Assembly: GCF_964063345.1 (NCBI RefSeq)
Contig: NZ_OZ061318.1
Location: forward strand, 6,200,001 to 6,264,000
Reading direction: 5' to 3'
Origin: Pseudomonas lini
GTDB taxonomy: Bacteria; Pseudomonadota; Gammaproteobacteria; Pseudomonadales; Pseudomonadaceae
DNA length: 64,000 nucleotides
This document shows, piece by piece, positions 1-64,000 of the stretch (position 1 is its first letter; each line of letters opens with the position of its first letter). Below the pieces are notes generated by a model. The model ran no database searches. It saw only the letters and a program-made list of their open reading frames with translations, and was not told the origin of the DNA. The position numbers and the translations under genes are program-made.

Positions 1-187
1 AGGTGAACGCGGTACCGATCAGGCGGTCTTGGTCTTCTACGACAAAACCCTGCGCGATGCGCTGCAACATGGCCCAGTCTTCCAGGCGGTGGGGCCACTT
101 CAACTGCACGGACAAGTCATGGGCTGACGCCACATCGGCTGAGGTCATGGGGCGATAGATGTAGGCTGGGCGTTGCGAAATGGACAT
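1..187 (-). CDS. GNAT family N-acetyltransferase, N-terminal part (cut by window edge)
   Basis: Only the first 62 codons are present; the gene runs off the left edge. The start ATG at 187 is preceded by GGAGACCTGCC, a good ribosome binding site. The protein opens MSISQRPAYIYRPM and then reads DLSVQLKWPHRLEDW, LQRIAQGFVVED and LIGTAF. That is the layout of the first strand, helices and second strand of the GNAT acetyl-CoA fold. The acetyl-CoA loop lies outside the window, so substrate and family are inferred from the N-terminus only. Its upstream region carries a 96-bp segment repeated upstream of the neighbouring porin gene. Confidence 0.6.
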   Translation of the reverse strand, partial: MSISQRPAYIYRPMTSADVASAHDLSVQLKWPHRLEDWAMLQRIAQGFVVEDQDRLIGTAFT

Positions 188-245
188 GGCAGGTCTCCAT
201 TGACAGGGCGCGTAATCGGTCGGATTTCTCCGCGCAAAGTATTGG

Positions 246-341
246 TATCTCACCTGCGGAGAGGCCTGACAAGAGGCTCCAATTGATTCGGCAGATTCCG
301 TCAGCGACGGCTCTGCAGACCACAGTTACTGCTCAAATGAG
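246..341. repeat. 96-bp intergenic repeat, copy A (upstream of the GNAT gene)
   Basis: This segment aligns without a gap to 2079-2174 (constant offset 1833). In the 56 bases from 286 to 341 I count about 41 identities, and similarity continues leftward to 246. The best conserved blocks are ATTCGG(C/T)AGATT and CAGTTA(C/T)TGCTCAAA(T/C)GAG. Both copies lie 5' of a minus-strand gene, so they may be a shared control region. Function is inferred from position only. Confidence 0.55.
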
Positions 342-421
342 AAGCTGGATCGGCAGCAAATACCGGGTCGGATTTCAGGATGCAGATCAAACGAAGGGCA
401 CTCCTGATGGATACATTGCTG

Positions 422-520
422 AAAAAAAAAGGTGCCCGAATTGGGCTAATGCCAGTCAGTTAAGCGCAATCCATGTGGGAGCGGCGTATTAACTGACTGG
501 CATTACCCGAATGGGCACCT
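422..520 (-). terminator. Palindrome with T-run on the minus strand, interrupted by a small mobile element
   Basis: AGGTGCCC (430-437) can pair with GGGCACCT (513-520), and on the minus strand the hairpin is followed by nine T (422-430 on plus). This looks like a rho-independent terminator for minus-strand transcription coming from the porin gene. Its loop has been opened by the element at 448-504. Without the insert it would read AGGTGCCCGAATGGGCACCT, a perfect 8-bp stem with a 4-base loop. Confidence 0.5.
448..504. mobile_element. 57-bp MITE-like element with 16-bp perfect inverted ends
   Basis: AATGCCAGTCAGTTAA (448-463) and TTAACTGACTGGCATT (489-504) are exact reverse complements. The flanks repeat as CCCGAATTGGGC (435-446) and CCCGAATGGGC (506-516), resembling a target duplication of 11-12 bp. 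The 25-base interior contains GCGCAATCCATGTGGGAGCGG, a REP-start fragment that also occurs at the left end of the palindrome near 49240. It has no coding capacity, so mobility would need a transposase elsewhere. The same ends occur at 35674-35904, and one degenerate end at 62988-63003. Confidence 0.6.
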
Positions 521-552
521 CAAGGCTAAGGGAGCGAGGAGGAGGCCTTTAA

Positions 553-586
553 AAAAGTTGGCCGGTCCACGCGCTAAACCGACCGG
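553..586 (-). terminator. Probable terminator of the first OprD porin gene
   Basis: On the minus strand, directly after the porin stop codon (596-598), CCGGTC and GACCGG form a 6-bp stem with a 13-base loop. They are followed by CCAACTTTTTT. The stem is short, so it may act together with the second hairpin at 422-520. Confidence 0.5.
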
Positions 587-595
587 GGAAAATCC

Positions 596-1936
596 TTACA
601 AAATGCTCAGCGGGTACTCGATGATCAGGCGGACCTCGTCGATATCGCTGTCGAACGAGGTGGAGCGGTGGGTGGCTTGGCGCAGGCGGAAGGACAGGTC
701 CTTGGTCGCACCTTCCTGGATCACGTATTTGGCTTCCAGATCGCGTTCCCAATGTTTCTGGTCATCACCCACCTTATTGGCGTAAGCGCCGTTCGGATCG
801 GCCTTGGTGCCATCGATTTGATCGCCTTTGACATAGCGGGTCATAAAACTCAGCCCCGGTATGCCATAGGCGGCCATGTTCAGGTCATAGCGAGCCTGCA
901 CGGAGCGCTCGTTAGGGGCGTTGAAGTCGGAGTACTGAACCGAGTTGGCCAACCAGATCGAGTCCACACCGATGTAGTCGAAATACTCGTCGCCATCGAT
1001 CTTCTGGTAGGCCAGGGTGAGCTTGTGGGCGCCGACGGAATAAGCCGCCTTCGCCGACCAGCTGGTGGTGTCCAGTTTACCGGCACGCGCTTCGCCCTGG
1101 TCACTGGTCTTGTAGGCTGTCAGCCCGAAATTGAGCGACTGCTTGTCAGCCAGCGGAATCGTATAGGAGGCACTGCCGAAGTGTTGGCGCCAGACATTGA
1201 CGGCCTCACTGGTGTACGCCTTCAGGATGAGGTTTTCGTTGATTTTATAGGTGCCGCCGACGAAGTCGACGCTGTCAGCTTCGGTCCCTCCGTAGGTGGT
1301 GAACAGACCGTCATCGGAGTTGGTCGAATTGCGATTGTTGAAGGCGGTGAAATGGCCACCCTCGAGGGATAAGGCATCGAACTCGTTGCTAGTCAATTGA
1401 AAGCCGGTCGCTGTTTCCGGCAGCAGGCGGTTGTCGCCGGTGGCGAGTACCGGAGCGGTCGGGCGTTGTTCGCCGTACTTCAGCACGGTAGAGGAAATGC
1501 GCATCTTCACAGCGCCGCCAATCTCGCCATAGGCGTCCGGCACGTCAGCTTGGGCGGTGCGGTTGTTGCTGATCGGCAGCAGGCCGGTCCCGGCCCGGCC
1601 GCGGCCGCTGTCCAGTTTGACCCCACCGTAGGCGAAGGCATCGGTGCCGAAACCGATGGTGCCCTGGGTGAAACCGGAAGCGAAGTTGAGCATGGCCCCC
1701 TGTGCCCACTCCTCGCGATAGCCGTTGCGCTCGCTGGACGGCATGGAGCCGTTGATCCCCTGGCTGTTGCTGCCGCCATGGCGGAAGTCGCGGTTCATAT
1801 AGAAGTTACGGTTGAGCAGCACCAGGCTGCTGTCTTCAATGAAGCCCTTGGCTTGCTGTTGCTGATCCGCTATTGCCAGTTGCGCGGTGGCGGCAATGAC
1901 CGCCAAGGAGAGAGCGCTTTGTTTTGCGATGTTCAT
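596..1936 (-). CDS. OprD-family outer membrane porin
   Basis: 446 residues. It has a signal peptide (MNIAKQSALSLAVIAATAQLAIA), then the family's N-terminal pattern GFIEDSSLVLLNRNFYMNRDFR, the EWAQGAMLNFASGFTQGTIGFG block, and a C-terminus ending in alternating beta-strand residues (EVRLIIEYPLSIL). Size and motifs fit OprD-type substrate-specific channels for amino acids or small carboxylates; the exact substrate cannot be read. The gene is followed by a hairpin and T-run. Upstream lie a perfect 9-bp dyad (1966-1988) and a repeated 96-bp segment. Neighbouring GhrA-, GabT- and GabP-like genes suggest uptake of an amino acid such as GABA, which is inference. Confidence 0.88.
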   Translation of the reverse strand: MNIAKQSALSLAVIAATAQLAIADQQQQAKGFIEDSSLVLLNRNFYMNRDFRHGGSNSQGINGSMPSSERNGYREEWAQGAMLNFASGFTQGTIGFGTDAFAYGGVKLDSGRGRAGTGLLPISNNRTAQADVPDAYGEIGGAVKMRISSTVLKYGEQRPTAPVLATGDNRLLPETATGFQLTSNEFDALSLEGGHFTAFNNRNSTNSDDGLFTTYGGTEADSVDFVGGTYKINENLILKAYTSEAVNVWRQHFGSASYTIPLADKQSLNFGLTAYKTSDQGEARAGKLDTTSWSAKAAYSVGAHKLTLAYQKIDGDEYFDYIGVDSIWLANSVQYSDFNAPNERSVQARYDLNMAAYGIPGLSFMTRYVKGDQIDGTKADPNGAYANKVGDDQKHWERDLEAKYVIQEGATKDLSFRLRQATHRSTSFDSDIDEVRLIIEYPLSIL

Positions 1937-1965
1937 CGCTTACCTCATTTGATCTTATTAGTATT

Positions 1966-1988
1966 CGTTGCCTGTACGGCAGGCAACG
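1966..1988. promoter_or_regulatory. Perfect 9-bp inverted repeat, candidate operator of the porin gene
   Basis: CGTTGCCTG and CAGGCAACG are exact reverse complements around the 5-base centre TACGG. The site lies 29 bases 5' of the porin start codon, where a repressor or activator would act. There is no T-run after it in either direction, so a terminator is less likely. The binding protein is unknown; the Lrp regulator at 5491 is one candidate by proximity only. Confidence 0.5.
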
Positions 1989-2078
1989 TTCTGCTCAGGT
2001 GAACACTGCGAAGCAAACCGGGAGAACCCTGGATCTTGTCGATCACCGCACGGCCGGGCTGCACACAGCGGGTGGCTG

Positions 2079-2174
2079 TATCGCAGCTACGGCGAGGCCT
2101 GGCAATGGGCTGAAGTCAATTCGGTAGATTGCATAAGTTGCGACTTCACAGGCCGCAGTTATTGCTCAAACGAG
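2079..2174. repeat. 96-bp intergenic repeat, copy B (upstream of the OprD porin gene)
   Basis: This is the partner of 246-341, aligned without gaps. It lies between the 3' end of the hydroxyacid dehydrogenase gene and the dyad at 1966-1988, i.e. 143-238 bases upstream of the porin start. It carries TTCGGTAGATTGCAT and CAGTTATTGCTCAAACGAG. A third short match, ATCGGCAGATTCCAT, is found at 3226-3240 in the next promoter region. Confidence 0.55.
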
Positions 2175-2189
2175 GGGTAAGGCCAGTAG

Positions 2190-3116
2190 TTAGTAACTTC
2201 GCTCGCGGTCAACCTGGCCAAGCATTGATTCACCACGTTGATGCCGACGGATGTTCTCCAGCAGCACGCTAAATGCGCTTTCTGGCTGAGTCATCGCCGC
2301 GATATGCGGTGTCAGCAATATCTGCGGATGCTGCCAGAAGGGATGATCCGGCGCGGCCGGTTCCTGTTCCAGTACGTCGAGCACCGCCGCGCTGATCTGG
2401 CCGCTGGCCAGAGCCTCGAGCAGATCCTCTTCTATCAGATGCCCACCGCGGCCCATGTTGACCAAGGCAGCACCTTTGGGCAGGTGCTGAAACAACTGAC
2501 GGTTGAGAATCCCTTTGGTCTGCTCGGTCAGTGGCAGGACACAAAGCACGATGTCGCACTGGCCTAGGAAGGTCGGAAGTTGTTCAGCACCCGCAAAGCA
2601 GTCCACTCCGTCGATGTGATGCTCGCTGCGTGCCCAGCCCGACAAGGCAAAGCCAAAAGGCTGCAAGGTGGCCAGAATCTGTTGAGCCTGTGTGCCGAGC
2701 CCCATCACGCCCACTCGACGTTTGGCTGCCGGTTGCAGCAGGTGAGCCTGCCAGCACCGGGCCATTTGTTGCTGGCGATAACGGAGCATATCCCGGTGCA
2801 GGCTCAGCACCGCAAAAGTGGCGTATTCGCACATGCCCCGGGTGATGCTCGGGTCGAGTAAACGGACCACCGGCAGGGTCGTGGGCAAGCGGTCAAGGTC
2901 AAGCTGATCGACCCCGGCCGACAAGGCGAACAATACCTGCAGGTTTGGCAACAAGGTGTCGAGATCGTCCGGCGCCTGCCAGGCTGCCAGGTAGCGAATA
3001 TCCTGCGGATCGCCGATGTCTGGCCAGGCACGCCATTCGATATCTGGAGCATGCTCGGCGAATAGGCGCTTCCAATGTTCGCCGCGCACCGGGTCAGCTT
3101 TATAGAGCAGGGCCAT
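2190..3116 (-). CDS. D-isomer 2-hydroxyacid dehydrogenase, glyoxylate/hydroxypyruvate reductase A-like
   Basis: 308 residues, the size of E. coli GhrA. The nucleotide-binding loop is VGVMGLGTQAQ. The catalytic arginine region is ALVNMGRGGHL, the glutamate lies in VLDVLEQEPAAPDHPFW, and the histidine in LLTPHIAAMT. These are the Arg-Glu-His triad positions of the family. It should reduce a 2-oxo acid such as glyoxylate or hydroxypyruvate with NAD(P)H in the cytosol. It is divergent from the aminotransferase gene at 3405 across a 288-base promoter region, so the two may share control. The substrate is inferred from similarity to GhrA. Confidence 0.82.
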   Translation of the reverse strand: MALLYKADPVRGEHWKRLFAEHAPDIEWRAWPDIGDPQDIRYLAAWQAPDDLDTLLPNLQVLFALSAGVDQLDLDRLPTTLPVVRLLDPSITRGMCEYATFAVLSLHRDMLRYRQQQMARCWQAHLLQPAAKRRVGVMGLGTQAQQILATLQPFGFALSGWARSEHHIDGVDCFAGAEQLPTFLGQCDIVLCVLPLTEQTKGILNRQLFQHLPKGAALVNMGRGGHLIEEDLLEALASGQISAAVLDVLEQEPAAPDHPFWQHPQILLTPHIAAMTQPESAFSVLLENIRRHQRGESMLGQVDRERSY

Positions 3117-3404
3117 GGGTAATTTCTCGCATTAAATAGGGAGCATCAAGCATGCCCGAGTGACGAAGCAGGATATGTCGAAAGACTCTACGTAAACACA
3201 TGACGCTGCGTTGTAGGGGGCGCATATCGGCAGATTCCATGGGGGCTGGCCACCGCTGAAGGATTCTGCTGTTTGCCGGGGTGAAAACAGTCGATCCCGA
3301 TTTCTCAGAGGCCAAGTTCGGCTTAGACAATTGCGTCGAAAGCTTAACCTGTGAAACACGTCGCAGCCGCTTCCCGGTTGCCAGGCCCACTATGAGAGAT
3401 GCCA

Positions 3405-4697
3405 ATGAACAGTAAAGTCGAAGAAACCCCGAGTTTGCTCCGTCAACGCGATCAATTCGTGCCACGGGGACTGGTCACCGCACATCCGCTGGTTATCGAT
3501 CGTGCCCAGGGTTGCGAGGTGTGGGACGTGGATGGGACACGTTATCTGGACTTCGTCGGTGGCATCGGCGTTTTGAACATTGGCCACAATCATCCGAAGG
3601 TGGTTGCGGCGGTGCAAGCCCAATTGCAAAAGGTCAGCCATGCTTGCTTCCAGGTGGTGGCTTACAAACCCTATCTGGACCTGGTACAGCGTTTGTGCGA
3701 GTTGGTCGGTGGTCGCGAAGCCTATAAGGCGGCGCTGTTTACCTCCGGTGCAGAGGCGGTGGAAAACGCGGTGAAGATCGCCCGCGCGCATACCAATCGC
3801 CCGGCGGTCATCTCCTTTCGTGGCGGTTTCCATGGGCGCACGTTGCTCGGTACGACCTTGACCGGCATGAGCCAACCCTACAAGCAGAACTTCGGGCCCT
3901 TCGCTCCCGAAGTCTTCCATACCCCGTACCCTAACGCCTATCGCGGTTTCACCAGCGAGATGGCGCTGCAAGCCCTGAACGAATTGCTGGCGACCCAAGT
4001 TCCCGCGGACCGGGTAGCGGCGATCATCATCGAGCCGGTGCAGGGCGATGGAGGCTTCCTCTCCGCGCCGCCGGAGTTCCTCCAGGCACTGCGGGCTCTG
4101 ACCGAGCAACACGGCATCGTGCTCATTCTCGATGAAATTCAGACCGGCTTCGGTCGCACCGGCAAATGGTTCGGTTTCCAGCACGCAGGCATTCAGCCGG
4201 ATCTGGTCACCGTGGCCAAGAGCCTGGCCGGTGGTTTGCCGATATCGGGCGTGGTGGGTCGTGCGCACATCATGGACGCGCCATTACCCGGTGGTCTCGG
4301 CGGTACTTACGGCGGTAACGCCTTGGCTTGCGCGGCGGCGCTGGCGGTGATCGAAGCCTACGAACAGGAACAATTGCTCGCGCGCGGTGATGCCTTGGGC
4401 GAACGGTTGCGTCAGGGCCTGCTGCGCTTGCAGGCACGTCATCCGCGTATTGGTGACGTACGCGGTACTGGCTTCATGCTGGCGATCGAACTGATCAAAG
4501 ACGACGAGGCCCGCAGCCCCGACGCCGAACTCACCCAGCAATTGATCGATCAGGCCAGGGTTGGCGGGCTGTTGGTGATCAAATGCGGCGTACACCGGAA
4601 TGTGCTGCGCTTCCTTGCGCCTCTGGTGACCGACGACGGTCAGATCGACGAAGCGCTGGCGATTCTTGAGGCAGCATTGTTACGCGTGTTGAATTAA
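3405..4697 (+). CDS. gabT: Class III aminotransferase, 4-aminobutyrate aminotransferase (GabT-like)
   Basis: About 430 residues. PLP-dependent class III fold: VWDVDGTRYLDFVGGIGVLN near the N-terminus, SGAEAVENAVKIAR, the PLP-contact motif LILDEIQTGFGRTG, and the Schiff-base lysine in TVAKSLAGG. GGTYGGNALACAAALAVIE follows. It should move the amino group of 4-aminobutyrate (or a related omega-amino acid such as 5-aminovalerate) to 2-oxoglutarate. ATG 3405 is chosen over ATG 3399 because GAGAG at 3394-3398 is correctly spaced for it. The next genes encode a HAD-like protein and an Lrp regulator; a GabP-type permease lies 4 kb downstream. A second paralog elsewhere may be the main GABA enzyme, so exact specificity is uncertain. 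Confidence 0.85.
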   Translation: MNSKVEETPSLLRQRDQFVPRGLVTAHPLVIDRAQGCEVWDVDGTRYLDFVGGIGVLNIGHNHPKVVAAVQAQLQKVSHACFQVVAYKPYLDLVQRLCELVGGREAYKAALFTSGAEAVENAVKIARAHTNRPAVISFRGGFHGRTLLGTTLTGMSQPYKQNFGPFAPEVFHTPYPNAYRGFTSEMALQALNELLATQVPADRVAAIIIEPVQGDGGFLSAPPEFLQALRALTEQHGIVLILDEIQTGFGRTGKWFGFQHAGIQPDLVTVAKSLAGGLPISGVVGRAHIMDAPLPGGLGGTYGGNALACAAALAVIEAYEQEQLLARGDALGERLRQGLLRLQARHPRIGDVRGTGFMLAIELIKDDEARSPDAELTQQLIDQARVGGLLVIKCGVHRNVLRFLAPLVTDDGQIDEALAILEAALLRVLN

Positions 4698-4707
4698 CCT
4701 CAGACTT

Positions 4708-4736
4708 CGGTTGGCGCAGCATCGCTGCGTCAACCG
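4708..4736. terminator. Strong hairpin after gabT
   Basis: CGGTTGGCGCAGC and GCTGCGTCAACCG pair over 13 positions with one G-T pair and a 3-base loop. It starts 11 bases after the aminotransferase stop. Only a short GTTT follows, so it may be an attenuating or RNA-stabilising stem rather than a full terminator. Confidence 0.5.
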
Positions 4737-4787
4737 GAGCGTTTGGAACGCATGGATTGTTGAATGCATCATGGGAGGCTACACACC

Positions 4788-5444
4788 ATGTACCTGACTG
4801 ATTATCGTGCACTGTTGATCGATTGCGATGATGTTCTGGTCGATCGGGATTCGGGTATCTGGACGGCCCTGCAACCGTTGCTCGAAAACCATTCGGGAGT
4901 GCTGGGCAGGGAAGAGGTATTGGCTGCGTTTGACGAGGCGGTGAGCACACTTTATCCACGTTTTTCCGAGCTGGGTTTCAGTGGCTTATTGTGCTTCGCC
5001 CATCGTCAGTTGGCAGAGCGTTTTGGGCTCAAGGCCAGCTGGGAGGAGGGGATGAGTTTCGCCCGGTCGGTGGGCAACTGGTCGCTGTTCGAGGATGCGC
5101 CCGGTGCCATGTTGTATCTGCGCAAATTCTATCGGCTGCTGGTGTGCTGCGATCGTGATGCCGCGGATCGCGAACAGCTCTGTGAGCGTTTGGGGATTAC
5201 GCCCGAGGACTTGCTTTCCCGAGTCAGCAAGCCACTGGAGGACAGCGTCTGGTTGCAGGACAATAACCTGCAAGCCAAAGATATCCTGCAGGTTTCCAGA
5301 CCTCCTGCCGAGCCGCCAAAATCGGCTGGTTTGTGCCTGATCTGTCGTGGCCATGGGAACGACACCCAGCAATGCCCTGCGGATTTTTGCATCAATAGCA
5401 TGGCTGACCTGGTCGCTCAGCATCAGCAATCCTTACACCGCTGA
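4788..5444 (+). CDS. HAD-superfamily hydrolase-like protein
   Basis: 218 residues. The N-terminus ALLIDCDDVLVDRDSG fits HAD motif I (DxD nucleophile and acid/base). A helical cap region follows, with FARSVGNWSLFEDAPGAM before the second core strand (YRLLVCCDRDA, motif II region). Motif III/IV is hard to see: the expected DD near the C-terminus appears only as VWLQDNNLQAKDIL. The protein may therefore be a divergent or weakly active phosphatase. The start at 4788 follows GGGAGGCT at good spacing. It lies between gabT and the Lrp gene, probably as a small operon; its substrate is not recognisable. Confidence 0.6.
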   Translation: MYLTDYRALLIDCDDVLVDRDSGIWTALQPLLENHSGVLGREEVLAAFDEAVSTLYPRFSELGFSGLLCFAHRQLAERFGLKASWEEGMSFARSVGNWSLFEDAPGAMLYLRKFYRLLVCCDRDAADREQLCERLGITPEDLLSRVSKPLEDSVWLQDNNLQAKDILQVSRPPAEPPKSAGLCLICRGHGNDTQQCPADFCINSMADLVAQHQQSLHR

Positions 5445-5490
5445 TTTTGTTATAACCTCTGTACATCCGAACGGCATCAAGAGGTATGCG

Positions 5491-5979
5491 ATGGAAGGTT
5501 TGATCAAACTAGACCGCATTGATATCAGTATCCTGGTTGAGCTGCAAAAAGACGGCCGAATGACTAACGTCAGCCTGGCCGATGCGGTGGGTCTGTCGTC
5601 CAGCCCTTGCTTGCAACGGGTCAAGCGGCTTGAGTCGGCCGGGTATATTTCCGGGTATAGAGCCCATCTCAATCTCGCCAAGATTACCGACTCGGTCACG
5701 GTATTTACCGAGATCACGCTCAGCGACCACAAGCGAGAGGACTTCGCCAAGTTCGAGTCCAATATTCGTTTGGTCGATGAGGTACTTGAGTGCCACTTGA
5801 TCAGCGGTGGTTACGATTACCTGGTGCGTTTCATGACCTGCAGCATCCAGCATTATCAGGAAGTGATGGAAGGTCTGCTGGACAAGAACATCGGTATCTC
5901 CAAGTACTTCAGTTACATCGTCATCAAATCGCCGGTACTCAAAGATGGGGTTCCGTTGCGCAGGCTATTGCGTCACTGA
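5491..5979 (+). CDS. Lrp/AsnC family transcriptional regulator
   Basis: 162 residues. An N-terminal winged helix-turn-helix (LDRIDISILVELQKDGRM, then SLADAVGLSSSPCLQRVKRLESAGYI) is followed by the RAM effector domain (VTVFTEITL and ECHLISGGYDYLVRF). Lrp-type regulators sense amino acids and control nearby transport and degradation genes. AGAGGTATGCG before ATG 5491 supports this start rather than the in-frame ATG further upstream. It most likely regulates the gabT, porin or permease genes around it, but no binding site can be assigned with certainty. Confidence 0.88.
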   Translation: MEGLIKLDRIDISILVELQKDGRMTNVSLADAVGLSSSPCLQRVKRLESAGYISGYRAHLNLAKITDSVTVFTEITLSDHKREDFAKFESNIRLVDEVLECHLISGGYDYLVRFMTCSIQHYQEVMEGLLDKNIGISKYFSYIVIKSPVLKDGVPLRRLLRH

Positions 5980-6054
5980 GACCCGGCCATGAGCGCAATT
6001 AATTTTGCTATCGCCCCTGTTTTACCGAGATAAAACGTATCAGCAGAGAATGGG

Positions 6055-6078
6055 AATTGATATTATTCGTCATCAATT
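6055..6078. promoter_or_regulatory. Perfect 7-bp dyad overlapping a weak Fur-box-like sequence
   Basis: AATTGAT (6055-6061) and ATCAATT (6072-6078) are exact reverse complements with a 10-base spacer. The overlapping 6053-6071 segment matches about 11 of 19 positions of the Fur consensus by hand count. It lies 49 bases before the siderophore receptor start, as expected for an iron-responsive operator. Confidence 0.4.
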
Positions 6079-6126
6079 TTCGCCGAGCTCCTGATGTGCC
6101 CGGCATCTTCTCAAGGTTGTCTGTCG

Positions 6127-8250
6127 ATGCGTCGAACTCTCGTTTCTCTGTGTGTGATCCAAGCCATTTTCCAGACCACCTGGGCTGACCAGGCACCGAC
6201 CGATCCTGCGTCAATAGAGTTACAAGCGATCGACATCAACGGCACATTCGAAGAGCCGGCTCAGGGCCCGGTCCAAGGGTATCGGGCGACTCGTTCGGCC
6301 AGTGCGACGCGCACCGACACTCCAATTCATGAAACCCCACAATCCATCAGCGTTGTCACCAAGGATGTCGTGGAAGACCTCGGCGCCACCCGTTTGCAAG
6401 ACGCTCTCGATTACGCCGGTGGCGTGGGCCGTGCGAACAATTTCGGCGGCCAGGGCCTGACCACTTTCACCGTGCGTGGCTTTACCACCGGTGAGTTCTA
6501 CCGCAACGGTTTCCCGATCAACCGCGGTTATCCGAACATGCCTGATGCCAATACCATCGAGCGCCTGGAGGTCCTGCGCGGGCCAGCCACAACACTCTAT
6601 GGCCGTGGCGACCCGGGCGGCACCTTCAACGTGGTGTCCAAACAACCCCTGGCAGAGCGCACCGTCACCTTGGGCAGTCAGCTCAACGATCAGGGCATGC
6701 GTCGCGGCACGCTGGATGCCTCAGGGCCGCTGGATGATGAAGGACGACTGGCCTATCGGCTGAACGTGATAGGCGAGGGTGGCGATACCTTCCGTGATCA
6801 CGTCGAAAACGAGCGTTACGGTGTGGCGCCGGTGCTCGGTTGGCAGGTCAACGACACCACCCGTATCACCTTCGAAGGCGATTTCATGCGCAACAACGCG
6901 CCGCTCGATCGGGGTGTGACCCGCTATCGCAATCAGATCGGCGTCGCGTCGCGGGATACTTTTTTCGGTGAGAAGGATGTCGGCAAGCTGCACAACGACA
7001 ACAACATGGCGCAGGTGCGTTTCGAGCATTTCCTGAACGACGACTGGACCTTGGGCGGCGGCGGCCAGTGGCTCGACGGCAGCATGCAAGGCAATGCCAT
7101 CGAAGGCAACGGTGTCGCTGCCGACGGCCGCACGCTGGGACGCAACTTCAACTACCGCAAGCTGGAGTGGCGCGACCGGGATGTGCAGTTGAACCTGACA
7201 GGGCATTTTTCCACGGCCGGATTCGACCACACGTTGCTGACGGGCATCGAATATGAGGATTACGACTACAAGTCGATCATCCGTCGCTCCAGTGGGGCGG
7301 TGAGTTCCTACCCCATCGATATTTTTGACCCGGTCTACGGCCAGCCGCGTCCGGCGCTGACTCGCACCACCACCCACGATCAGGAAAACCTCAAGACCTA
7401 CGCCGCTTTCGTGCAAGACCAGGTCACCTTGACCGAGGGATTGAAAGCCTTGGCAGGCGTGCGTTTCGAACGCTTCGAACATGATTACGACAACAACCTC
7501 GTCAACGGTGTGAGCTGGACCAGCAGCGACAACGCTGTCACCCCGCGCCTGGGGCTGATCTACGATTTGACCCCGACCGTGGCGATCTATGCCGACACGG
7601 CGCGGTCCTTCAAGCCCAACAGCGGTGCCAGTCGAACGGGTGGCGGCTTCAAACCTGAAGAAGGCAAATCCTACGAGGTGGGTGTCAAGTGGGAGGCCTT
7701 CGATCGCCAGTTGAGCGTGGATGCCGCGGTGTATCAGATCGAAAAAAGTAATGTCCTGACGACAGACCCGGTGGACTCGACCTTCAGCGTGGCGGCGGGC
7801 GAAGTTCGTAGCCGTGGCTTCGATCTGAATGTGGCCGGCAACCTCACGCCGCAGTGGCGCATGATCGGTGGCTACGCCTATGTGGATGCCGAAGTCACCC
7901 AGGACAACGTGCTGAGATCTGGTACGCGCCTGGTGAACATTCCGCGCAATAGTTTCAGCCTGCTGAACGTCTACGAGTTTCAGGACGGCGGCCTCAAAGG
8001 GCTGGGCCTCGGGCTGGGCACCAAGTATGTCGACGAGCGCGCCGGCCAGACCGCGGCCAATGCCTTCTCCATGGATAGCTACACGGTGGTCGACCTGCTC
8101 AGCTATTACAAAGTCAACGAACACCTGCGGCTGAATCTTGACCTGAAGAACCTGTTCGACAGCCACTATGATGAAGGCGCCTTTGGCAACGTCTACGCCT
8201 ATCCGGGTGCGCCGAGAACCGTGCAAATGGGCTTCTCGTACACTTTGTAA
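6127..8250 (+). CDS. TonB-dependent siderophore receptor
   Basis: About 707 residues. A signal peptide (MRRTLVSLCVIQAIFQTTWA) is followed directly by a short linker and the plug domain: TPIHETPQSISVVTKDVVED, LQDALDYAGGV, FTVRGFTTGEFYRNGFP and IERLEVLRGPATTLYG. The beta-barrel follows, including YADTARSFKPNSG, the FKPEEGKSYEVGVKWE block typical of siderophore receptors, and a C-terminal SVQMGFSYTL-like strand. There is no extra N-terminal signalling domain, so it should not drive a sigma/anti-sigma pair. It imports a ferric siderophore across the outer membrane using TonB. Ligand unknown. An in-frame ATG at 6094 is possible, but 6127 gives a cleaner signal peptide. Confidence 0.87.
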   Translation: MRRTLVSLCVIQAIFQTTWADQAPTDPASIELQAIDINGTFEEPAQGPVQGYRATRSASATRTDTPIHETPQSISVVTKDVVEDLGATRLQDALDYAGGVGRANNFGGQGLTTFTVRGFTTGEFYRNGFPINRGYPNMPDANTIERLEVLRGPATTLYGRGDPGGTFNVVSKQPLAERTVTLGSQLNDQGMRRGTLDASGPLDDEGRLAYRLNVIGEGGDTFRDHVENERYGVAPVLGWQVNDTTRITFEGDFMRNNAPLDRGVTRYRNQIGVASRDTFFGEKDVGKLHNDNNMAQVRFEHFLNDDWTLGGGGQWLDGSMQGNAIEGNGVAADGRTLGRNFNYRKLEWRDRDVQLNLTGHFSTAGFDHTLLTGIEYEDYDYKSIIRRSSGAVSSYPIDIFDPVYGQPRPALTRTTTHDQENLKTYAAFVQDQVTLTEGLKALAGVRFERFEHDYDNNLVNGVSWTSSDNAVTPRLGLIYDLTPTVAIYADTARSFKPNSGASRTGGGFKPEEGKSYEVGVKWEAFDRQLSVDAAVYQIEKSNVLTTDPVDSTFSVAAGEVRSRGFDLNVAGNLTPQWRMIGGYAYVDAEVTQDNVLRSGTRLVNIPRNSFSLLNVYEFQDGGLKGLGLGLGTKYVDERAGQTAANAFSMDSYTVVDLLSYYKVNEHLRLNLDLKNLFDSHYDEGAFGNVYAYPGAPRTVQMGFSYTL

Positions 8251-8554
8251 CGGATAGACAGGTAGCGCCCTTGTTATGAGGGCGGCTAGTTTCGGACGAC
8301 ATTTCACCAGGCGCGTTACGCGCAACGCATGTCGAAATCAGACTAAAAAGTGGCGCATTTGGGCTATTGGGTTTCAAGACAAGACGCGTAAGGTGGCGCG
8401 TCACTTCATGGCCGTGTGCAGCCGTGATGCCTGATTTAGAAACCCGGGAGCGTTTGAGGTGCGCCGCGTTCGGATGCGGCAACAGGGAGAAATGATGATC
8501 GCCTGACCCTCAGTCAGTACGCCCTAACGTCGATCACCAGAGAATAAAAAAACA
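8251..8554. other. 304-base gap between receptor and permease genes
   Basis: A small hairpin (CGCCCT 8266-8271 with AGGGCG 8279-8284) follows the receptor stop and may end transcription, although no good T-run follows. The rest has several GC-rich inverted pieces around GGCGCGTTACGCGC and GGTGGCGCGTCAC, and the long leader just before the permease start. I see no ORF with a ribosome binding site, no tRNA and no known riboswitch pattern. Confidence 0.4.
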
Positions 8555-9958
8555 ATGAATAGCCTGAACTCCAAAGATTCGAACGGACAACTGGCGCAGG
8601 GTTTCAAGCCGCGTCACGTCACAATGCTTTCTATCGCGGGGATAATTGGCGCAGGTTTGTTTGTCGGTTCGGGACATGCCATCGCTGCCGCAGGGCCGGC
8701 GGTATTGCTGGCTTATCTGTTTTCCGGCCTGTTGGTCGTTCTGGTCATGCGCATGCTGGGCGAAATGGCGGTTGCCAACCCGGACACCGGATCTTTCTCT
8801 ACCTACGCCGACCAGGCAATCGGACGTTGGGCAGGCTTCACCATCGGCTGGCTGTATTGGTGGTTCTGGGTGCTGGTGATACCGATCGAGGCGCTCGCGG
8901 CCGGGCATGTATTGAATCAATGGCTCCCGCAGATCGATACCTGGTTGTTTGCCTTGCTGTCGATCATTGTGTTGGTGGTGACTAACCTGTTCAGTGTGTC
9001 CAAATACGGTGAGTTCGAATTCTGGTTTGCGATGGCCAAAGTCGTGGCGATCATTGGATTCATCGGCCTTGGTTTTGCGGTGTTGATGGGGTGGATTCCA
9101 GAGCGCGAAGCCAGCGGATTGAGTCGACTCATGGAGGAGCATGGCGGTTTTGCGCCCAATGGCCTGTCAGCGGTTGTAGGGGCATTCATCACCATCATGT
9201 TCAGCTTCATCGGTACGGAAGCGGTGACCATCGCAGCGGCCGAATCCAACAACCCGGCGCAGAACATCGCCAAAGCTACCCGCTCGGTGATCTGGCGCAT
9301 CGGGGTGTTTTACGTGCTGTCCATTTTCGTGGTCATTTCAGTGGTGCCCTGGAACGATCCGTTGTTGGCGTCGGTGGGTTCTTACCAACGAGCGCTTGAG
9401 TTGATGAACATTCCCCACGCCAAGCTCATGGTCGATATGGTGGTGTTGATTGCCGTGGCCAGCTGCATGAACTCGTCGATTTATATTGCCTCGCGCATGT
9501 TGTTTTCGCTGGGCAAGCGCGGTGATGCACCGCAGCCGCTGAAGGTAACGTCGTCGGCGGGCGTGCCGAGGGCTGCGGTAATCGCCAGCACCGTACTGGG
9601 TGCCGGTGTGACCTTGTTCAGCTATTTCATGCCCGCCGGTTTATTCCAGTTTCTGCTCGCCAGCTCCGGCGCCATTGCCTTGCTGGTGTACCTGGTTATC
9701 GCAGTGTCGCAACTGCGCATGCGCAAGATTCTGCTTCGGCAGAACGTCACGCTGACCTTCAAGATGTGGTTGTTCCCCTGGCTCACCTGGTTGGTCATCG
9801 CCTTCATCTGCGCAGCGTTGGCGGTGATGATGGTGACGCCCGAGCACCGTATGGAAGTTTCTTCGACCATCGGCCTGGCGCTGGTGATTTCCTTTATCGG
9901 CCTGGTGACCGCGCGTCAGCATGGGCAGCAGAGTGCGGTGTCGGCGCAAAGCGCATAG
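8555..9958 (+). CDS. APC-family amino acid permease (GABA permease-like)
   Basis: 467 residues with about 12 hydrophobic segments. The first is the APC signature (MLSIAGIIGAGLFVGSG), followed by MRMLGEMAVANPDTGSFSTYA, GWLYWWFWVLVIPIEALA, and FSFIGTEAVTIAAAESNNP, which is the substrate-site helix pattern of the GabP/AnsP/AroP group. The inner-membrane protein should import an amino acid with protons. GABA is the favoured substrate because of close resemblance to GabP and the nearby aminotransferase gene. It is converging on the ebo-linked operon and separated from it by a REPIN palindrome. Confidence 0.85.
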   Translation: MNSLNSKDSNGQLAQGFKPRHVTMLSIAGIIGAGLFVGSGHAIAAAGPAVLLAYLFSGLLVVLVMRMLGEMAVANPDTGSFSTYADQAIGRWAGFTIGWLYWWFWVLVIPIEALAAGHVLNQWLPQIDTWLFALLSIIVLVVTNLFSVSKYGEFEFWFAMAKVVAIIGFIGLGFAVLMGWIPEREASGLSRLMEEHGGFAPNGLSAVVGAFITIMFSFIGTEAVTIAAAESNNPAQNIAKATRSVIWRIGVFYVLSIFVVISVVPWNDPLLASVGSYQRALELMNIPHAKLMVDMVVLIAVASCMNSSIYIASRMLFSLGKRGDAPQPLKVTSSAGVPRAAVIASTVLGAGVTLFSYFMPAGLFQFLLASSGAIALLVYLVIAVSQLRMRKILLRQNVTLTFKMWLFPWLTWLVIAFICAALAVMMVTPEHRMEVSSTIGLALVISFIGLVTARQHGQQSAVSAQSA

Positions 9959-10081
9959 CAGCCATATCAGCGTAAACCTGCAGCGATCTTATCAGTGCGC
10001 CAGCAGGGGCGGGGCGGTTAACGCCGCCAGCGCCGGCCATTCACCGCTCTCATCCTCAGTCTAATTCCTGCGCAAGACACA

Positions 10082-10159
10082 AGCGGGCTTGCTCGCGAAA
10101 ACGGTGTATCAGTCAACGTCAAGGCTGAATGACACACCGAATTCGAGAGCAAGCCCGCT
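10082..10159. repeat. REPIN (paired REP palindrome)
   Basis: AGCGGGCTTGCTCGCGAA at 10082-10099 and TTCGAGAGCAAGCCCGCT at 10142-10159 form a long imperfect stem, the usual Pseudomonas REP doublet. It sits between convergent genes and may serve as a bidirectional transcription stop. Confidence 0.8.
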
Positions 10160-10188
10160 CCCAGGTGGACTGCGCCAGGTTGTGTTTT

Positions 10189-11244
10189 TCAGAGCTGTAC
10201 CCGTCGCAGTCTGCCGCTCAACGGGACGACGTTGTTGTCTGGCGTGGGCAGTGGCCGGCCGGCTAATCCCATGCCTTCGCTCACCAGTACCGTATCCTCC
10301 ACCAGGCACAGATTGGAAGGGGTATCCAGGCCGCGGGCGAGCACGGCGACTTGGGCGGTTTGCAGGTTGCAGCGCAGCAGTCGCCCGGTGAAACGGGTAA
10401 AGCCGCCATGCAGCGGTTCGCCGTTCCAGTCCGGCGGCAAGGGTTGCTGCAGGCGGTCGCAGAGCTCCAGGACCAGCACATTGCCCTGCGGACACAGTGC
10501 TAGTCCGGTGGGCAGTTGCAGGCCATGAATCAGCACCTCGATCTGCCCGCTGTCGGGCCAGACCCGAATCACTCGGCCTGCCTTATCGGCAAAGTCGATG
10601 CCCCTGCGCGTCGGGTCGCCCTGCAGCTCTCCGGAGAACAGGCTGATCAGCACGGCGTCTGTCGCCGGTTCGTACACCAGGGTCACGGGAACGGCTTCCT
10701 GGCCCTGGTCCAGTTCGGGCAACTGGACCAATACGCGCTCGCCTTGTTCGCCGGTGAATTCCACCAACTGATTGGTATCGGGTTTGACCGCCAGCCAGCT
10801 GCGGCGGGTCGGGTGATAACACAGCGCATTCAGATTGCCGCGGCTGTGGAACGCCGGCTCGGGCGGGGTGTATTGCAGGTCCAGCAGTTTGGAGCCCTCG
10901 ACGTAATCGGTCTGGCTGAGCAGGCAGCGCCCGTCACCACAGGCGATGTCCGACAAACCCATGATTTCATCGCGCAGCATGCGGGCCTGCATGTTCATCG
11001 AGCGAAAACCTTGCGCCAGTGTTTCGCGGGGCAGGTAGGCGCCGGGTGTGTGCGGATCCGGTCGCAGTCGACTGATGCGGCCGCTGAAGGGCTGGTCCGG
11101 CAGGCCTGAGCCGGCTTCAGTCAGCAGCAGGCTGCCATCGGCCTGCATACAAAGGCCCCGAGGGTTCAGCAGGCCCTCGGCGATGATCGTACTCGGGCGC
11201 AGGGTTTCGCTGGGTCGCGCCGGGATATAAAAGGGAACGGGCAT
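10189..11244 (-). CDS. NHL/SMP-30-like beta-propeller protein (ScyD/ScyE-like), last gene of the ebo-linked operon
   Basis: 351 residues. Repeated blades of the form GLxxPxGLxxxxDGxLLxxExG are visible: NPRGLCMQADGSLLLTEAGSG, LPTGLALCPQGNVLVLELCD and DTPSNLCLVEDTVLVSEGMG. This is the layout of six-bladed NHL or gluconolactonase-type propellers. Related propellers ScyD/E/F accompany scytonemin genes, where ebo genes are also needed. I see no signal peptide from the chosen start, so the compartment is unclear. ATG 11244 follows GGAGAGAGCCCTT; an ATG at 11259 is in frame but overlaps that site. It lies 34 bases after the VioB-like gene. Enzyme activity is not inferable. Confidence 0.6.
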   Translation of the reverse strand: MPVPFYIPARPSETLRPSTIIAEGLLNPRGLCMQADGSLLLTEAGSGLPDQPFSGRISRLRPDPHTPGAYLPRETLAQGFRSMNMQARMLRDEIMGLSDIACGDGRCLLSQTDYVEGSKLLDLQYTPPEPAFHSRGNLNALCYHPTRRSWLAVKPDTNQLVEFTGEQGERVLVQLPELDQGQEAVPVTLVYEPATDAVLISLFSGELQGDPTRRGIDFADKAGRVIRVWPDSGQIEVLIHGLQLPTGLALCPQGNVLVLELCDRLQQPLPPDWNGEPLHGGFTRFTGRLLRCNLQTAQVAVLARGLDTPSNLCLVEDTVLVSEGMGLAGRPLPTPDNNVVPLSGRLRRVQL

Positions 11245-11278
11245 AAGGGCTCTCTCCATGAACAAGGGATGGGCGCGG

Positions 11279-13090
11279 CTACTGCGGCGGCTGCCAAGGT
11301 TCACCGGTGAGATAGGCCCTCAGCAGTGCCCGCTGGCAGGGCGACATCGAGCGCACCACAGGCATGAACAGGGTGGTGCCTTTGTAGGCGTCCGAGGTTC
11401 GGGCGAGGATGGGGTTCTTGGCGCCCATGACCGCATCGGGCTGATTGAGCGGGATGTAGCGCGACATGGCGGGGAAGGCCAGATAGTGAAAACGCAGGAC
11501 GTTCGGGTACATCAGCTCCCAGGTGATGGTAGTGCCCGCGGGGATGCCGAAGTCGGTCTGTGCGTATTTGCGAAAGCTGGTGAAGTAGCCACTGCTTGGA
11601 AGGCCGTTGGCCGTGCAGGTCAGGGCGACAAAACCTGCTTGGGCGGCGCTACCCGGTTTGACGGCGACGGGGACACTGATTTCGAGCTGGCCGGTGTTGA
11701 CGGTCAGCGAGGCAGGAAAATCGAGGAAGTCCCAGTATTGCGGCTCATCGTACACAGCAGGCGCAGCGGCCTGCAGGTCGATTTCGGTGGCGCTGGGGAC
11801 CGGGCCGCCCAGATACCTCACCTGCAGGGTGATCGTCAGACCATTGGGGTAGTCCTCCAGATAAACGTTGCGCTGATTGGCATAGATTCGATAGGTCGAT
11901 TCGGTTGCTTTAAGCGAGGTTCCAGCGACCTTGTTGGGTGCGTTGATTGCCAGCGCAGTGGTCCGCGCCGCCTGCAGTTTGTCGGCGGTCAGGGGCAGGT
12001 CGACGATGCCGCCATACACGTAGTAGTCGAGCAAAAAGCGGCTGGTCGGCTCCAGGGTGAACAGTGTGGTGGTGCCTGCGCTGAAGGTGACGGGGCCGTA
12101 GTTCGCGTTGGGTCCGATAGGGCTGGTGATGTCGTCCCTGACGGCCCTGAAGGTTTCCTTCGGAATGACGTTCACCATGTCGATGCTCAGGTAACCGTTG
12201 TTTTCGCCCAGATCGGCATAGCCGGCATTCCCCGTACCCTGGTTGACCAGTTGCCGGCCCGACTGGCAGTTCAGCGGCTCGTCGGCGAAGGCCGGGGCCA
12301 GTGTACCGATGACCCGGCCGATGCTCGGGTTGGGCGTGTACCTGCCGGCGGCATAATCGGCGTCCAGTTGTTCGGTGGTCATCGTGGGGCACATTTCGAA
12401 CATGACGAAACGCAGGACGATGCCTGTCGCACCCGGCGCCTGGATGATCGAGCGCAGGCCACTGCTGTTCTGGTTCCAGCTGACGATGCTGCTCAAAGGG
12501 AAGGTCAGTTGAAACGTACCGCTGGCGTGGAAAGATCCTGGCGCATCCATTTTCGCGGGCAACAGCACACGTCCCGCCACGTCGAAACTGCTGCACACGG
12601 TATTACTGCGAATCAGCAATTGGATGTCGCTGTTACCGCCAATTTGCAGGCCGCCGACGAATATCTGGGTGGTCGTTGAGGAGGTAGGGTCCAGGTCGAC
12701 CATCATCGGGCCGGAAACCGGCCCCTGTCCGGTCACCGGGTCCACCGAGCCGAGCAGATAGACCGGCTGACCCACCATATCGCCGGTGGTGTTGATGCTG
12801 CCCGCAATACCCTGAGAACTGATCAAGGCGTTCTGCATGTCGACGACATGCTGCCCGTAGTGATTCCAGCCGCCGGCGGTGTAGTAGTCGCCGTCGGGCG
12901 CGTTGATCATGTTGTTCAACTGATCGTCGCTGTAAGACTGGGCACCCGGTGCCAGGGTCGAGGTGGTCAGATCGAAGAGCGGCCATTCCTCATTGCCTTC
13001 GTAAGGGATGGTAGGAGAGTTGTTCGGCAGGCTGACGTCCGTGCGGATGCCGCCCCAGAAATTCAGCCGTGGTCCATTGAGAATGCTCAT
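11279..13090 (-). CDS. Protein related to the N-terminal half of VioB/RebD chromopyrrolate synthase (paralog 1)
   Basis: 603 residues, no signal peptide. It opens MSILNGPRLNFWGGIRTD, close to the VioB opening (MSILDFPRIHFRGWAR). Other shared points are GGWNHYGQHVVDMQNA, GIVLRFVMFEMCP, and the end: AMSRYIPLNQPDAVMGA followed by MPVVRSMSPCQRALLRAYL, which matches the VioB YPFMSDK...MPSTRELSAPKARLFLKYL region. The ferritin-like C-terminal half of VioB is absent. VioB, RebD and StaD couple two indole-pyruvate imines; whether this shorter form does any such chemistry is unknown. It lies 3 bases after its CXXCH partner gene. Its paralog is at 15410. The homology is from my memory of VioB and needs a profile search. 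Confidence 0.65.
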   Translation of the reverse strand: MSILNGPRLNFWGGIRTDVSLPNNSPTIPYEGNEEWPLFDLTTSTLAPGAQSYSDDQLNNMINAPDGDYYTAGGWNHYGQHVVDMQNALISSQGIAGSINTTGDMVGQPVYLLGSVDPVTGQGPVSGPMMVDLDPTSSTTTQIFVGGLQIGGNSDIQLLIRSNTVCSSFDVAGRVLLPAKMDAPGSFHASGTFQLTFPLSSIVSWNQNSSGLRSIIQAPGATGIVLRFVMFEMCPTMTTEQLDADYAAGRYTPNPSIGRVIGTLAPAFADEPLNCQSGRQLVNQGTGNAGYADLGENNGYLSIDMVNVIPKETFRAVRDDITSPIGPNANYGPVTFSAGTTTLFTLEPTSRFLLDYYVYGGIVDLPLTADKLQAARTTALAINAPNKVAGTSLKATESTYRIYANQRNVYLEDYPNGLTITLQVRYLGGPVPSATEIDLQAAAPAVYDEPQYWDFLDFPASLTVNTGQLEISVPVAVKPGSAAQAGFVALTCTANGLPSSGYFTSFRKYAQTDFGIPAGTTITWELMYPNVLRFHYLAFPAMSRYIPLNQPDAVMGAKNPILARTSDAYKGTTLFMPVVRSMSPCQRALLRAYLTGEPWQPPQ

Positions 13091-13093
13091 GAT

Positions 13094-14398
13094 CTATTCC
13101 TCGTCCTTGGTGGTTTTGCCGACAGGCGCATTGGCGAATTTGAACAGGTAGGAGTAATCGGACTTGTAGGGGCTCTTGACCGGTGTCGCCATGGAGTGGC
13201 AATTCATGCAGCTGCTGTTGGGCTGGATGTAGCTCTCCATGGTCACGTTGGCCGACAGGGCCGGCGTCGGCTGCCCCAGTGGATTGCTGGGGTTGTCCGG
13301 CATCAGCGGGCGCTGGGTGGTGATGAGCTGGTAGTACTTCAGCACGCTTCTTTGCAGGTCCGGGTCGCTGCGGTATTGGGTGTTGACTCCGTTGGTGACC
13401 TCGGCAATCGGGGTGACCCGGTTCAGCGGGTTCGGGGTCTGGAACGTGGTGCCGGGTTTGGGCACGCAGACCAGATGCGCGCCCTGCGTCTGCCAGTCGC
13501 ACGGTGACTGGTTGAGGCTGGCAGCGGGGGCGGCGGGGTTGAAGTAGGAATAGGCCGTGCCGGATGTCGGCTGGTCGACCCACTTGTCGTTCACCAGCGC
13601 CTTGGCCGGAACGTTATCGATGTGCTCGAAGGTTGACCAGATCCACTGGGGATAACCGTTCGCCTTGGTGATGATGTGCAGGCCCACCAAACCCAGGTAA
13701 GCCTCGGTGACACCGGTGCGCTGGCCTTGGTCGTTGAACGTGGCCACGCGCGCGAGCATGGTCAGGTAGTGACTGGCGTTGTCAGCGGTCGTGAGGATGC
13801 GCCAGCTCGATTTGACCTCGATGACCCCATAGGGAAAGTTGATGTTGTTGGCTTTGGAAACGACATTAGCGTTATAGAAACTATTGGTGACGATGTAGTT
13901 GTAAGAGGTCTCGTTGGCCGAGATGTCGTAGTAGGTCGGGTTGCCGGCCTGGTCGATCAGCCAGCCGCCGACGGCCTGGTCGACAGCATTCACCTGAGAG
14001 CTGTTCTTCAGTGCGGCGATGTTGATGATACCCAGGCTTTTTGCGGTCTGCGGGGTATTCCACGGGCCAGGGTTGGCCCCTTGCGGCAGAAAGATTTCTT
14101 CCACGGTCTTGTAGGTCTGCCAGACGGTATAGCCGGGATCCCCAGGTTGTTTATTGCAGTCGGGATCACCTCGCTGCCCGTCCTGCGCGGGCCAGTTCAA
14201 GGCGATGAACATCTGCCAGCTGTACTGATCGAACTGGTCCTGACTGGCCGAGGCGGCTGGCGCGGTGCTGGGAGGCTGGCAGTTCAGGCTGGTGGCCTGC
14301 GTCGACGGCATGGCCTGTTCCCGGGGCTGCTCCAGGGCTTGGGCCGGCAGACTGGCCAGAACGAGTAACACCATGGTGAGACGGAGTGAAGTTTTCAT
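13094..14398 (-). CDS. Exported single-CXXCH (cytochrome c-like) protein, paralog 1
   Basis: 434 residues. Signal peptide MKTSLRLTMVLLVLASLPAQA. The N-terminal mature part has DQYSWQMFIALNWPA, equivalent to LAWNWFVCLNQPA in the paralog at 17813. The central part contains VIEVKSSWRILT and EAYLGLVGLHIITKANGYPQWIWSTFEHIDN (positions about 195-275), also shared. One heme c motif, CMNCH, is at about residues 397-401. Export and heme attachment in the periplasm are inferred. A single CXXCH near the C-terminus of a long unrecognised domain suggests an oxidoreductase or electron-transfer partner. Its gene is directly followed by a VioB-like gene, repeating the pairing seen at 17813/15410. Confidence 0.65.
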   Translation of the reverse strand: MKTSLRLTMVLLVLASLPAQALEQPREQAMPSTQATSLNCQPPSTAPAASASQDQFDQYSWQMFIALNWPAQDGQRGDPDCNKQPGDPGYTVWQTYKTVEEIFLPQGANPGPWNTPQTAKSLGIINIAALKNSSQVNAVDQAVGGWLIDQAGNPTYYDISANETSYNYIVTNSFYNANVVSKANNINFPYGVIEVKSSWRILTTADNASHYLTMLARVATFNDQGQRTGVTEAYLGLVGLHIITKANGYPQWIWSTFEHIDNVPAKALVNDKWVDQPTSGTAYSYFNPAAPAASLNQSPCDWQTQGAHLVCVPKPGTTFQTPNPLNRVTPIAEVTNGVNTQYRSDPDLQRSVLKYYQLITTQRPLMPDNPSNPLGQPTPALSANVTMESYIQPNSSCMNCHSMATPVKSPYKSDYSYLFKFANAPVGKTTKDEE

Positions 14399-14417
14399 GG
14401 CGATCCTTCGTCATTGG

Positions 14418-15341
14418 TCAGGGTTTGCGTTGCATGAGTTTGTCCCACTGCGCTCGCTTGCCATTACCCAATGAGGGCGGCGGATCGAACAGTTGGCACT
14501 GCGGCGGATTCGCCGGGCACATCGCGGCCACCTGCGCCCAGGTCTGGGCCGGGTCCGGTTTGGCGATGCGAAAGTTGGTGTAGTTCTGGCTGACGATGGG
14601 CGCATTGGCGACGCTGGTGTCACCGGAAAAAAAGAACGACTGGGGATGCCGATAGGGCGGTTGCCCTGACAGTTGTTTGAAAAAGGCGTAGCCGAACAGG
14701 ATCGGACCTTGCGGTGACTCGAGGTCCAGGGCGTAGGCCTGCACACTGCCGTCGAGGTTCTTGCTGCGCTCGGCGCTGTAGGGCAGGTGCTGGATGAAGT
14801 CCTGTCGCGGCGGATGATTCATTGGCGAGAACATGCAACAGGCAGGCATGTCCTTGGGGCGGTCTTGCGGGTAAGTCAGGAAGTACGCCTTGTTGCCCAG
14901 GGACACGAAGGAGCAGGTGTAGCTGTTGTTCTTGATCGGGAAGATCGGCAGACAGTATTTCTCGTAGTGCTCCATCATGGCGCCGAAGCCGTCGCCATCC
15001 GGCGGGATGTAGGCGGCGTCGTAATAGCTGGTACCGCGGGAGACGGTGTAGTCCGCCGGGGTGAGGGTCGTGGGTGGATTGCTGTAGGGCGGCGGGTTTT
15101 TTTCGTAGTTGTGCATCACCCGGTACATGGTCCAGTCGCTGATCCAGAACGCCGGGAAGAACGGATCGGAAGGGTCGCTCGGTGCTCGAGTGGCGATGCA
15201 GTTGCCATTCTTTTCATTGCACCCCTCGGTGTTGTGCACCCCCATGGTGAAGTAGACGGCGCCGCTGTCCGCCTGGGCGAATAGAGCTGGGCTGAGCAGC
15301 AGGGTCAGTAGCAACAATCGGTTCAAGATGCTGGTTTTCAT
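14418..15341 (-). CDS. Cys-rich exported protein of unknown function
   Basis: 307 residues starting at ATG 15341, preceded by AGGAGTGCCCT. Signal peptide MKTSILNRLLLLTLLLSPALFAQA. The mature part contains many cysteines that could form disulfides: EGCNEKNGNCIA, KYCLPIFPI, YTCSFVSLG, MPACCMFSPMNHPP, AAMCPANPPQCQLF. The C-terminus GNGKRAQWDKLMQRKP resembles the end of the CXXCH protein at 17813 (SLKRAQWQR). I do not recognise the fold. It sits between the two VioB-like/CXXCH gene pairs and is probably co-transcribed with them, so a role in the same periplasmic chemistry is likely but unproven. Confidence 0.6.
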   Translation of the reverse strand: MKTSILNRLLLLTLLLSPALFAQADSGAVYFTMGVHNTEGCNEKNGNCIATRAPSDPSDPFFPAFWISDWTMYRVMHNYEKNPPPYSNPPTTLTPADYTVSRGTSYYDAAYIPPDGDGFGAMMEHYEKYCLPIFPIKNNSYTCSFVSLGNKAYFLTYPQDRPKDMPACCMFSPMNHPPRQDFIQHLPYSAERSKNLDGSVQAYALDLESPQGPILFGYAFFKQLSGQPPYRHPQSFFFSGDTSVANAPIVSQNYTNFRIAKPDPAQTWAQVAAMCPANPPQCQLFDPPPSLGNGKRAQWDKLMQRKP

Positions 15342-15409
15342 AGGGCACTCCTGTGAAGTGCCGGGTGACAGGCTCGTCACCCGGTGGTCCTGAGTGAAGC
15401 GTTGTTGTT

Positions 15410-17800
15410 TTAGCCTTGTTCGTAGTCGCTCATGCTGAGAGGGACGGGGGGGTAATTGCGTTTCACCAGGGACTGTGCCCAGAGCTCCAGCACAGCACGT
15501 CGGCTTTGTGACATGTCGCGGGTGATGGGCATGGCGAGGGTGCTTTCCTCCTGGTACTCCTTGCTGATCAACACAATCAGTTGGTCGATGGCGCCTTCGA
15601 TTCGCTCCAGGGAATTGAGTGGCATGTATTTGCTCATGATCGGGTACAGGTAATAGAAGGGCTGCAGGATGCGTGGGTAGATGAAGCTTTCCCAGATCAG
15701 GACCCGGGCCTCGGTTTTCGAGTAGATTTTGTTCCACTCATTGACGAAGTCCTCCTGCAGTTTCGGTTCCAGCGGCAGCACACGCAAAGGCGCCAGGAAG
15801 TCGGTATAGGCGTCGGTATAGTTGAAACTGAAAGGGATCTCGGGAGGCTGTCCACCCTCCTGCACGAAGAAGCGCAGGGTCGGAAAGCCAGGAGCCCGAC
15901 CTTTGACGGTCAGTCGTGCAATGCCCTTGGCGTCAGTCTGTATCTGCGTCACGCAATAGTTCACGGTGCTGTTCTGGAGATCCTGCAGTTTGCCTTCCAT
16001 GGCGACGGGATTACTGAAGCCCAGGCTGGGGGCCAGGGAGACCGAGGCGGGTGTCGACAGGTATTGTTGATAGGTGACAGGGATTGGCACCTCGGCTGGG
16101 GCCTCGGCGTGCAGCGCCATGAGCCGACGGCCACTGCCCGTGCTTGCCTGGCTGTGTGCTCTGGGGGTATCGATAAATTGCGGCAGATTGGATTTGTTGT
16201 TCTGGCGGTTCAACGGATAGTCGTAGAACAACGTGAAGTCGGCTTTGTTACTGAACGCCAGGTAGTAGTTGCTGGTACTTAGCATGAAGGCGTTGTTGTA
16301 CTCCGCCACCCAGAGCACGGTGCCGGCCGGAGCCGGAAGGCCGTCGTATTGCACCATGATCTGCAGGGTTCTGCTGTCGCCGACATCGATGAAACTGGCG
16401 CTTTCGACAACCTCGGCGGTCCACATCTGCTGGGTGGCGGCTTGTACCGGTGTTGTGCCTTGCAGTTGCAATTCCAGCGACCCGGTTTGCAGCTTTTTCC
16501 GGGCGCCGGGGCTGAGCGTCAAATCCAGGATGCCGGAGCGTTTGTCGAAGGCTGCCTGTCGATACTGTTCGAAGCCGAAACTGGCCAAGGGGCTGAATTG
16601 GCCAGCGTCGTTTATCCCCAGCACGTAATCGCCTGCCTGAAATTTTTCCGCCACCGGAATGTCCGCCTTGCTGTCGAGCGGATAGAACGGGAAGGCGGTC
16701 GAGAGATCCAGCGACAGGGTATCGCTGTCGGGTTGGACCTGGGTCGAGATCACTCCCAGCTGTATTTCCACACCAGGAGGAAGGGGGGTATCGCCCGGCG
16801 TTTTTTGGTAGATGCTGATGGCGGAGGCGGGGACCAGGCGCCGTCCCGCCGGCGCGGTCGGGAACTCATCCTCAAACCACAAACCCAGGGTGCCGGCGGT
16901 GCGGCTGTAGGCCGGGTTGAAGAAAATATCGGCAACGTTATCCAGGCCTTTTTGATACATCGCCTGCACGTTCTTCTGTATCTCAGGGTCTGTGGAGTGG
17001 GTGTTGATGGGGGGGTAGTTGTTGAAAATGCCGTTTTTGTCGTAGCAGGTCAGGTAGGTGGAGAACCTGAACATCAGCCCCTTGGCGTGCTGTTGCTCCA
17101 TCTGTTCCTGGAGGTTTTTCAGCAGTTGCGAGTTGCCGATCACCCACTGCAAGTTCTCTTTGGAAAAGCAGGTCTGCCAGGTCGTGGTGACATAGATCAG
17201 GCCACCCAACGCCCCCCAGTTGAAGTTCAGGAAACGATCGAGCATCCGGTGTTGACGCTTGAGCGTCACGCCGCACTGATCGTCACCCAGCACCAGCTTG
17301 TCGAAGTACAGCGCGGTGAAGGTGTTCTGCCAGGGGCTGACGTCGACGAAACGGGCGGGGGTGGGATTCGTGCTGCCAAGGGGGCTGCCGAACAGTTGAT
17401 AACCCTTGTCGATCAGCGCGTCCTGGTCGACGTAACCACCGCCAGGAAGCTCGCCGCCAATGATCACGGAGCGGGTCTGGTCATAGCTGACAGTACCGCA
17501 GGCGTTGTCACCGAACAGGTCCCATTCGGCGGGAATCATCGGGTAGTTACCCGGATTGGCATTACCCGGTACTTGCTGGGCATAGGCCGGTACGTCGCTT
17601 AGCGGCAAGGGCGCGATGGTCCAGGGCATCAAGGTGCTGGCGGCATTCTCGGGATCGATGCCGTATTCAGCGAGAAACCGCCAGTTCATCTGCATCTTGA
17701 CCGCGTCGTAGAGCGGAAGCACATCGTTGTTGTTGGCCGTCGGCGGGTTCCAGAACATATGGCCGTTGAGGTAGATACGGGGGAAATTCAATACGCTCAT
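15410..17800 (-). CDS. Protein related to the N-terminal half of VioB/RebD chromopyrrolate synthase (paralog 2, long)
   Basis: 796 residues, no signal peptide. It opens MSVLNFPRIYLNGHMFWNPP, then TANNND, very near the VioB start. Mid-protein GLMFRFSTYLTCYDKNG and AGTLGLWFEDEFPTAPAGRRL correspond to VioB GLTVQYALFNM and VGLWRRGELASYPAGRLL. Near the C-terminus FYYLYPIMSKYMPLNSLERI and MPITRDMSQSRRAVLELWA match the VioB segment just before its ferritin-like domain, which is missing here. Relative to paralog 1 it has an extra ~200 residues in the middle. Reaction unknown. It is 12 bases after the CXXCH gene at 17813, suggesting co-translation as a pair. Confidence 0.68.
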   Translation of the reverse strand: MSVLNFPRIYLNGHMFWNPPTANNNDVLPLYDAVKMQMNWRFLAEYGIDPENAASTLMPWTIAPLPLSDVPAYAQQVPGNANPGNYPMIPAEWDLFGDNACGTVSYDQTRSVIIGGELPGGGYVDQDALIDKGYQLFGSPLGSTNPTPARFVDVSPWQNTFTALYFDKLVLGDDQCGVTLKRQHRMLDRFLNFNWGALGGLIYVTTTWQTCFSKENLQWVIGNSQLLKNLQEQMEQQHAKGLMFRFSTYLTCYDKNGIFNNYPPINTHSTDPEIQKNVQAMYQKGLDNVADIFFNPAYSRTAGTLGLWFEDEFPTAPAGRRLVPASAISIYQKTPGDTPLPPGVEIQLGVISTQVQPDSDTLSLDLSTAFPFYPLDSKADIPVAEKFQAGDYVLGINDAGQFSPLASFGFEQYRQAAFDKRSGILDLTLSPGARKKLQTGSLELQLQGTTPVQAATQQMWTAEVVESASFIDVGDSRTLQIMVQYDGLPAPAGTVLWVAEYNNAFMLSTSNYYLAFSNKADFTLFYDYPLNRQNNKSNLPQFIDTPRAHSQASTGSGRRLMALHAEAPAEVPIPVTYQQYLSTPASVSLAPSLGFSNPVAMEGKLQDLQNSTVNYCVTQIQTDAKGIARLTVKGRAPGFPTLRFFVQEGGQPPEIPFSFNYTDAYTDFLAPLRVLPLEPKLQEDFVNEWNKIYSKTEARVLIWESFIYPRILQPFYYLYPIMSKYMPLNSLERIEGAIDQLIVLISKEYQEESTLAMPITRDMSQSRRAVLELWAQSLVKRNYPPVPLSMSDYEQG

Positions 17801-17812
17801 GTCATGCTCTCC

Positions 17813-18952
17813 TTAGCGTTGCCACTGGGCGCGTTTGAGCGACCAGACAAAGTCCAGTTTGTTGTAACCGGTGAAGGCCGAGTCCGGCAGAGGGGCGGTG
17901 GGATAGACGATGCCGCCCTGTTCTTTCATGGCGAAGTTGAAATAGCCCTTTTGCGCCGAATACGCGGCGGTGTCGTGACAGGCAAAGCACGATGACTGGC
18001 TCTGGAAGGCTGACTCCAGCTGAGAGTTGGCCAGCAAGGTCGGGTTGGTCCTGGACTGGACGGCGATCAGTTCGTACTGCGACAACCCGGGATATTGGGC
18101 CTGGAATTGGCTATTGACGGGCTTGGCCGCGGCTATCGGCCCGGTGCTGTTGGTTATCGGGGTGGGCGGAATGGCGTTGGTGACGGTGTACTTGCTGTTG
18201 TTGATGTTTTCGAAAGTGGTCCAGACCCAGCCGGGATTCAGCTTGTTGATGATGTGCAAGCCGCTCAGCGCTGCATAGCCGACCTGGTAGTTGCCGTCTT
18301 GCAGGTAATAGGCCTGGGCGATGTAGTAACCGTCGTTTTCCAGTGTCTGTTTGTAGGTCGCGTCGGAGCCGATCCACAACCAGGCGGACTTCAATTCCCA
18401 GGCGATGGACGGGAATTCCAGGTTGCTGGTCAAGGCGGCTTGACCATTCATGTTGTAGACCTGGCGTTGAACGACGTAATCGAAAGTGCCTTCGCCCATC
18501 AGCAGCTGAAAGCGCACGGGTTTGCCTGTTTCCGACGCCGGCACCGCACCGCCCATTTCCAGAATCATGCCATCGACCTGTTGCGTGGCATTGAGGCTAT
18601 GGAAGATTCGGGAGAGGTCCATTCCCTGCGCCTTGGCTTGCGTAAGCACCGCGTCCGGGGGCGGCACGGGCGTGCCATAAGGGGCGGGTTTGGCGCCATT
18701 GATCAGGAAGACCTGGTCGGAGGGCTTCATGGATTCCCACTCGCGGTTGGGGCTCCCCGCGGCGGCAGGCTGGTTCAAACAGACGAACCAGTTCCAGGCC
18801 AGGGTTTCGGGACTCTGGACAAACGCTGTCCGGGTTTTGTTGACGTCTCCTCCAAATTGCAGAAAGTTGCTGCAGTCGAAGGTGTTCGGGCTCTGAGCCT
18901 GAGCCAAACCGGCCAGGGCACTCAGAACTGTTATAGAAATGGCTCGCCGCAT
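17813..18952 (-). CDS. Exported single-CXXCH (cytochrome c-like) protein, paralog 2
   Basis: 379 residues. Signal peptide MRRAISITVLSALAGLAQAQ. Conserved with the 13094 paralog: LAWNWFVCLNQPAAAGSP, IAWELKSAWLWIG, and VGYAALSGLHIINKLNPGWVWTTFENINN. One heme c motif, CFACH, is at about residues 322-326, and the protein ends SLKRAQWQR. The start ATG 18952 follows AAGGAGCTTCC, and the gene overlaps the 3' end of eboF by 22 bases, indicating translational coupling to the ebo genes. Likely periplasmic; function not assigned. Confidence 0.65.
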   Translation of the reverse strand: MRRAISITVLSALAGLAQAQSPNTFDCSNFLQFGGDVNKTRTAFVQSPETLAWNWFVCLNQPAAAGSPNREWESMKPSDQVFLINGAKPAPYGTPVPPPDAVLTQAKAQGMDLSRIFHSLNATQQVDGMILEMGGAVPASETGKPVRFQLLMGEGTFDYVVQRQVYNMNGQAALTSNLEFPSIAWELKSAWLWIGSDATYKQTLENDGYYIAQAYYLQDGNYQVGYAALSGLHIINKLNPGWVWTTFENINNSKYTVTNAIPPTPITNSTGPIAAAKPVNSQFQAQYPGLSQYELIAVQSRTNPTLLANSQLESAFQSQSSCFACHDTAAYSAQKGYFNFAMKEQGGIVYPTAPLPDSAFTGYNKLDFVWSLKRAQWQR

Positions 18953-20376
18953 GGAAGCTCCTTGGCATTGGCCGGGTCGGTGTGTGGGTGCCCCAGGAAG
19001 TGCTCCAGGAGCAGTTGTTTCACCGCCGTGGCCGCAAGGTGCTGCGGTAACGGCAGATCGCAATTGGTGATGAGCAGCGGGCCGGTCTGCTCGCTGGTGG
19101 GCAGGCGGCCATGGCTGCCGTGGACTAGGCGGGTGTCCAGAGGAATCAGGTCCATGTAGTAGCGAAAGCCGAGCTTCTTCTGCAGCAGGCGGCGCACCAT
19201 TTTCAGTTTGGGGAAGCGAATCGCCGGGTCGATGAACAGCTCCAGCGGGTCGTAGCCGGGCTTGCGATGGATGTCCACGGTGCGGGCAAAGTCGGGTGCC
19301 TGGCGATCGTCGAACCAGTAGTAGTAATCGAACCAGTAACCCGGCGCGGCCACGGTAACCAGTTCGCCGCTACGGGGATGATCCAGCTGCCAGGCCCGTT
19401 GTTCGGCTTTATCCAGCACCTGCTCGATGCCGGGCTGGCGCTGCAACAGCGCTTTGACGCGAGGGATGTCTTGCGCCTGCTTCACGTAAATATGCGCGAT
19501 CTGATGATCGGCCACGGCAAACGCAGCGCTGGCGCCAGGGTCGAGCAACTCCCAGGTCAGCGATTGGCGCACCTGCAACAAGCCTTCCGAGCGCAACAGC
19601 CGGTTGATGGAGACCGATTGCTGTACCGCTTCGATGCCGTATTCGGACAGCAGCATCACCGCCGCGCCTTGTGCCTGGGCAAAGTCCAGCAGACGACCCA
19701 CTTCACTGTCGATGGCCCGCACCTCGTCGGTAATCGACGGATGATCGGGACCCAAACGCTGCAGGCTGTAGTCGAGATGGGGCAGGTAGACCAATTGCAG
19801 GTCGGGTCGATTGAGCGTGAATTCGGCGATGGCGCAGTCGACGATCCAGCGGCTCGACGCGATGCCGGCTGCTGGGCCCCAGAAACTCGGGAAGGGGAAT
19901 TCTCCGATCTGTTGCTCAATACGCTCGTGCAACGAGGCCGGTGACGAATACAGACCAAACATTTTGCGGCCATCGGCCGGGTAGTGAGGGCGTGGGGTAA
20001 TGGCTGCATCCACGTCCGCATACATGTTGTACCACCAGAACAGCTGGCTGCAGCGAAACCCCGGGATCTCACGCTTGAGCTGCTGCCAGACCTTTTCCCC
20101 CTGGATCAATGCATTGGGTTGCAGCCAGAAACGCACTTCAGCCTGGTCGCGAAAATACCAGCCATTGCCGACGATGCCGTGTTCCGACGGCGGCAGACCG
20201 GTGAGGATCGAGGCCTGCACCGTAGAAGTGACGGCCGGAAACACCGGTTGCAGGCTGGCCATTTTTGCCGTTTTCAACAGGGCATTGATGTGAGGCGTCG
20301 CCGCCCCCAGCAGCGCTGGTGTCAGCCCTACCACGTTGATCAGCAGCAGCGGTTGACGCGGGTGGTCAGAAGGCAT
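18931..20376 (-). CDS. eboF: EboF-like type I phosphodiesterase / nucleotide pyrophosphatase
   Basis: About 481 residues of the alkaline-phosphatase superfamily. The N-terminus reads PLLLINVVGLTPALLG, then PAVTSTVQASILTGLPPSEHGIVGNGW. The nucleophile is probably the Thr of AVTST and the GLxPxxHGIxGNGW motif is typical. Later motifs are VYLPHLDYSLQRLGPDHP (metal Asp and His) and VMLLSEYGIEAV, with HRKPGYDP for the final metal histidine. It would hydrolyse a phosphodiester or phosphate of an unknown ebo intermediate. The start at 20376 gives an 11-base overlap with eboE. The ebo set is known to be needed for scytonemin export in cyanobacteria and is the EDB locus of P. fluorescens. Confidence 0.75.
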   Translation of the reverse strand: MPSDHPRQPLLLINVVGLTPALLGAATPHINALLKTAKMASLQPVFPAVTSTVQASILTGLPPSEHGIVGNGWYFRDQAEVRFWLQPNALIQGEKVWQQLKREIPGFRCSQLFWWYNMYADVDAAITPRPHYPADGRKMFGLYSSPASLHERIEQQIGEFPFPSFWGPAAGIASSRWIVDCAIAEFTLNRPDLQLVYLPHLDYSLQRLGPDHPSITDEVRAIDSEVGRLLDFAQAQGAAVMLLSEYGIEAVQQSVSINRLLRSEGLLQVRQSLTWELLDPGASAAFAVADHQIAHIYVKQAQDIPRVKALLQRQPGIEQVLDKAEQRAWQLDHPRSGELVTVAAPGYWFDYYYWFDDRQAPDFARTVDIHRKPGYDPLELFIDPAIRFPKLKMVRRLLQKKLGFRYYMDLIPLDTRLVHGSHGRLPTSEQTGPLLITNCDLPLPQHLAATAVKQLLLEHFLGHPHTDPANAKELPCGEPFL

Positions 20377-21598
20377 CGGCGTACGCCTCCCGCGTTTGGG
20401 GTTGCAGCAATCGCCGCTGCCGTAGTTGATCTTCGACCCAGTGCAGTTCAGCGGCGATCCCGTGGAGTTGGGCGTGCTCGGAAGTGGGCCGCAGTTGGGC
20501 GGGCAAGACGCCCCAGCTGTAGGTTTCCACTTCCAGTACCGGACGAAAATCCGCATGGTCTGCCAGGAAGTCGAAGGTCTGCGACAGGGCAATCTGACTG
20601 CCGCTAAGTTCGGGCAGCAGCAAGTGTTCGCTGAACAGTGGAATGTGGAAATGAATTCGCAGTTCGGGGTAGTGCCCCGGGCGCTTCGCGCAATCGTCGA
20701 GGGCTGCCGGAAGGTCCGCCCAGGCCAATAACCGCTCCTGCGCATCGCGGGCTTTCACTTGATGCAGGTAGGTGGTTTCGGCAAAGTCGCCCAAGGTCTT
20801 GAGTACGTGTTCGCGCCGGTTGTCGTCTTCAGCGGGCAGGTGGCAAATCAGGGCATTGGACAACTGAATCTTGCTGACGGGCACCCGAGCCTGACGCAAC
20901 CTTTCCAGCGATTGATAGCAGTCTTCGAACATCACTGCCTGGTGGCAGACATCGAAACACAGCGCCAAGTATTCATGGTGCGGGTCCGTGGCTTGGTAGC
21001 GGTGGAAGAAAGCGATGGCCTGGTCGGTATTTTCCAGCACGCAATCCGGCTCCATTTCCAGGCAGAACACGATTTTCTTGCCGGTCTTCAGATGCAGCTT
21101 GGCCAATGAGGCTGTGAGTTGGCGCAACTGATACTCGGCACGCTGCTGTAAGGCTGGGTTCCAGCTGGCGGCATAGCCCAGCGGCACGGTGGAAATCACG
21201 CCCTGGCGACAGTCCGGCGGCAGGGCCTGCGCGAGGATTCGGGCCAGATTCAGGCTGTACGCCAGCCGTTTCGGATCGGCCCAACTGGGTAGATAGACGT
21301 CGGCTTTCACCGCGCCCTGATGAAATTGGCCGTAGGGAAAGCCGTTAAGCGACGTCAGGCGTAGCCCGCTGCGTTGCAGCAGGCTCAGGAAGTCTGTGCG
21401 AGCCGACATCTGCTGTAGTTCGGCTGCGGCGAGGGCGCTGATCCACAGCCCACTGTCCTGTTCGTTCAGCCCGCGCAGGGTTCGCACGCCCTGAAAATGC
21501 TGTTCGATGGATGACCGTAGCCCGGCCAGGTCACGGGTCGGGTGCACATTGCTGCAATAACCGACCTGCGCGGCAGCCCAACCCGTGCCGGCACTCAT
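20366..21598 (-). CDS. eboE: EboE-like xylose-isomerase/AP-endonuclease-type TIM barrel protein
   Basis: About 410 residues. Starts MSAGTGWAAAQVGYCSNVHP, typical of EboE, whose N-terminal GYCTNVHP marks it. TIM-barrel strands carry metal-site residues: LTSLNGFPYG, KKIVFCLEMEPDCVLEN, LALCFDVCHQAV, KIQLSNAL, RIHFHIPLF and FRPVLEVETYSWGVLP. It is probably a metal-dependent isomerase or epimerase acting on a cyclitol or sugar intermediate; the reaction is unknown. Its ATG overlaps the eboB stop in ATGA, a coupling pattern repeated through this operon. Confidence 0.75.
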   Translation of the reverse strand: MSAGTGWAAAQVGYCSNVHPTRDLAGLRSSIEQHFQGVRTLRGLNEQDSGLWISALAAAELQQMSARTDFLSLLQRSGLRLTSLNGFPYGQFHQGAVKADVYLPSWADPKRLAYSLNLARILAQALPPDCRQGVISTVPLGYAASWNPALQQRAEYQLRQLTASLAKLHLKTGKKIVFCLEMEPDCVLENTDQAIAFFHRYQATDPHHEYLALCFDVCHQAVMFEDCYQSLERLRQARVPVSKIQLSNALICHLPAEDDNRREHVLKTLGDFAETTYLHQVKARDAQERLLAWADLPAALDDCAKRPGHYPELRIHFHIPLFSEHLLLPELSGSQIALSQTFDFLADHADFRPVLEVETYSWGVLPAQLRPTSEHAQLHGIAAELHWVEDQLRQRRLLQPQTREAYADAF

Positions 21599-22479
21599 TT
21601 GATCACCGGTTCCTGGCCCCGCAGGGCGGAGTTGTCCTGCCACTGCCGACGCTGGTCGATGGGCAGTGGGGTGCTGACCAGGGCTTTGTCCAGTTGGCCG
21701 CTCTGGGCAAAAAAGTCCACCGGGTTATGGAACAACACCTGTTCGACCTGGGCCTCGGTGAAGCCGGCAGCCAGCATCGCCTCACCCGTTTTTGGCACCT
21801 TGAGCGGGTCGCTGATCCCCCAGTCGGCGGCGCTGTTGACCACCATCTTCTCGGTGCCATATTCCTTCAACAGGGCGACCATGCGCTGTTCCGACATTTT
21901 AGTGTTGGGGTAGATCGAGTGGCCGCGCCAGCAGTCGCTGTCCAGCACCAGCGGCAGGGTCAGTTCGTTGAGGTGGTCGATGATCACCAGATGCTCGGCA
22001 ATCCCCACTTCGCGAATCACCGCCAGGGTGCGTTTGGTGCCACCTATCTTGTCGCGGTGAGGGGTGTGCACCAGCACCGGCAAATTGAATTGCTTGGCCA
22101 GTTCCAACTGAGCGGCGAGAAAGCGGTCCTCCTCGGGGGTGATGTCGTCGTAGCCGATTTCGCCCACCGCCACGACGCCGTCTTTCACCAGGTAGCGCGG
22201 CAATATCTCCAGCACTTCATTGGCCACCGAGAGGTCATTGGCCTCCTTGGGGTTGAGGCCGATGGTGCAGAAGTGATGGATGCCGAACATGCTGGCGCGA
22301 AAGCGCTCCCAGCCCAGCAGGGTATCGAAGTAGTCGATGAAACTGCCGACACTGGTCCTGGCCTGGCCCTGCCAGAAGGCCGGCTCGATCACTCCGGTGA
22401 TGCCGGCAGCGGCCATGTTCTGGTAGTCATCGGTGGTACGGCTGACCATATGAATATGCGGGTCGAAGTACTTGAGCAT
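21595..22479 (-). CDS. eboB: EboB-like TatD-family metal-dependent hydrolase
   Basis: 294 residues. MLKYFDPHIHMVSRTTDDY carries the HxH metal motif of TatD-type amidohydrolases. Further ligands are the Glu of VVAVGEIGYDDITPEEDRF, His in NLPVLVHTPHRDK, His in LVIIDHLNE, and Asp in MVVNSAADWGISDP. It is the second-position ebo hydrolase; the substrate is unknown. It lies 42 bases after eboA and overlaps eboE by 4 bases. Confidence 0.78.
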   Translation of the reverse strand: MLKYFDPHIHMVSRTTDDYQNMAAAGITGVIEPAFWQGQARTSVGSFIDYFDTLLGWERFRASMFGIHHFCTIGLNPKEANDLSVANEVLEILPRYLVKDGVVAVGEIGYDDITPEEDRFLAAQLELAKQFNLPVLVHTPHRDKIGGTKRTLAVIREVGIAEHLVIIDHLNELTLPLVLDSDCWRGHSIYPNTKMSEQRMVALLKEYGTEKMVVNSAADWGISDPLKVPKTGEAMLAAGFTEAQVEQVLFHNPVDFFAQSGQLDKALVSTPLPIDQRRQWQDNSALRGQEPVIK

Positions 22480-22521
22480 GGTGAATCCTCGTCAAGGGGA
22501 GGGAAGCCGTTGAGCATCAGT

Positions 22522-23289
22522 TCAGAGAGATGCGGTCAGGTGTTCACGCCATTCCGGCGGCAAGCGTTGCTGCTGACTCAGGCCGACCAGACGCTGGCGT
22601 TGCGCCGGACTGAGCAGGTCGAAGGCAATCACTCGGGGTAGCCCGGCAGACACCGTTCGTTCGGCAGCGAGCTGTTCGTCCAGCAGGTCGAGGGCCAGCT
22701 GGTTGAGGGTGACGCTGTGTCGTTGCTTCAGGCCAAGCAGGCGTCGTACGTCGAGCCCCATGCCCAGTGCCTTCAGCACCAGTTGATGGAAGGCCCGTTC
22801 GCTGTAATGACGCGACGGGTAGAGGGTGTCCAGGGCGAGGGCGGCAAACACCTGATTGTTGCTGGTACGCCCGGCCTGCAACGCCAGTTCGACGCAAAGC
22901 CCACGGCTATCGAGCCAGTCGAGGGCTTTCAAGGTGGCGATCTTTTCCTGATCGTCGCCCCACAGAAACAGCTGGCGCAGCAAGGGCAATTGCCCGGCGA
23001 GGGGTTGTTGCTCCAGGACCTGAGACAGCAACAACGCCCGCGCCAGTTGGACATTGCTCCAGCCGCAATTGTTGGGCAGCGCATGCTCCTTGAGGCTGCG
23101 CTTACACTGGCTACTCAAGAGCGCAGCAGTGTTGGCGTCCGGGCGTTGCTCAAGCCGCTCCTGCGCCTGACGCCACCACTGCAGCTCGGCTTCATCGAGC
23201 TGCTGGGTGAGGGCCTGGCGTTGTTCGGCGAGGCAGTCGTGGCGCATTTCGAGGGCCGCCGATGGCGGCGCTGTGACGTCCATGTTCAT
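22522..23289 (-). CDS. eboA: EboA family protein
   Basis: About 255 residues from ATG 23289, which overlaps the eboC stop in ATGA; a second ATG lies at 23283. Mostly helical, with GWSNVQLARALLLSQVL, RQLFLWGDDQEKIATLKALD and NNQVFAALALDTLYPSRHYS. The last two fit the conserved part of EboA, a family without known biochemistry and without membrane segments or signal. It is identified by position in the ebo set and by these motifs. HEAT-like helical repeats suggest a protein-protein adaptor, which is inference. Confidence 0.7.
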   Translation of the reverse strand: MNMDVTAPPSAALEMRHDCLAEQRQALTQQLDEAELQWWRQAQERLEQRPDANTAALLSSQCKRSLKEHALPNNCGWSNVQLARALLLSQVLEQQPLAGQLPLLRQLFLWGDDQEKIATLKALDWLDSRGLCVELALQAGRTSNNQVFAALALDTLYPSRHYSERAFHQLVLKALGMGLDVRRLLGLKQRHSVTLNQLALDLLDEQLAAERTVSAGLPRVIAFDLLSPAQRQRLVGLSQQQRLPPEWREHLTASL

Positions 23290-24176
23290 GTCGGTTTGAT
23301 CCAGCGCTGGAAGTGTGGAAGCAGGAAAAACACCAAAACACATAACAGGCTGCCCAGTGGCTGGTTGGCCACCGCCAGCACCAGGGCATCGAACAACGGC
23401 AGGGCCGCCAGGCCAGCGCCGATAAAGGCACGGACCTGGCGTTGCTGTGGGTTGGCCAGGTGGTGCCAGTAGTGCCAGCCCAGCCAGCCCAGCCAGAGCA
23501 ACAGCACCGGCCAAAACCAGAGGTTGTCGGAATAGATCGCCAGGGCCAGCGGGCTCAGCATCAGGATCAGCGGGAGGCGGCTGAGCAATTGATTGCGGTG
23601 TTCCTGGCGGGCCAGGTAGGTCAGGCCACTGATGTAGACGCCCAGCAAAATGGCGCAGAGCCAGATCGGCTCCGGTGGCACCGCCAGGCTGGCCGCCGCA
23701 GTGAGGTAGAGCGCTGAGCGGCAGGCGCCCATCAACCAGACGCTGTGGGCGTATTTCTTGTGCAGCAGGTTGTAGCCGAGGATGCAGCCCACCAGCAGGG
23801 TGGCGCTGCCCAGCAACCAGTGCGGTTGGTCGATCAGTCGGCTCAGGCCCAGTACCGACGCCGCGGCCAGCACCAGCAGCAGCCCAGTGGCCAGGCCCAC
23901 TTGCTGTCGACTGACCAGACCCAAAGTGATAGGGCGGGGATTATGGTGCTGTTGGTCCCAGTCGGCGTCCAGCAGGTCGTTCAACAACATGCCGGCCAGA
24001 TACAACAGCGACAGTGCAGCCAGCAGCAGGATCCACACCAGCGACGACGGTGGCGCCAGGGCTCCGGCGCTACTGGCCAGCAGGGCGGCGGCCAGAGTGT
24101 TGGTCCACACGGTGGGCAGGTTGGACACCCGGCCCAGGGTCATCCAGGTCTTCAGGTTCAGCGGAGTCTGGCTCAT
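23286..24176 (-). CDS. eboC: EboC-like UbiA-family prenyltransferase
   Basis: 296 residues with about eight to nine membrane segments. The first prenyl-diphosphate motif is LLNDLLDADWDQQHHNPRPI (NDxxDxxxD). The early GRVSNLPTVWTNTLAAALL matches the substrate-binding region of UbiA-type enzymes. The second Asp-rich motif is weak (YISGLTYLARQEHR), as is common in EboC. It would attach an isoprenoid tail to an aromatic or cyclic acceptor in the inner membrane. It overlaps eboD and eboA by 4 bases on each side. Confidence 0.8.
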   Translation of the reverse strand: MSQTPLNLKTWMTLGRVSNLPTVWTNTLAAALLASSAGALAPPSSLVWILLLAALSLLYLAGMLLNDLLDADWDQQHHNPRPITLGLVSRQQVGLATGLLLVLAAASVLGLSRLIDQPHWLLGSATLLVGCILGYNLLHKKYAHSVWLMGACRSALYLTAAASLAVPPEPIWLCAILLGVYISGLTYLARQEHRNQLLSRLPLILMLSPLALAIYSDNLWFWPVLLLWLGWLGWHYWHHLANPQQRQVRAFIGAGLAALPLFDALVLAVANQPLGSLLCVLVFFLLPHFQRWIKPT

Positions 24177-26047
24177 TGCGCGCAGCCCTCGCCCAAGGTG
24201 AGCGCCGGGCCGATGTAGGTGGACAGTCGCTGCAACGCTTGCTCCATTCGCGCGGCATCGATTTCATGCAGGTCCACCGACTCGCCGATCCGGCTGAGCA
24301 TGGGGATGGAGAGTTGCCCGCCCAAGTGCTGGCGGAATTCCTCCAGCCCGAGCAACACCTGTGAGCGTCCCTGTGCATCTTTCAAGGTCAGTTCCGGTGG
24401 GCACAAGCTAAAGCCGAGCTTGAGCAGCAGAGACAGAACACGTTCGGTGTCGGCATCGCTCAACAGTCCGAGGGCATTGGCATAGAGTCCATCCAGGGCC
24501 ATGCCCACGGCCACTGCTTCGCCATGGCGCAACCGGTGCCGGCTGAGATTTTCCAGTTTGTGCGCGGCCCAGTGCCCGTAATCCAGTGGCCGTCCGTTAC
24601 CGCGTTCGAAGGGGTCGCCAGCACCGGTGATGTGCGCCAGGTGCAGTTCGGCGCAACGGCGGATGGCATAGCGGCTGGCCGGGTGATCAAAGTGGGCGAG
24701 GGCGTCGGCCTGTTGTTCCATCCACTCGAAAAACGCCTGGTCCTTGATCAGCGCCACCTTGACCGCCTCGGCCAGCCCGGCGATCTGGTCGCGTCGGGTC
24801 AGGCTGGTCAGCAGCTGGAAGTCGTTGATCACCGCAGTGGCGGGGTAGAAGGCCCCCAGCAAGTTTTTCTGGCCGAACGCATTGATGCCGTTTTTCACAC
24901 CGATGCCGGCATCGTTCTGGGCCAGTACCGTGCTCGGAATACGGATCAGGCGAATGCCGCGATGGAAGGTGGCGCAGGCGTAGCCCACCGCATCCAGCAC
25001 CGCGCCCCCCCCCAGGGCCAGGACATAGCAATGCCGGTCCAGTCCATGTTGCAGCATGTCGGTGTACAGCTGCTGCAACACCTGTGAATCCTTGCTCAGT
25101 TCGCCGGCCGGAACCGCAATCGGCGCGGCCTGCAAATGCAGATCCGCCGTATGGGCGGCAAAGTAGGCATCGATCTGTTCCAGCAGTTGTGGGGCGCTGC
25201 GCAACAGTTGTTCATCGGCGAACACCAGCACCGTCACCGGGCCTCTGTGCTGAGCGGTGAGCTGGCGGTGCAGACAAGGATTGGACGGCTCGAACAGGTG
25301 ATCGGTGAACACCACCGGGTAGTCGTAACTGACCTCGAATCGGCCATGCAGTGGTTGCTCCGCGCCGTGCCTGCGCAAGGTCTTGAACAGGCTGTACCCG
25401 GCGATAAACAGCCCAGGCAACCCCATGCTGGCGAGAAGGGTCACCAGCAACGCGTTCTGCTCGATGAGGAAGGTGCCGATGGCGCTGTAGGCCAGTGCCA
25501 GGCCGGCATTGGCCAGGGTGGTGACCAGTAGAAACGCGCGCAATGGATAACGTTGCATGCCGGCGGCCACCACCGAGGTTTCCGCCAATACCGGTACGCC
25601 ACGCAGGCAGATCAACGACAGCGTGCTCAGCCGATACGCCAGCTGTCCCGGTTGGCGTTGATGCAGGCCCAAGCGGCCGGACAGCAGACGAAAATAGCCG
25701 GCCCCTAGCGCATAACCCAGTCCCGCACCCAGGCACAGGCCAATGAAAATCACCAGGTAGCCGCCGAGACTGCCCAGCATGGCCACGGCCAGCAGCGCCA
25801 CCATGCTCGAAGGTACCGGCAGCACCACGTCCAGCGCCAGCAGGGCAATCAGTAGCAGCGCCAGATTGAGTTTCTGGGACGGTGTCGAGGGCAGGTACAG
25901 GTTGAGATGGGTCAGGAAGTCCTGAATCTGTTGTTCGAACAACAGGAAGCTGGCGATCACCAGGCCCGAGAAGCAAAGCAATGAAATCCAGAAATGTCCG
26001 GCAGGCCCTCTTTTCGAGAGCGCACGATACCCACGGCTGCGCTTCAT
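24173..26047 (-). CDS. eboD: EboD-like sugar phosphate cyclase fused to an N-terminal DedA/VTT membrane domain
   Basis: 624 residues. Residues about 20-230 hold five to six membrane segments with the DedA/TVP38 look (LDVVLPVPSSMVALLAVAML, ICLRGVPVLAETSVVAAGM). Residues about 240-620 are a 3-dehydroquinate-synthase-like cyclase: VLALGGGAVLDAVGYACATF, RIPSTVLAQNDAGIGVKNG, AGLAEAVKVALIKD and LRHGEAVAVGMALDG (metal Glu and His). Ebo cyclases are usually soluble, so the fusion would tether the enzyme to the membrane next to EboC. ATG 26047 follows AGAGGGA; the in-frame TTG at 26050 is rejected. First gene of the long operon. Confidence 0.8.
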   Translation of the reverse strand: MKRSRGYRALSKRGPAGHFWISLLCFSGLVIASFLLFEQQIQDFLTHLNLYLPSTPSQKLNLALLLIALLALDVVLPVPSSMVALLAVAMLGSLGGYLVIFIGLCLGAGLGYALGAGYFRLLSGRLGLHQRQPGQLAYRLSTLSLICLRGVPVLAETSVVAAGMQRYPLRAFLLVTTLANAGLALAYSAIGTFLIEQNALLVTLLASMGLPGLFIAGYSLFKTLRRHGAEQPLHGRFEVSYDYPVVFTDHLFEPSNPCLHRQLTAQHRGPVTVLVFADEQLLRSAPQLLEQIDAYFAAHTADLHLQAAPIAVPAGELSKDSQVLQQLYTDMLQHGLDRHCYVLALGGGAVLDAVGYACATFHRGIRLIRIPSTVLAQNDAGIGVKNGINAFGQKNLLGAFYPATAVINDFQLLTSLTRRDQIAGLAEAVKVALIKDQAFFEWMEQQADALAHFDHPASRYAIRRCAELHLAHITGAGDPFERGNGRPLDYGHWAAHKLENLSRHRLRHGEAVAVGMALDGLYANALGLLSDADTERVLSLLLKLGFSLCPPELTLKDAQGRSQVLLGLEEFRQHLGGQLSIPMLSRIGESVDLHEIDAARMEQALQRLSTYIGPALTLGEGCAQ

Positions 26048-26062
26048 CAAGCATCCCTCTTG
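26048..26062 (-). promoter_or_regulatory. Possible RsmA/CsrA-type hairpin over the eboD ribosome binding site
   Basis: On the minus strand CAAG-AGGGATG-CTTG forms a 4-bp stem with a GGGA-containing loop, ending at the eboD ATG. The loop contains the Shine-Dalgarno bases. Rsm proteins bind A(N)GGA in such loops in Pseudomonas secondary-metabolite genes. The stem is short, so this is tentative. Confidence 0.35.
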
Positions 26063-26410
26063 ATTTTTATGACTGATTCCGTGTCAGCGATTAAAAGCAG
26101 CGTCTGGTTTTTTTTAGGTCAATAGACTCGCTCGCCTCAGGGACTGGTTAGGTACGGTTGATTGCGCTTGTGAAGATAGTCTTGAACTTAGACGGTCGCG
26201 GTGTTTTTGCAAGCTTGCCTAATGGCAATTTGATCTTTTCAACGCCCCCGCCGTAAATGCGCTTTGGTCGCGTAGCGGCTACGGATTTCCCCAAGCGGGA
26301 CGCTAGGCGATGTTAAAAAATGTTATTTTAAAAAAGACTTCACATAATCCGTTCATTGAGGGATTATCTGCTCAACCTGTATGACAACCTGATAACAAGA
26401 CAAAAACAGG
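26063..26410. other. Divergent promoter region between the ebo operon and the threonate operon
   Basis: About 350 bases without a supported ORF. An AT-rich patch near 26312-26336 and TATGACAACCTGATAACAAG near 26380 face the GntR gene. Toward eboD, TTGACC followed by an A-rich stretch could be part of a promoter, but no convincing -10 was found. GC-rich inverted pieces occur around 26265-26285. Confidence 0.4.
26378..26386. promoter_or_regulatory. Candidate GntR (FadR-subfamily) operator
   Basis: TGTATGACA lies 25 bases before the GntR start, inside CCTGTATGACAACC. It fits the TGT-N3-ACA spacing seen for many FCD-type GntR regulators. Autoregulation is likely for this family. Only a single copy was seen. 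Confidence 0.35.
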
Positions 26411-27124
26411 ATGGCTACGATGTTCGACAAGGTCCCGACTCACGTGCTGAGTGACAGCGTCGCTCAGCAGCTGCTGGACAAGATTGAGAACGGTGTGTTC
26501 GCCACCGGCAGCAAACTGCCCAGTGAAGCCATGCTCTCGGAAGCCTTCGGTGTCAGTCGCACCGTGGTCCGTGAAGCCATTTCCCGCCTCAAGAACGAAG
26601 GCGTGCTGCAGCCTCAACAAGGGCGCGGCATCTTCGTCACCCCCAATGCCAACATCCGCCCGCTGCGCATCGATTACGCCGAGGCCAATCTGCCTGGCAG
26701 TGTCTTTCACCTGTTGGCGCTACGGCGTGCCATCGAGGCGGAAATCGCCAGCGAAGCGGCGCTCAATCGCAGCGAAGCCGATCTGGTGCAGATTGACGAG
26801 GCGCTGGCACACATCGATGAAGAGGTGGATGAGGGGCAGGATGGTGTTCGCGCCGATGTAGCTTTTCACCGCGCCATCGCTCAAGCCACAGGCAATCCCT
26901 ACTTTCTAAAGACCCTGGAATTCGTCAGTCAGTACCTGGAGGCCGCGACCCGCATCACTCGCACCAACGAGGCGGGCAGGGCGGATTTCTCCCGTCAGGT
27001 GCATGAAGAACATCAAGCGATCGTGGCGGCCATTCGGCTGCGCGATCCGCTCGCCGCCGGGCATGCCGCCCGTGCCCATATCTACAACGCGGCCCGCCGT
27101 CTACGCCTTGCTGGCGTGGAATAG
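26411..27124 (+). CDS. GntR-family (FadR/FCD subfamily) regulator of the threonate-type operon
   Basis: 237 residues. Winged HTH at the N-terminus (KLPSEAMLSEAFGVSRTVVREAISRL, then EGVLQPQQGRGIFV), followed by the all-helical FCD effector domain (LLALRRAIEAEIASEAAL, DVAFHRAIAQATGNPYF, HEEHQAIVAAI with metal-binding His). It should sense a sugar acid or a pathway intermediate and control the genes right after it. A start at 26420 (MFDKVP) is also possible, with AGGATGG as its ribosome site. Confidence 0.85.
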   Translation: MATMFDKVPTHVLSDSVAQQLLDKIENGVFATGSKLPSEAMLSEAFGVSRTVVREAISRLKNEGVLQPQQGRGIFVTPNANIRPLRIDYAEANLPGSVFHLLALRRAIEAEIASEAALNRSEADLVQIDEALAHIDEEVDEGQDGVRADVAFHRAIAQATGNPYFLKTLEFVSQYLEAATRITRTNEAGRADFSRQVHEEHQAIVAAIRLRDPLAAGHAARAHIYNAARRLRLAGVE

Positions 27125-27165
27125 GCCGCCGCTTTTCTCATGAACAGCCATCTCAGGAGTACCCC

Positions 27166-28071
27166 ATGAATAACAAGAATGTCGGTGTTGTCGGTCTGGG
27201 CGCGATGGGCCTGGGCATTGCCCGCTCACTGTTGCGCAGCGGCTTTAATGTGCATGCCTGCGATGTGCGTGCCGCGGTGGCAGAACAGTTTGCCGGCGAG
27301 GGCGGCGTGGCGTGTTCTTCGCCCGCGCAGATGGCCGAAGAATGCGACGTGATCATTACCGTGGTGGTGAACGCCGAGCAGACCGAAACCGTGTTGTTTG
27401 GCGAGGGTGGTGCCGTCGCTGCGTTGCGCCCGGGCAGCTTGGTGATCGGTTGCGCCACCGTGGCGCCGACCTACGCCGTGGACCTGGGGCAGCGCCTGAC
27501 CGAACAAGGCTTGCTGTACCTTGATGCCCCGATTTCCGGTGGCGCGGCCAAGGCGGCTGCCGGTGAAATGACCATGATGACGTCTGGCCCGGCCGATGCT
27601 TATGCCAAGGCCGAAGCAGTCCTTGCAGGCATGGCCGGCAAGGTCTATCGCCTGGGTGACACCCATGGCCTGGGCTCGAAGGTCAAGATCATCAACCAGC
27701 TGCTCGCCGGGGTGCACATCGCTGCGTCTGCCGAAGCCATGGCGCTGGGCCTGCGTGAAGGGGTCGACGCCGATGCGCTTTACGAAGTGATCACCCACAG
27801 CGCCGGTAATTCCTGGATGTTCGAAAACCGTGTGCCGCACATTCTCAAGGCCGATTACACGCCGTTGTCCGCTGTGGATATTTTCGTCAAGGACCTGGGC
27901 CTGGTGCTGGATACCGCGCGGGCCAGCAAATTCCCGCTGCCGCTGTCGGCCACCGCTCACCAGATGTTCATGCAGGCATCCAGTGCAGGTTTCGGTCGTG
28001 AAGACGATTCGGCGGTGATCAAGATTTTCCCCGGCATCGAGTTGCCGACTGCCAAGACTGAGCCGGTTTGA
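27166..28071 (+). CDS. ltnD: L-threonate dehydrogenase (3-hydroxyisobutyrate dehydrogenase family)
   Basis: 301 residues. The NAD loop is GVVGLGAMGLGIARSLL; the substrate motif is DAPISGGAAKAAAGEMTMM; the catalytic lysine lies in VKIINQLLAGVHIAASAEAM. Together with OtnK and OtnC homologs next to it, this fits LtnD, which oxidises L-threonate to 2-oxo-tetronate in the cytosol. D-glycerate-type substrates are an alternative for the family, but the neighbouring kinase and aldolase favour a four-carbon acid. Ten bases separate it from the next gene. Confidence 0.83.
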   Translation: MNNKNVGVVGLGAMGLGIARSLLRSGFNVHACDVRAAVAEQFAGEGGVACSSPAQMAEECDVIITVVVNAEQTETVLFGEGGAVAALRPGSLVIGCATVAPTYAVDLGQRLTEQGLLYLDAPISGGAAKAAAGEMTMMTSGPADAYAKAEAVLAGMAGKVYRLGDTHGLGSKVKIINQLLAGVHIAASAEAMALGLREGVDADALYEVITHSAGNSWMFENRVPHILKADYTPLSAVDIFVKDLGLVLDTARASKFPLPLSATAHQMFMQASSAGFGREDDSAVIKIFPGIELPTAKTEPV

Positions 28072-28081
28072 GGAACGCCCA

Positions 28082-29374
28082 ATGAACACAACCACTGTAC
28101 GCCCATTGCTGGGTTGCATCGCCGACGATTTCACCGGTGCCACGGACCTTGCCAACATGCTGGTGCGCGGCGGTATGCGCACCGTGCAAAGCATCGGCAT
28201 TCCAAGCAGCGAAGTGGCGGCGGGGCTTGATGCCGATGCGATTGTCATCGCCCTGAAGTCGCGCACGATTCCCGTCGCCGAAGCGGTCGAACAATCCCTC
28301 GCAGCGCTGGCCTGGCTGCGCGAGCAAGGCTGCGAGCAGATCTTTTTCAAGTACTGCTCGACATTCGATTCCACCGCGGCCGGCAACATCGGCCAGGTCA
28401 GCGAAGCGCTGCTGGCGGCGCTGGGCAGCGACTTCACCCTGGCATGTCCGGCGTTCCCCGAGAATGGCCGGACGATCTTTCGCGGCCATTTGTTTGTGCA
28501 GGATCAACTGCTCAGCGAGTCGGGCATGCAGCATCACCCCCTGACGCCGATGACCGACGCCAACCTGGTTCGGGTGCTGCAATCGCAGACTGCCCTGAAC
28601 GTCGGCTTGTTGCGCTACGACACCATTGCCCAAGGGGCCGAGCAGGTGCGTGAGCGAATCAAAGAGCTGCGGGCTCAAGGTGTCGGCATGGCGATTGCCG
28701 ATGCCTTGTCGGACCGCGATCTGTACACCCTCGGCACCGCCTGCGCCGACCTGCCATTGCTGACCGGCGGTTCTGGGCTGGCTCTGGGCTTGCCGGAAAA
28801 CTTCCGTCGCGCCGGCAAATTGCGTGACCTCGATGCCTCGAAACTCCCGGTAGTATCGGGCGGTGAAGTGGTGTTGGCCGGCAGCGCGTCGATCGCCACC
28901 AATGGGCAAGTGGCAGCCTGGCTCGAAGCCGGGCGGCCGGCGCTGCGGATTGATCCGTTGGCCCTGGCGGCCGGTGAACCGGTGGTTACCCAGGCCCTGG
29001 CCTTTGCCAAGAACAATGAACACACCGTATTGATCTACGCCACCAGCTCACCGGACGAAGTCAAGGCAGTGCAACAACAGTTGGGCGTCGAGCAGGCGGG
29101 GAGTCTGGTGGAAAACGCTTTTGGCGAAATTGCCGAGGGCCTGCGCCAGAGCGGTGTACGGCGCTTCGTGATTGCTGGCGGTGAAACCTCGGGCGCTGTG
29201 GTTCAGGCTTTGGGCGTGCAACTGTTGCAGATCGGCGCGCAGATTGATCCGGGTGTGCCGGCGACGGTCAGCAGCTCGGATGAGCCTTTGGCCCTGGCAC
29301 TCAAATCGGGCAACTTCGGTGGTCGGGATTTCTTCAGCAAAGCGCTGAAGCAATTGGCCGGAGGTGCTCAATGA
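28082..29374 (+). CDS. otnK: 3-oxo-tetronate 4-kinase (OtnK/DUF1537 family)
   Basis: 430 residues. N-terminal signature LLGCIADDFTGATDLANMLV with the catalytic Asp pair, then QIFFKYCSTFDSTAAGNIG. The C-terminal nucleotide-binding half carries LTGGSGLALGLP and FVIAGGETSGAVVQALG. Members phosphorylate 3-oxo-tetronate, the product of LtnD and OtnI. It overlaps otnC by 4 bases (ATGA). Confidence 0.87.
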   Translation: MNTTTVRPLLGCIADDFTGATDLANMLVRGGMRTVQSIGIPSSEVAAGLDADAIVIALKSRTIPVAEAVEQSLAALAWLREQGCEQIFFKYCSTFDSTAAGNIGQVSEALLAALGSDFTLACPAFPENGRTIFRGHLFVQDQLLSESGMQHHPLTPMTDANLVRVLQSQTALNVGLLRYDTIAQGAEQVRERIKELRAQGVGMAIADALSDRDLYTLGTACADLPLLTGGSGLALGLPENFRRAGKLRDLDASKLPVVSGGEVVLAGSASIATNGQVAAWLEAGRPALRIDPLALAAGEPVVTQALAFAKNNEHTVLIYATSSPDEVKAVQQQLGVEQAGSLVENAFGEIAEGLRQSGVRRFVIAGGETSGAVVQALGVQLLQIGAQIDPGVPATVSSSDEPLALALKSGNFGGRDFFSKALKQLAGGAQ

Positions 29375-30009
29375 GCAACGAAAATGCCCTGCGCGAAGAA
29401 ATCTGCCAGGTCGGCCGCAGCCTTTATGAGCGCGGTTATACCGTCGGCAGCGCCGGCAACATCAGCGCGCGGCTGGACGACGGTTGGTTGATCACACCGA
29501 CCGACGTCTGCCTCGGTCGCCTCGACCCGGCGACCATCGCCAAGGTCAATCTGGCCGGCGAATGGGTCTCCGGTGACAAGCCTTCAAAGACCCTGGCTTT
29601 GCATCGCCAGGTCTACGACCGCAACCCGAATGTCGGTGGCGTGGTGCATACCCATTCCACTCATCTGGTGGCGTTGACGCTCGCAGGTGTCTGGCAGCCG
29701 GACAACATCCTGCCGCCGCTGACGCCCTATCAGGTGATGAAAGTCGGGCCTATCCCGTTGATTGGTTACCAGCGGCCCGGTTCACCGAAGGTGGCCGAAC
29801 AGGTCGCGCATTTGGCCAACAGCGTTCGCGGCGTGATGCTCGAACGGCTGGGGCCGGTGATTTGGGAGAGTTCGGTCTCCAGGGCCAGCTACGCCCTGGA
29901 AGAACTCGAGGAAACCGCGCGGCTGTGGCTGATGAGCAATCCCAGGCCCGAGCCGCTCGATCAGGCAGCACTGGACGAGCTGCGAGTGACCTTCGGCGCG
30001 CACTGGTAG
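29371..30009 (+). CDS. otnC: 3-oxo-tetronate 4-phosphate decarboxylase (class II aldolase family)
   Basis: 212 residues. Class II aldolase/adducin fold: YTVGSAGNISARLDDGWLIT, TPTDVCLGRLDP, KTLALHRQVYD, and the zinc-binding GVVHTHSTHLVALTLAG. Should decarboxylate 3-oxo-tetronate 4-phosphate to dihydroxyacetone phosphate. This is the last catabolic step of the pathway and feeds glycolysis. Confidence 0.85.
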   Translation: MSNENALREEICQVGRSLYERGYTVGSAGNISARLDDGWLITPTDVCLGRLDPATIAKVNLAGEWVSGDKPSKTLALHRQVYDRNPNVGGVVHTHSTHLVALTLAGVWQPDNILPPLTPYQVMKVGPIPLIGYQRPGSPKVAEQVAHLANSVRGVMLERLGPVIWESSVSRASYALEELEETARLWLMSNPRPEPLDQAALDELRVTFGAHW

Positions 30010-30125
30010 CGCTCTAATTTTTTAACACGACAGATCGACAACGCAGGCCTTGTCAGGGAGACGCACAGCGACTCCTCACGACCCCGGCTTGCCTGAAAAA
30101 TACAATAACAAGAGGACATCCAGGC

Positions 30126-30197
30126 ATGACTCACCTTCACTGCGACATTTTCAGAAGAACCCTTTCGTTCACCCGATGTGGAGGGCTTCTGAAATGA
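30126..30197 (+). CDS. Possible 23-residue leader peptide coupled to the permease gene
   Basis: MTHLHCDIFRRTLSFTRCGG plus LLK, ending in a TGA that overlaps the permease ATG (ATGA at 30194-30197). AAGAGG precedes it by about ten bases. The 184-base gap before the permease otherwise has no gene. The overlap could be chance; the peptide has no recognisable family. Confidence 0.3.
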   Translation: MTHLHCDIFRRTLSFTRCGGLLK

Positions 30198-31654
30198 GCC
30201 CGTTAATCCTGATGGTTACCGCGGGGCTAGGGATCGCTCTGTTGTTGTTTCTGGTGCTCAAGTACAAGTTCCAGCCGTTCGTGGCCTTGATGCTGGTGAG
30301 CATTCTGGTGGCGCTGGTGGCTGGGGTGAAACCGGCCGATCTGGTCGCCACCATTGAAGGCGGCATGGGCAAGACCCTGGGCCATGTCGCGATCATCATT
30401 GCCTTGGGCGCGATGATCGGGCGGATTATCGAACTCTCCGGCGGTGCCGAGGCGCTGGCCAAGACGCTGATTGCCCGATTCGGCAACCGCCGCACGCCAC
30501 TGGCGCTGACGATTGCCGGGTTCATGGTGGGGGTGCCGGTGTTCTTTGAGGTCGGCGTGATCATCCTGATGCCGCTGGCCTATGGCGTCGCTCGCAGTGC
30601 GCGTAAGCCATTGTTGGTGTTCGCACTGCCGATGTGCGCGGCGTTGCTGACCGTACACGCCTTCCTGCCGCCACACCCGGGTGCGGTGGCTGCTGCCAGC
30701 CAGTTGGGTGCCGACCTTGGCCGCGTGCTGATGTTCGGTCTGCCGCTGACGGCGTTCCTTTGCTATGTCGGCTATCGCGTGGCCGGGCGCATGACCCGTC
30801 GGGTGTACCCGATGACTGATGATATTCGTGCCGAGGTCTACGGCCCGCATGTCACCAACGAGGACTTGGCCGCCTGGTCCAATGGCAACGGCAAGAGCAC
30901 TGAACGAGCGGCTGTGGCCGTGTCGCACATGGGCCTGGAAGAGGCCACCAGCAGCATCGTTTCCAAGTTGCCGCCGGCACCTGCGCCGGGTTTTGGTTTG
31001 ATCGTCAGCCTGATTGTGTTGCCGATTATTCTGATTCTGCTGGGAACGCTGTCCACCTCGTTGCTGCCTGCCGAATCGATCCTGCGCGGCATCATGACCG
31101 TGCTCGGCGCGCCGCTGGTGGCGCTGCTGATCGATACTTTGCTGTGTGCCTGGTTGCTGGGTTCGCGTCGGGGCTGGAGTCGTACTCAGGTGTCTGATGT
31201 GATCGGCTCGGCCTTGCCTGGTGTGGCCATGGTGATCCTGATTGCCGGGGCCGGCGGAGTGTTCGGCAAGGTGCTGGTGGATACCGGAATCGGCGCCGTG
31301 GTCTCCGATATGCTGCGCACCACCGGTCTGCCGGTACTCGCCCTGGGGTTTCTGCTGACCATGCTGTTGCGTGCGGTTCAGGGCTCGACCACGGTGGCGC
31401 TGGTGACCACCGCCGGCATCATCAGTCCGCTGATCGCTACCCTCAATCTCACGGCGAATCACATGGCACTGTTGTGCCTGGCGATGGGCGGTGGCGGGTT
31501 GGCCATGTCCCATATCAATGATGCCGGTTACTGGATCTTCACCAAACTGTCCGGGCTGAACGTGGCCGACGGCTTGCGCACCTGGACGGTGTTGACCACC
31601 TTGCTCGGCACGTTGGGTTTCGGTATTACCTTGTTGATCTGGCCGTTTGTCTAA
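30194..31654 (+). CDS. GntP-family sugar acid permease
   Basis: About 486 residues with 12 or more membrane segments. GntP features include KYKFQPFVALMLVSILVAL at the N-terminus, GHVAIIIALGAMIGRIIELSG, PVFFEVGVIILMPLAYGVAR, HAFLPPHPGAVAAA, and the C-terminal LLRAVQGSTTVALVTTAGII. This family transports gluconate and related sugar acids with protons. Within this operon it probably imports threonate or erythronate. ATG 30194 starts the first hydrophobic helix; an ATG at 30176 is also in frame. Confidence 0.85.
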   Translation: MSPLILMVTAGLGIALLLFLVLKYKFQPFVALMLVSILVALVAGVKPADLVATIEGGMGKTLGHVAIIIALGAMIGRIIELSGGAEALAKTLIARFGNRRTPLALTIAGFMVGVPVFFEVGVIILMPLAYGVARSARKPLLVFALPMCAALLTVHAFLPPHPGAVAAASQLGADLGRVLMFGLPLTAFLCYVGYRVAGRMTRRVYPMTDDIRAEVYGPHVTNEDLAAWSNGNGKSTERAAVAVSHMGLEEATSSIVSKLPPAPAPGFGLIVSLIVLPIILILLGTLSTSLLPAESILRGIMTVLGAPLVALLIDTLLCAWLLGSRRGWSRTQVSDVIGSALPGVAMVILIAGAGGVFGKVLVDTGIGAVVSDMLRTTGLPVLALGFLLTMLLRAVQGSTTVALVTTAGIISPLIATLNLTANHMALLCLAMGGGGLAMSHINDAGYWIFTKLSGLNVADGLRTWTVLTTLLGTLGFGITLLIWPFV

Positions 31655-31668
31655 CGCACTGTCGACTT

Positions 31669-31734
31669 GTAGGAGCCAGGCTTGCCGGCGAAGGCGTCCT
31701 TGAGATCGCCTTCGCCAGCAAGCCTGGCTCCTAC
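31669..31734. repeat. REP-type palindrome between permease and isomerase genes
   Basis: GTAGGAGCCAGGCTTGC (31669-31685) pairs with GCAAGCCTGGCTCCTAC (31718-31734), with a second inner stem GGCGAAGGCG / CGCCTTCGCC. It lies within an operon and may tune expression of the downstream gene or protect the upstream mRNA. Confidence 0.8.
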
Positions 31735-31757
31735 AAAAAACATATATAGGAGTTCCC

Positions 31758-32540
31758 ATGCCTCGTTTTGCCGCCAACCTCAGCATGCTCTATCCGGAAC
31801 ATGAGTTTCTGGACCGCTTCGCCGCCGCTGCCGCCGATGGCTTCGAAGCCGTGGAATACCTGTTTCCCTACGATTACAGCGCTCAGGAACTCAAACAGCG
31901 CTTGAGCGACAACGGCCTGGTGCAGGCACTGTTCAACGCACCGCCCGGCGATTGGGCGGCGGGCGAGCGGGGCACGGTGTCGTTGCCGGGGCGGGAGAGT
32001 GAATTTCGTAGCGGCTTCGATCGCGCGCTGGAATACGCCGCGGTGCTGGGCAACTCGCGCATCCATGTGATGGCCGGCTTGCTGCCGTCGGAAAGCGATC
32101 GCCCACGGCATCACGGCGTGTACCTGGATAACCTGGCTTACGCCACCGCGCAGGCCGCCAAGGCTGGCATCACGGTGTTGCTGGAGCCGATCAATACGCG
32201 GGACATGCCGGGCTTTTTCCTCAACCGTCAGGATCAGGCCCAGGCCATCTGCAAGGAAGTGGGCGCCACTAACCTGAAGGTTCAGTTCGACTGCTACCAC
32301 TGCCAGATCGTCGAAGGTGACCTGGCCACTAAACTGCGTCGGGACTTCGACGGCATCGGTCATATCCAGATCGCCGGCGTGCCGGATCGACATGAGCCGG
32401 ACCTGGGCGAAGTCAATTATCCCTATCTGTTCGAACTGATCGACCAGTTGGCTTATGACGGTTGGGTAGGGTGCGAATACCGGCCGCGTGGTAACACCTC
32501 GGCCGGCTTGCAGTGGCTGCGTGACTGGAAGGCGCGCTAA
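31758..32540 (+). CDS. otnI: 2-oxo-tetronate isomerase (hydroxypyruvate isomerase family)
   Basis: 260 residues. TIM barrel of the Hyi/OtnI type: [49 protein letters not shown] (metal Glu), [15 protein letters not shown] (Asp, His), [20 protein letters not shown] and [11 protein letters not shown]. It should convert 2-oxo-tetronate into 3-oxo-tetronate, the OtnK substrate. AGGAGTTCCC precedes the ATG. Converges on the DeoR gene with a gap of only 4 bases. Confidence 0.85.
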
Positions 32541-32544
32541 CGCC

Positions 32545-33363
32545 TTACGCGTTGCTATCAGAAGGCAACAACAGTTCGACACCCTGCTTGCGGATGCTAT
32601 CGGCCGCGGCAGGGGTCAGCGCGTCGTCGCTGAGGATGATGTCGAACTGTTCGAGCCCGGCGATCCGGTACATGCTGAACGTGCCGTACTTCGAACTGCT
32701 GGCCACCAGCACCACTTGCGAGGCCGATTGCATCGCGACTTGCTTGACCTCCACCTTCAGCGCCGAAGGCGTGGTAAGGCCGCGACGTAAATCCCAGGAG
32801 CTGGTGGAGATGAACGCGATATCGGTGACGACCTGGCGCAAGGTGGCCACCGCCAGACCGCCCACGCATGATTGATTGGAATGATCCAACTGCCCGCCAG
32901 TGTGAATCACCGTGACATGGGGCGCATCGATCAGCGCCTGGACAATCCCGAAGTCGTTGGTCACCACGGTCATGCCCGACAGCGCCTTGATGTACGGGAC
33001 AATCTCCAGCGTGCTCGTCCCCGCGTCCAGATAAATCGTCATATCGGCATGCAGTAGCCGCGCGGCCAGCTTGGCCATCGCCTGCTTCTGCGGCAACTCG
33101 ACCACCGCCTTGATCTGATGGCTGGGCTCGCTATGGAGCTGGCTGGCGATTCGCACGCCACCGGTGACCGAATAAGCCCGGCCTTCCTGTTCAAGCAGCG
33201 CGATATCGCGGCGAATGGTCATGTGCGAACAGTCGAACATTTCCATCAACTGATGAACGCTCAGCACCTGATGCTTGCGCAACTGGCGCAGCATCAATTC
33301 ACGGCGCTGTTCTGGGATCATCGGTGCGCCGCTGTCGGCGGCGATGTCCTTTTGACTAGGCAT
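32545..33363 (-). CDS. DeoR-family transcriptional regulator
   Basis: 272 residues. The N-terminal helix-turn-helix VHQLMEMFDCSHMTIRRDIALLEQEG is the DeoR form. The C-terminal sugar-phosphate sensor (DeoRC) has MTIYLDAGTSTLEIVPYI, VVTNDFGIVQALI, CVGGLAVATLRQVVTDIAFI and VVLVASSSKYGTFSM. It probably senses a phosphorylated intermediate of the threonate pathway. Two regulators (GntR and DeoR) for one pathway is notable. Confidence 0.85.
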   Translation of the reverse strand: MPSQKDIAADSGAPMIPEQRRELMLRQLRKHQVLSVHQLMEMFDCSHMTIRRDIALLEQEGRAYSVTGGVRIASQLHSEPSHQIKAVVELPQKQAMAKLAARLLHADMTIYLDAGTSTLEIVPYIKALSGMTVVTNDFGIVQALIDAPHVTVIHTGGQLDHSNQSCVGGLAVATLRQVVTDIAFISTSSWDLRRGLTTPSALKVEVKQVAMQSASQVVLVASSSKYGTFSMYRIAGLEQFDIILSDDALTPAAADSIRKQGVELLLPSDSNA

Positions 33364-33497
33364 TCAGGCTCCAGAATGAAGAAATCCGCCAACAGGGAAA
33401 GCGGGGCAAACATAGTAGCGAATCTACGGCCAACGGACGAGTTGTGTGGGTCAACGGTTGTCCTCGGCACCGCTGCGAAGTCGAATGGCGATATGCC

Positions 33498-34145
33498 TCA
33501 GTCCAGATCCCGGCGGATAGCGTCGAGGCGTTCGTCGAGCAATGGGGTGAGCAGGGCGTAGCACTCCGCCGGGGTGATAGACACGGTCTTTGTACCGATC
33601 AGGCAACTTTGAAGTCGCTCGAGAGCATTGTGCAGCGAGCGGGGGGCATGCCTGAGCAAGCGCTCATGCAGGTACTGCAACTGCACAAGCATTTCCAATG
33701 GGCAACGCTGATGGGCGGCGGCGCGCACCGACAGGCCGCGCAGCCGCCCCAGGTCTTCCAGCTCCCAACAGCGCTCGGCGATGCTCGGGGGCTGAAGATT
33801 GAGCGCACAGCGTTGCAGTTCGAGGTGCTGGATGGCGCCGAGCAGGTCTTGCAGCAACCGGCAATGGCCATCGAAATCCGTAGGGCCGCGGCGCAATGCG
33901 TTCCAGGCCTGCCATTGTGCGGAATACGGCCACTCCCTCCAGCGTTGGTCGAGCGCGTGACCGAGTGCCTGGCAACGCTGTTGCGCCTCGCGGGTGATCT
34001 GTCCACCGAGGCCGCGATGCTGCTGCAGACCTTGCAGCAGGTCGAGGCCCAGCAAGAGAGCCTGTCTCAGTCCGGTGTCAGCCTGTGGCAGACGGATTCG
34101 TCGGGATTGCGCAACATCGAGGGTTGCGCCGAGTTGTAGGTTCAT
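33498..34145 (-). CDS. Helical protein of unknown function coupled to a chemoreceptor gene
   Basis: 215 residues, Leu- and Gln-rich, predicted helical throughout, no signal peptide or membrane segment. Recurring elements include [40 protein letters not shown] and [18 protein letters not shown]. Its ATG overlaps the chemoreceptor stop by 4 bases, so it is made together with the receptor. It might be a regulator or adaptor that interacts with the receptor's cytoplasmic bundle; I do not recognise the family. Confidence 0.6.
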
Positions 34146-35329
34146 GGGCGACTTCCGACGGTGAGCTGGTTGAGATAACGGGTCAGATCATGCAGCGCAT
34201 GGGTTTGCATGCTCTGCTCCTGCACCGCCCCATTGACCTGTTGCAACTGTTCGCTGAGGGCATGATTGGCTTGCTGGTGCTCGCTGAGTGCCAGTTGCAT
34301 GGCGCCGAGATGTTGCAGATTGGTCTGGCTTCGTCGAGCCAGGTCGTCGAGGTTGGCGGCGAGGTGCTCGCTCTGTTGGTTTCCTGCTTCGAGCAAAGCA
34401 CGGTGTTCTTTGACCTCGCCATCCACCTGGCGCACGGCGGTGGCGATCGCCGTCGCGGCCGTAGTGATTTCGTTGGTCGCCCGGTCGGTGGCCTGGGCCA
34501 GGCTGCGGACCTCATCGGCGACCACGGCAAAACCGCGACCGTGCTCACCCGCGCGGGCAGCCTCGATGGAGGCATTGAGCGCCAGCAACTGGGTCTGCCT
34601 GGCCAGTGCCTGGATGCTAGTGACGGTGCTTTCCACTGCGGTAGTGCGCTGCAGCAATGCTTCCACGGCGTGAGCGGTATTGCCCAGGCTGTGCTGAATG
34701 GTGAGCATGCTGCCACCTACTGAGCGCGCCTCCAGGCAACCGGATTCACTCTGGGCATGGGCGTTGGCGAAGGCCGCCAGCGCACCTTGGGCCAAGGCAT
34801 CGATGCTGTGCAGGGTCTGATCGATCTGCTCGCTGGCGGCCGCGATCATGGCAATTCGTTGGCTTTGTTCCTCACCCTGGTCGCGGGCCTGTTGGGCCAT
34901 CTGCTCCAGGGCACGGCTGGCGAACTGTACCTCGCTGCGCAAGCGTTCGTTGTTGCGCAGTTGCATGCTGGCGGTCACCAGGAGCGTCGCTGGGTCGGCA
35001 TCCCGGGAGCTGCGCAGCAGTTGTGCAAGTTCAGTGTCCCAGAATGTCTGCAGATGGCGTTGATGGCGCTCGCGAAGTTGCCAGGCGCAGCCCAGGTAAA
35101 CGACGCCAGGTATCAGGGTCAGCGCGCTTGTGGGGTGTTCGGCCAGCGCGAGACCGCAGGCGCCGAGGGCCAATCCAAGCGGTAACCAGAAACCGGTTCT
35201 ACTGCGTTCGAGCAGGGCCATGCCGGGTTTGAACAATGCTCTGAGGGCTGTGCCGGCGGGACGCGATTTGCCGCCACTGTGCAGAGCAGCGATGGCATGA
35301 CCCGAGGGGAGTATTCCTTGAGCAGACAT
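34142..35329 (-). CDS. Methyl-accepting chemotaxis protein without a periplasmic sensor domain
   Basis: 395 residues. Two membrane segments (about residues 47-65 and 70-86, [17 protein letters not shown] and [17 protein letters not shown]) are separated by only a few residues, so there is no extracellular ligand domain. The cytoplasmic part carries the conserved hairpin tip region [20 protein letters not shown] followed by [11 protein letters not shown]. There is no HAMP domain; the receptor may sense the membrane or a cytoplasmic signal. A structured leader (35363-35410) precedes the gene and a small coupled protein follows. Confidence 0.85.
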
Positions 35330-35362
35330 GAGGAGTTCCTTTTGTACCGGGATGAAAGCAAA

Positions 35363-35410
35363 AACGGCGTACGCCCACCTTCCATCATGTGGAGGGGAGC
35401 GGACGCCGTT
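35363..35410 (-). promoter_or_regulatory. Leader hairpin before the chemoreceptor gene, terminator-like
   Basis: AACGGCGT (35363-35370) and ACGCCGTT (35403-35410) pair; the inner part can form a second stem (CCTTCCA / TGTGGAGG). On the minus strand the stem is followed by a short T-run (TTTTTGC). It lies 34-81 bases upstream of the start codon, suggesting attenuation or RNA stability control. Confidence 0.4.
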
Positions 35411-35673
35411 GCCCGTGATGTTTGCGAAGCCATCGTCGTTGATGGCTCAAGCCTGATCAAAAGCCTAAGCAAGTTGTTTGCCAGCCTTTGCGGTCGCCAC
35501 CGCGTCAGCCTGTCGCCCATGCAGTGAAGGGGAGATTCCATTTCGATGGCCAGGGCTGCGAAGGCAGAAAAGGCGATCAACGCACCAGTCGCGGGAATGG
35601 CTGAGCCGCAGTGCTCTGTTCTGGTTCGTGCCCATCAGGACGTGCAATGAACCGAAACGGGGGCGCATCGCCC

Positions 35674-35904
35674 AATGCCAGTCAGTTAAGGAAAGGAGGT
35701 GCCAAATGCATAACCTGTGGCGAGGGGGCTTGCCCCCGCTCGGCTGCGAAGCAGTCGTAATCCGGTGCATGCGGTCTGCCAGACAGAACGAGGTTGCAGA
35801 TTTTAGGACTGCTTCGCAGCCCAACGGGGCGATGCGGCGTTCCGACAAGCCCCCTCGCCACAAATGCTCGCCAGACCAAAGATCTATGTTAACTGACTGG
35901 CATT
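35674..35904. mobile_element. 231-bp MITE-like element with 16-bp perfect inverted ends and 10-bp direct repeats
   Basis: AATGCCAGTCAGTTAA (35674-35689) and TTAACTGACTGGCATT (35889-35904) are the same ends as in the element at 448-504. CGCATCGCCC occurs immediately left (35664-35673) and, after AGC, on the right (35908-35917), as expected of a target duplication. The interior is largely the 147-bp repeat at 35716-35862. There is no transposase. Confidence 0.65.
35716..35862. repeat. 147-bp palindromic repeat, copy A
   Basis: Ends TGTGGCGAGGGGGCTTG and CAAGCCCCCTCGCCACA are inverted. Inner stems include GCTGCGAAGCAGTC / GACTGCTTCGCAGC. A second copy of the same length is at 63065-63211, differing mainly in the middle. 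This copy lies inside the MITE-like element, so it appears nested in it. Confidence 0.7.
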
Positions 35905-36079
35905 AGCCGCATCGCCCCCTCACGCAATGCAAGAAAGGTTGGCACGGTTAGTTCATGAGTTTCTGAACTAACTATTTGCTGCAGCCTATTCAATCATTTG
36001 CGGCAGGGTCTTGGGATCTGCCCCACGGGACTGACGCCATCTCCGGCAATACGCAGAATGAGCGGCGCTGTCGGTTCCG

Positions 36080-36844
36080 TTATTGCGACAAATAGCTCTT
36101 CTGTATACGCGCCAGAGTGCCGTCATCGCGAAGCTTTTCAACCGCCTCGCGCAGGTCTTGCACCAGTTGAGCGGAGCAAAGCCTGGAGCAAGCCAGATAG
36201 AGCTCCGCTCTGCTCATGACGGGGCTCATGAACAGCTTGCGTTCAGACACCTTCGGCCAGATGTATTGACTCTCGGGAACACCATTGAACCAGGCATCAA
36301 TGCGACCTTTCAAAAGCATCTGCGCAGGGTTATCGCCAATGGTCAGCGGGTAGATCTGCTCGTCGCTGAAACCTTGTGCACGCAGGATTTCCTCCTGAGC
36401 GCTGCCCAGGCCGACACCGATCACCCGGTAGGTTTTTTTCGCTTGGGCGAAGCTGTTCACCGGCCGGTCGAGGCTGAAAAAAGCGCGCTCCATGGGCATG
36501 ATTGACGTGATCCAGGTGAAGCGATCTTCGCGTTCCGGCGTGCGAGACAAGGGGGCTATCAAAATATCCTGCTTCTCGCTGACGTATTTCTGCGATCTGG
36601 CCCAGGGAAGCACATGGACATGAGCGACATAGCCAGCGTTGGCAATGGCCGTCAGAACGGCTTCTCCGACCATTCCGTGCCCCTTGGCATCATCGACAAA
36701 CGTCAGTGGCGGTGCGTCCGGGATATACAACTCAAGCGGCAATGGCACGCCAGACGCGTTACCGGCAATAAGCAACGATAACGACAGACAAAACCTGCAA
36801 AGCGCTTTTGTATTGGCAATTAATACCCATGAGCTCTCGCTCAT
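36080..36844 (-). CDS. Periplasmic solute-binding protein, family 3 (amino-acid type)
   Basis: 254 residues. N-terminal signal region ending LSLLIAGNASG, then LELYIPDAPPLTFVDDAKGH, VGEAVLTAIANAGY and VLPWARSQKYVSEKQDILIA. Those fit the SBP_bac_3 fold, with a C-terminal lobe ending VEKLRDDGTLARIQKSYL. There is no ABC transporter next to it, so it may be an orphan binding protein or a sensor-like periplasmic domain. ATG 36844 is chosen because it gives a usable signal peptide. Confidence 0.75.
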   Translation of the reverse strand: MSESSWVLIANTKALCRFCLSLSLLIAGNASGVPLPLELYIPDAPPLTFVDDAKGHGMVGEAVLTAIANAGYVAHVHVLPWARSQKYVSEKQDILIAPLSRTPEREDRFTWITSIMPMERAFFSLDRPVNSFAQAKKTYRVIGVGLGSAQEEILRAQGFSDEQIYPLTIGDNPAQMLLKGRIDAWFNGVPESQYIWPKVSERKLFMSPVMSRAELYLACSRLCSAQLVQDLREAVEKLRDDGTLARIQKSYLSQ

Positions 36845-36973
36845 GGTTGACAGGTCAGGGATTGAACGTAGAAGGGCGCCACAAGTCACCAGTTGATCAC
36901 AGGGAGGATGGGTCTACCGGCCGTTGTTTAATATTGGATACGGTATCGCCCCGCATTCTACGCAAACTTGAAG

Positions 36974-37882
36974 TCAGGACACATCTTCCCCCAGGTGCCG
37001 AAGGAGGAAGGCGCTGATCTGGTCCAGTGCCCGGCGGGCTTCTTCGAGTTGATCGCTCATGCTCTGGAAGACATGAATCATTCCCGGCCAGACGTCCAGG
37101 TGTACCGCCACTTCGGCGCTGGCCAGGCGGCTGGCGAGCCGGGTTGAATCGTCCAGCAGGCATTCCCGACTGCCCACCTGGATCAGCACTGGCGGTAGAC
37201 TCCGAAGGTCACCGTATAGGGGGGAGGCCAGCGGATTCAGTGGTTCGGCGCCCTGCAGATAGGTGTCGGCCATAAGGGTCTTGCCAGCAAGCGGGCCGAG
37301 CAATGGATCTCTCGCCTTCTGCAAATTCCAGGACGCTCCAGTCTGAGCCATGTCCACCCAAGGCGACATCACTACCGCAGCTGCGGGCAGCGGCAAACCA
37401 GCGGCCTTGGCAGCCAGCATCAGGGCCATGCACAGACCGCCACCGGCACTGTCGCCGGCCAGCACCAGGTGCCCGGCGTTCACACCGTTTTCGAGGAGTG
37501 CGCGGTAGACATCCAGAGCGTCCTCTACGGCGGCCGGGAAAGGGTGTTCCGGGGCCAGGCGGTAATCGATGCACAGGGTACGAATCCGGCTGCGGGCTGC
37601 CAATTGGCTAACGAACGGGCGATAGGCCTGGGCACTGCCAAATGAATAGCCTCCGCCATGCAGATACAGCAACACGACGTCAGGCCGGGCATCTGTGGGA
37701 TTGACCCAAAGCCCACTGACACCGGCCAGATTGGCGGCCTCAAAGACCACGCCCTCGGCACAGGAGCCGGAGCCGAAAAGTTGTTCGGCCTGTTGACGCT
37801 GTTGATCGACAGTCAGCGAGCTGAGGGGAGGCAGTTGGCTGAGTTGTTCGATGATGCCGTCGATGTTGTTGTTATGGGGCAT
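36974..37882 (-). CDS. Alpha/beta hydrolase, HSL-type esterase/lipase
   Basis: 302 residues. Oxyanion-hole motif LYLHGGGYSFGS, nucleophile elbow LVLAGDSAGGGL, and the late Asp/His region (LLDDSTRLA and WPGMIHVFQ) form the hormone-sensitive-lipase family catalytic triad. YRLAPEHPFPAAVEDALDVY is a strong family marker. It cleaves short acyl esters in the cytosol; the natural substrate is unknown. GGAG precedes ATG 37882. Confidence 0.85.
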   Translation of the reverse strand: MPHNNNIDGIIEQLSQLPPLSSLTVDQQRQQAEQLFGSGSCAEGVVFEAANLAGVSGLWVNPTDARPDVVLLYLHGGGYSFGSAQAYRPFVSQLAARSRIRTLCIDYRLAPEHPFPAAVEDALDVYRALLENGVNAGHLVLAGDSAGGGLCMALMLAAKAAGLPLPAAAVVMSPWVDMAQTGASWNLQKARDPLLGPLAGKTLMADTYLQGAEPLNPLASPLYGDLRSLPPVLIQVGSRECLLDDSTRLASRLASAEVAVHLDVWPGMIHVFQSMSDQLEEARRALDQISAFLLRHLGEDVS

Positions 37883-38072
37883 GTGGACTCCGGGGCGCGT
37901 GTGATGGGGTAAACAAGTTAACTTCAAACATAGTTCATCGTCATAACTATATTGGCAAGATAATTTCGTTTCATCCTCATCTACGACGGGTAGCCGTTGC
38001 TACGCTAACCTCCGCGCCTCAACAAGAGCGGGCTGCTCCTGCCGAGGTGGGCTTGCATTGACTCAGCCTGAG

Positions 38073-39848
38073 TCAAACCGATGCCTGTCGGTACTTCTTC
38101 AGTCGGTAGGCAAACTGCGCACGACTCAACCCCAGCAGTCGCGCGGCGGCCGCGAGATTGCCTTCGCTCTTTTGCAGCGCTTCGTCGATCAAACGCGACT
38201 CCAGGCCTTCAATGGAGAAGCCGTGTTCCAGACGAGCCAGGGTTTCCAGCAAGGCCGGACGAGGCTGCGTGGTGGCGGGGCTCTGGTCAGTGGCTGCGAG
38301 GCTGCCATTGCCGTCCAGAGAGTACGCCTCCTGTGGCATGGGTTCGTTGCGAAACAGGTGGACCAGATCGATGGCTTGACCGTCTTCGCTGGCGATCAGG
38401 CCGCGCTCGACCAGGTTTTGCAATTCCCGCACGTTGCCGGGGAAGTCATAGCGCAACAGCACTTTGAGTGCACGCATGGTCAACCCGGCGGGCTTGCGGG
38501 CGTAGGCCTGACAGAAGCGCCGCAGGAACGCATTGACCAGCAACGGGATGTCGTCACGGCGTTCGCGCAATGGCGGCAACGTGATGGGATAGACGTTCAG
38601 GCGGTAGAACAGGTCCTCGCGAAAGTCTCCGGCCGCCACGGCTTTGCGCAAGTCGACATTGGTTGCGGCCACTACCCGGACATCGACCTTGATCGACTGA
38701 CTTGCACCGATGCGCTCGATCTCACGCTCTTGCAATGCACGCAGCAGCTTGCCCTGTCCGGGCAGGCTGAGGCTGGCGATTTCATCGAGAAACAGGGTGC
38801 CACCGTGAGCGCGTTCGAAGCGTCCGGGGCGCGAATGGGTCGCGCCGGTATAGGCGCCGCGTTCGACACCAAACAGTTCGGCCTCGATCAGATTGTCCGG
38901 GATCGCTGCGCAGTTGAGGGCCACGAAAGGTGCTTGGTGGCGTGGGCTGAACTGATGCAACTGACGGGCGAACAATTCCTTGCCGACCCCGGACTCGCCA
39001 CTGAACAGCACCGTGGCCGGCGTCGGCGCAACCCGCTGCAGGGCGAGGGTCGCGGCGTTGAAGGCGGCGCTGGCGCCAATGGGTTTTTGCCCGCCGGGTA
39101 ATTCGCTGTCGTCATCCTGGGGCGCGGGCGCCGGGACTGGACGTTGCTTGGGGGCGACGCTGGATGGCGTGGCGGTGAGATAACTCAGGTCCTGTTCGAC
39201 ATCGCCCCATTGCTCGGCGGTCTTGCCGATCACCCGGCAGCTCTCATGGCCCATGCCCCGGCACTCGGTTTCACGGAAGATCACCAGGCGGCCGAACAGC
39301 CCGCTGACATAACCGATGGCATAGCCCAGTTCGGTCCAGCACACCGGATCCTGGCCAATCCCGTAGGCGGCGATATGTTCGTCGGCCTCACAGGAGTGGT
39401 GCCAGAGGAATTCACCTTCGTAGAAGCCTGAGTCGGCGTCGAATTTGAAGTGCAGGGGTTCGACCTTGGTCATGCCTTCGAGTGTGTGCAGGCGCGTGCC
39501 AGCCGAGAACACCGCCGCGGCGTCGGCGTCTGGCCAGCGCTCGCGGATCAATCGCGCATCACGTGCGCCGGACAAATAGCCGGTGCGAGTAAACAGACCG
39601 CGAGTCTGTTCCAGTCCCTGGCGCTCGATAATCTCCCGTCGCAGCGCGCCGAAGGATGAACTGTGCAATAGCAGCATGCGCTGGTCGTTGAGCCAGATAC
39701 GTCCGTCAACCGGGGAAAAGAACAGGCATTCGGCTAACTCGGCCAGGGTCGGTGAGTTGCCCTCGGTCAGTTGAGTGCTGTCTCCCCGTGGCGAGAAATG
39801 TTCCTCCTGCACCGCGAGATGAGGAAGCAGCGAATGGGGATTATTCAT
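38073..39848 (-). CDS. XylR/DmpR-type sigma-54-dependent activator
   Basis: 591 residues. Residues about 40-140 are the XylR_N sensor; about 145-210 the V4R domain with [11 protein letters not shown], the metal/phenol-binding pattern. AAA+ follows with Walker A GESGVGKE (about 284-291), GAYTGA (about 332-337, the sigma-54 contact loop, usually GAFTGA), and LFLDEIASL. The C-terminal Fis-type HTH includes [20 protein letters not shown]. It senses an aromatic compound and activates the divergent gene cluster at 40136, where activator palindromes and a -24/-12 promoter are present. Confidence 0.9.
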
Positions 39849-39874
39849 TGTTATATGCCCCTGAGCGAGTCGAC

Positions 39875-39889
39875 TGATCGAAATGATCA
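39875..39889. promoter_or_regulatory. Candidate upstream activator site 1 for the XylR-like regulator
   Basis: TGATCGAAATGATCA is a 5+5 palindrome with a 5-base centre. On the other strand it reads TTGATCATTTCGATCAG, close to the XylR/DmpR site pattern TTGATCAATTTGATCAA. It lies about 160 bases upstream of the sigma-54 promoter. Confidence 0.6.
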
Positions 39890-39901
39890 ATTAGCAAAAC
39901 A

Positions 39902-39916
39902 GTTATTAAACATAAC
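39902..39916. promoter_or_regulatory. Second palindrome, possible activator site 2
   Basis: GTTATTAAACATAAC has perfect 5-base arms around TAAAC. Its centre is 27 bases from that of site 1, roughly the two-site spacing of this regulator class. Its sequence is less like the known site than site 1. Confidence 0.4.
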
Positions 39917-40041
39917 TTTATCATTTGGACAAGTGGCCGGGTGTCGACCGAGCGCCAAACGCCTTGCCCTATTCATCAGTGCTCCTCTCAAACCTTCAGG
40001 CCAGAGCCTTCGCCACCTAAAACGCGTGGCAACGGAGGAAG

Positions 40042-40058
40042 TCGGCACAGCCCTTGCT
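40042..40058 (+). promoter_or_regulatory. Sigma-54 (-24/-12) promoter
   Basis: TCGGCACAGCCCTTGCT matches TGGCAC-N5-TTGCT with GG and GC in the required 10-base spacing; only the first T of TTGG is changed to TC. Transcription would begin about 65 bases before the aldehyde dehydrogenase ATG. Confidence 0.7.
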
Positions 40059-40135
40059 CTAGTGCTTTCACGACGCTGCATCCTTTTAGCAAGGCCGCGT
40101 CAGGCAATTACAAACACAAGAGCCGGGAGACCGAA

Positions 40136-41611
40136 ATGTCGGTAAGTGAACCATCTGATTTTCTGCGGGACGCACTGTGGTGCGAACGCATCTTCAATGG
40201 CGACTGGATACGTCCATTGGGCGGCGTCAACAGAGTCATCGAGCCGGCCACCGGCGAGGTACTGACCGTCACAGGATTAGCCGATGCGGCGGACATCGCG
40301 TTTGCCAGCCTGACCGCTGCCCGTGTTCAACCGGCCTGGGCGGCATTGGGGCCACGGGAGCGCGCAGAGATCTTTCGCAAAGCCGCAGCCCTGGCCCAGC
40401 AACACTTTGCCGAACTGGCGCTGTACATCGCCCGGGAAAGTGGCGGCAGCCTGTTCAAGGGAGAACATGAGGTTCGCGAGGCGATCGTCTTGTTGCATCA
40501 GGCCGCCGGTCTGCTGTCGCAACCCCATGGTCTGGTCCTCCCAAGCGAAGCGGGGCGTTTGTCCTATGCGCGCCGGTTGCCCCATGGCGTGGTCGGGGTG
40601 ATTTCACCGTTCAACTTTCCCCTGGTGCTTTCCCTGCGTTCGGTGGCACCGGCGCTGGCGGCCGGCAACGCGGTGGTGCTCAAGCCCGATCCGCAGACCC
40701 CGGTCAGTGGCGGTTTCATCATTGCCCGGTTGTTCGAGGCGGCCGGTTTGCCAAAAGGGTTGCTGCAGGTTTTACCGGGCGCAGCAGTGGCCGGTGAGGC
40801 CCTGTGCCGCGACCCGCATGTTCGGATGATCGCGTTCACCGGTTCTACCGCAGCCGGGCGCAAGGTCGCGGAGGTGGCTGGGCGTCATCTGAAAAAAGTC
40901 GCTCTGGAACTGGGCGGCAAGAACTCGTTGATCGTGCTCGAAGATGCCGATCTTGAGTTGGCGGCGAGCAATGCCGCTTGGGGTGCCTGGCTGCATCAGG
41001 GGCAAATCTGCATGGCCACCGGACGCATCCTGGCCCATGAATCGATCGCTGAAGAACTGGTCCGCCGGCTGGCAGAGAAAGCCCGGGCGATCACGGTCGG
41101 CAATGCTGCTCGTGGCGAGGCGGTATTGGGGCCTTTGATCAACAAACGACAGTTGCAACGCGTGCATGAAATCGTCACGGAGAGTGTGACGGCCGGGGCA
41201 ACACTGGAAGCCGGCGGCGAGTTTGAACGGCTGTTCTACCAACCTACGGTGCTTTCCGGTGTGCGTCCGGGCATGCGCGCATTCGAGGAGGAGATCTTCG
41301 GCCCGGTCGCCACGGTGGTGAGTTTTTCCAGCGACGATGAGGCCATCGACCTGGCCAACCGCACCGAGTATGGCTTGTCCGCAGGGATCATTTCGCCTTC
41401 GGTCGGGCACGCGATGGCGATTGGCGAACAACTCAATTGTGGTCTGCTGCACATCAACGATCAGACGGTGGCCGACGAGTGCATCAACCCGTTCGGTGGG
41501 CGCGGCAGTTCGGGCAATGGCGGCAGCGTGGGCGGTCCGGCCGACTGGGACGAATACACCCAATGGCAATGGGTGACGGTCAAGGATACCGCGCCGCGCT
41601 ACCCGTTCTGA
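40136..41611 (+). CDS. Aromatic aldehyde dehydrogenase (benzaldehyde/coniferyl aldehyde type)
   Basis: 491 residues. ALDH fold with PFNFPLVLSLRSVAPALAAG, the Glu region KKVALELGGKNSLIVLEDAD, the catalytic Cys in HQGQICMATGRI, and EIFGPVATVVSF. The C-terminal GRGSSGNGGSVGGPADWDEY is typical of benzaldehyde dehydrogenases. It should oxidise an aromatic aldehyde with NAD(P)+. It is followed by an SDR similar to coniferyl alcohol dehydrogenase, so the pair may take an aromatic alcohol to the acid. GGGAGACCGAA before ATG 40136 supports this start. Confidence 0.83.
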   Translation: MSVSEPSDFLRDALWCERIFNGDWIRPLGGVNRVIEPATGEVLTVTGLADAADIAFASLTAARVQPAWAALGPRERAEIFRKAAALAQQHFAELALYIARESGGSLFKGEHEVREAIVLLHQAAGLLSQPHGLVLPSEAGRLSYARRLPHGVVGVISPFNFPLVLSLRSVAPALAAGNAVVLKPDPQTPVSGGFIIARLFEAAGLPKGLLQVLPGAAVAGEALCRDPHVRMIAFTGSTAAGRKVAEVAGRHLKKVALELGGKNSLIVLEDADLELAASNAAWGAWLHQGQICMATGRILAHESIAEELVRRLAEKARAITVGNAARGEAVLGPLINKRQLQRVHEIVTESVTAGATLEAGGEFERLFYQPTVLSGVRPGMRAFEEEIFGPVATVVSFSSDDEAIDLANRTEYGLSAGIISPSVGHAMAIGEQLNCGLLHINDQTVADECINPFGGRGSSGNGGSVGGPADWDEYTQWQWVTVKDTAPRYPF

Positions 41612-41670
41612 CGGCCAGGACCAGACCGACGAAGTCGGACGAGTACACAAAAATAATAAGAGGACTCAAC

Positions 41671-42438
41671 ATGAAACTCGACAACAAGATTGTGCTGGTG
41701 ACCGGGGTCTCCTCGGGTATCGGCGCCGCTACTGCAAGCCTGCTGCGCGCCCACGGCGCCCACGTGATTGGCGTCGATCTGAAGGCCCCGCACATGACCC
41801 TGGACGGTTTTGTCCAGGGTGATCTGAGCAGTGCCGAGAACATCGACCGGCTGCTGCCGCAGTTACCGGCACGGATCGACAGCCTGTGCAATATCGCCGG
41901 GGTGCCGGGCACCGCAAATCCGCAATTGCTGGCGCAGGTCAATTACCTGGGACTGCGTCACCTGAGCCAGGCATTGTTGCCGCGAATCGCCGCTGGCGGC
42001 AGCATCGTCAATATCGCCTCGATCCTCGGCGCCGAGTGGCCGTTACGCCTGGAACAGCACAAGGCGCTGGCACGCATCGAAGGTTTCGCCGCTGCGCAAG
42101 CCTGGCTGGCCGTGCACCCGGTACCGGACGCGACCTGCTACCAGTATTTCAAGGAAGCCTTGATCGTCTGGAATTACCTGCAGGCCCAGCCCTGGTTCCT
42201 CGAACACTCAGTGCGCATGAACAGCGTGGCACCGGGCCCGGTTTTCACCCCCATCCTCGGCGACTTTGTGAGCATGCTCGGTGAAGCACGGACCCAGGCC
42301 GATGCCCATCGCATGAAACGCCCCGGTTATGCCGATGAGGTGGCGGCGGTGATTGCTTTCCTGTGTGCCGACGAGTCGCGCTGGATCAACGGCGTCAACC
42401 TGGCAGTCGATGGCGGATTGGCCTCCACCTACATCTGA
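41671..42438 (+). CDS. Short-chain dehydrogenase, coniferyl-alcohol-dehydrogenase-like
   Basis: 255 residues. NAD motif VTGVSSGIGAATASLLRAHG, then NIAGVPGTANPQLL (NxAG), SIVNIASILGAEWP (active Ser). The expected YxxxK appears as CYQYFKEALIVW. C-terminal CADESRWINGVNLAVDGGLAS is normal for SDRs. The N-terminus closely resembles CalA from ferulate-degrading Pseudomonas as I recall it. Probably oxidises an aryl or cinnamyl alcohol. It belongs to the sigma-54-controlled operon. Confidence 0.75.
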   Translation: MKLDNKIVLVTGVSSGIGAATASLLRAHGAHVIGVDLKAPHMTLDGFVQGDLSSAENIDRLLPQLPARIDSLCNIAGVPGTANPQLLAQVNYLGLRHLSQALLPRIAAGGSIVNIASILGAEWPLRLEQHKALARIEGFAAAQAWLAVHPVPDATCYQYFKEALIVWNYLQAQPWFLEHSVRMNSVAPGPVFTPILGDFVSMLGEARTQADAHRMKRPGYADEVAAVIAFLCADESRWINGVNLAVDGGLASTYI

Positions 42439-42539
42439 AATGCACACCTGTAGACAGCGGTGCAGGCCGCTACCTGAGCATGCTGGCAGGTGCCATGCAT
42501 GCAAAGCCATGCCAAAAATAAAAATAATGAGGAGCGTCC

Positions 42540-44189
42540 ATGGACAACGTTAAACGTTGCTTTCGTTTCAAGCATTGCGCCCTGTTTCTGGCGTTATGCA
42601 GTGCAGGCGTGATGATCGAAAGGGCCGAGGCCATGCAAATGGACCTGGGAGATTCGGACTGGAAACTGCGTTGGGACAACACCATCAAGTACAGCCAGGC
42701 CTGGCGTCTGCAAGGGCAGGACAGCCGATTGGTCAACGCGCCGACAGCCAACGGCCTGTACCCCTCGATCCAGAGTCAGGGCGATAAAAACTTCAGCCGC
42801 GGCCTGGTCTCCAACCGTCTGGACTTGTTTTCCGAAATGGATCTCAGCCGGCAAAACTATGGGCTGCGTGTGAGCGGCGCGGCCTGGTACGACGACATCT
42901 ACAACCAGGACACCGACAGCAGCGAGCAACCGCATTTCCTCAGCGAAACCCGCAAGCTCCATGGCCGCGATGCTGAAATTCTCGACGCCTTTGTGTTTCT
43001 GCGCGGAGACCTCGGCGAAGACTCCCAGGGCGTGGCGCGTTTGGGGCGGCACAGCCTGATTTACGGTGAAAGCCTGTTCTACGGTGGCAACGGCATTGCC
43101 AATGCCCAGGGCCCGACCGATGTGGTCAAGTTGCTCAGCGTGCCGGGAACCCAGTTCAAGGAGATCCTGCGTCCGGTCAACCAGATCTCCGGGCAGTTGC
43201 AGATCAACCCGCAGTTGTCGGTGGGCGCTTACTACCAGTTCGAGTGGGAACGTTCCAATCTGCCCGGTGCCGGCAGCTACCTGAGTGATACCGATGCCAT
43301 CGGTTATGGCAGCGGTTCGCTGCGTGAGGTATTTGGCAACGACACGGTGAATGGCGGCGATCTGAAACCGAGGAACTCGGGGCAGGGCGGTATGCAGATT
43401 CGCTTCAAACCCACCGGGACCGAGCTGGAGCTGGGTTTCTACGCCGCGCAGTATCACGACAAAGCCCCGATCGGCCTGTACGCCTACCTCGACGGTGCAG
43501 CCGCGGCGGCCACCGGGCTGCCGATCCTGAGTTCCTATCGTCAGGTCTACGCCGAAGATATCAAGACGGCTGGCGTCAGCTTTTCCACTGCCTATGGCCC
43601 GTTCAACTTTGCCGGTGAAACTTCCGTGCGCTGGAATGCGCCGCTGGTGAGCAACCTGCAAGTGGTGACCCCAGGCATGGAAGCCGATGGCGGCGATAAC
43701 TCATTGTTTGCCCGGGGCAAAACCGCTCACGCCAACCTGTCGGCGATTTACCTGCTATCGCCTACCGCGTTTTGGGATGGCGGCTCGGCACTGGCCGAAC
43801 TGGCGTGGAACCGCACCCTGAGCGTCACCGAGAACGCCGCCGCCCTGGATTCCAATACCACCCGTGATGCCACTGCGTTGCGGGTATTGGTGGAGCCTGC
43901 GTACTTCCAGATTGTCGACGGGATCGACCTGACCGTGCCAATCGGCATGGGCGTGGTGCTCGATGGGCGTTCTTCGGCCGTCAACAAGTCGGGCTTCGGC
44001 AATACCCATTCCGGCGACTGGAGTGTCGGGCTCAAGGCGACCTACCTGCAGCGCTGGGATGTCGGCCTCAACTACGTGAACTTCTTCGGGGCACCGAAAG
44101 CCGGGCTGCGCGAGGACGGCAATTTCAGTTACGGGCAGTCGCTGGCCGACCGCGATTTCGTCTCGCTCTACGTGAAAACCTCATTCTAA
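42540..44189 (+). CDS. DUF1302 family outer membrane protein
   Basis: 549 residues. Exported (N-terminal CALFLALCSAGVMIERAEA), rich in beta strands, ending SLADRDFVSLYVKTSF with a terminal aromatic residue as in outer-membrane barrels. SDWKLRWDNTIKYSQAWRLQ and ARLGRHSLIYGESLFYG are typical DUF1302 segments. Such genes nearly always come with DUF1329 and MMPL genes, as here. Function unknown; probably a channel or lipid-like transport component. Confidence 0.83.
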   Translation: MDNVKRCFRFKHCALFLALCSAGVMIERAEAMQMDLGDSDWKLRWDNTIKYSQAWRLQGQDSRLVNAPTANGLYPSIQSQGDKNFSRGLVSNRLDLFSEMDLSRQNYGLRVSGAAWYDDIYNQDTDSSEQPHFLSETRKLHGRDAEILDAFVFLRGDLGEDSQGVARLGRHSLIYGESLFYGGNGIANAQGPTDVVKLLSVPGTQFKEILRPVNQISGQLQINPQLSVGAYYQFEWERSNLPGAGSYLSDTDAIGYGSGSLREVFGNDTVNGGDLKPRNSGQGGMQIRFKPTGTELELGFYAAQYHDKAPIGLYAYLDGAAAAATGLPILSSYRQVYAEDIKTAGVSFSTAYGPFNFAGETSVRWNAPLVSNLQVVTPGMEADGGDNSLFARGKTAHANLSAIYLLSPTAFWDGGSALAELAWNRTLSVTENAAALDSNTTRDATALRVLVEPAYFQIVDGIDLTVPIGMGVVLDGRSSAVNKSGFGNTHSGDWSVGLKATYLQRWDVGLNYVNFFGAPKAGLREDGNFSYGQSLADRDFVSLYVKTSF

Positions 44190-44204
44190 TAAGGTGGATT
44201 CGCC

Positions 44205-45566
44205 ATGCAGAACAACGCTTTCCTGAACACTTGCGTCCTTACCCTGGCCCTGGCTGGCATCAGCCTGGCGCAGGCAGCGGTGTCGCCTGAACAGGCTGCA
44301 CGTTTGAAGTCTGAACTGACGCCTCTTGGCGGCGTGCGCGCCGGCAATGCCGATGGCAGCATCCCGGCCTGGGATGGCGGTTACACCAAGGTCGCGCCGG
44401 GCTACAAACCGGGCGATAAACGTGCCGATCCATTCGCCGGCGAGAAGCCGCTGTATTCGATCAAGGCCTCGAACATGGAGCAGTACGCCAGCGGACTGGC
44501 CGAAGGTACCAAGCTCCTGTTGAAGAAATACCCGGACTATCGGCTGGACGTCTACCCGACCCATCGCTCGGCGGCAGCCCCGCAATGGGTGTATGACAAC
44601 ACCGGCAAGAATGCCACCCGTGCCACGTTGGACGTGGAAACCGAAAAAGTCGCCAGCGCCTATGGCGGTATCCCGTTCCCGATCCCGGACAACGGCGCGC
44701 AAGTACTGTGGAACTACCGGTTGTCCTGGCAGGGCGGCGAGACCATCAGCGCACCTTTTGATACCTGGCTGATGACCGCTGGCGGAAAGAAAGTCCAGGC
44801 GACCCGAGCCCTGTTCAGCTATCAGTTCCCCTACTACTCCGAAAGTGGCGGCCTGGAAAATTTTGCCGGCAAGTACCAGGTTGGCAAGCTGTTGACCGAA
44901 CTGCCGTCATCCAAGGCCGGCGAAGGCTTGATGACTCATTGGGACATGGACCCCGCCAACCGTGCGGCCTGGCAGTATCTGGTCGGCCAGCGCCGGGTAC
45001 GCCGGGCGCCGAACATCGCCTACGACACCCCGGACTTCGTCACCTCTGGCGTCGGTCTGTTTGACGAAGCGTTCATGTTGTTCGGGCCTACCGACCGCTA
45101 CGATCTCAAGCTTGCGGGCAAGAAAGAACTGATCGTCCCCTACAACAATAATCGCGCCGGCCTGGCCAAGAGCGACGACCTGGTCAAACCGAACTTTCTC
45201 AATCCTGATCTGGTGCGCTGGGAGAAGCATCGGGTCTGGGTGGTCGAGGCCACGCTCAAATCCGGCAAGCGCCATGTGGTGCCGCATCGGACCTACTACG
45301 TCGACGAGGACTCCTGGCAGATCCTGATGGTCGACGGGTATGACGCGCAGGGCAAACTGGGCCGGCAGCAGTATTCGCTGACGTTGCTGGCGCCGGACCT
45401 TCCGGCGCTCACTGCGCAAGTCATGTGGGGCAGCTACAACCTCGATACCGGCGCCTACTTCCTTAACTCTTCGAGCAACGATCTGGCGGTCCAGTACCAG
45501 ACGATCGCAAAACCTTCAGCTTCCTATTACACACCGGATGCCATGGCTAACGAAAACATGCGTTGA
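44205..45566 (+). CDS. DUF1329 family periplasmic protein
   Basis: 453 residues. Signal peptide NTCVLTLALAGISLAQAA. Mature start SPEQAARLKSELTPLGGVRA, then GNADGSIPAWDGGYTK, a family marker. The LolA/LolB-like fold is suggested for this family in the literature. Lies 15 bases after the DUF1302 gene and is expected to work with it and with the MMPL protein in moving a hydrophobic substrate across the envelope. Confidence 0.83.
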   Translation: MQNNAFLNTCVLTLALAGISLAQAAVSPEQAARLKSELTPLGGVRAGNADGSIPAWDGGYTKVAPGYKPGDKRADPFAGEKPLYSIKASNMEQYASGLAEGTKLLLKKYPDYRLDVYPTHRSAAAPQWVYDNTGKNATRATLDVETEKVASAYGGIPFPIPDNGAQVLWNYRLSWQGGETISAPFDTWLMTAGGKKVQATRALFSYQFPYYSESGGLENFAGKYQVGKLLTELPSSKAGEGLMTHWDMDPANRAAWQYLVGQRRVRRAPNIAYDTPDFVTSGVGLFDEAFMLFGPTDRYDLKLAGKKELIVPYNNNRAGLAKSDDLVKPNFLNPDLVRWEKHRVWVVEATLKSGKRHVVPHRTYYVDEDSWQILMVDGYDAQGKLGRQQYSLTLLAPDLPALTAQVMWGSYNLDTGAYFLNSSSNDLAVQYQTIAKPSASYYTPDAMANENMR

Positions 45567-45635
45567 ACCATGGCGCGCCGTGACGAGCGAAAAGCTCGTC
45601 GCGGTCGCTGGCAATTTTCCAGGCGGGATAAAGAC

Positions 45636-46739
45636 ATGAACGTTGAAAAAATCTTTGCGAGTTTCGGTCTGCGATGGAGTGCCTGCGCGCTGGCGTTGTG
45701 TCTGTTGGTGAGCACATCCATGACTGCGCAGGCCGCGACGTTCGCGGTACTGCAGCAGCCGGCACTGCCGACCGCCAAGGCCGCGCGCGCGGTATTGCTT
45801 GGGTTGGCCCGGGCTGGTGAGCGTCTGGTGGCGGTCGGCGAGCGCGGCATCGTGCTGCTTTCGGATGACTCTGGAACGACTTGGCGCCAGGCCCGTGTGC
45901 CGGTCAGCGTCAGCCTGACCGCGGTGCAATTCGTCGACGCCGAGCAGGGCTGGGCGGTCGGTCATCTGGGCGTGGTGTTGCACACCGAGGACGGTGGTGA
46001 AACCTGGCACAGGCAACTCGACGGTGAGCGTGCCGCCGCGCTGGCGGTGCAGGCCGCGGAGCGCGATGCCGATCGGCCAGGCGGCGCCAGCAACCTTGCG
46101 CAGGCACGGCAGATGCGGGGCGACGGGCCGGATAAACCATTTCTCGACCTGTACTTCCGTGACCGCCTGCATGGCTACATCGTTGGCGCCTATAACCAGA
46201 TCTACCGCACCGACGACGGCGGGCGAAGCTGGCAGCCGTGGATGCAGCATGTGAACAATCCGCAGGGCCTGAACCTGTATGGCATCCGCGCTTCGGGTAA
46301 TGACCTGCTGCTGGTGGGGGAGCGCGGTTTGCTGTTGCGTTCGACCGATGCCGGGCATTCGTTCCAGCCTCTGAAATCACCTTATGAAGGCAGCTTTTTC
46401 GGTCTGCTCGGCACCCGCGCAGGAGCGTTGATTGCCTATGGATTGCGCGGCAACGCCTGGTGGTCCGAGGACCGTGGCAGCAGTTGGCGACGCCTCGACA
46501 CCGGCATCGAATCAACACTGGCGTCAGCCATCGAGCTGCGTGACGGCAGCCTGCTGTTGGCCAGCCAGAGCGGTGAACTTTTGTTCAGCCATGACCAGGG
46601 TCGCAGCTTCGACAAGCGCCAGAGCCGTAGCGGCGGGACGGTCGCTGCCGTGCAACAGACAGCCGACGGGGGGCTGGCCAGCGTCGGTTTGAGTGGCGTG
46701 GCCACTGACCAGGATCCGCGGGTCTCCGCCAAACCTTGA
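45636..46739 (+). CDS. YCF48/BNR-like beta-propeller exported protein
   Basis: 367 residues. Signal peptide ending SMTAQAA. Repeats with the BNR pattern SxDxGxxW or similar: LLSDDSGTTWRQ, LHTEDGGETWHRQL, YRTDDGGRSWQPW, LRSTDAGHSFQP, WSEDRGSSWRRL and FSHDQGRSFDKR. These make a seven-bladed-type propeller like the photosystem assembly factor YCF48. It probably assists assembly or substrate handing in the adjacent DUF1302/DUF1329/MMPL module. Confidence 0.8.
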   Translation: MNVEKIFASFGLRWSACALALCLLVSTSMTAQAATFAVLQQPALPTAKAARAVLLGLARAGERLVAVGERGIVLLSDDSGTTWRQARVPVSVSLTAVQFVDAEQGWAVGHLGVVLHTEDGGETWHRQLDGERAAALAVQAAERDADRPGGASNLAQARQMRGDGPDKPFLDLYFRDRLHGYIVGAYNQIYRTDDGGRSWQPWMQHVNNPQGLNLYGIRASGNDLLLVGERGLLLRSTDAGHSFQPLKSPYEGSFFGLLGTRAGALIAYGLRGNAWWSEDRGSSWRRLDTGIESTLASAIELRDGSLLLASQSGELLFSHDQGRSFDKRQSRSGGTVAAVQQTADGGLASVGLSGVATDQDPRVSAKP

Positions 46740-46791
46740 AACTTCACGGTGTAGCGCTATCGGGCCATGGCCCGTGCAACAGGAGTCAGAC

Positions 46792-49221
46792 TTGAAAGAC
46801 GACAAAACCCAAACCGTGATCGGCCGCCTGGAAGACTTCGACCAGACGTCGGGCAACTTCGCCGAGCGAATGATCTTCAACCATCGACCGCTGGTGATCC
46901 TGCTGTGTCTGCTGGTGACGCTGGTGCTCGGCTGGCAAGCCACGGGCATCGGTATCAACGCCAGCTATGAGAAGACCATCCCTACGGGGCACCCCTACGT
47001 CGCCAACTTCCTGGAGAACCGCAGCGAGCTGAGCGGTCTGGGCAACTCGTTGCGAATCGCTGTGGAGGTCAAACAGGGCAGCATCTTCACCAAGGATTAC
47101 CTCGACACCCTGGCCAGGCTCAACGACGAGCTGTATCTGCTGCCGGGTGTCGATCGGCCTTACATGAAATCGTTATGGACCCCGACCACGCGCTGGACCG
47201 CAGTGACCGAGGAGGGCCTCGATGGCGGCACCGTGATCCCCGATGACTATGATGGTTCGGCGACCAGTATCGAGCAGGTGCGAACCAACGTCGGCCGTTC
47301 CGGTGAGGTCGGCCAATTGGTCGCCGGTAACTTCAAGTCCAGCGTGATCTTCGTGCCGTTGCTCGACGTCAGTCCGCAGACCGGCAAAGCCCTGGACTAC
47401 GGTGAGTTCTCCCGGCAGTTGGAGGCGCTGCGGGACAAGTACCAGACCGATGAACTTCGAATCCACATCACTGGTTTCACCAAAATCGTCGGCGATCTGA
47501 TCGAGGGGCTGACCCAGGTCCTGTTGTTCTTCGTGATGGCGGTGTTGGTGACCGTGGTGGTGCTTTACGGTTACACCCGCTGCGCGCGCAGCACCCTGGT
47601 GGTGGTGACCTGTTCGTTGGTGGCCGTGCTCTGGCAGATGGGCCTGCTCGCGATGCTTGGGTTTGAGCTGGACCCGTACTCGGCGCTGGTGCCGTTTCTG
47701 GTGTTTGCCATCGGCATGAGCCATGGCGCGCAGAAGATGAACGGCATCGTGCAGGACGTCGGTCGCGGCACCCATCGGGTGGTGGCCGCGCGTTATACCT
47801 TCCGCCGACTGTTCGCCGCCGGCATGACCGCTTTGCTCTGCGATGCGGTGGGCTTCGCCGTGTTGCTGCTGATCAATATCCGGGTGATTCAGGACCTGGC
47901 GATCACTGCCAGCCTCGGCGTGGCGGTGCTGATTTTCACCAACCTGATTCTGCTGCCGATCCTGCTCAGCTATATCGGTGTCAGCCCGGCAGCGGCGCAA
48001 CGCAGCCTGAGTTCGGAAACCGCCGAGCTGCAAGCACAAACCAAGCATCCCTTGTGGCGTGTACTCGATCTGTTCACCCAACGGCGCTGGGCCATCGGCG
48101 CGATGCTGGGCGGCCTGCTGCTGGCAGCGTTTGGTTTTGCCGTGAGCCTGAACCTGAAGATCGGCGATCTCGACCCTGGCGCTCCGGAGTTGCGCGCCGA
48201 CTCGCGCTACAACCGCGACGCGCTGTTCATGACGCAAAACTATGCGGCCAGTTCGGATATTTTCGTGGTCATGATCAAGACGCCGGAAGATCAGTGCACG
48301 CGCTACGCCAGCCTGTCTGCGGTGGACGCGTTGGCCTGGCAACTGGAGCAATTGCCTGGGGTAGAGTCGACCACTTCAATGGCGGCGATGAGCAAGATCG
48401 CCACGGCCGGTTACAACGAAGGCAACTTCAAGTGGTATGAGCTGATCCCCAACGACGGTGCGTTGGGCGCAGTGCAGACCCGGGCTCCGCGGGAGCTGTT
48501 TAATCAGGGCTGTTCGATGCTGTCGCTGTACGTATACCTGTCCGATCACAAGGCCGATACCCTGAATCGGGTGGTGGCGGCGAGCGAGGCTTTCATCGCT
48601 GCGCATCAGGCGCCAGAGGTCAAGTTCATGCTGGCCGCCGGCAGCGCCGGAATCGAAGCCGCGACCAATATCGTGGTGAAAAAATCCATGCACGAGATGC
48701 TGTTCTGGGTCTACGGCGCGGTCAGCCTGCTATGCCTGCTGACCTTCCGCAGTTGGCGTGCAACCCTCTGCGCGATGCTGCCGCTGATGCTCACCTCGAT
48801 TCTTTGCGAGGCGCTGATGGTGGGTCTGGGCATGGGCGTGAAAGTCGCGACACTGCCGGTGATCGCGCTCGGCGTGGGGATCGGCATCGACTACGCGCTC
48901 TATGTGTTGAGCGTGATCCTGGCTCGAATGCGTGCCGGTGACACTCTGGCCCAAGCCTATTACCAGGCGCTGTTGTTCACCGGCAAAGTGGTTCTGCTGA
49001 CCGGCATGACACTGGCGGTCGCGGTCTCGACCTGGGCGTTCTCGCCGATCAAGTTCCAGGCCGACATGGGCATCCTGCTGGCCTTCATGTTCCTGGTGAA
49101 CATGCTTGGCGCCTTGATCCTGCTGCCGGCCTTGGCCTGGTTACTGCTGCCGCAGAAGGTCTTCGCAAAAAAGCCTGAAATGAGTTCGCTGGTGCCACTA
49201 GTCAAGGAGCTGTCCCGATAA
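46792..49221 (+). CDS. MMPL/RND-family transporter, likely TTG start
   Basis: 809 residues with about 12 membrane segments in two clusters of six, and two large periplasmic loops, as in MMPL lipid exporters. LVILLCLLVTLVLGWQATGI is TM1; VPFLVFAIGMSHGAQKMNG and ALGVGIGIDYALYVLSVILA carry the RND proton-relay region. AGGAGTCAGAC precedes TTG 46792, and translation from an upstream ATG would overlap the YCF48 gene. It should move a hydrophobic substrate or lipid with the DUF1302/DUF1329 proteins. Confidence 0.85.
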   Translation: MKDDKTQTVIGRLEDFDQTSGNFAERMIFNHRPLVILLCLLVTLVLGWQATGIGINASYEKTIPTGHPYVANFLENRSELSGLGNSLRIAVEVKQGSIFTKDYLDTLARLNDELYLLPGVDRPYMKSLWTPTTRWTAVTEEGLDGGTVIPDDYDGSATSIEQVRTNVGRSGEVGQLVAGNFKSSVIFVPLLDVSPQTGKALDYGEFSRQLEALRDKYQTDELRIHITGFTKIVGDLIEGLTQVLLFFVMAVLVTVVVLYGYTRCARSTLVVVTCSLVAVLWQMGLLAMLGFELDPYSALVPFLVFAIGMSHGAQKMNGIVQDVGRGTHRVVAARYTFRRLFAAGMTALLCDAVGFAVLLLINIRVIQDLAITASLGVAVLIFTNLILLPILLSYIGVSPAAAQRSLSSETAELQAQTKHPLWRVLDLFTQRRWAIGAMLGGLLLAAFGFAVSLNLKIGDLDPGAPELRADSRYNRDALFMTQNYAASSDIFVVMIKTPEDQCTRYASLSAVDALAWQLEQLPGVESTTSMAAMSKIATAGYNEGNFKWYELIPNDGALGAVQTRAPRELFNQGCSMLSLYVYLSDHKADTLNRVVAASEAFIAAHQAPEVKFMLAAGSAGIEAATNIVVKKSMHEMLFWVYGAVSLLCLLTFRSWRATLCAMLPLMLTSILCEALMVGLGMGVKVATLPVIALGVGIGIDYALYVLSVILARMRAGDTLAQAYYQALLFTGKVVLLTGMTLAVAVSTWAFSPIKFQADMGILLAFMFLVNMLGALILLPALAWLLLPQKVFAKKPEMSSLVPLVKELSR

Positions 49222-49240
49222 ACGCTGAGTGCGCAATCCA

Positions 49241-49330
49241 TGTGGGAGCGGGCTTGCTCGCGAAGACGGCGGTACAGTCAACATTGATGTCGTCTGACAC
49301 ACCGCTTTCGCGAGCAAGCCCGCTCCCACA
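49241..49330. repeat. REPIN between the MMPL and MFS genes
   Basis: TGTGGGAGCGGGCTTGCTCG and CGAGCAAGCCCGCTCCCACA are exact inverted repeats around a variable centre. It separates convergent genes and may act as a transcription stop. Confidence 0.85.
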
Positions 49331-49358
49331 GGTTCCGCATATTGACTGATTCGACCTG

Positions 49359-50594
49359 TCAGGATTTGTCGGCGACCGGGTTCGTCATGTTGAGCTCGGG
49401 CTCGGTCCGCGCTGCCGAACGGGCAATCACGCTGATGATGGTCAGTGCTGCAATCACCAACCCGGGGGAGGTCGCCAGCAATACCCCGGTGGTGCCGGCT
49501 CCGGCTGCCAGAATCTGCCCCGCGGCCAAGGGCCCGGCGACTGACCCCAGGCGACCGATGGCCACAGCCGCGCCGACGCCGGTGGCACGCACCGAAGTCG
49601 GGTATGACGGCGGTGCCAGGGCGTAAAGCACCAGTTGCGCAGCCATCACAAACAACCCCGCAGCAAACCCGGCGATGCCCATAGGAACAATACCCACCGA
49701 CAGCCCGACCCCGGCCAGCGCCACCAGCAAGCCGGCATAGACAAACAGCACCACCTTGATGCCGTTGCAGCGATCCAGCAGCACTCCGCCGAGCAGGGAG
49801 CCGAGGGCGCCGCCGATATTGAACAGCATCTGCACCAGGCCAGCCTGGGGTTTGCTGAATCCCTGTTCCAGCAGCAGTGATGGCAGCCAGTTGAGCAGCA
49901 TGTACATCACGGTCAGGGTGAAGAAGTAGCTCAGCCACAACGCCAAGGTAACGCGAGCGCGGCCTTCGCCGAACAGTGCCTGGCCGGTTGATGCGCGCGC
50001 TAAATTGACGGTCCCTTGTTGCTGGCGAAAGGCGCTGGACTCGGGCAGCAACAGGATCATCAGCGGCACCACCAGCAACGGCGCGAGACCGCCGATGATG
50101 AAGGTCGTCTGCCAATGATCGGTGAACAGCATAGCGACCACCGCCGCCAGTGCTCCACCCAACGGCACGCCGGCATACATGATGCTGATGGCGGTACCTC
50201 GGCGTTGCTCACCCACGGCTTCGGCACACAAGGCGATCAGGTTGGGCAGGGCGGCGCCCAGGCCCAGGCCGGTCATGAAGCGCGCCAGCAGCAGGCTGGA
50301 GAACGTGCTGACGTAGGCAGTGCTGAGCGAGAACACGCCGAACAGCAGCACCGCTGCGATGAGGATTTTCTTGCGGCCGATGCGATCGGCAATCCAGCCG
50401 CCGAAGAAGGCGCCCGGCAGCAAGCCGATGATGCCGGCACTGAACACCCAGCCCATCATTTTCGGGTCCAGGACAAAGGTCTGGCGCAGTCCCGCGGCGG
50501 CAGTGCCGGCAGCTTGCAGGTCGAAGCCTTCAATCAATGCAACGATAAAACACAGGGCGATGGTCAGCGTCGTGCGACGTGATGGGATGTCCAT
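49359..50594 (-). CDS. MFS transporter, aromatic acid:H+ symporter (AAHS) family
   Basis: 411 residues, 12 membrane segments. AAHS signs: FIVALIEGFDLQAAGTAAAG (with the DxQ/DLQ in TM1), GGWIADRIGRKKILI, RFMTGLGLGAALPNLIALCA and RRGTAISIMYAGVPLGGAL. The inner-membrane symporter for an aromatic acid such as ferulate, vanillate or related hydroxycinnamate. Divergent from the OprD porin gene, with a MarR-type site between. ATG 50594 follows GAGG at good spacing. Confidence 0.85.
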   Translation of the reverse strand: MDIPSRRTTLTIALCFIVALIEGFDLQAAGTAAAGLRQTFVLDPKMMGWVFSAGIIGLLPGAFFGGWIADRIGRKKILIAAVLLFGVFSLSTAYVSTFSSLLLARFMTGLGLGAALPNLIALCAEAVGEQRRGTAISIMYAGVPLGGALAAVVAMLFTDHWQTTFIIGGLAPLLVVPLMILLLPESSAFRQQQGTVNLARASTGQALFGEGRARVTLALWLSYFFTLTVMYMLLNWLPSLLLEQGFSKPQAGLVQMLFNIGGALGSLLGGVLLDRCNGIKVVLFVYAGLLVALAGVGLSVGIVPMGIAGFAAGLFVMAAQLVLYALAPPSYPTSVRATGVGAAVAIGRLGSVAGPLAAGQILAAGAGTTGVLLATSPGLVIAALTIISVIARSAARTEPELNMTNPVADKS

Positions 50595-50928
50595 GGCGAA
50601 CCTCATTATTGTTTTTGTGGGTGTACTGACGGGTGAGCGCGAGCCTGTTCGCCTCAAGCGATGACAGGCTGGAATTAAGATTAACAAAGATAACTAAAAA
50701 ATGAACGGCCAAGGTTTGTGGCCAAAAAATGGCGTTAAATTCATTAAAATCAACGTCATGACGAATTGAGTAAGATGGATCTAAAAAATAGATAATAATA
50801 TTAATGTTCGGTTATCGGTCATTGTGGATTGACGCCACCCCTCGGCTGTTTCCATTCTCTGGCCTGAGATCCTTGGAACAACCCTGCGATCCCGTTCAAA
50901 AAACAACAACAATAAGTGGACATCGAAC
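50595..50928. other. Divergent promoter region of the transporter and porin genes
   Basis: AT-rich gap with the operator-like TTAAATTCATTAA (50735-50747) and further AT-rich repeats (AGATTAACAAAGATAACTAA, 50679 on). I see no ORF worth calling. The porin gene leader of roughly 100-150 bases includes an A-rich part just before its start. Confidence 0.5.
50735..50747. promoter_or_regulatory. Candidate MarR-type operator in the transporter/porin promoter
   Basis: TTAAATTCATTAA differs at only two positions from TTAATTTGATTAA at 52911-52923 upstream of ech. Both are near-palindromes of the AT-rich type preferred by MarR regulators; a FerR-like gene lies at 52297. The shared sequence suggests one regulon. 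Confidence 0.5.
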
Positions 50929-52239
50929 ATGCCAAAGCTCCCTTCGGACGCCCTTGCAGCGACTTCAGCCTTACCTGTTCGCGCACCTTGCCTGGTCCTG
51001 CTGGGCTTGAGTGTGATTGCCACCCCGGCGCTGACCGAAGGCTTCATCGACGACAGCCACGGTACCTTGACCTTGCGCAATTACTACCTGGATCGCGACT
51101 ACAAGGATGACGGGGCGAAAACCGCGGCCAGGGAATGGGCTCAGGGTTTCATCATGAATGTGGAGTCGGGCTTTACCCCGGGGACTGTCGGCTTCGGCCT
51201 GGATGCCCGCGGGCTGATGGGAGTGAAGCTGGACTCGTCGCCGGACCGCAGCGGCACCGAGTTGCTGCCGGTGTCCAGCAGCGACAAGCGCGCGGCGGAC
51301 GAGTATTCGCGCCTGGCCATGACCGCCAAGATGCGTTTTGCCCAGACCACGGTTAAAACCGGTGATGTGTCGATCTTCCTGCCGTTCGCTTTCGCCAGCC
51401 CGTCGCGGCTGTTGCCGCAGACTTTTCGCGGCACCACCCTCAGTTCCAAGGACATCGACGGACTGACCCTCAACACCGGCTACATCGACCGCATCAACAA
51501 GCGTGATTCCACCGACTACCAGCCGATGAGCATCGCCTCGCCGAACCGGCGTTTCAATGGCGCGGCCACCTCATCGCACATGGCCTATGTCGGTGGCGAT
51601 TATCAGGTGAACAAAGACCTTAGTCTACGTGCCTATCACGCCGAAGTGGCGGACCTGTACCAGCAGAACACCCTGGCCTTGCTGCACAATCTGCAGGTGG
51701 GCGAGGGCACGCTGACCACCGATTTGCGCAGTTTTTTCAGCGACGAAGATGGCAGCGCCAAGGCTGGCAAGGTGGACAACCGCAATCTCTCGGCACTGTT
51801 CGGCTATCGCTTTGGCGGCCATCGCCTGAGCCTGGGGTATATGCACGCCAGTGGTGACACCGCGACGCCTTATGTATCGGGCACCGAGTTGATGGGCATG
51901 AGCGAGCTGACCATGAGCTCGGACTTCCTCAATGCCAAGGAGCGGACCTGGCAAGCGATGTACGACTATGACTTCGCCGCCGCCGGGGTACCAGGCCTGA
52001 AGAGCCGGCTACGTTATGTGCGCGGTGACCATATCGAACTGGCGGCGTTGAATGCCGACGACCGCAAGGAGCGGGAATTTCAGATGGAGCTGGGGTATGT
52101 GATCCAGAGTGGCCCGCTGAAGAATGTCGGGCTGATGGCGCGCAAGTCGATATATCGCAATGACTTCCCCGCCGGCGCGGCGTTTCGCGATGAAAACCAG
52201 ACTCGCTTTCTGGTGCTTTACACCGTGCCGATCTGGTAA
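50929..52239 (+). CDS. OprD-family outer membrane porin, probably for an aromatic acid
   Basis: 436 residues with a signal-like N-terminus (about 36 residues, long). Motifs: EGFIDDSHGTLTLRNYYLDR, EWAQGFIMNVESGFTPGTVG, GFGLDARGLMGVKLDSS, and a C-terminal ENQTRFLVLYTVPIW. This is the OpdK/VanP group of OprD channels, which often serve vanillate, benzoate or hydroxycinnamates. Context (transporter, ech-vdh-fcs, vanAB) supports uptake of ferulate or vanillate; the exact ligand is inferred. Confidence 0.87.
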   Translation: MPKLPSDALAATSALPVRAPCLVLLGLSVIATPALTEGFIDDSHGTLTLRNYYLDRDYKDDGAKTAAREWAQGFIMNVESGFTPGTVGFGLDARGLMGVKLDSSPDRSGTELLPVSSSDKRAADEYSRLAMTAKMRFAQTTVKTGDVSIFLPFAFASPSRLLPQTFRGTTLSSKDIDGLTLNTGYIDRINKRDSTDYQPMSIASPNRRFNGAATSSHMAYVGGDYQVNKDLSLRAYHAEVADLYQQNTLALLHNLQVGEGTLTTDLRSFFSDEDGSAKAGKVDNRNLSALFGYRFGGHRLSLGYMHASGDTATPYVSGTELMGMSELTMSSDFLNAKERTWQAMYDYDFAAAGVPGLKSRLRYVRGDHIELAALNADDRKEREFQMELGYVIQSGPLKNVGLMARKSIYRNDFPAGAAFRDENQTRFLVLYTVPIW

Positions 52240-52259
52240 GTCGTTTTACTTGTCATGAG

Positions 52260-52287
52260 GCCGGCCGTTCCCCAGGAACGCGCCGGC
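52260..52287. terminator. Hairpin between the porin and marR genes
   Basis: GCCGGC-CGTTCC-CCA-GGAACG-C-GCCGGC forms a 12-bp stem with one bulged base. It sits between convergent genes and is likely a bidirectional terminator, although the T-runs are weak. Confidence 0.6.
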
Positions 52288-52296
52288 GTTGGCGTT

Positions 52297-52785
52297 TCAG
52301 GCCTGGTACACCTTCTTCAGCAACCTGAGCAGTTCTTCGCGTTCCTGGCTGTCGAGGTTGGACGTTGCATCCATGTCGCTCTCGGCGGCGATCAGTTTCA
52401 GCTCCTTGAGCAGGGCCTCGCCGGTCTTGCTGAGAAAAATCCCATAGGAGCGCTTGTCCGGTTTGCAGCGCACTCGCACCGCCAATGCCCGGCTTTCCAG
52501 TTTGTTCAGCAGCGGCACCACTTGCGGTGGCTCGATGGTCAAGGCCTTGGCCAAGTCGGCCTGCATCAGCCCGGGGTTCTGGTCGATGATCGCCAGGGCC
52601 GAGAACTGCGCCGGGCGCAAGTCATGGGCCGAGAGCCGACCAATGAGGTTCTGGAACAGTTTCAGCTGCGCCCGGCGCATGGCGTAACCGATCAGATCGT
52701 CCAGGGCGGAATCCAGCGGTGCCGGGGTTTCGGCGCTGTCGGCAGGGGCCTCGGGGGCGGCGGCAATCTTGGAAGACTTGGCCAT
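52297..52785 (-). CDS. MarR-family regulator, FerR-like (hydroxycinnamate catabolism)
   Basis: 162 residues. Winged HTH: LRPAQFSALAIIDQNPGLMQ, then ADLAKALTIEPPQVVPLLNKLESR and the wing CKPDKRSYGIFLSKTGEALL. Located directly upstream of and divergent to ech, like FerC/FerR repressors, which are released by hydroxycinnamoyl-CoA. The two shared AT-rich sites at 50735 and 52911 are its candidate operators. Confidence 0.85.
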   Translation of the reverse strand: MAKSSKIAAAPEAPADSAETPAPLDSALDDLIGYAMRRAQLKLFQNLIGRLSAHDLRPAQFSALAIIDQNPGLMQADLAKALTIEPPQVVPLLNKLESRALAVRVRCKPDKRSYGIFLSKTGEALLKELKLIAAESDMDATSNLDSQEREELLRLLKKVYQA

Positions 52786-52910
52786 TGCAGGGTGAATCCT
52801 CAGCTAGCGGTTAAGAAGACTATCTAGTTTGCCGAGGTTGGCCGGGGATAGCCATGACCTCTTTCAGATCTCTGGGCGTTGCGCCTGTTTTTGGGACGAA
52901 AAATATTTGG

Positions 52911-52923
52911 TTAATTTGATTAA
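52911..52923. promoter_or_regulatory. Candidate MarR-type operator upstream of ech
   Basis: TTAATTTGATTAA is a perfect 5-base-arm palindrome. It overlaps a second one, ATTAATGGTTAAT, ending at the -35 hexamer, so binding would block the ech promoter. Confidence 0.55.
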
Positions 52924-52930
52924 TGGTTAA

Positions 52931-52959
52931 TTGACATAACTAATATTGGGGTTTAGTTT
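52931..52959 (+). promoter_or_regulatory. Putative sigma-70 promoter of ech-vdh-fcs
   Basis: TTGACA, 17 bases, then TAGTTT. The -35 is consensus, the -10 weak, fitting a regulated promoter. It starts 66 bases before the ech ATG. Confidence 0.5.
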
Positions 52960-52996
52960 TTACCCATCGTCAAGCCAAGAACAAGAGAGCAATGCC

Positions 52997-53827
52997 ATGA
53001 GCAATTACGAAGGTCGCTGGACAACGGTCAAAGTGGAAATCGAGGAAGGCATTGCCTGGGTCATCCTCAATCGCCCGGAAAAACGCAACGCCATGAGCCC
53101 GACATTGAACCGCGAAATGATCGACGTTCTGGAAACCCTGGAGCAAGATCCGGACGCTGGTGTGCTGGTGCTGACCGGCGCGGGCGAAGCCTGGACCGCA
53201 GGCATGGATCTCAAGGAATACTTCCGCGAAGTGGACGCCGGCCCGGAAATCCTTCAGGAAAAAATTCGCCGTGAAGCTTCTCAATGGCAATGGAAACTGC
53301 TGCGCATGTATGCCAAGCCGACCATCGCCATGGTCAACGGCTGGTGCTTCGGTGGCGGTTTCAGCCCGCTGGTGGCCTGCGACTTGGCGATCTGCGCCGA
53401 TGAAGCGACCTTTGGCCTGTCGGAAATCAACTGGGGCATCCCGCCAGGCAACCTGGTGAGCAAGGCGATGGCCGACACCGTGGGCCATCGCCAGTCGCTG
53501 TACTACATCATGACCGGCAAGACCTTTGGCGGGCAGAAAGCCGCCGAGATGGGACTGGTCAACGAGAGCGTACCCCTGGCGCAACTGCGTGAAGTGACGA
53601 TCGAGCTGGCGCGTAACCTGCTGGAGAAAAACCCGGTGGTGCTGCGGGCGGCCAAGCACGGCTTCAAGCGTTGCCGCGAACTGACTTGGGAGCAGAACGA
53701 AGATTACCTGTACGCCAAGCTCGATCAGTCGCGCCTGCTGGACACCGAAGGTGGTCGCGAGCAGGGCATGAAGCAGTTCCTCGACGACAAGAGCATCAAG
53801 CCCGGTTTGCAGACTTACAAACGCTGA
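52997..53827 (+). CDS. ech: Hydroxycinnamoyl-CoA hydratase-lyase (feruloyl-CoA to vanillin)
   Basis: 276 residues, the standard length. Crotonase fold: WVILNRPEKRNAMSPTLNRE, AGEAWTAGMDLKEYF, NGWCFGGGFSPLVACDLAI, GLSEINWGIPPGNLVSKA (catalytic Glu) and EDYLYAKLDQS with the tyrosine typical of HCHL. It hydrates feruloyl-CoA and cleaves it into vanillin and acetyl-CoA. The gene is followed by vdh and fcs in one operon. Start ATG 52997 follows AAGAGAGCAATGCC. Confidence 0.92.
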   Translation: MSNYEGRWTTVKVEIEEGIAWVILNRPEKRNAMSPTLNREMIDVLETLEQDPDAGVLVLTGAGEAWTAGMDLKEYFREVDAGPEILQEKIRREASQWQWKLLRMYAKPTIAMVNGWCFGGGFSPLVACDLAICADEATFGLSEINWGIPPGNLVSKAMADTVGHRQSLYYIMTGKTFGGQKAAEMGLVNESVPLAQLREVTIELARNLLEKNPVVLRAAKHGFKRCRELTWEQNEDYLYAKLDQSRLLDTEGGREQGMKQFLDDKSIKPGLQTYKR

Positions 53828-53954
53828 CATCCGGCGTTGATTCAAGGCGAGCTGGCCGGCGATCGAGCGTCCGCCAGCTGTTCGCCCCGGCGCCCAGGCG
53901 CTACTGTGAGCCCCTCGAACGTATTCCCGATAAAGACAATAAAGAGGAATCACC

Positions 53955-55403
53955 ATGCTGGACGTGCCCCTGCTGATTGGCGGCCAGTCGTGCCCCGCCC
54001 GAGACGGTCGAACTTTCGAACGGCGTAATCCGGTGACCGGTGAAGTTGTGTCGCGCGTTGCCGCCGCCACCCTGGAAGATGCCGACGCCGCCGTGGCTGC
54101 GGCCAAAGCGGCATTCCCCGCGTGGGCGGCCCTGGCCCCCAATGAACGACGCACCCGGTTGCTGCGTGCGGCCGAACAGTTGCAGGCCCGCAGCGCGGAA
54201 TTCATCGCGGCTGCCGGCGAGACCGGCGCCATGGCCAACTGGTACGGCTTCAATGTGCATCTGGCGTCCAACATGCTGCGCGAAGCCGCATGCATGACTA
54301 CCCAAATCACCGGCGAAGTCATTCCCTCCGATGTGCCCGGCAGCTTCGCCATGGCCTTGCGTCAACCCTGCGGCGTGGTGCTGGGCATCGCGCCCTGGAA
54401 CGCCCCGGTGATTCTCGCCACTCGCGCCATCGCCATGCCGTTGGCCTGCGGCAACACTGTGGTGCTTAAGGCGTCGGAACTGAGCCCGGCGGTGCACCGA
54501 TTGATCGGCCAGGTGTTGCAAGACGCCGGCCTCGGGGACGGTGTGGTCAATGTCATCAGCAATGCGCCCCAGGATGCCGCGGCGATTGTCGAGCGGCTGA
54601 TCGCCAACCCGGCGGTGCGTCGGGTCAACTTCACCGGCTCGACCCATGTCGGGCGCGTCGTCGGTGAACTGTCGGCGCGTCATCTCAAACCGGCGTTGTT
54701 GGAACTGGGAGGCAAGGCGCCATTCCTGGTGTTGGAGGATGCCGACCTGGATGCAGCGGTGGAGGCTGCAGCTTTCGGCGCCTTCTTTAATCAGGGGCAG
54801 ATCTGCATGTCTACCGAGCGCCTGATCGTCGATGCCAAAGTGGCCGATGCCTTTGTCGCCAGACTCGCGGCGAAGATCGCCACCTTGCCCGCCGGCAACC
54901 CCAACGCCGAAGGTTCGGTGCTCGGTTCACTGGTTGACAGCGGCGCCGGTGAACGCATCAAGCTGTTGATCGACGATGCCCTCGACAAGGGCGCAACCCT
55001 GGTTGCGGGTGGTCAACTGGAAGGCAGCATTCTGCAGCCGACACTGCTCGACGGCGTCACCGATGCCATGCGTCTGTACCGCGAAGAATCCTTTGGCCCG
55101 GTGGCGGTGGTGCTGCGAGGCGAGGGCGATGAAGAGCTGTTGCGCTTGGCCAACGATTCCGAATTCGGCTTGTCGGCGGCGATATTCAGTCGCGACACCA
55201 GCCGTGCTCTGGCCTTGGCTCAGCGGGTCGAATCGGGTATCTGCCACATCAACGGCCCGACCGTGCACGATGAGGCGCAGATGCCTTTCGGCGGGGTCAA
55301 GTCCAGCGGCTATGGCAGTTTTGGCGGCAAGGCGTCCATCGAGCATTTCACCCAGTTACGCTGGGTGACCTTGCAGAACGGACCGCGGCACTACCCGATC
55401 TGA
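53955..55403 (+). CDS. vdh: Vanillin dehydrogenase
   Basis: 482 residues, the known length. ALDH motifs: APWNAPVILATRAIAMPLAC, KPALLELGGKAPFLVLEDAD (Glu), NQGQICMSTERLIV (Cys), and ESFGPVAVVLRGEGDEELL. It oxidises vanillin to vanillate with NAD+, linking ech to vanAB. AAAGAGGAATCACC before ATG 53955 is a good ribosome binding site. Confidence 0.92.
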   Translation: MLDVPLLIGGQSCPARDGRTFERRNPVTGEVVSRVAAATLEDADAAVAAAKAAFPAWAALAPNERRTRLLRAAEQLQARSAEFIAAAGETGAMANWYGFNVHLASNMLREAACMTTQITGEVIPSDVPGSFAMALRQPCGVVLGIAPWNAPVILATRAIAMPLACGNTVVLKASELSPAVHRLIGQVLQDAGLGDGVVNVISNAPQDAAAIVERLIANPAVRRVNFTGSTHVGRVVGELSARHLKPALLELGGKAPFLVLEDADLDAAVEAAAFGAFFNQGQICMSTERLIVDAKVADAFVARLAAKIATLPAGNPNAEGSVLGSLVDSGAGERIKLLIDDALDKGATLVAGGQLEGSILQPTLLDGVTDAMRLYREESFGPVAVVLRGEGDEELLRLANDSEFGLSAAIFSRDTSRALALAQRVESGICHINGPTVHDEAQMPFGGVKSSGYGSFGGKASIEHFTQLRWVTLQNGPRHYPI

Positions 55404-55534
55404 GCATCCGCCGCACCGTCGGGCGAGCGAACGCTTGAGAGCAATCGCTGCCCGCGTGCAGGCAGACATAACAATAAAGAGGCTGCTGCCATGCCCTGGT
55501 TGAACGCATTTCTGCGAGCCGGTGGCATGCCTTG

Positions 55535-57433
55535 ATGGAGAGCAAGCACGTGAGTTCCGAATTCAGATCGCCACCCCAGACCGAAGCCAACGCGCCGCGC
55601 TATCGCCAGGTGTCCATCGGTCATCCTGCGGTCGAGGTCAGCGAAGAGCAGGGCATCCTGCATATGCGCTCTCTGGAGCCCTTGGCCAAGTTGCCTGTAC
55701 GTTTGCTGGATCGCCTGGTGCATTGGGCCCATGTGCGCCCGCAACAGACCTTCATCGCTGCTCGCCAGAACGGCGGCGACTGGCGCCGGGTGAGTTACGC
55801 CGAGATGCTCACCAGCGTCCGCGCCATTGCCCAACGCCTGCTGAGTTATGGGCTTTCGGCCGAGCGACCGCTGGCGATCCTCTCGGGCAATGACATCGAG
55901 CATTTGCAGATTGCCTTGGGCGCCATGTACGCCGGGATTCCTTATTGCCCGGTTTCTCCTGCCTATTCATTGTTGTCCCAGGATTTCGCCAAGCTGCGGC
56001 ATGTCTGCAACCTGCTGCAACCTGGCCTGGTGTTCGTCAGCGACGCCGCGGCTTATCAGCGGGCGATCGATGCGGTGCTGCCGGCCGAAACGCCGCTGAT
56101 CACCGTACGCGGTCAAATTCCCGGCCGCAATCAGGCGAGCTATGCCAGCCTGCTGGAACAACCCGGCGGTGCCGAGGCCGATTGCGCTTTCACGGCTACC
56201 GGGCCGGACACCATCGCCAAGTTCCTGTTTACCTCAGGTTCCACCAAGTTGCCCAAAGCAGTGATCACCACCCAGCGCATGCTCTGCGCCAACCAGCAGA
56301 TGCTGTTGCAGACCTTCCCGGTGTTCGGCGAAGAACCTCCGGTGCTGGTGGACTGGCTGCCGTGGAATCACACCTTCGGCGGCAGCCACAATGTCGGGAT
56401 CGTGCTGTACAACGGCGGCACTTTTTACCTGGACGACGGTAAGCCGACCGTCCAGGGTTTTGCTGAAACACTGCGCAACCTCAAGGAAATATCGCCCACC
56501 GCTTACCTCACCGTGCCCAAGGGCTGGGAAGAACTGGTCAACGCGCTGGAGCAGGACGGCGAGTTGCGCGAATGTTTCTTCTCGCGCATGAAGCTATTCT
56601 TTTTCGCCGCCGCCGGTTTGTCCCAGCGCGTTTGGGATCGCCTGGACCGGGTCGCCGAACAGCATTGTGGCGAACGTATTCGCATGATGGCCGGGCTCGG
56701 TATGACCGAAGCGGCACCGTCCTGCACATTCACCACCGGGCCATTGTCCATGGCCGGCTACATCGGTCTGCCGGCACCCGGTTGCGAAGTGCGGCTGGTG
56801 CCGGTGGACGGCAAGCTGGAGGGGCGTTTTCGCGGGCCGCACATCATGCCGGGTTACTGGCGTGCGCCACAGCAGACCGCCGAAGTGTTCGACGAGCAGG
56901 GCTTCTACTGTTCCGGTGACGCTTTGAAACTGGCCGACGCCCGCGATCCGCAACTGGGGCTGATGTTCGACGGGCGCATCGCCGAGGACTTCAAACTGAG
57001 CTCCGGTGTGTTTGTCAGCGTCGGCCCGTTGCGCAATCGCGCGGTGCTCGAAGGTTCGCCCTATGTTCAGGACTTGGTGGTGGCCGCGCCGGACCGCGAG
57101 TGCCTGGGGGCGCTGGTCTTTCCTCGGTTGTACGAATGCCGACGTCTGGCCGGTTTGAGTGCTCACGCCAGCGATGCCGAAGTCCTGGCCAGCGCGCCGG
57201 TGCGTCAGTGGTTCGGCGATTGGCTGCAACGGCTCAATCGCGACGCCACCGGGAATGCCAGCCGCCTGGAATGGATCGCGCTGCTCGACGAGCCCGCCTC
57301 CATCGACCGCGGTGAAATCACCGATAAGGGCTCGATCAACCAGCGCGCGGTGTTGCAGTGGCGCGTCGACAAGGTCGAGGCGCTGTATCGCGGCGAAGAA
57401 CCTTCCATCTTGCGTGCCGGACCTCTGCCGTGA
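55535..57433 (+). CDS. fcs: Feruloyl-CoA synthetase
   Basis: About 632 residues. AMP-forming acyl-CoA synthetase: FLFTSGSTKLPKAVITT (P-loop), LPWNHTFGGSHNVGIVLYNG, and AAGLSQRVWDRLDRVAEQH followed by AGLGMTEAAPSCTF. C-terminal SGDALKLADARDPQLGLMFD and GRIAEDFKLSSGVFVSVGPL. It activates ferulate (and p-coumarate or caffeate) to the CoA ester for ech. ATG 55535 lacks a strong ribosome site; GTG 55550, preceded by GGAGAGCAAGCAC, gives 627 residues and is a serious alternative. Confidence 0.9.
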   Translation: MESKHVSSEFRSPPQTEANAPRYRQVSIGHPAVEVSEEQGILHMRSLEPLAKLPVRLLDRLVHWAHVRPQQTFIAARQNGGDWRRVSYAEMLTSVRAIAQRLLSYGLSAERPLAILSGNDIEHLQIALGAMYAGIPYCPVSPAYSLLSQDFAKLRHVCNLLQPGLVFVSDAAAYQRAIDAVLPAETPLITVRGQIPGRNQASYASLLEQPGGAEADCAFTATGPDTIAKFLFTSGSTKLPKAVITTQRMLCANQQMLLQTFPVFGEEPPVLVDWLPWNHTFGGSHNVGIVLYNGGTFYLDDGKPTVQGFAETLRNLKEISPTAYLTVPKGWEELVNALEQDGELRECFFSRMKLFFFAAAGLSQRVWDRLDRVAEQHCGERIRMMAGLGMTEAAPSCTFTTGPLSMAGYIGLPAPGCEVRLVPVDGKLEGRFRGPHIMPGYWRAPQQTAEVFDEQGFYCSGDALKLADARDPQLGLMFDGRIAEDFKLSSGVFVSVGPLRNRAVLEGSPYVQDLVVAAPDRECLGALVFPRLYECRRLAGLSAHASDAEVLASAPVRQWFGDWLQRLNRDATGNASRLEWIALLDEPASIDRGEITDKGSINQRAVLQWRVDKVEALYRGEEPSILRAGPLP

Positions 57434-58671
57434 GCGGTGTGGGGCAGTATTCGAGCTTTGGCGATGTGGCCATTTTCGAAGCACTGCGCACGCCTTGGGT
57501 CGATCTCGGCGGGGCCTTGGCCCAGGTTTCGCCGATCGACCTGGGGATCAAGGTCGGGCGCGAGGTGCTGGCTCGCGCCGCTATCGATCCATCCTCGGTC
57601 GACAGCGTGCTCGCTGGCTCGATGGCTCAGGCCAGTTTCGATGCGTACCTGCTGCCTCGGCATATCGGCCTTTACAGTGGCGTGCCGCAAGAGACTCCGG
57701 CGCTGGGTGTGCAGCGCATCTGCGCCACCGGTTTCGAACTCTTGCGGCAGGCCGCCAGTCAGCTGGATGACGGCGTGCAGTTGGCCCTGTGCGTGGCGGC
57801 CGAATCGATGTCGCGCAACCCGATTGCCGGCTACACCCACCGAGGTGGTTTCCGGCTCGGTGCGGGCGTGGAATTCAAGGACTTTCTCTGGGAAGCCCTC
57901 TACGACCCGGCCCCAGGCGTAGACATGATCACCACCGCCGACAACCTGGCCAGGCGGCACGGTCTGAGCCGCGAAGAGGTGGATCGCTTCGCCCTCGACA
58001 GCCATCAATTGGCGCAGCAGGCCCAGGCCGATGGCTGGTTTGAACCGGAGCTGGTGGCGCTCGGCAATGAGCGCTTTGAACTGGCCGGCTATCAGTCACG
58101 CAGTATCCAGTTGCCACGGGGCGTAGACCGCGTGACTCGCGATAGTCATCCGCGACCCACCGATCTGGACGCCTTGGGCCGGTTGCGAGCGGTGCATGCC
58201 GGCGGTGTGCAAACGGCTGGCAATAGCTGCGCGGTGGTTGATGGCGCGGCGGCCGCGCTGGTAGGGCGAGCCTCTGCGGCCCGGCGTCCGGCGTTGGCCC
58301 ATTTGCTGGCCAGTGCCGTGGTAGGCGTGGCACCGGAATTCATGGGAATAGGGCCGGCGCCAGCCATCCAGTTGCTGCTGCAACGCAGTGGTTTGGCCCT
58401 TGGTGAAATCGGCTTGCTGGAAATCAATGAGGCTCAGGCCGCTCAGGTATTGGCTGTGGCCCAGGCGCTTGAACTGGACGGTGACCGGCTCAACCGGCGG
58501 GGCGGCTCGATTGCTTTGGGACATCCTTTGGCCGCTACGGGTTTGCGCCTGGTGCTGACCCTGGCCAGGCAATTGCGTGAGGGTAATCTGCGTTATGGCA
58601 TTGCCGCCGCGTGTGTCGGTGGCGGGCAGGGCATGGCTCTGCTGATCGAAAACCCGGCGTATCAAGGCTGA
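57430..58671 (+). CDS. Acetyl-CoA acetyltransferase (thiolase) of the ferulate cluster, GTG start
   Basis: 413 residues. The GTG at 57430 overlaps the fcs stop as GTGA. Active-site Cys in LGVQRICATGFELLRQ, the catalytic His in GGSIALGHPLAATGLRLVL and the second Cys in AACVGGGQGMALL. Thiolases of this type sit in many ferulate clusters (the aat gene), where they may serve an alternative beta-oxidation-like route for ferulate; their role there is unclear. Confidence 0.85.
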   Translation: MSGVGQYSSFGDVAIFEALRTPWVDLGGALAQVSPIDLGIKVGREVLARAAIDPSSVDSVLAGSMAQASFDAYLLPRHIGLYSGVPQETPALGVQRICATGFELLRQAASQLDDGVQLALCVAAESMSRNPIAGYTHRGGFRLGAGVEFKDFLWEALYDPAPGVDMITTADNLARRHGLSREEVDRFALDSHQLAQQAQADGWFEPELVALGNERFELAGYQSRSIQLPRGVDRVTRDSHPRPTDLDALGRLRAVHAGGVQTAGNSCAVVDGAAAALVGRASAARRPALAHLLASAVVGVAPEFMGIGPAPAIQLLLQRSGLALGEIGLLEINEAQAAQVLAVAQALELDGDRLNRRGGSIALGHPLAATGLRLVLTLARQLREGNLRYGIAAACVGGGQGMALLIENPAYQG

Positions 58672-58764
58672 AGCAGAACCCCGAGGCTTTTGCTGTAGTC
58701 AGCCCAATCCTGCGTCACTGTCTTGCGTTACTATGCAGACCCACCTTTTCTGGAAGTTGCCTGG

Positions 58765-59478
58765 ATGAGTAAGCCCGGTCAAACGGTGCTGGTCGCGTTG
58801 CGCAAGATGATCGCCTCGGGCGAGCTGGCGGCTGGCGAGCGCTTGATGGAAATTCCCACGGCGGAGCTGTTCGGTGTTTCGCGAATGCCGGTGCGCATGG
58901 CGTTCCGTACGCTGGAGCAGGAAGGCTTGCTGGTGCGTTTTGGCGGGCGCGGTTTTCAGGTGCGTTCGGTCAGCCCCGATGACATTGCCGGTGCGGTTGA
59001 AGTGCGAGGTGTACTCGAAGGCCTGGCGGCGCGTCAGACAGCCGAGCGCGGGCTATCGGACGAAGCCCGGGCGACCCTTGAGCTGTGCCTGTTGCAGGGT
59101 GATCAGCTGTTTGACAAGGGCTACGTAACCGTAGAGGACCTGGAGGTCTATCACGACCTCAACATGCGATTTCATGAAGTGATTGTCGAAGGCAGCCATA
59201 ACCCGGCAATTGCCGACGCACTGGCGCGCAACGATCATTTGCCCTTCGCTTCGGTGACAGCCCTGGCCGTAGACTGCAACGACATGGTCCGGGAATACCG
59301 ACGCTTCAACTACGCCCACATGCAACACCATTCGGTGTTCGATGCTTTGGTCAATCGCCAGGGCGCGCGTGCCGAAGCGATCATGCGCGAGCACGCCAAC
59401 GCCACGTTACGTTATGCCGAGATCTTCGGCTCGGCGACGGCCGAAGAGCGGATGAAGGTCATTCTCCGCTCGGAATAG
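58765..59478 (+). CDS. vanR: VanR-like GntR-family regulator of vanAB
   Basis: 237 residues. Winged HTH (PTAELFGVSRMPVRMAFRTL, then EGLLVRFGGRGFQVR) and FCD effector domain (YHDLNMRFHEVIVEG, HMQHHSVFDALVNRQGARAE). Convergent with vanB at a distance of 11 bases. Repressor released by vanillate; operators TGGATCCA are seen upstream of vanA. ATG 58765 is preceded by GGAAG. Confidence 0.87.
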   Translation: MSKPGQTVLVALRKMIASGELAAGERLMEIPTAELFGVSRMPVRMAFRTLEQEGLLVRFGGRGFQVRSVSPDDIAGAVEVRGVLEGLAARQTAERGLSDEARATLELCLLQGDQLFDKGYVTVEDLEVYHDLNMRFHEVIVEGSHNPAIADALARNDHLPFASVTALAVDCNDMVREYRRFNYAHMQHHSVFDALVNRQGARAEAIMREHANATLRYAEIFGSATAEERMKVILRSE

Positions 59479-59489
59479 GCACGTTTCTT

Positions 59490-60440
59490 TCAGATGTCCA
59501 GCACCAGCAGCGGCGTTTTCGAGCGCGAGCAGCAAGGGGTGAACTGGTCGTTGCAGGCCTGTTCATCCTCGGTGAGGAACAGGTCACGGTGTTCCGGCAC
59601 GCCCTCCAGAACCCGAGTCAGGCAGGTCCCACAAATGCCCTGTTCGCAGGAAATGGCAATCTCGATGCCCTGGTTCTGCAGAACCTGCACCACGCTCTTG
59701 TCGGCCGGCACCTCGAAGACCTGGCCGCTGCTGGCGACCTTGATCGAGAAACTGCCATCGGCGCCAGTGTCGACGGGGTTGGCGGCGAAGTACTCGCGAT
59801 GCAGGCATTGCTCCTGCCAGCCTTTGCCCTTGGCCGTGTCCAGCACATGCTGCATAAAACCGCCGGGACCACACACATATAAATGAACGTCATTGTGTGG
59901 CCTGGCCAGGACCTTGGCCGCGTCCAGCGCAGTGTCGGGCTCCTGATCGAAATGCAGGAACACCCGGTCGGCAAAAGCCGAGTGTTGCAGGCGTTCGACA
60001 AAGGCCGCGCGCTCTCGCGAACGGGCGCAGTAGTGCAGCTCGAAATCGGCGCCGCTGTGGGCCAGTCGTTCCGCCATGCAGAGGATTGGGGTAATGCCGA
60101 TACCACCGGCGAAGAGCAGGCTGCGCCGGGCCTCATGCGCCAACGGAAACAGATTGCGCGGTTCACTGATAGACAGCCGCATGCCAGCGTGGATTTGTTC
60201 GTGCATGGCCAGTGAACCACCGCGAGAGACCGGATCCTTGAGCACGCCAATCAGGTAGCGATGGCGTTCTTCAGGGTGGTTGCACAGGGAGTATTGCCGG
60301 ATCAAGCCGCCAGGCAGGTGCACATCGATATGCGCGCCGGCGCTGAAGGTCGGTAGCGGCCGATCATCGACACTGGCCAACTCGTAGCTGCAGATGTCCT
60401 GGGCTTCGTCATTGCGCGATACCACCAGCACTTCGATCAT
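59490..60440 (-). CDS. vanB: Vanillate O-demethylase reductase subunit
   Basis: 316 residues. Oxidoreductase with FNR-like flavin/NAD part (GAHIDVHLPGGLIRQYSLCN, LLFAGGIGITPILCMAERLA, LYVCGPGGFMQHVLD) and a C-terminal plant-type [2Fe-2S] ferredoxin with ISCEQGICGTCLTRVLEG and the last Cys in FTPCCSRSK. It passes electrons from NADH to VanA. Starts with a 4-base overlap (ATGA) with vanA. Confidence 0.93.
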   Translation of the reverse strand: MIEVLVVSRNDEAQDICSYELASVDDRPLPTFSAGAHIDVHLPGGLIRQYSLCNHPEERHRYLIGVLKDPVSRGGSLAMHEQIHAGMRLSISEPRNLFPLAHEARRSLLFAGGIGITPILCMAERLAHSGADFELHYCARSRERAAFVERLQHSAFADRVFLHFDQEPDTALDAAKVLARPHNDVHLYVCGPGGFMQHVLDTAKGKGWQEQCLHREYFAANPVDTGADGSFSIKVASSGQVFEVPADKSVVQVLQNQGIEIAISCEQGICGTCLTRVLEGVPEHRDLFLTEDEQACNDQFTPCCSRSKTPLLVLDI

Positions 60441-61483
60441 GCCATTGACTCCTGCGGTGTTTTTTCCCGGGCGAGAAGGCGCTCCAGAACACGGCGCGAC
60501 TGCACGCCACCGGCGTCGATATTGAGCTTGAGCAAGTTGCGCTGGGGATGGCTGAGCAGGTTCTGTTGCTGGCGTTCGAGCATCTCCAGGTCCTCGCTGA
60601 AAATCTTGCCCTGACCCTCGCGAATGCTCGCGGTCAAGGCTTCATCCTGCGGGTTGAAATTGCGCGCCATGCCCCAGAAGTACCAGATCGAGGTTTCGGT
60701 TTGCGGCGTGATGAAGTCGACGACGATGCTCGACGCCTTGAACTGTTGGGGGGCGTGATAACCACCTTTGCCGGCATGGGCCACACCGACTTCGATCAGC
60801 ACATGGCTGGGCGGGGTGAAGCGGCAGATCTGCCAGCGATCCACTGGCACATCGTCGGCCAGGTTGTTGCCGCGCAGAGCCATGCGCCAGAAGGGCGGGG
60901 CCATGATGTTTTCCATGTGGCGGGCGGTGACCACCTCGTCGCCATCGACCGTGGTCACCGGCGGTGCTTCGTCGATTTCCTTTTGGCCGATGCTGGACGC
61001 GTGAACGTAGGTTTCGTGCGTCAGGTCCATCAGGTTGTCGATCATCAGGCGATAGTCGCACTGGATGTGGAACAGGCCACCGCCATAGGCCCACTCATCG
61101 CTGACCGCCCATTCCAGATGATGGATCAGCGCTGCGTCGGCCAATGCCTGATCGCCAGGCCAGACCCAGATAAATCCATAGCGCTCGACCACGGCGAACG
61201 TCTTGTTGCAGGGAAAACCGCGAACCCGTTGCCCCGGCATTTCCACGGTCTTGCCGTCGCACCCCATCACCAGGCCGTGATAGCCGCACACCAGATTGCC
61301 GTTTTCCACATAGCCCAAAGACAGCGGTGCGCCGCGATGCGGGCAGAAGTCCTCGACAGCGGCCACCTTGCCTTCGTGACCGCGATAAAAAACCATCTTT
61401 TCACCACAGATCTGCCGGCCCAGCGGCTTGTCGGCGAGTTCATCGGGCGTACAGGCGACGTACCAGGTGTTCTTGGGGTACAT
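60437..61483 (-). CDS. vanA: Vanillate O-demethylase oxygenase subunit
   Basis: 348 residues. N-terminal Rieske domain with CPHRGAPLSLGYVEN and CGYHGLVM (CxH...CxxH), then the mononuclear iron site: DNLMDLTHETYVHASSIG (two His and Asp). It converts vanillate to protocatechuate and formaldehyde with O2. GGAGAATCTCC before ATG 61483. Promoter and two VanR operators precede it. Confidence 0.94.
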   Translation of the reverse strand: MYPKNTWYVACTPDELADKPLGRQICGEKMVFYRGHEGKVAAVEDFCPHRGAPLSLGYVENGNLVCGYHGLVMGCDGKTVEMPGQRVRGFPCNKTFAVVERYGFIWVWPGDQALADAALIHHLEWAVSDEWAYGGGLFHIQCDYRLMIDNLMDLTHETYVHASSIGQKEIDEAPPVTTVDGDEVVTARHMENIMAPPFWRMALRGNNLADDVPVDRWQICRFTPPSHVLIEVGVAHAGKGGYHAPQQFKASSIVVDFITPQTETSIWYFWGMARNFNPQDEALTASIREGQGKIFSEDLEMLERQQQNLLSHPQRNLLKLNIDAGGVQSRRVLERLLAREKTPQESMA

Positions 61484-61516
61484 GGAGATTCTCCAAGGCT
61501 GTTTTTGTTATTTAGT

Positions 61517-61524
61517 GGATCCAT
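61517..61524. promoter_or_regulatory. VanR operator, promoter-proximal
   Basis: TGGATCCA within GTGGATCCATTAATGG, the core of the VanR site ATTGGATCCAAT known from Caulobacter and used widely as VanO. It directly borders the -10 hexamer on its downstream side. Confidence 0.75.
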
Positions 61525-61553
61525 TAATGGTGATTTATGGGGTGTTTGTCAAA
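61525..61553 (-). promoter_or_regulatory. Putative vanAB promoter
   Basis: On the minus strand TTGACA (61548-61553), 17 bases, then CATTAA (61525-61530). The two VanR operators lie on either side of it. Confidence 0.5.
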
Positions 61554-61577
61554 CTGATTCTGTTTATTAACGATTCT

Positions 61578-61587
61578 ATGGATCCAT
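61578..61587. promoter_or_regulatory. VanR operator, upstream copy
   Basis: ATGGATCCAT, a perfect 10-base palindrome, inside TATGGATCCATTGGTGAAG. The downstream copy, GTGGATCCATTAATGGTGA, is 61 bases away, about six helical turns. A third GGATCC at 61621-61626 is in a weaker context. Confidence 0.7.
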
Positions 61588-61680
61588 TGGTGAAGTTTTA
61601 GCCCTCGGTCGGGCCAGCCGGATCCGTAGTGGATCATCACGGATGTCAGCTTCGGAATCGGTCGATTCTTGTGCCGCGTA

Positions 61681-62904
61681 TTAATGCTCTTTGGCTTTCC
61701 TGATTCTGATCAAAATAAACAGCAGGACGCAGAGCGCGAGCGGGGTCATGGCCAGCATGGCGTCTCTCGCGGAAATGTCCGCGCCCATGACGTGCAGCCC
61801 CGAGTAGAACAGCTTGAACAGGCTCAACAAGTAATAGGTGATGGCGATAATCGACAAGCCTTCAACGGCGCGCTGGATTTTGATTTGAGTGTCGGCACGG
61901 GCGTTCAGGCTTTTCAGAATTTCCGAGTTCTGTTCTTCCATTTCGACCTGCACACGGGCCTGCAACAAGTCCCCGAGGTTGGCCACGCTTTCGGCCAGTT
62001 GCTCCAGGCGTTGTTCGGTGACGGCGCAGTATCTGACCGTGGGTTTAAAGCGTCTTTCGATGAAGATACCCAGTCGCTGACAATCACCCACATGACTTTC
62101 GCGCAGTTCGCCCAGGCGTTCGAAAACCAGCTGTGCATAGGCTTGGGTGGCGCTGAAACGGTGTCGGGTTTTTGCGCTGCTGCTGACCACTTGCGCCGAC
62201 AGGTTGGCAATGTCGGTCAACAATGCCTTCGCATTACCGGTATCGGGGCCGGCGTTACGTTCCGAGAGGTTTACCAGGGTCTTGTCGAAGACGTTGAGCT
62301 GAGTGCTCAAGGCTTTCGCGGTAATGAGTGAAAGCGAAGCCATCATTCGGTAGGTTTCGATTTCCAGCAGGCGGCGGATCATCCGTCCCAGCCGATACGC
62401 ATTCAGGCGTTTGTTAACGAACAGAAAACGGTTGGTACCATCGGCGCTCAGGCGAAAATCGCTCCAGACCGTCGCATCGCCACCGCCGATGCAAGAGCCG
62501 CTAGGATCTTTGAACCCATAAACAGACAAATCGCCAGAAAAGGACGTATCAGTGCGTACCACAATCTGCACGGCGTTGATCACGTGCTGCATGAAGGGTT
62601 CGACCCGGTCCATCAAGGCTCTGGGTGGCGGGCTCCAGCATGGCTCGTGACTGGAGGAGGGCACCACCAGCGTCAGCGTCAGAAACTCCGCGTGCCGCTC
62701 CCACTTCAAGGCATGGCCCTCCAGCTCGGTGATGCCCTGCGCCGCATCCGGGTCGACCGGGCCGGGGCAGCAGCGACTGAGCAGGGTGTCGCACTGCCCG
62801 TCAATCGCCAGAAAAGCCAGATGAAACACGTGGGCGGGCTCATCGAAATACAGAGAAGGACGCGCGTGCAACTCGTTGTGCAGGATCAGTCTTTGCGGGT
62901 GCAT
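61681..62904 (-). CDS. DUF3422 family membrane protein
   Basis: 407 residues. The N-terminus MHPQRLILHNELHARPSLYF carries the family's HNELHARP signature, followed by VFHLAFLAIDG. A long helical part (coiled-coil-like, residues about 200-340) precedes two membrane segments near the C-terminus (LSIIAITYYLLSLFKLFYSG and AMTPLALCVLLFILIRI). Probably an inner-membrane protein with a cytoplasmic N-terminal domain; function unknown. Upstream of vanAB but not clearly co-transcribed, since vanA promoter elements lie between. Confidence 0.82.
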   Translation of the reverse strand: MHPQRLILHNELHARPSLYFDEPAHVFHLAFLAIDGQCDTLLSRCCPGPVDPDAAQGITELEGHALKWERHAEFLTLTLVVPSSSHEPCWSPPPRALMDRVEPFMQHVINAVQIVVRTDTSFSGDLSVYGFKDPSGSCIGGGDATVWSDFRLSADGTNRFLFVNKRLNAYRLGRMIRRLLEIETYRMMASLSLITAKALSTQLNVFDKTLVNLSERNAGPDTGNAKALLTDIANLSAQVVSSSAKTRHRFSATQAYAQLVFERLGELRESHVGDCQRLGIFIERRFKPTVRYCAVTEQRLEQLAESVANLGDLLQARVQVEMEEQNSEILKSLNARADTQIKIQRAVEGLSIIAITYYLLSLFKLFYSGLHVMGADISARDAMLAMTPLALCVLLFILIRIRKAKEH

Positions 62905-62987
62905 GCTATTTGGGCCATGTTGGAGTTGTTTGTTGTTGGGACTGGATGACGAATACCCGAGTCACAAACCCAACCTGGCGATTGCCC

Positions 62988-63003
62988 AATACCAGTCAGC
63001 CAA
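62988..63003. repeat. Degenerate single end of the MITE-like element
   Basis: AATACCAGTCAGCCAA matches AATGCCAGTCAGTTAA at 13 of 16 positions. It directly follows GGCGATTGCC, a short palindrome, just as the intact elements follow GC-rich palindromes. No partner end was found nearby. Confidence 0.45.
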
Positions 63004-63064
63004 CCACGGAACCTGTGGGAGCAGGGTTGTGTAGCCAGATGGGCTTGTATGGTGAGAGGGCTTT

Positions 63065-63211
63065 TGTGGCGAGGGGGCTTGCCCCCGTTGGGTTGCGAAG
63101 CGACCCTAAAACCAGTCACCGCGATCTTTAATTAGTATCGCGGCGTCTGGTTTACGACTGCTTCGCAGCCGAACGGGGCGGTGCGGCATTCCGACAAGCC
63201 CCCTCGCCACA
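63065..63211. repeat. 147-bp palindromic repeat, copy B
   Basis: Same ends and same length as 35716-35862 (TGTGGCGAGGGGGCTTG ... CAAGCCCCCTCGCCACA), with the middle replaced by a different inverted pair (AAACCAG...CCGCGAT / ATCGCGG...CTGGTTT). The equal length and changed middle suggest compensatory change that preserves folding. Confidence 0.7.
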
Positions 63212-63230
63212 TAAGCCCGCTTCCACAGGT

Positions 63231-64000
63231 TTAACGCAACGCCGTACAGAACGCGCGGATGGCTTCGCAGGCTTGGCGCAATGACGCATCATCCAGCGCA
63301 TAGGCAATTCGAATATAGGGGCCAAGGCCGAACGCACTGCCATGCACCACCGCCACATCCGCTTCATCGAGCAATGCATGGGCGACATCTTCGTCGGTGT
63401 GCAGCACGCGACCGGCGGGCGAGGTGCGGCCGATCAGCCCTGCGCAAGAGGCGAACGCATAGAACGCGCCCGTCGGGCTCACGCATTCCAGCCCCGGCGT
63501 GTCGTTCAGCAGCGCCACCATCAAATCGCGCCGACCCTGGAAAGCGGCACGGCTTTCGCGGATGAACTCTTTCGGCCCCTCCAGCGCGGCGAGTGCGGCT
63601 TGCTGCGAAACCGAGCAGGCGCCAGAAGTCTGCTGGCCCTGCAGCTTTTCCATGGCCTCCAGCAACCAGCGCGGCCCGGTGGCAAAACCGATGCGCCAGC
63701 CGGTCATGGCGTAGGCCTTGGAGACACCGTTCATGGTCAGGGTTCTTGGTGCCAGTCGTGGCTCCACTTGGGCCAGGGTGTAGAACGCTTGATCGTCGAA
63801 GATCAGGTGTTCATAGATGTCATCGGCCAGAATCAGCACGTGGGGCTGATCCAGCAGCACGGCCGCCAGGGCACGAAGTTCCGGCTCGCTGTACACCGCG
63901 CCGGTCGGATTGGACGGTGAGTTGAGGATCAACCAGCGGGTCTGCGGGGTGATCGCGGCGGCCAGTGCTGCGGGCGTCAGTTTGAAACCGGTACCGGCAT
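63231..64000 (-). CDS. PLP-dependent aminotransferase class I/II, AruH-like (5' end cut)
   Basis: About 256 C-terminal residues are present; the start is beyond the window. Visible motifs: TRWLILNSPSNPTGAVYSEP, HVLILADDIYEHLIFDDQAF, the PLP lysine in TMNGVSKAYAMTGWRIGFAT, and the C-terminal RIAYALDDASLRQACEAI with the substrate-binding Arg. Resembles arginine-pyruvate transaminase AruH of Pseudomonas, but aspartate-type aminotransferases look alike at this level. Confidence 0.8.
   Translation of the reverse strand, partial: AGTGFKLTPAALAAAITPQTRWLILNSPSNPTGAVYSEPELRALAAVLLDQPHVLILADDIYEHLIFDDQAFYTLAQVEPRLAPRTLTMNGVSKAYAMTGWRIGFATGPRWLLEAMEKLQGQQTSGACSVSQQAALAALEGPKEFIRESRAAFQGRRDLMVALLNDTPGLECVSPTGAFYAFASCAGLIGRTSPAGRVLHTDEDVAHALLDEADVAVVHGSAFGLGPYIRIAYALDDASLRQACEAIRAFCTALR

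Follow-up and report, generated by a model that had tools for sequence, protein, structure and literature searches.

The window, which is the whole stretch of 64,000 nucleotides of Pseudomonas lini DNA that was analysed, holds a twelve-gene operon in which the six ebo genes are joined to two pairs of cyt and vio genes, and comparison with relatives shows that it is a conserved Pseudomonas gene cluster. The relatives also give first clues to parts which may act together, namely a flippase-like VTT membrane domain, a heme-type protein and a protein resembling one half of VioB, an enzyme of the violacein pathway. Conservation and co-inheritance of the cluster, a VTT-EboD fusion, pairing of cyt with vio, exchange of vio for a GMC oxidoreductase and conserved GGA hairpins in the leader were observed directly. 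The explanation that we favour, at a probability of roughly 0.4, is that an EDB-type operon makes and flips a lipid carrier and oxidises, coupled to a cytochrome, a deterrent that stays with the cell; every chemical step assigned to the operon is a putative one.

Gene content of the operon

A sequence-only reading of this DNA had described a single twelve-gene operon, and this was borne out, with all twelve ORFs on the minus strand in the claimed order from 26047 down to 10189 (Table 1). Its count of six overlaps and five gaps was corrected to five overlaps and six gaps of 3-68 bases, because the propeller start was moved to the ATG at 11244, to which the start used by the orthologs corresponds, and not the GTG at 11304. 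Taken as a whole, that reading was partly sustained: the operon, the ebo-type chemistry, the signal-like CXXCH proteins and the EDB link stood, and the undescribed system and the imine coupling did not.

Table 1. Features of the operon and its leader, with positions in the window
Feature	Position	Strand	Assignment
Leader hairpin 1	26073..26087	-	CTGA-CACGGAA-TCAG; candidate RsmA/E site
Leader hairpin 2	26046..26064	-	ATCAAG-AGGGATG-CTTGAT; GGA loop covers ribosome-binding site and start codon
Whole twelve-gene operon	10189-26047	-	Order eboD-C-A-B-E-F, cyt1, vio1, cysr, cyt2, vio2, propeller
VTT (DedA-type)-EboD fusion, 624 aa	24173..26047	-	Pfam/NCBIfam class; VTT and DHQS-like
EboC, UbiA-like prenyltransferase	23286..24176	-	Family match below cut-off; NxxxDxxxD motif
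EboA	22522..23289	-	NF035938, E 6e-39, above cut-off
EboB, TatD-like metal-dependent hydrolase	21595..22479	-	Class and position
EboE, TIM-barrel protein	20366..21598	-	NF035939, E 1e-121, 406 bits, cut-off 250
EboF, type I phosphodiesterase/nucleotide pyrophosphatase-like	18931..20376	-	PF01663, E 5e-62
cyt1, 379 aa, signal-peptide-like N-terminus, single C-terminal CXXCH	17813..18952	-	
vio1, VioB N-half-like, 796 aa, no signal-like N-terminus	15410..17800	-	TIGR04492
cysr, Cys-rich, 307 aa, 8 Cys, signal-like N-terminus	14418..15341	-	
cyt2, 434 aa, single CXXCH, cyt1 paralog (27-30% identity)	13094..14398	-	
vio2, VioB N-half-like, 603 aa, vio1 paralog (~24%)	11279..13090	-	TIGR04492
ScyD/E-like NHL propeller, no signal-like N-terminus	10189..11244	-	NF033206

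The six genes eboA to eboF that make up an ebo cluster are all present together, and the export or lipid chemistry of ebo type proposed earlier is upheld. EboE and the EboA domain lie above their cut-offs, and EboB, EboD and EboF take their names from Pfam/NCBIfam class and from position; none of these three names belongs to a Pfam or NCBIfam model. EboC reached 85 bits, below the NCBIfam cut-off of 250, and its NxxxDxxxD motif is kept in 23/23 orthologs. The propeller matched the ScyD/ScyE model NF033206 at E 5e-17 and 62 bits, below the cut-off of 80. An export signal is expected of ScyD/ScyE propellers; a hydrophobic N-terminus above the threshold was found in 0/24 of the propeller orthologs.

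The first gene had been called eboD, which holds for its DHQS-like part (residues ~223-613) and not for the whole protein, as a VTT (DedA-type) membrane domain with about five hydrophobic segments (residues 16-218) is fused N-terminally. This domain belongs to the DedA/VTT family PF09335 (40 bits, cut-off 33.9).

Conservation and separable modules

Gene order and strand were the same in 24/24 other Pseudomonas loci fetched; 17 of these have all twelve genes and cysr-cyt2-vio2 is missing in 7. The junction of the ebo and non-ebo parts, eboF-cyt1, overlaps by 22-31 nt in every one of them, and this overlap together with the colinearity makes the arrangement more than chance. EboE, vio1 and cyt1 were all found in the same 25 of 199 sampled genomes of the genus. 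The wider locus set holds the best 80 of 311 loci, some being genomes already in the genus sample, and its counts overlap with those for the 24 Pseudomonas loci through shared genomes; vio1 of L023, which has an internal stop, was left out of the profile.

The expectation that relatives would not carry ebo without any of the downstream genes held in the sampled Pseudomonas, where 25/25 genomes with EboE had cyt1 and vio1, and failed outside it, where 13/13 ebo loci of the class whose eboD was visible showed neither cyt nor vio in the sequence available, which includes short contigs. On sequence comparison, ebo is thus a reusable module that is here joined to a second one. Most ebo loci seen outside Pseudomonas being without cyt-vio counts against the favoured explanation, as do two loci (L093, L095) with cyt and no vio despite 10 kb of downstream sequence. 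The combination of ebo and cyt-vio was also found in Shewanella, Rheinheimera, Marinobacterium, Kangiellaceae and Nitrospirillum, and cyt-vio stands adjacent with no visible ebo in L089, L097, L099 and L101. A 17-bit propeller match was seen in one non-Pseudomonas ebo locus (L132).

The EboD of the window is joined to VTT in one protein, and so is that of 22/24 other Pseudomonas loci, of L058 and L088 and, beside cyt, of L092, L093 and L095. In L089 and L101 a separate VTT gene directly follows cyt-vio, with no other ebo-type gene seen there. Among cytochrome-free ebo loci VTT was found in 0/12 that could be scored, a count that omits L137 (eboD at the contig edge) and L141-L143 (no eboD visible) and keeps L134 (eboD split in two frames). 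Two absences count against the favoured explanation: the Pseudomonas loci L022 and L032 lack VTT, which had no match in the rest of their genomes either, and in L048 and L099, both having cyt-vio, no VTT was seen.

Two GGA hairpins were found in 18/23 leaders, a set that excludes L022 and L032 (eboD without a full-length match), as against 38/4600 shuffles and 1/52 control starts, the latter being mechanical ORFs of at least 250 aa in six frames and not all genes. The stems showed no compensatory change, and 500/500 column shuffles reached the observed scores, which counts against the favoured explanation. The Rsm-type hairpins of the window leader were set beside the GacS control which citing papers describe for the EDB cluster.

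Possible roles of the cyt-vio pairs

In the favoured explanation, the ebo enzymes would make a lipid carrier, or a metabolite linked to one, that is prenylated and of cyclitol type, with EboD cyclising a sugar phosphate and EboC acting as the prenylating enzyme, and the VTT/DedA domain on EboD would flip or recycle it across the inner membrane. A two-component redox step would fall to the cyt-vio pairs: electrons would pass to the exported single-heme protein, and the VioB-N-like protein would stand where a GMC dehydrogenase stands beside other members of this cytochrome family. The product would stay cell-associated and deter grazers, and Gac/Rsm would switch the operon on at translation. In favour of this explanation stand the shared 25 genomes, the colinear loci with their overlapping junction, the distribution of VTT, the cyt-vio pairs seen with no ebo, the paired GGA hairpins, the GacS control of EDB and the rows of cyt, small protein and GMC given below. 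A bolder version, with the VioB N-fold as a new redox subunit replacing GMC with a single-heme partner, VTT-EboD as the missing ebo flippase and the whole as a complete anti-grazer export-oxidation line, we regard as doubtful. For the carrier part, a UbiA protein of an ebo cluster (an EboC relative) is described as farnesylating quinolines in vitro (PMC9235831), export of the scytonemin precursor is described as dependent on ebo genes, and DedA proteins as C55-P flippases. Klicki et al. put forward a lipid-carrier model for ebo, which speaks for this part; they also report that no lipid-linked scytonemin monomer was found, which counts against the favoured explanation.

The CXXCH proteins with signal-like N-termini were confirmed, cyt1 and cyt2 having one CXXCH each (exactly one in 24/24 and 17/17 orthologs) and a hydrophobic N-terminus (above a simple threshold in 19/24 and 17/17). 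Both thus show the c-type cytochrome mark of a CXXCH in an exported protein, and the motif would bind heme; neither matched a known cytochrome domain in Pfam up to E 0.1, and the cyt structure model was too poor for a fold search. In 15/23 other (non-vio) cyt loci, the cyt gene is directly followed by one for a small protein and then by one for a GMC oxidoreductase, and the small protein with GMC was found in 0 of 81 loci of the set L021-L101. Because these other cyt relatives precede the small protein and GMC, the VioB-like protein would occupy the place of the catalytic subunit, and vio may be catalytic. Beside one cytochrome-like family, this exchange offers a functional hypothesis for the VioB N-terminal half. 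Against the favoured explanation count the missing GMC in 8/23 of the non-vio loci, the lack of an invariant Cys or His in vio, and the vio2 model (pLDDT 92), which gave no enzyme match in the fold search. A signal-like N-terminus on vio was found in 0/24 and 0/17 orthologs by a simple hydrophobicity rule, which counts against the favoured explanation, in which vio would meet an exported cytochrome.

The Ig-like part of the vio2 model speaks for vio and cyt being a surface-bound redox or structural pair, not small-molecule enzymes, which an ebo lipid would anchor or export. The Cys-rich cysr with its signal-like N-terminus, the EDB factor that published accounts report as not found in the supernatant, and the cyt-vio loci with no visible ebo point the same way; the signal-less vio proteins and the oxidoreductase that often adjoins the cyt family elsewhere stand against it, and we hold it to be unlikely.

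Biosynthesis of VioB/RebD type, in which imines derived from amino acids would be coupled by vio to an indole-like scaffold and ebo would export it as with the scytonemin monomer, we consider distinctly unlikely. The two VioB-N-like proteins reported earlier do have significant matches to TIGR04492 (E 7e-7 and 4e-5), far below the equivalog cut-off of 1250 with 21.5 and 27.4 bits, and limited to the N-terminal ~590 of 1003 VioB positions. The ScyD/E-like propeller, the published ebo link to scytonemin and a flavin amine oxidase that weakly resembles VioA and lies just upstream of cyt-vio in L099 also favour it. However, neither vio1 nor vio2 has the ferritin-like domain PF12902, and a search for it that gave a match in one control genome found none in this genome, and so the claimed coupling of tryptophan imines is not supported. 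The operon has no amino acid oxidase, the VioA matches in the genome are partial at about 26 bits, and L099 is the sole one of four ebo-free cyt-vio loci with the amine oxidase neighbour.

That two independent systems share one operon by chance acquisition, cyt-vio being an unrelated respiration-linked oxidation, is quite improbable: each half can occur alone outside Pseudomonas, but the 25/25 co-occurrence, the overlapping eboF-cyt1 junction and the same combination in Shewanella and the other groups named above stand against it.

Comparison with known systems

The operon is probably the EDB ('edible') cluster linked to worm deterrence, with a putative correspondence gene by gene; the likeness was judged against published descriptions. 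Like the EDB cluster of Pseudomonas fluorescens NZI7, as citing papers describe it, it lies in Pseudomonas and has a full ebo cluster with further ORFs bearing signal peptides; GacS control is known for EDB, and its described phenotype is nematode repellence. This match supports the EDB link proposed earlier, and the idea of an undescribed system is set aside, EDB having been named in 2013 and Klicki having pointed in 2018 to the ebo genes in it and to further exported ORFs. The operon bears on two questions, how a metabolite is carried through the membrane with the help of ebo genes and what the EDB product is.

With the ebo clusters of cyanobacteria, Bacteroidetes and eustigmatophyte plastids the window shares eboA-F, whereas the VTT fusion to EboD, cyt-vio, cysr and the propeller are additions that were unseen in the 13 non-Pseudomonas ebo loci, save for the weak propeller match in L132. 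The DedA/UptA undecaprenyl-phosphate flippases share the domain PF09335 with the window EboD, but here the same protein continues into a DHQS-like domain of sugar-phosphate-cyclase type, and the fusion is a concrete transporter candidate for ebo export. The vio proteins are homologous to VioB/RebD over VioB positions 1 to ~586 and differ in the absent ferritin-like half and in scores of 21-69 bits against 1250. As in GMC oxidoreductase systems with a CXXCH neighbour, a related single-CXXCH protein is encoded just upstream, while in the window a VioB-N-like protein stands in place of GMC and the small protein.

Organization of the operon and its conservation in Pseudomonas

The operon is carried on a closed genome of 6.58 Mb, and its vio1 has its nearest named relatives in Pseudomonas. 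The gene order was correctly described in the sequence-only reading; the first gene is actually a fusion of a DedA-type membrane domain (VTT) with eboD. The designations cyt, vio, cysr and prop (the propeller gene) were introduced for this analysis. That reading counted six overlapping junctions and five gaps, and this count was revised to five overlaps and six gaps because the orthologs place the propeller start at 11244. The operon is flanked on one side by a GABA permease and a TonB receptor, and on the other by a GntR-led operon of catabolic appearance that runs divergently.

Coordinates of the operon, of a flanking gene set and of a gene in locus L099
Feature	Position	Strand	Content
ebo-linked operon	26047 to 10189	minus	VTT-eboD fusion, eboC, eboA, eboB, eboE, eboF, cyt1, vio1, cysr, cyt2, vio2, propeller, in that order
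Divergent gene set, looks like a sugar-acid catabolic operon	26411-30009	plus	GntR/FCD regulator, NAD-binding dehydrogenase, SBD_N/NBD_C kinase, class II aldolase
Wenyingzhuangia heitensis gene located immediately upstream of the cyt-vio pair	L099:8342-9400		flavin amine oxidase, weakly similar to VioA

The distribution of the genes was surveyed in 199 sampled Pseudomonas genomes. EboE, vio1 and (at over 480 bits) cyt1 orthologs were each found in 25 of them, the three lists naming identical genomes, and 19 further genomes gave only weak cyt matches, scoring no higher than about 41 bits. A stretch of about 20 kb containing vio1 was fetched from each of the 24 other Pseudomonas genomes, in all of which strand and gene order are the same; the complete twelve-gene set is present in 17, and cysr-cyt2-vio2 is missing from seven (L022, L032, L040-L044), so the common core of the cluster is nine genes. 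The eboF-cyt1 overlap of 22-31 nt and the cyt1-vio1 spacing of 4-12 nt recur in 24/24 loci, and with such junctions it is very probable that the two halves, ebo and non-ebo, are cotranscribed and translationally coupled.

Two irregular loci were also observed. The main cluster of Pseudomonas sp. FEN (L032/L052) has a VTT-less eboD and only an internally deleted remnant of eboC, and a second piece, eboC-cysr-cyt2-vio2, lies at the start of what its equal length suggests is the same contig; either the cluster has been split or the assembly is wrong here. The vio1 of another Pseudomonas locus (L023) has a single in-frame TAA within the aligned frame (open frame 790 aa).

ebo and cyt-vio as separable modules, and the VTT domain

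Genome contigs were scanned with a cyt2 profile, by which 311 relatives were confirmed and the best 80 kept. In the best 57 of the 311 (L045-L101), vio adjoins cyt in 54, and the three exceptions are all Shewanella: two (L093, L095) have no vio within 10 kb downstream of cyt, and the contig of the third (L092) stops just past cyt. Combinations of ebo with both cyt and vio were found in Shewanella, Rheinheimera, Marinobacterium, a Kangiellaceae MAG and Nitrospirillum. No ebo is visible within about 10 kb on each side of the cyt-vio pair in L089 (Sphingomonadales), L099 (Wenyingzhuangia) and L101 (Gemmatimonadetes), nor around the pair in L097 (Verrucomicrobiales) on its contig of only 7.3 kb; three loci on incomplete contigs (L072, L074, L087) were left out of this judgement, and ‘eboD’ matches in L089 and L101 were rejected as the VTT genes of those loci. 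EboE was found in 15/369 class genomes and 3/398 phylum genomes, the window included in each. In the DNA covered, cyt, vio and VTT are all absent from sixteen non-Pseudomonas EboE loci (L128-L143, several being short contigs, with eboD in view in thirteen), which gave a single propeller match of 17 bits (L132). Divergent second vio copies adjoin the main pair in L045-L047 (Shewanella) and L048 (Nitrospirillum), with a second cyt too in Shewanella, and the pairs have therefore apparently undergone more than one duplication.

The VTT-EboD fusion was found in the window, in 22 of the 24 other Pseudomonas loci and in two further cyt loci (L058, L088), and EboD is unfused in L022, L032 and L048. 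A few initial residues of eboD in L022 and L032 resemble the fusion and the remainder of VTT is absent, which suggests secondary loss; no VTT match was found elsewhere in these two genomes. The three Shewanella exceptions carry VTT-EboD, EboA, cysr and cyt only, with EboB, C, E and F not in view, and the same assemblies hold a fuller ebo locus (L045-L047). In L089 and L101 a separate VTT gene (PF09335 confirmed) lies right after vio, and VTT is present in 0/12 cytochrome-free ebo loci whose eboD is not cut at a contig edge. VTT accompanies cyt-vio rather than ebo, but not as a strict rule, against which count L099 and L048, having cyt-vio and no VTT within the DNA covered, and the absence of VTT from all 23 lower-ranking cyt loci (L102-L124), GMC-type or other.

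Published work describes DedA proteins as undecaprenyl-phosphate flippases (PMC12893004, PMC11474028). In the model proposed by Klicki et al. (PMC6282210), ebo produces a sugar-lipid carrier and a capsule ABC permease moves it; the main text of that paper mentions neither DedA nor VTT nor SNARE, and these terms are likewise missing from PMC5133447. With the VTT-EboD fusion, the ebo cluster would encode a transporter of its own. The UbiA protein of an ebo cluster is reported to farnesylate quinolines, e.g. 8-hydroxyquinoline-2-carboxylic acid (PMC9235831), and the NxxxDxxxD motif is retained in window EboC.

The cytochrome-like proteins and vio

Every ortholog of the paralogs cyt1 and cyt2 contains one CXXCH and no more, and the N-terminus is signal-like in 19/24 cyt1 and 17/17 cyt2 orthologs. 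No vio neighbour was detected in the 23 loci L102-L124; in 15 of these, genes for a protein of about 165 aa and a GMC oxidoreductase (by Pfam for L108, by tblastn for the remaining loci) come next after the cyt relative in the same orientation, whereas the 81 loci L021-L101 yielded neither. With vio in the one group of loci and GMC in the other, the cytochrome-like protein is most simply read as serving different catalytic partners, vio among them. Against this reading count the lack of a signal-like start and of any invariant Cys or His in vio, and the other eight loci, where the neighbours inspected are a CAP-domain, hydrolase, DUF6807 or cytochrome c protein.

Relatives of vio align with the N-terminal ~590 of the 1003 positions of the VioB/RebD model TIGR04492, with E down to 2e-19, excepting one divergent copy in L045 without a match; the window proteins gave 7e-7 and 4e-5. 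Neither vio1 nor vio2 contains the ferritin-like domain PF12902, and it was not found in a search of the window genome, a search which gave a match in 1/14 control genomes. The ferritin-like half is presumably the catalytic part of VioB. From 61 sequences AlphaFold gave a good model of vio2 (pLDDT 92), with consistent look-alikes in PDB for its Ig-like stretch only.

The eboD leader and comparison with EDB

The eboD leader has two putative GGA hairpins, one of them covering the ribosome-binding site and start codon. By one fixed rule two GGA sites were found in 18/23 leaders and at least one in all 23; pairs of sites, one of them close to the ribosome-binding site, occurred in 38/4600 dinucleotide shuffles and at 1/52 other ORF starts in the window. 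In the leader alignment 90.7% of cells pair, versus 7-45% when slid, with no double changes at paired positions, and column shuffles match the observed values every time; it is therefore sequence conservation alone that supports the predicted stems. EDB is described as being under GacS control by an unknown mechanism, and strain PA23 as being without EDB homologues (PMC4406715).

Among the titles and abstract openings listed, with most subscription papers outside this scope, no literature joins ebo with VioB-like proteins. The published description of EDB (PMC6282210) gives a full ebo cluster, signal peptides on some other ORFs, insertions in eboA, eboD or eboE homologues which make the strain edible, and a factor absent from the supernatant. 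It also places CPS permease genes just upstream of EDB, whereas none were seen in the window flanks inspected. Set against this description, the operon, earlier read as a candidate undescribed system, is very likely identical with EDB gene by gene (probability about 0.9).
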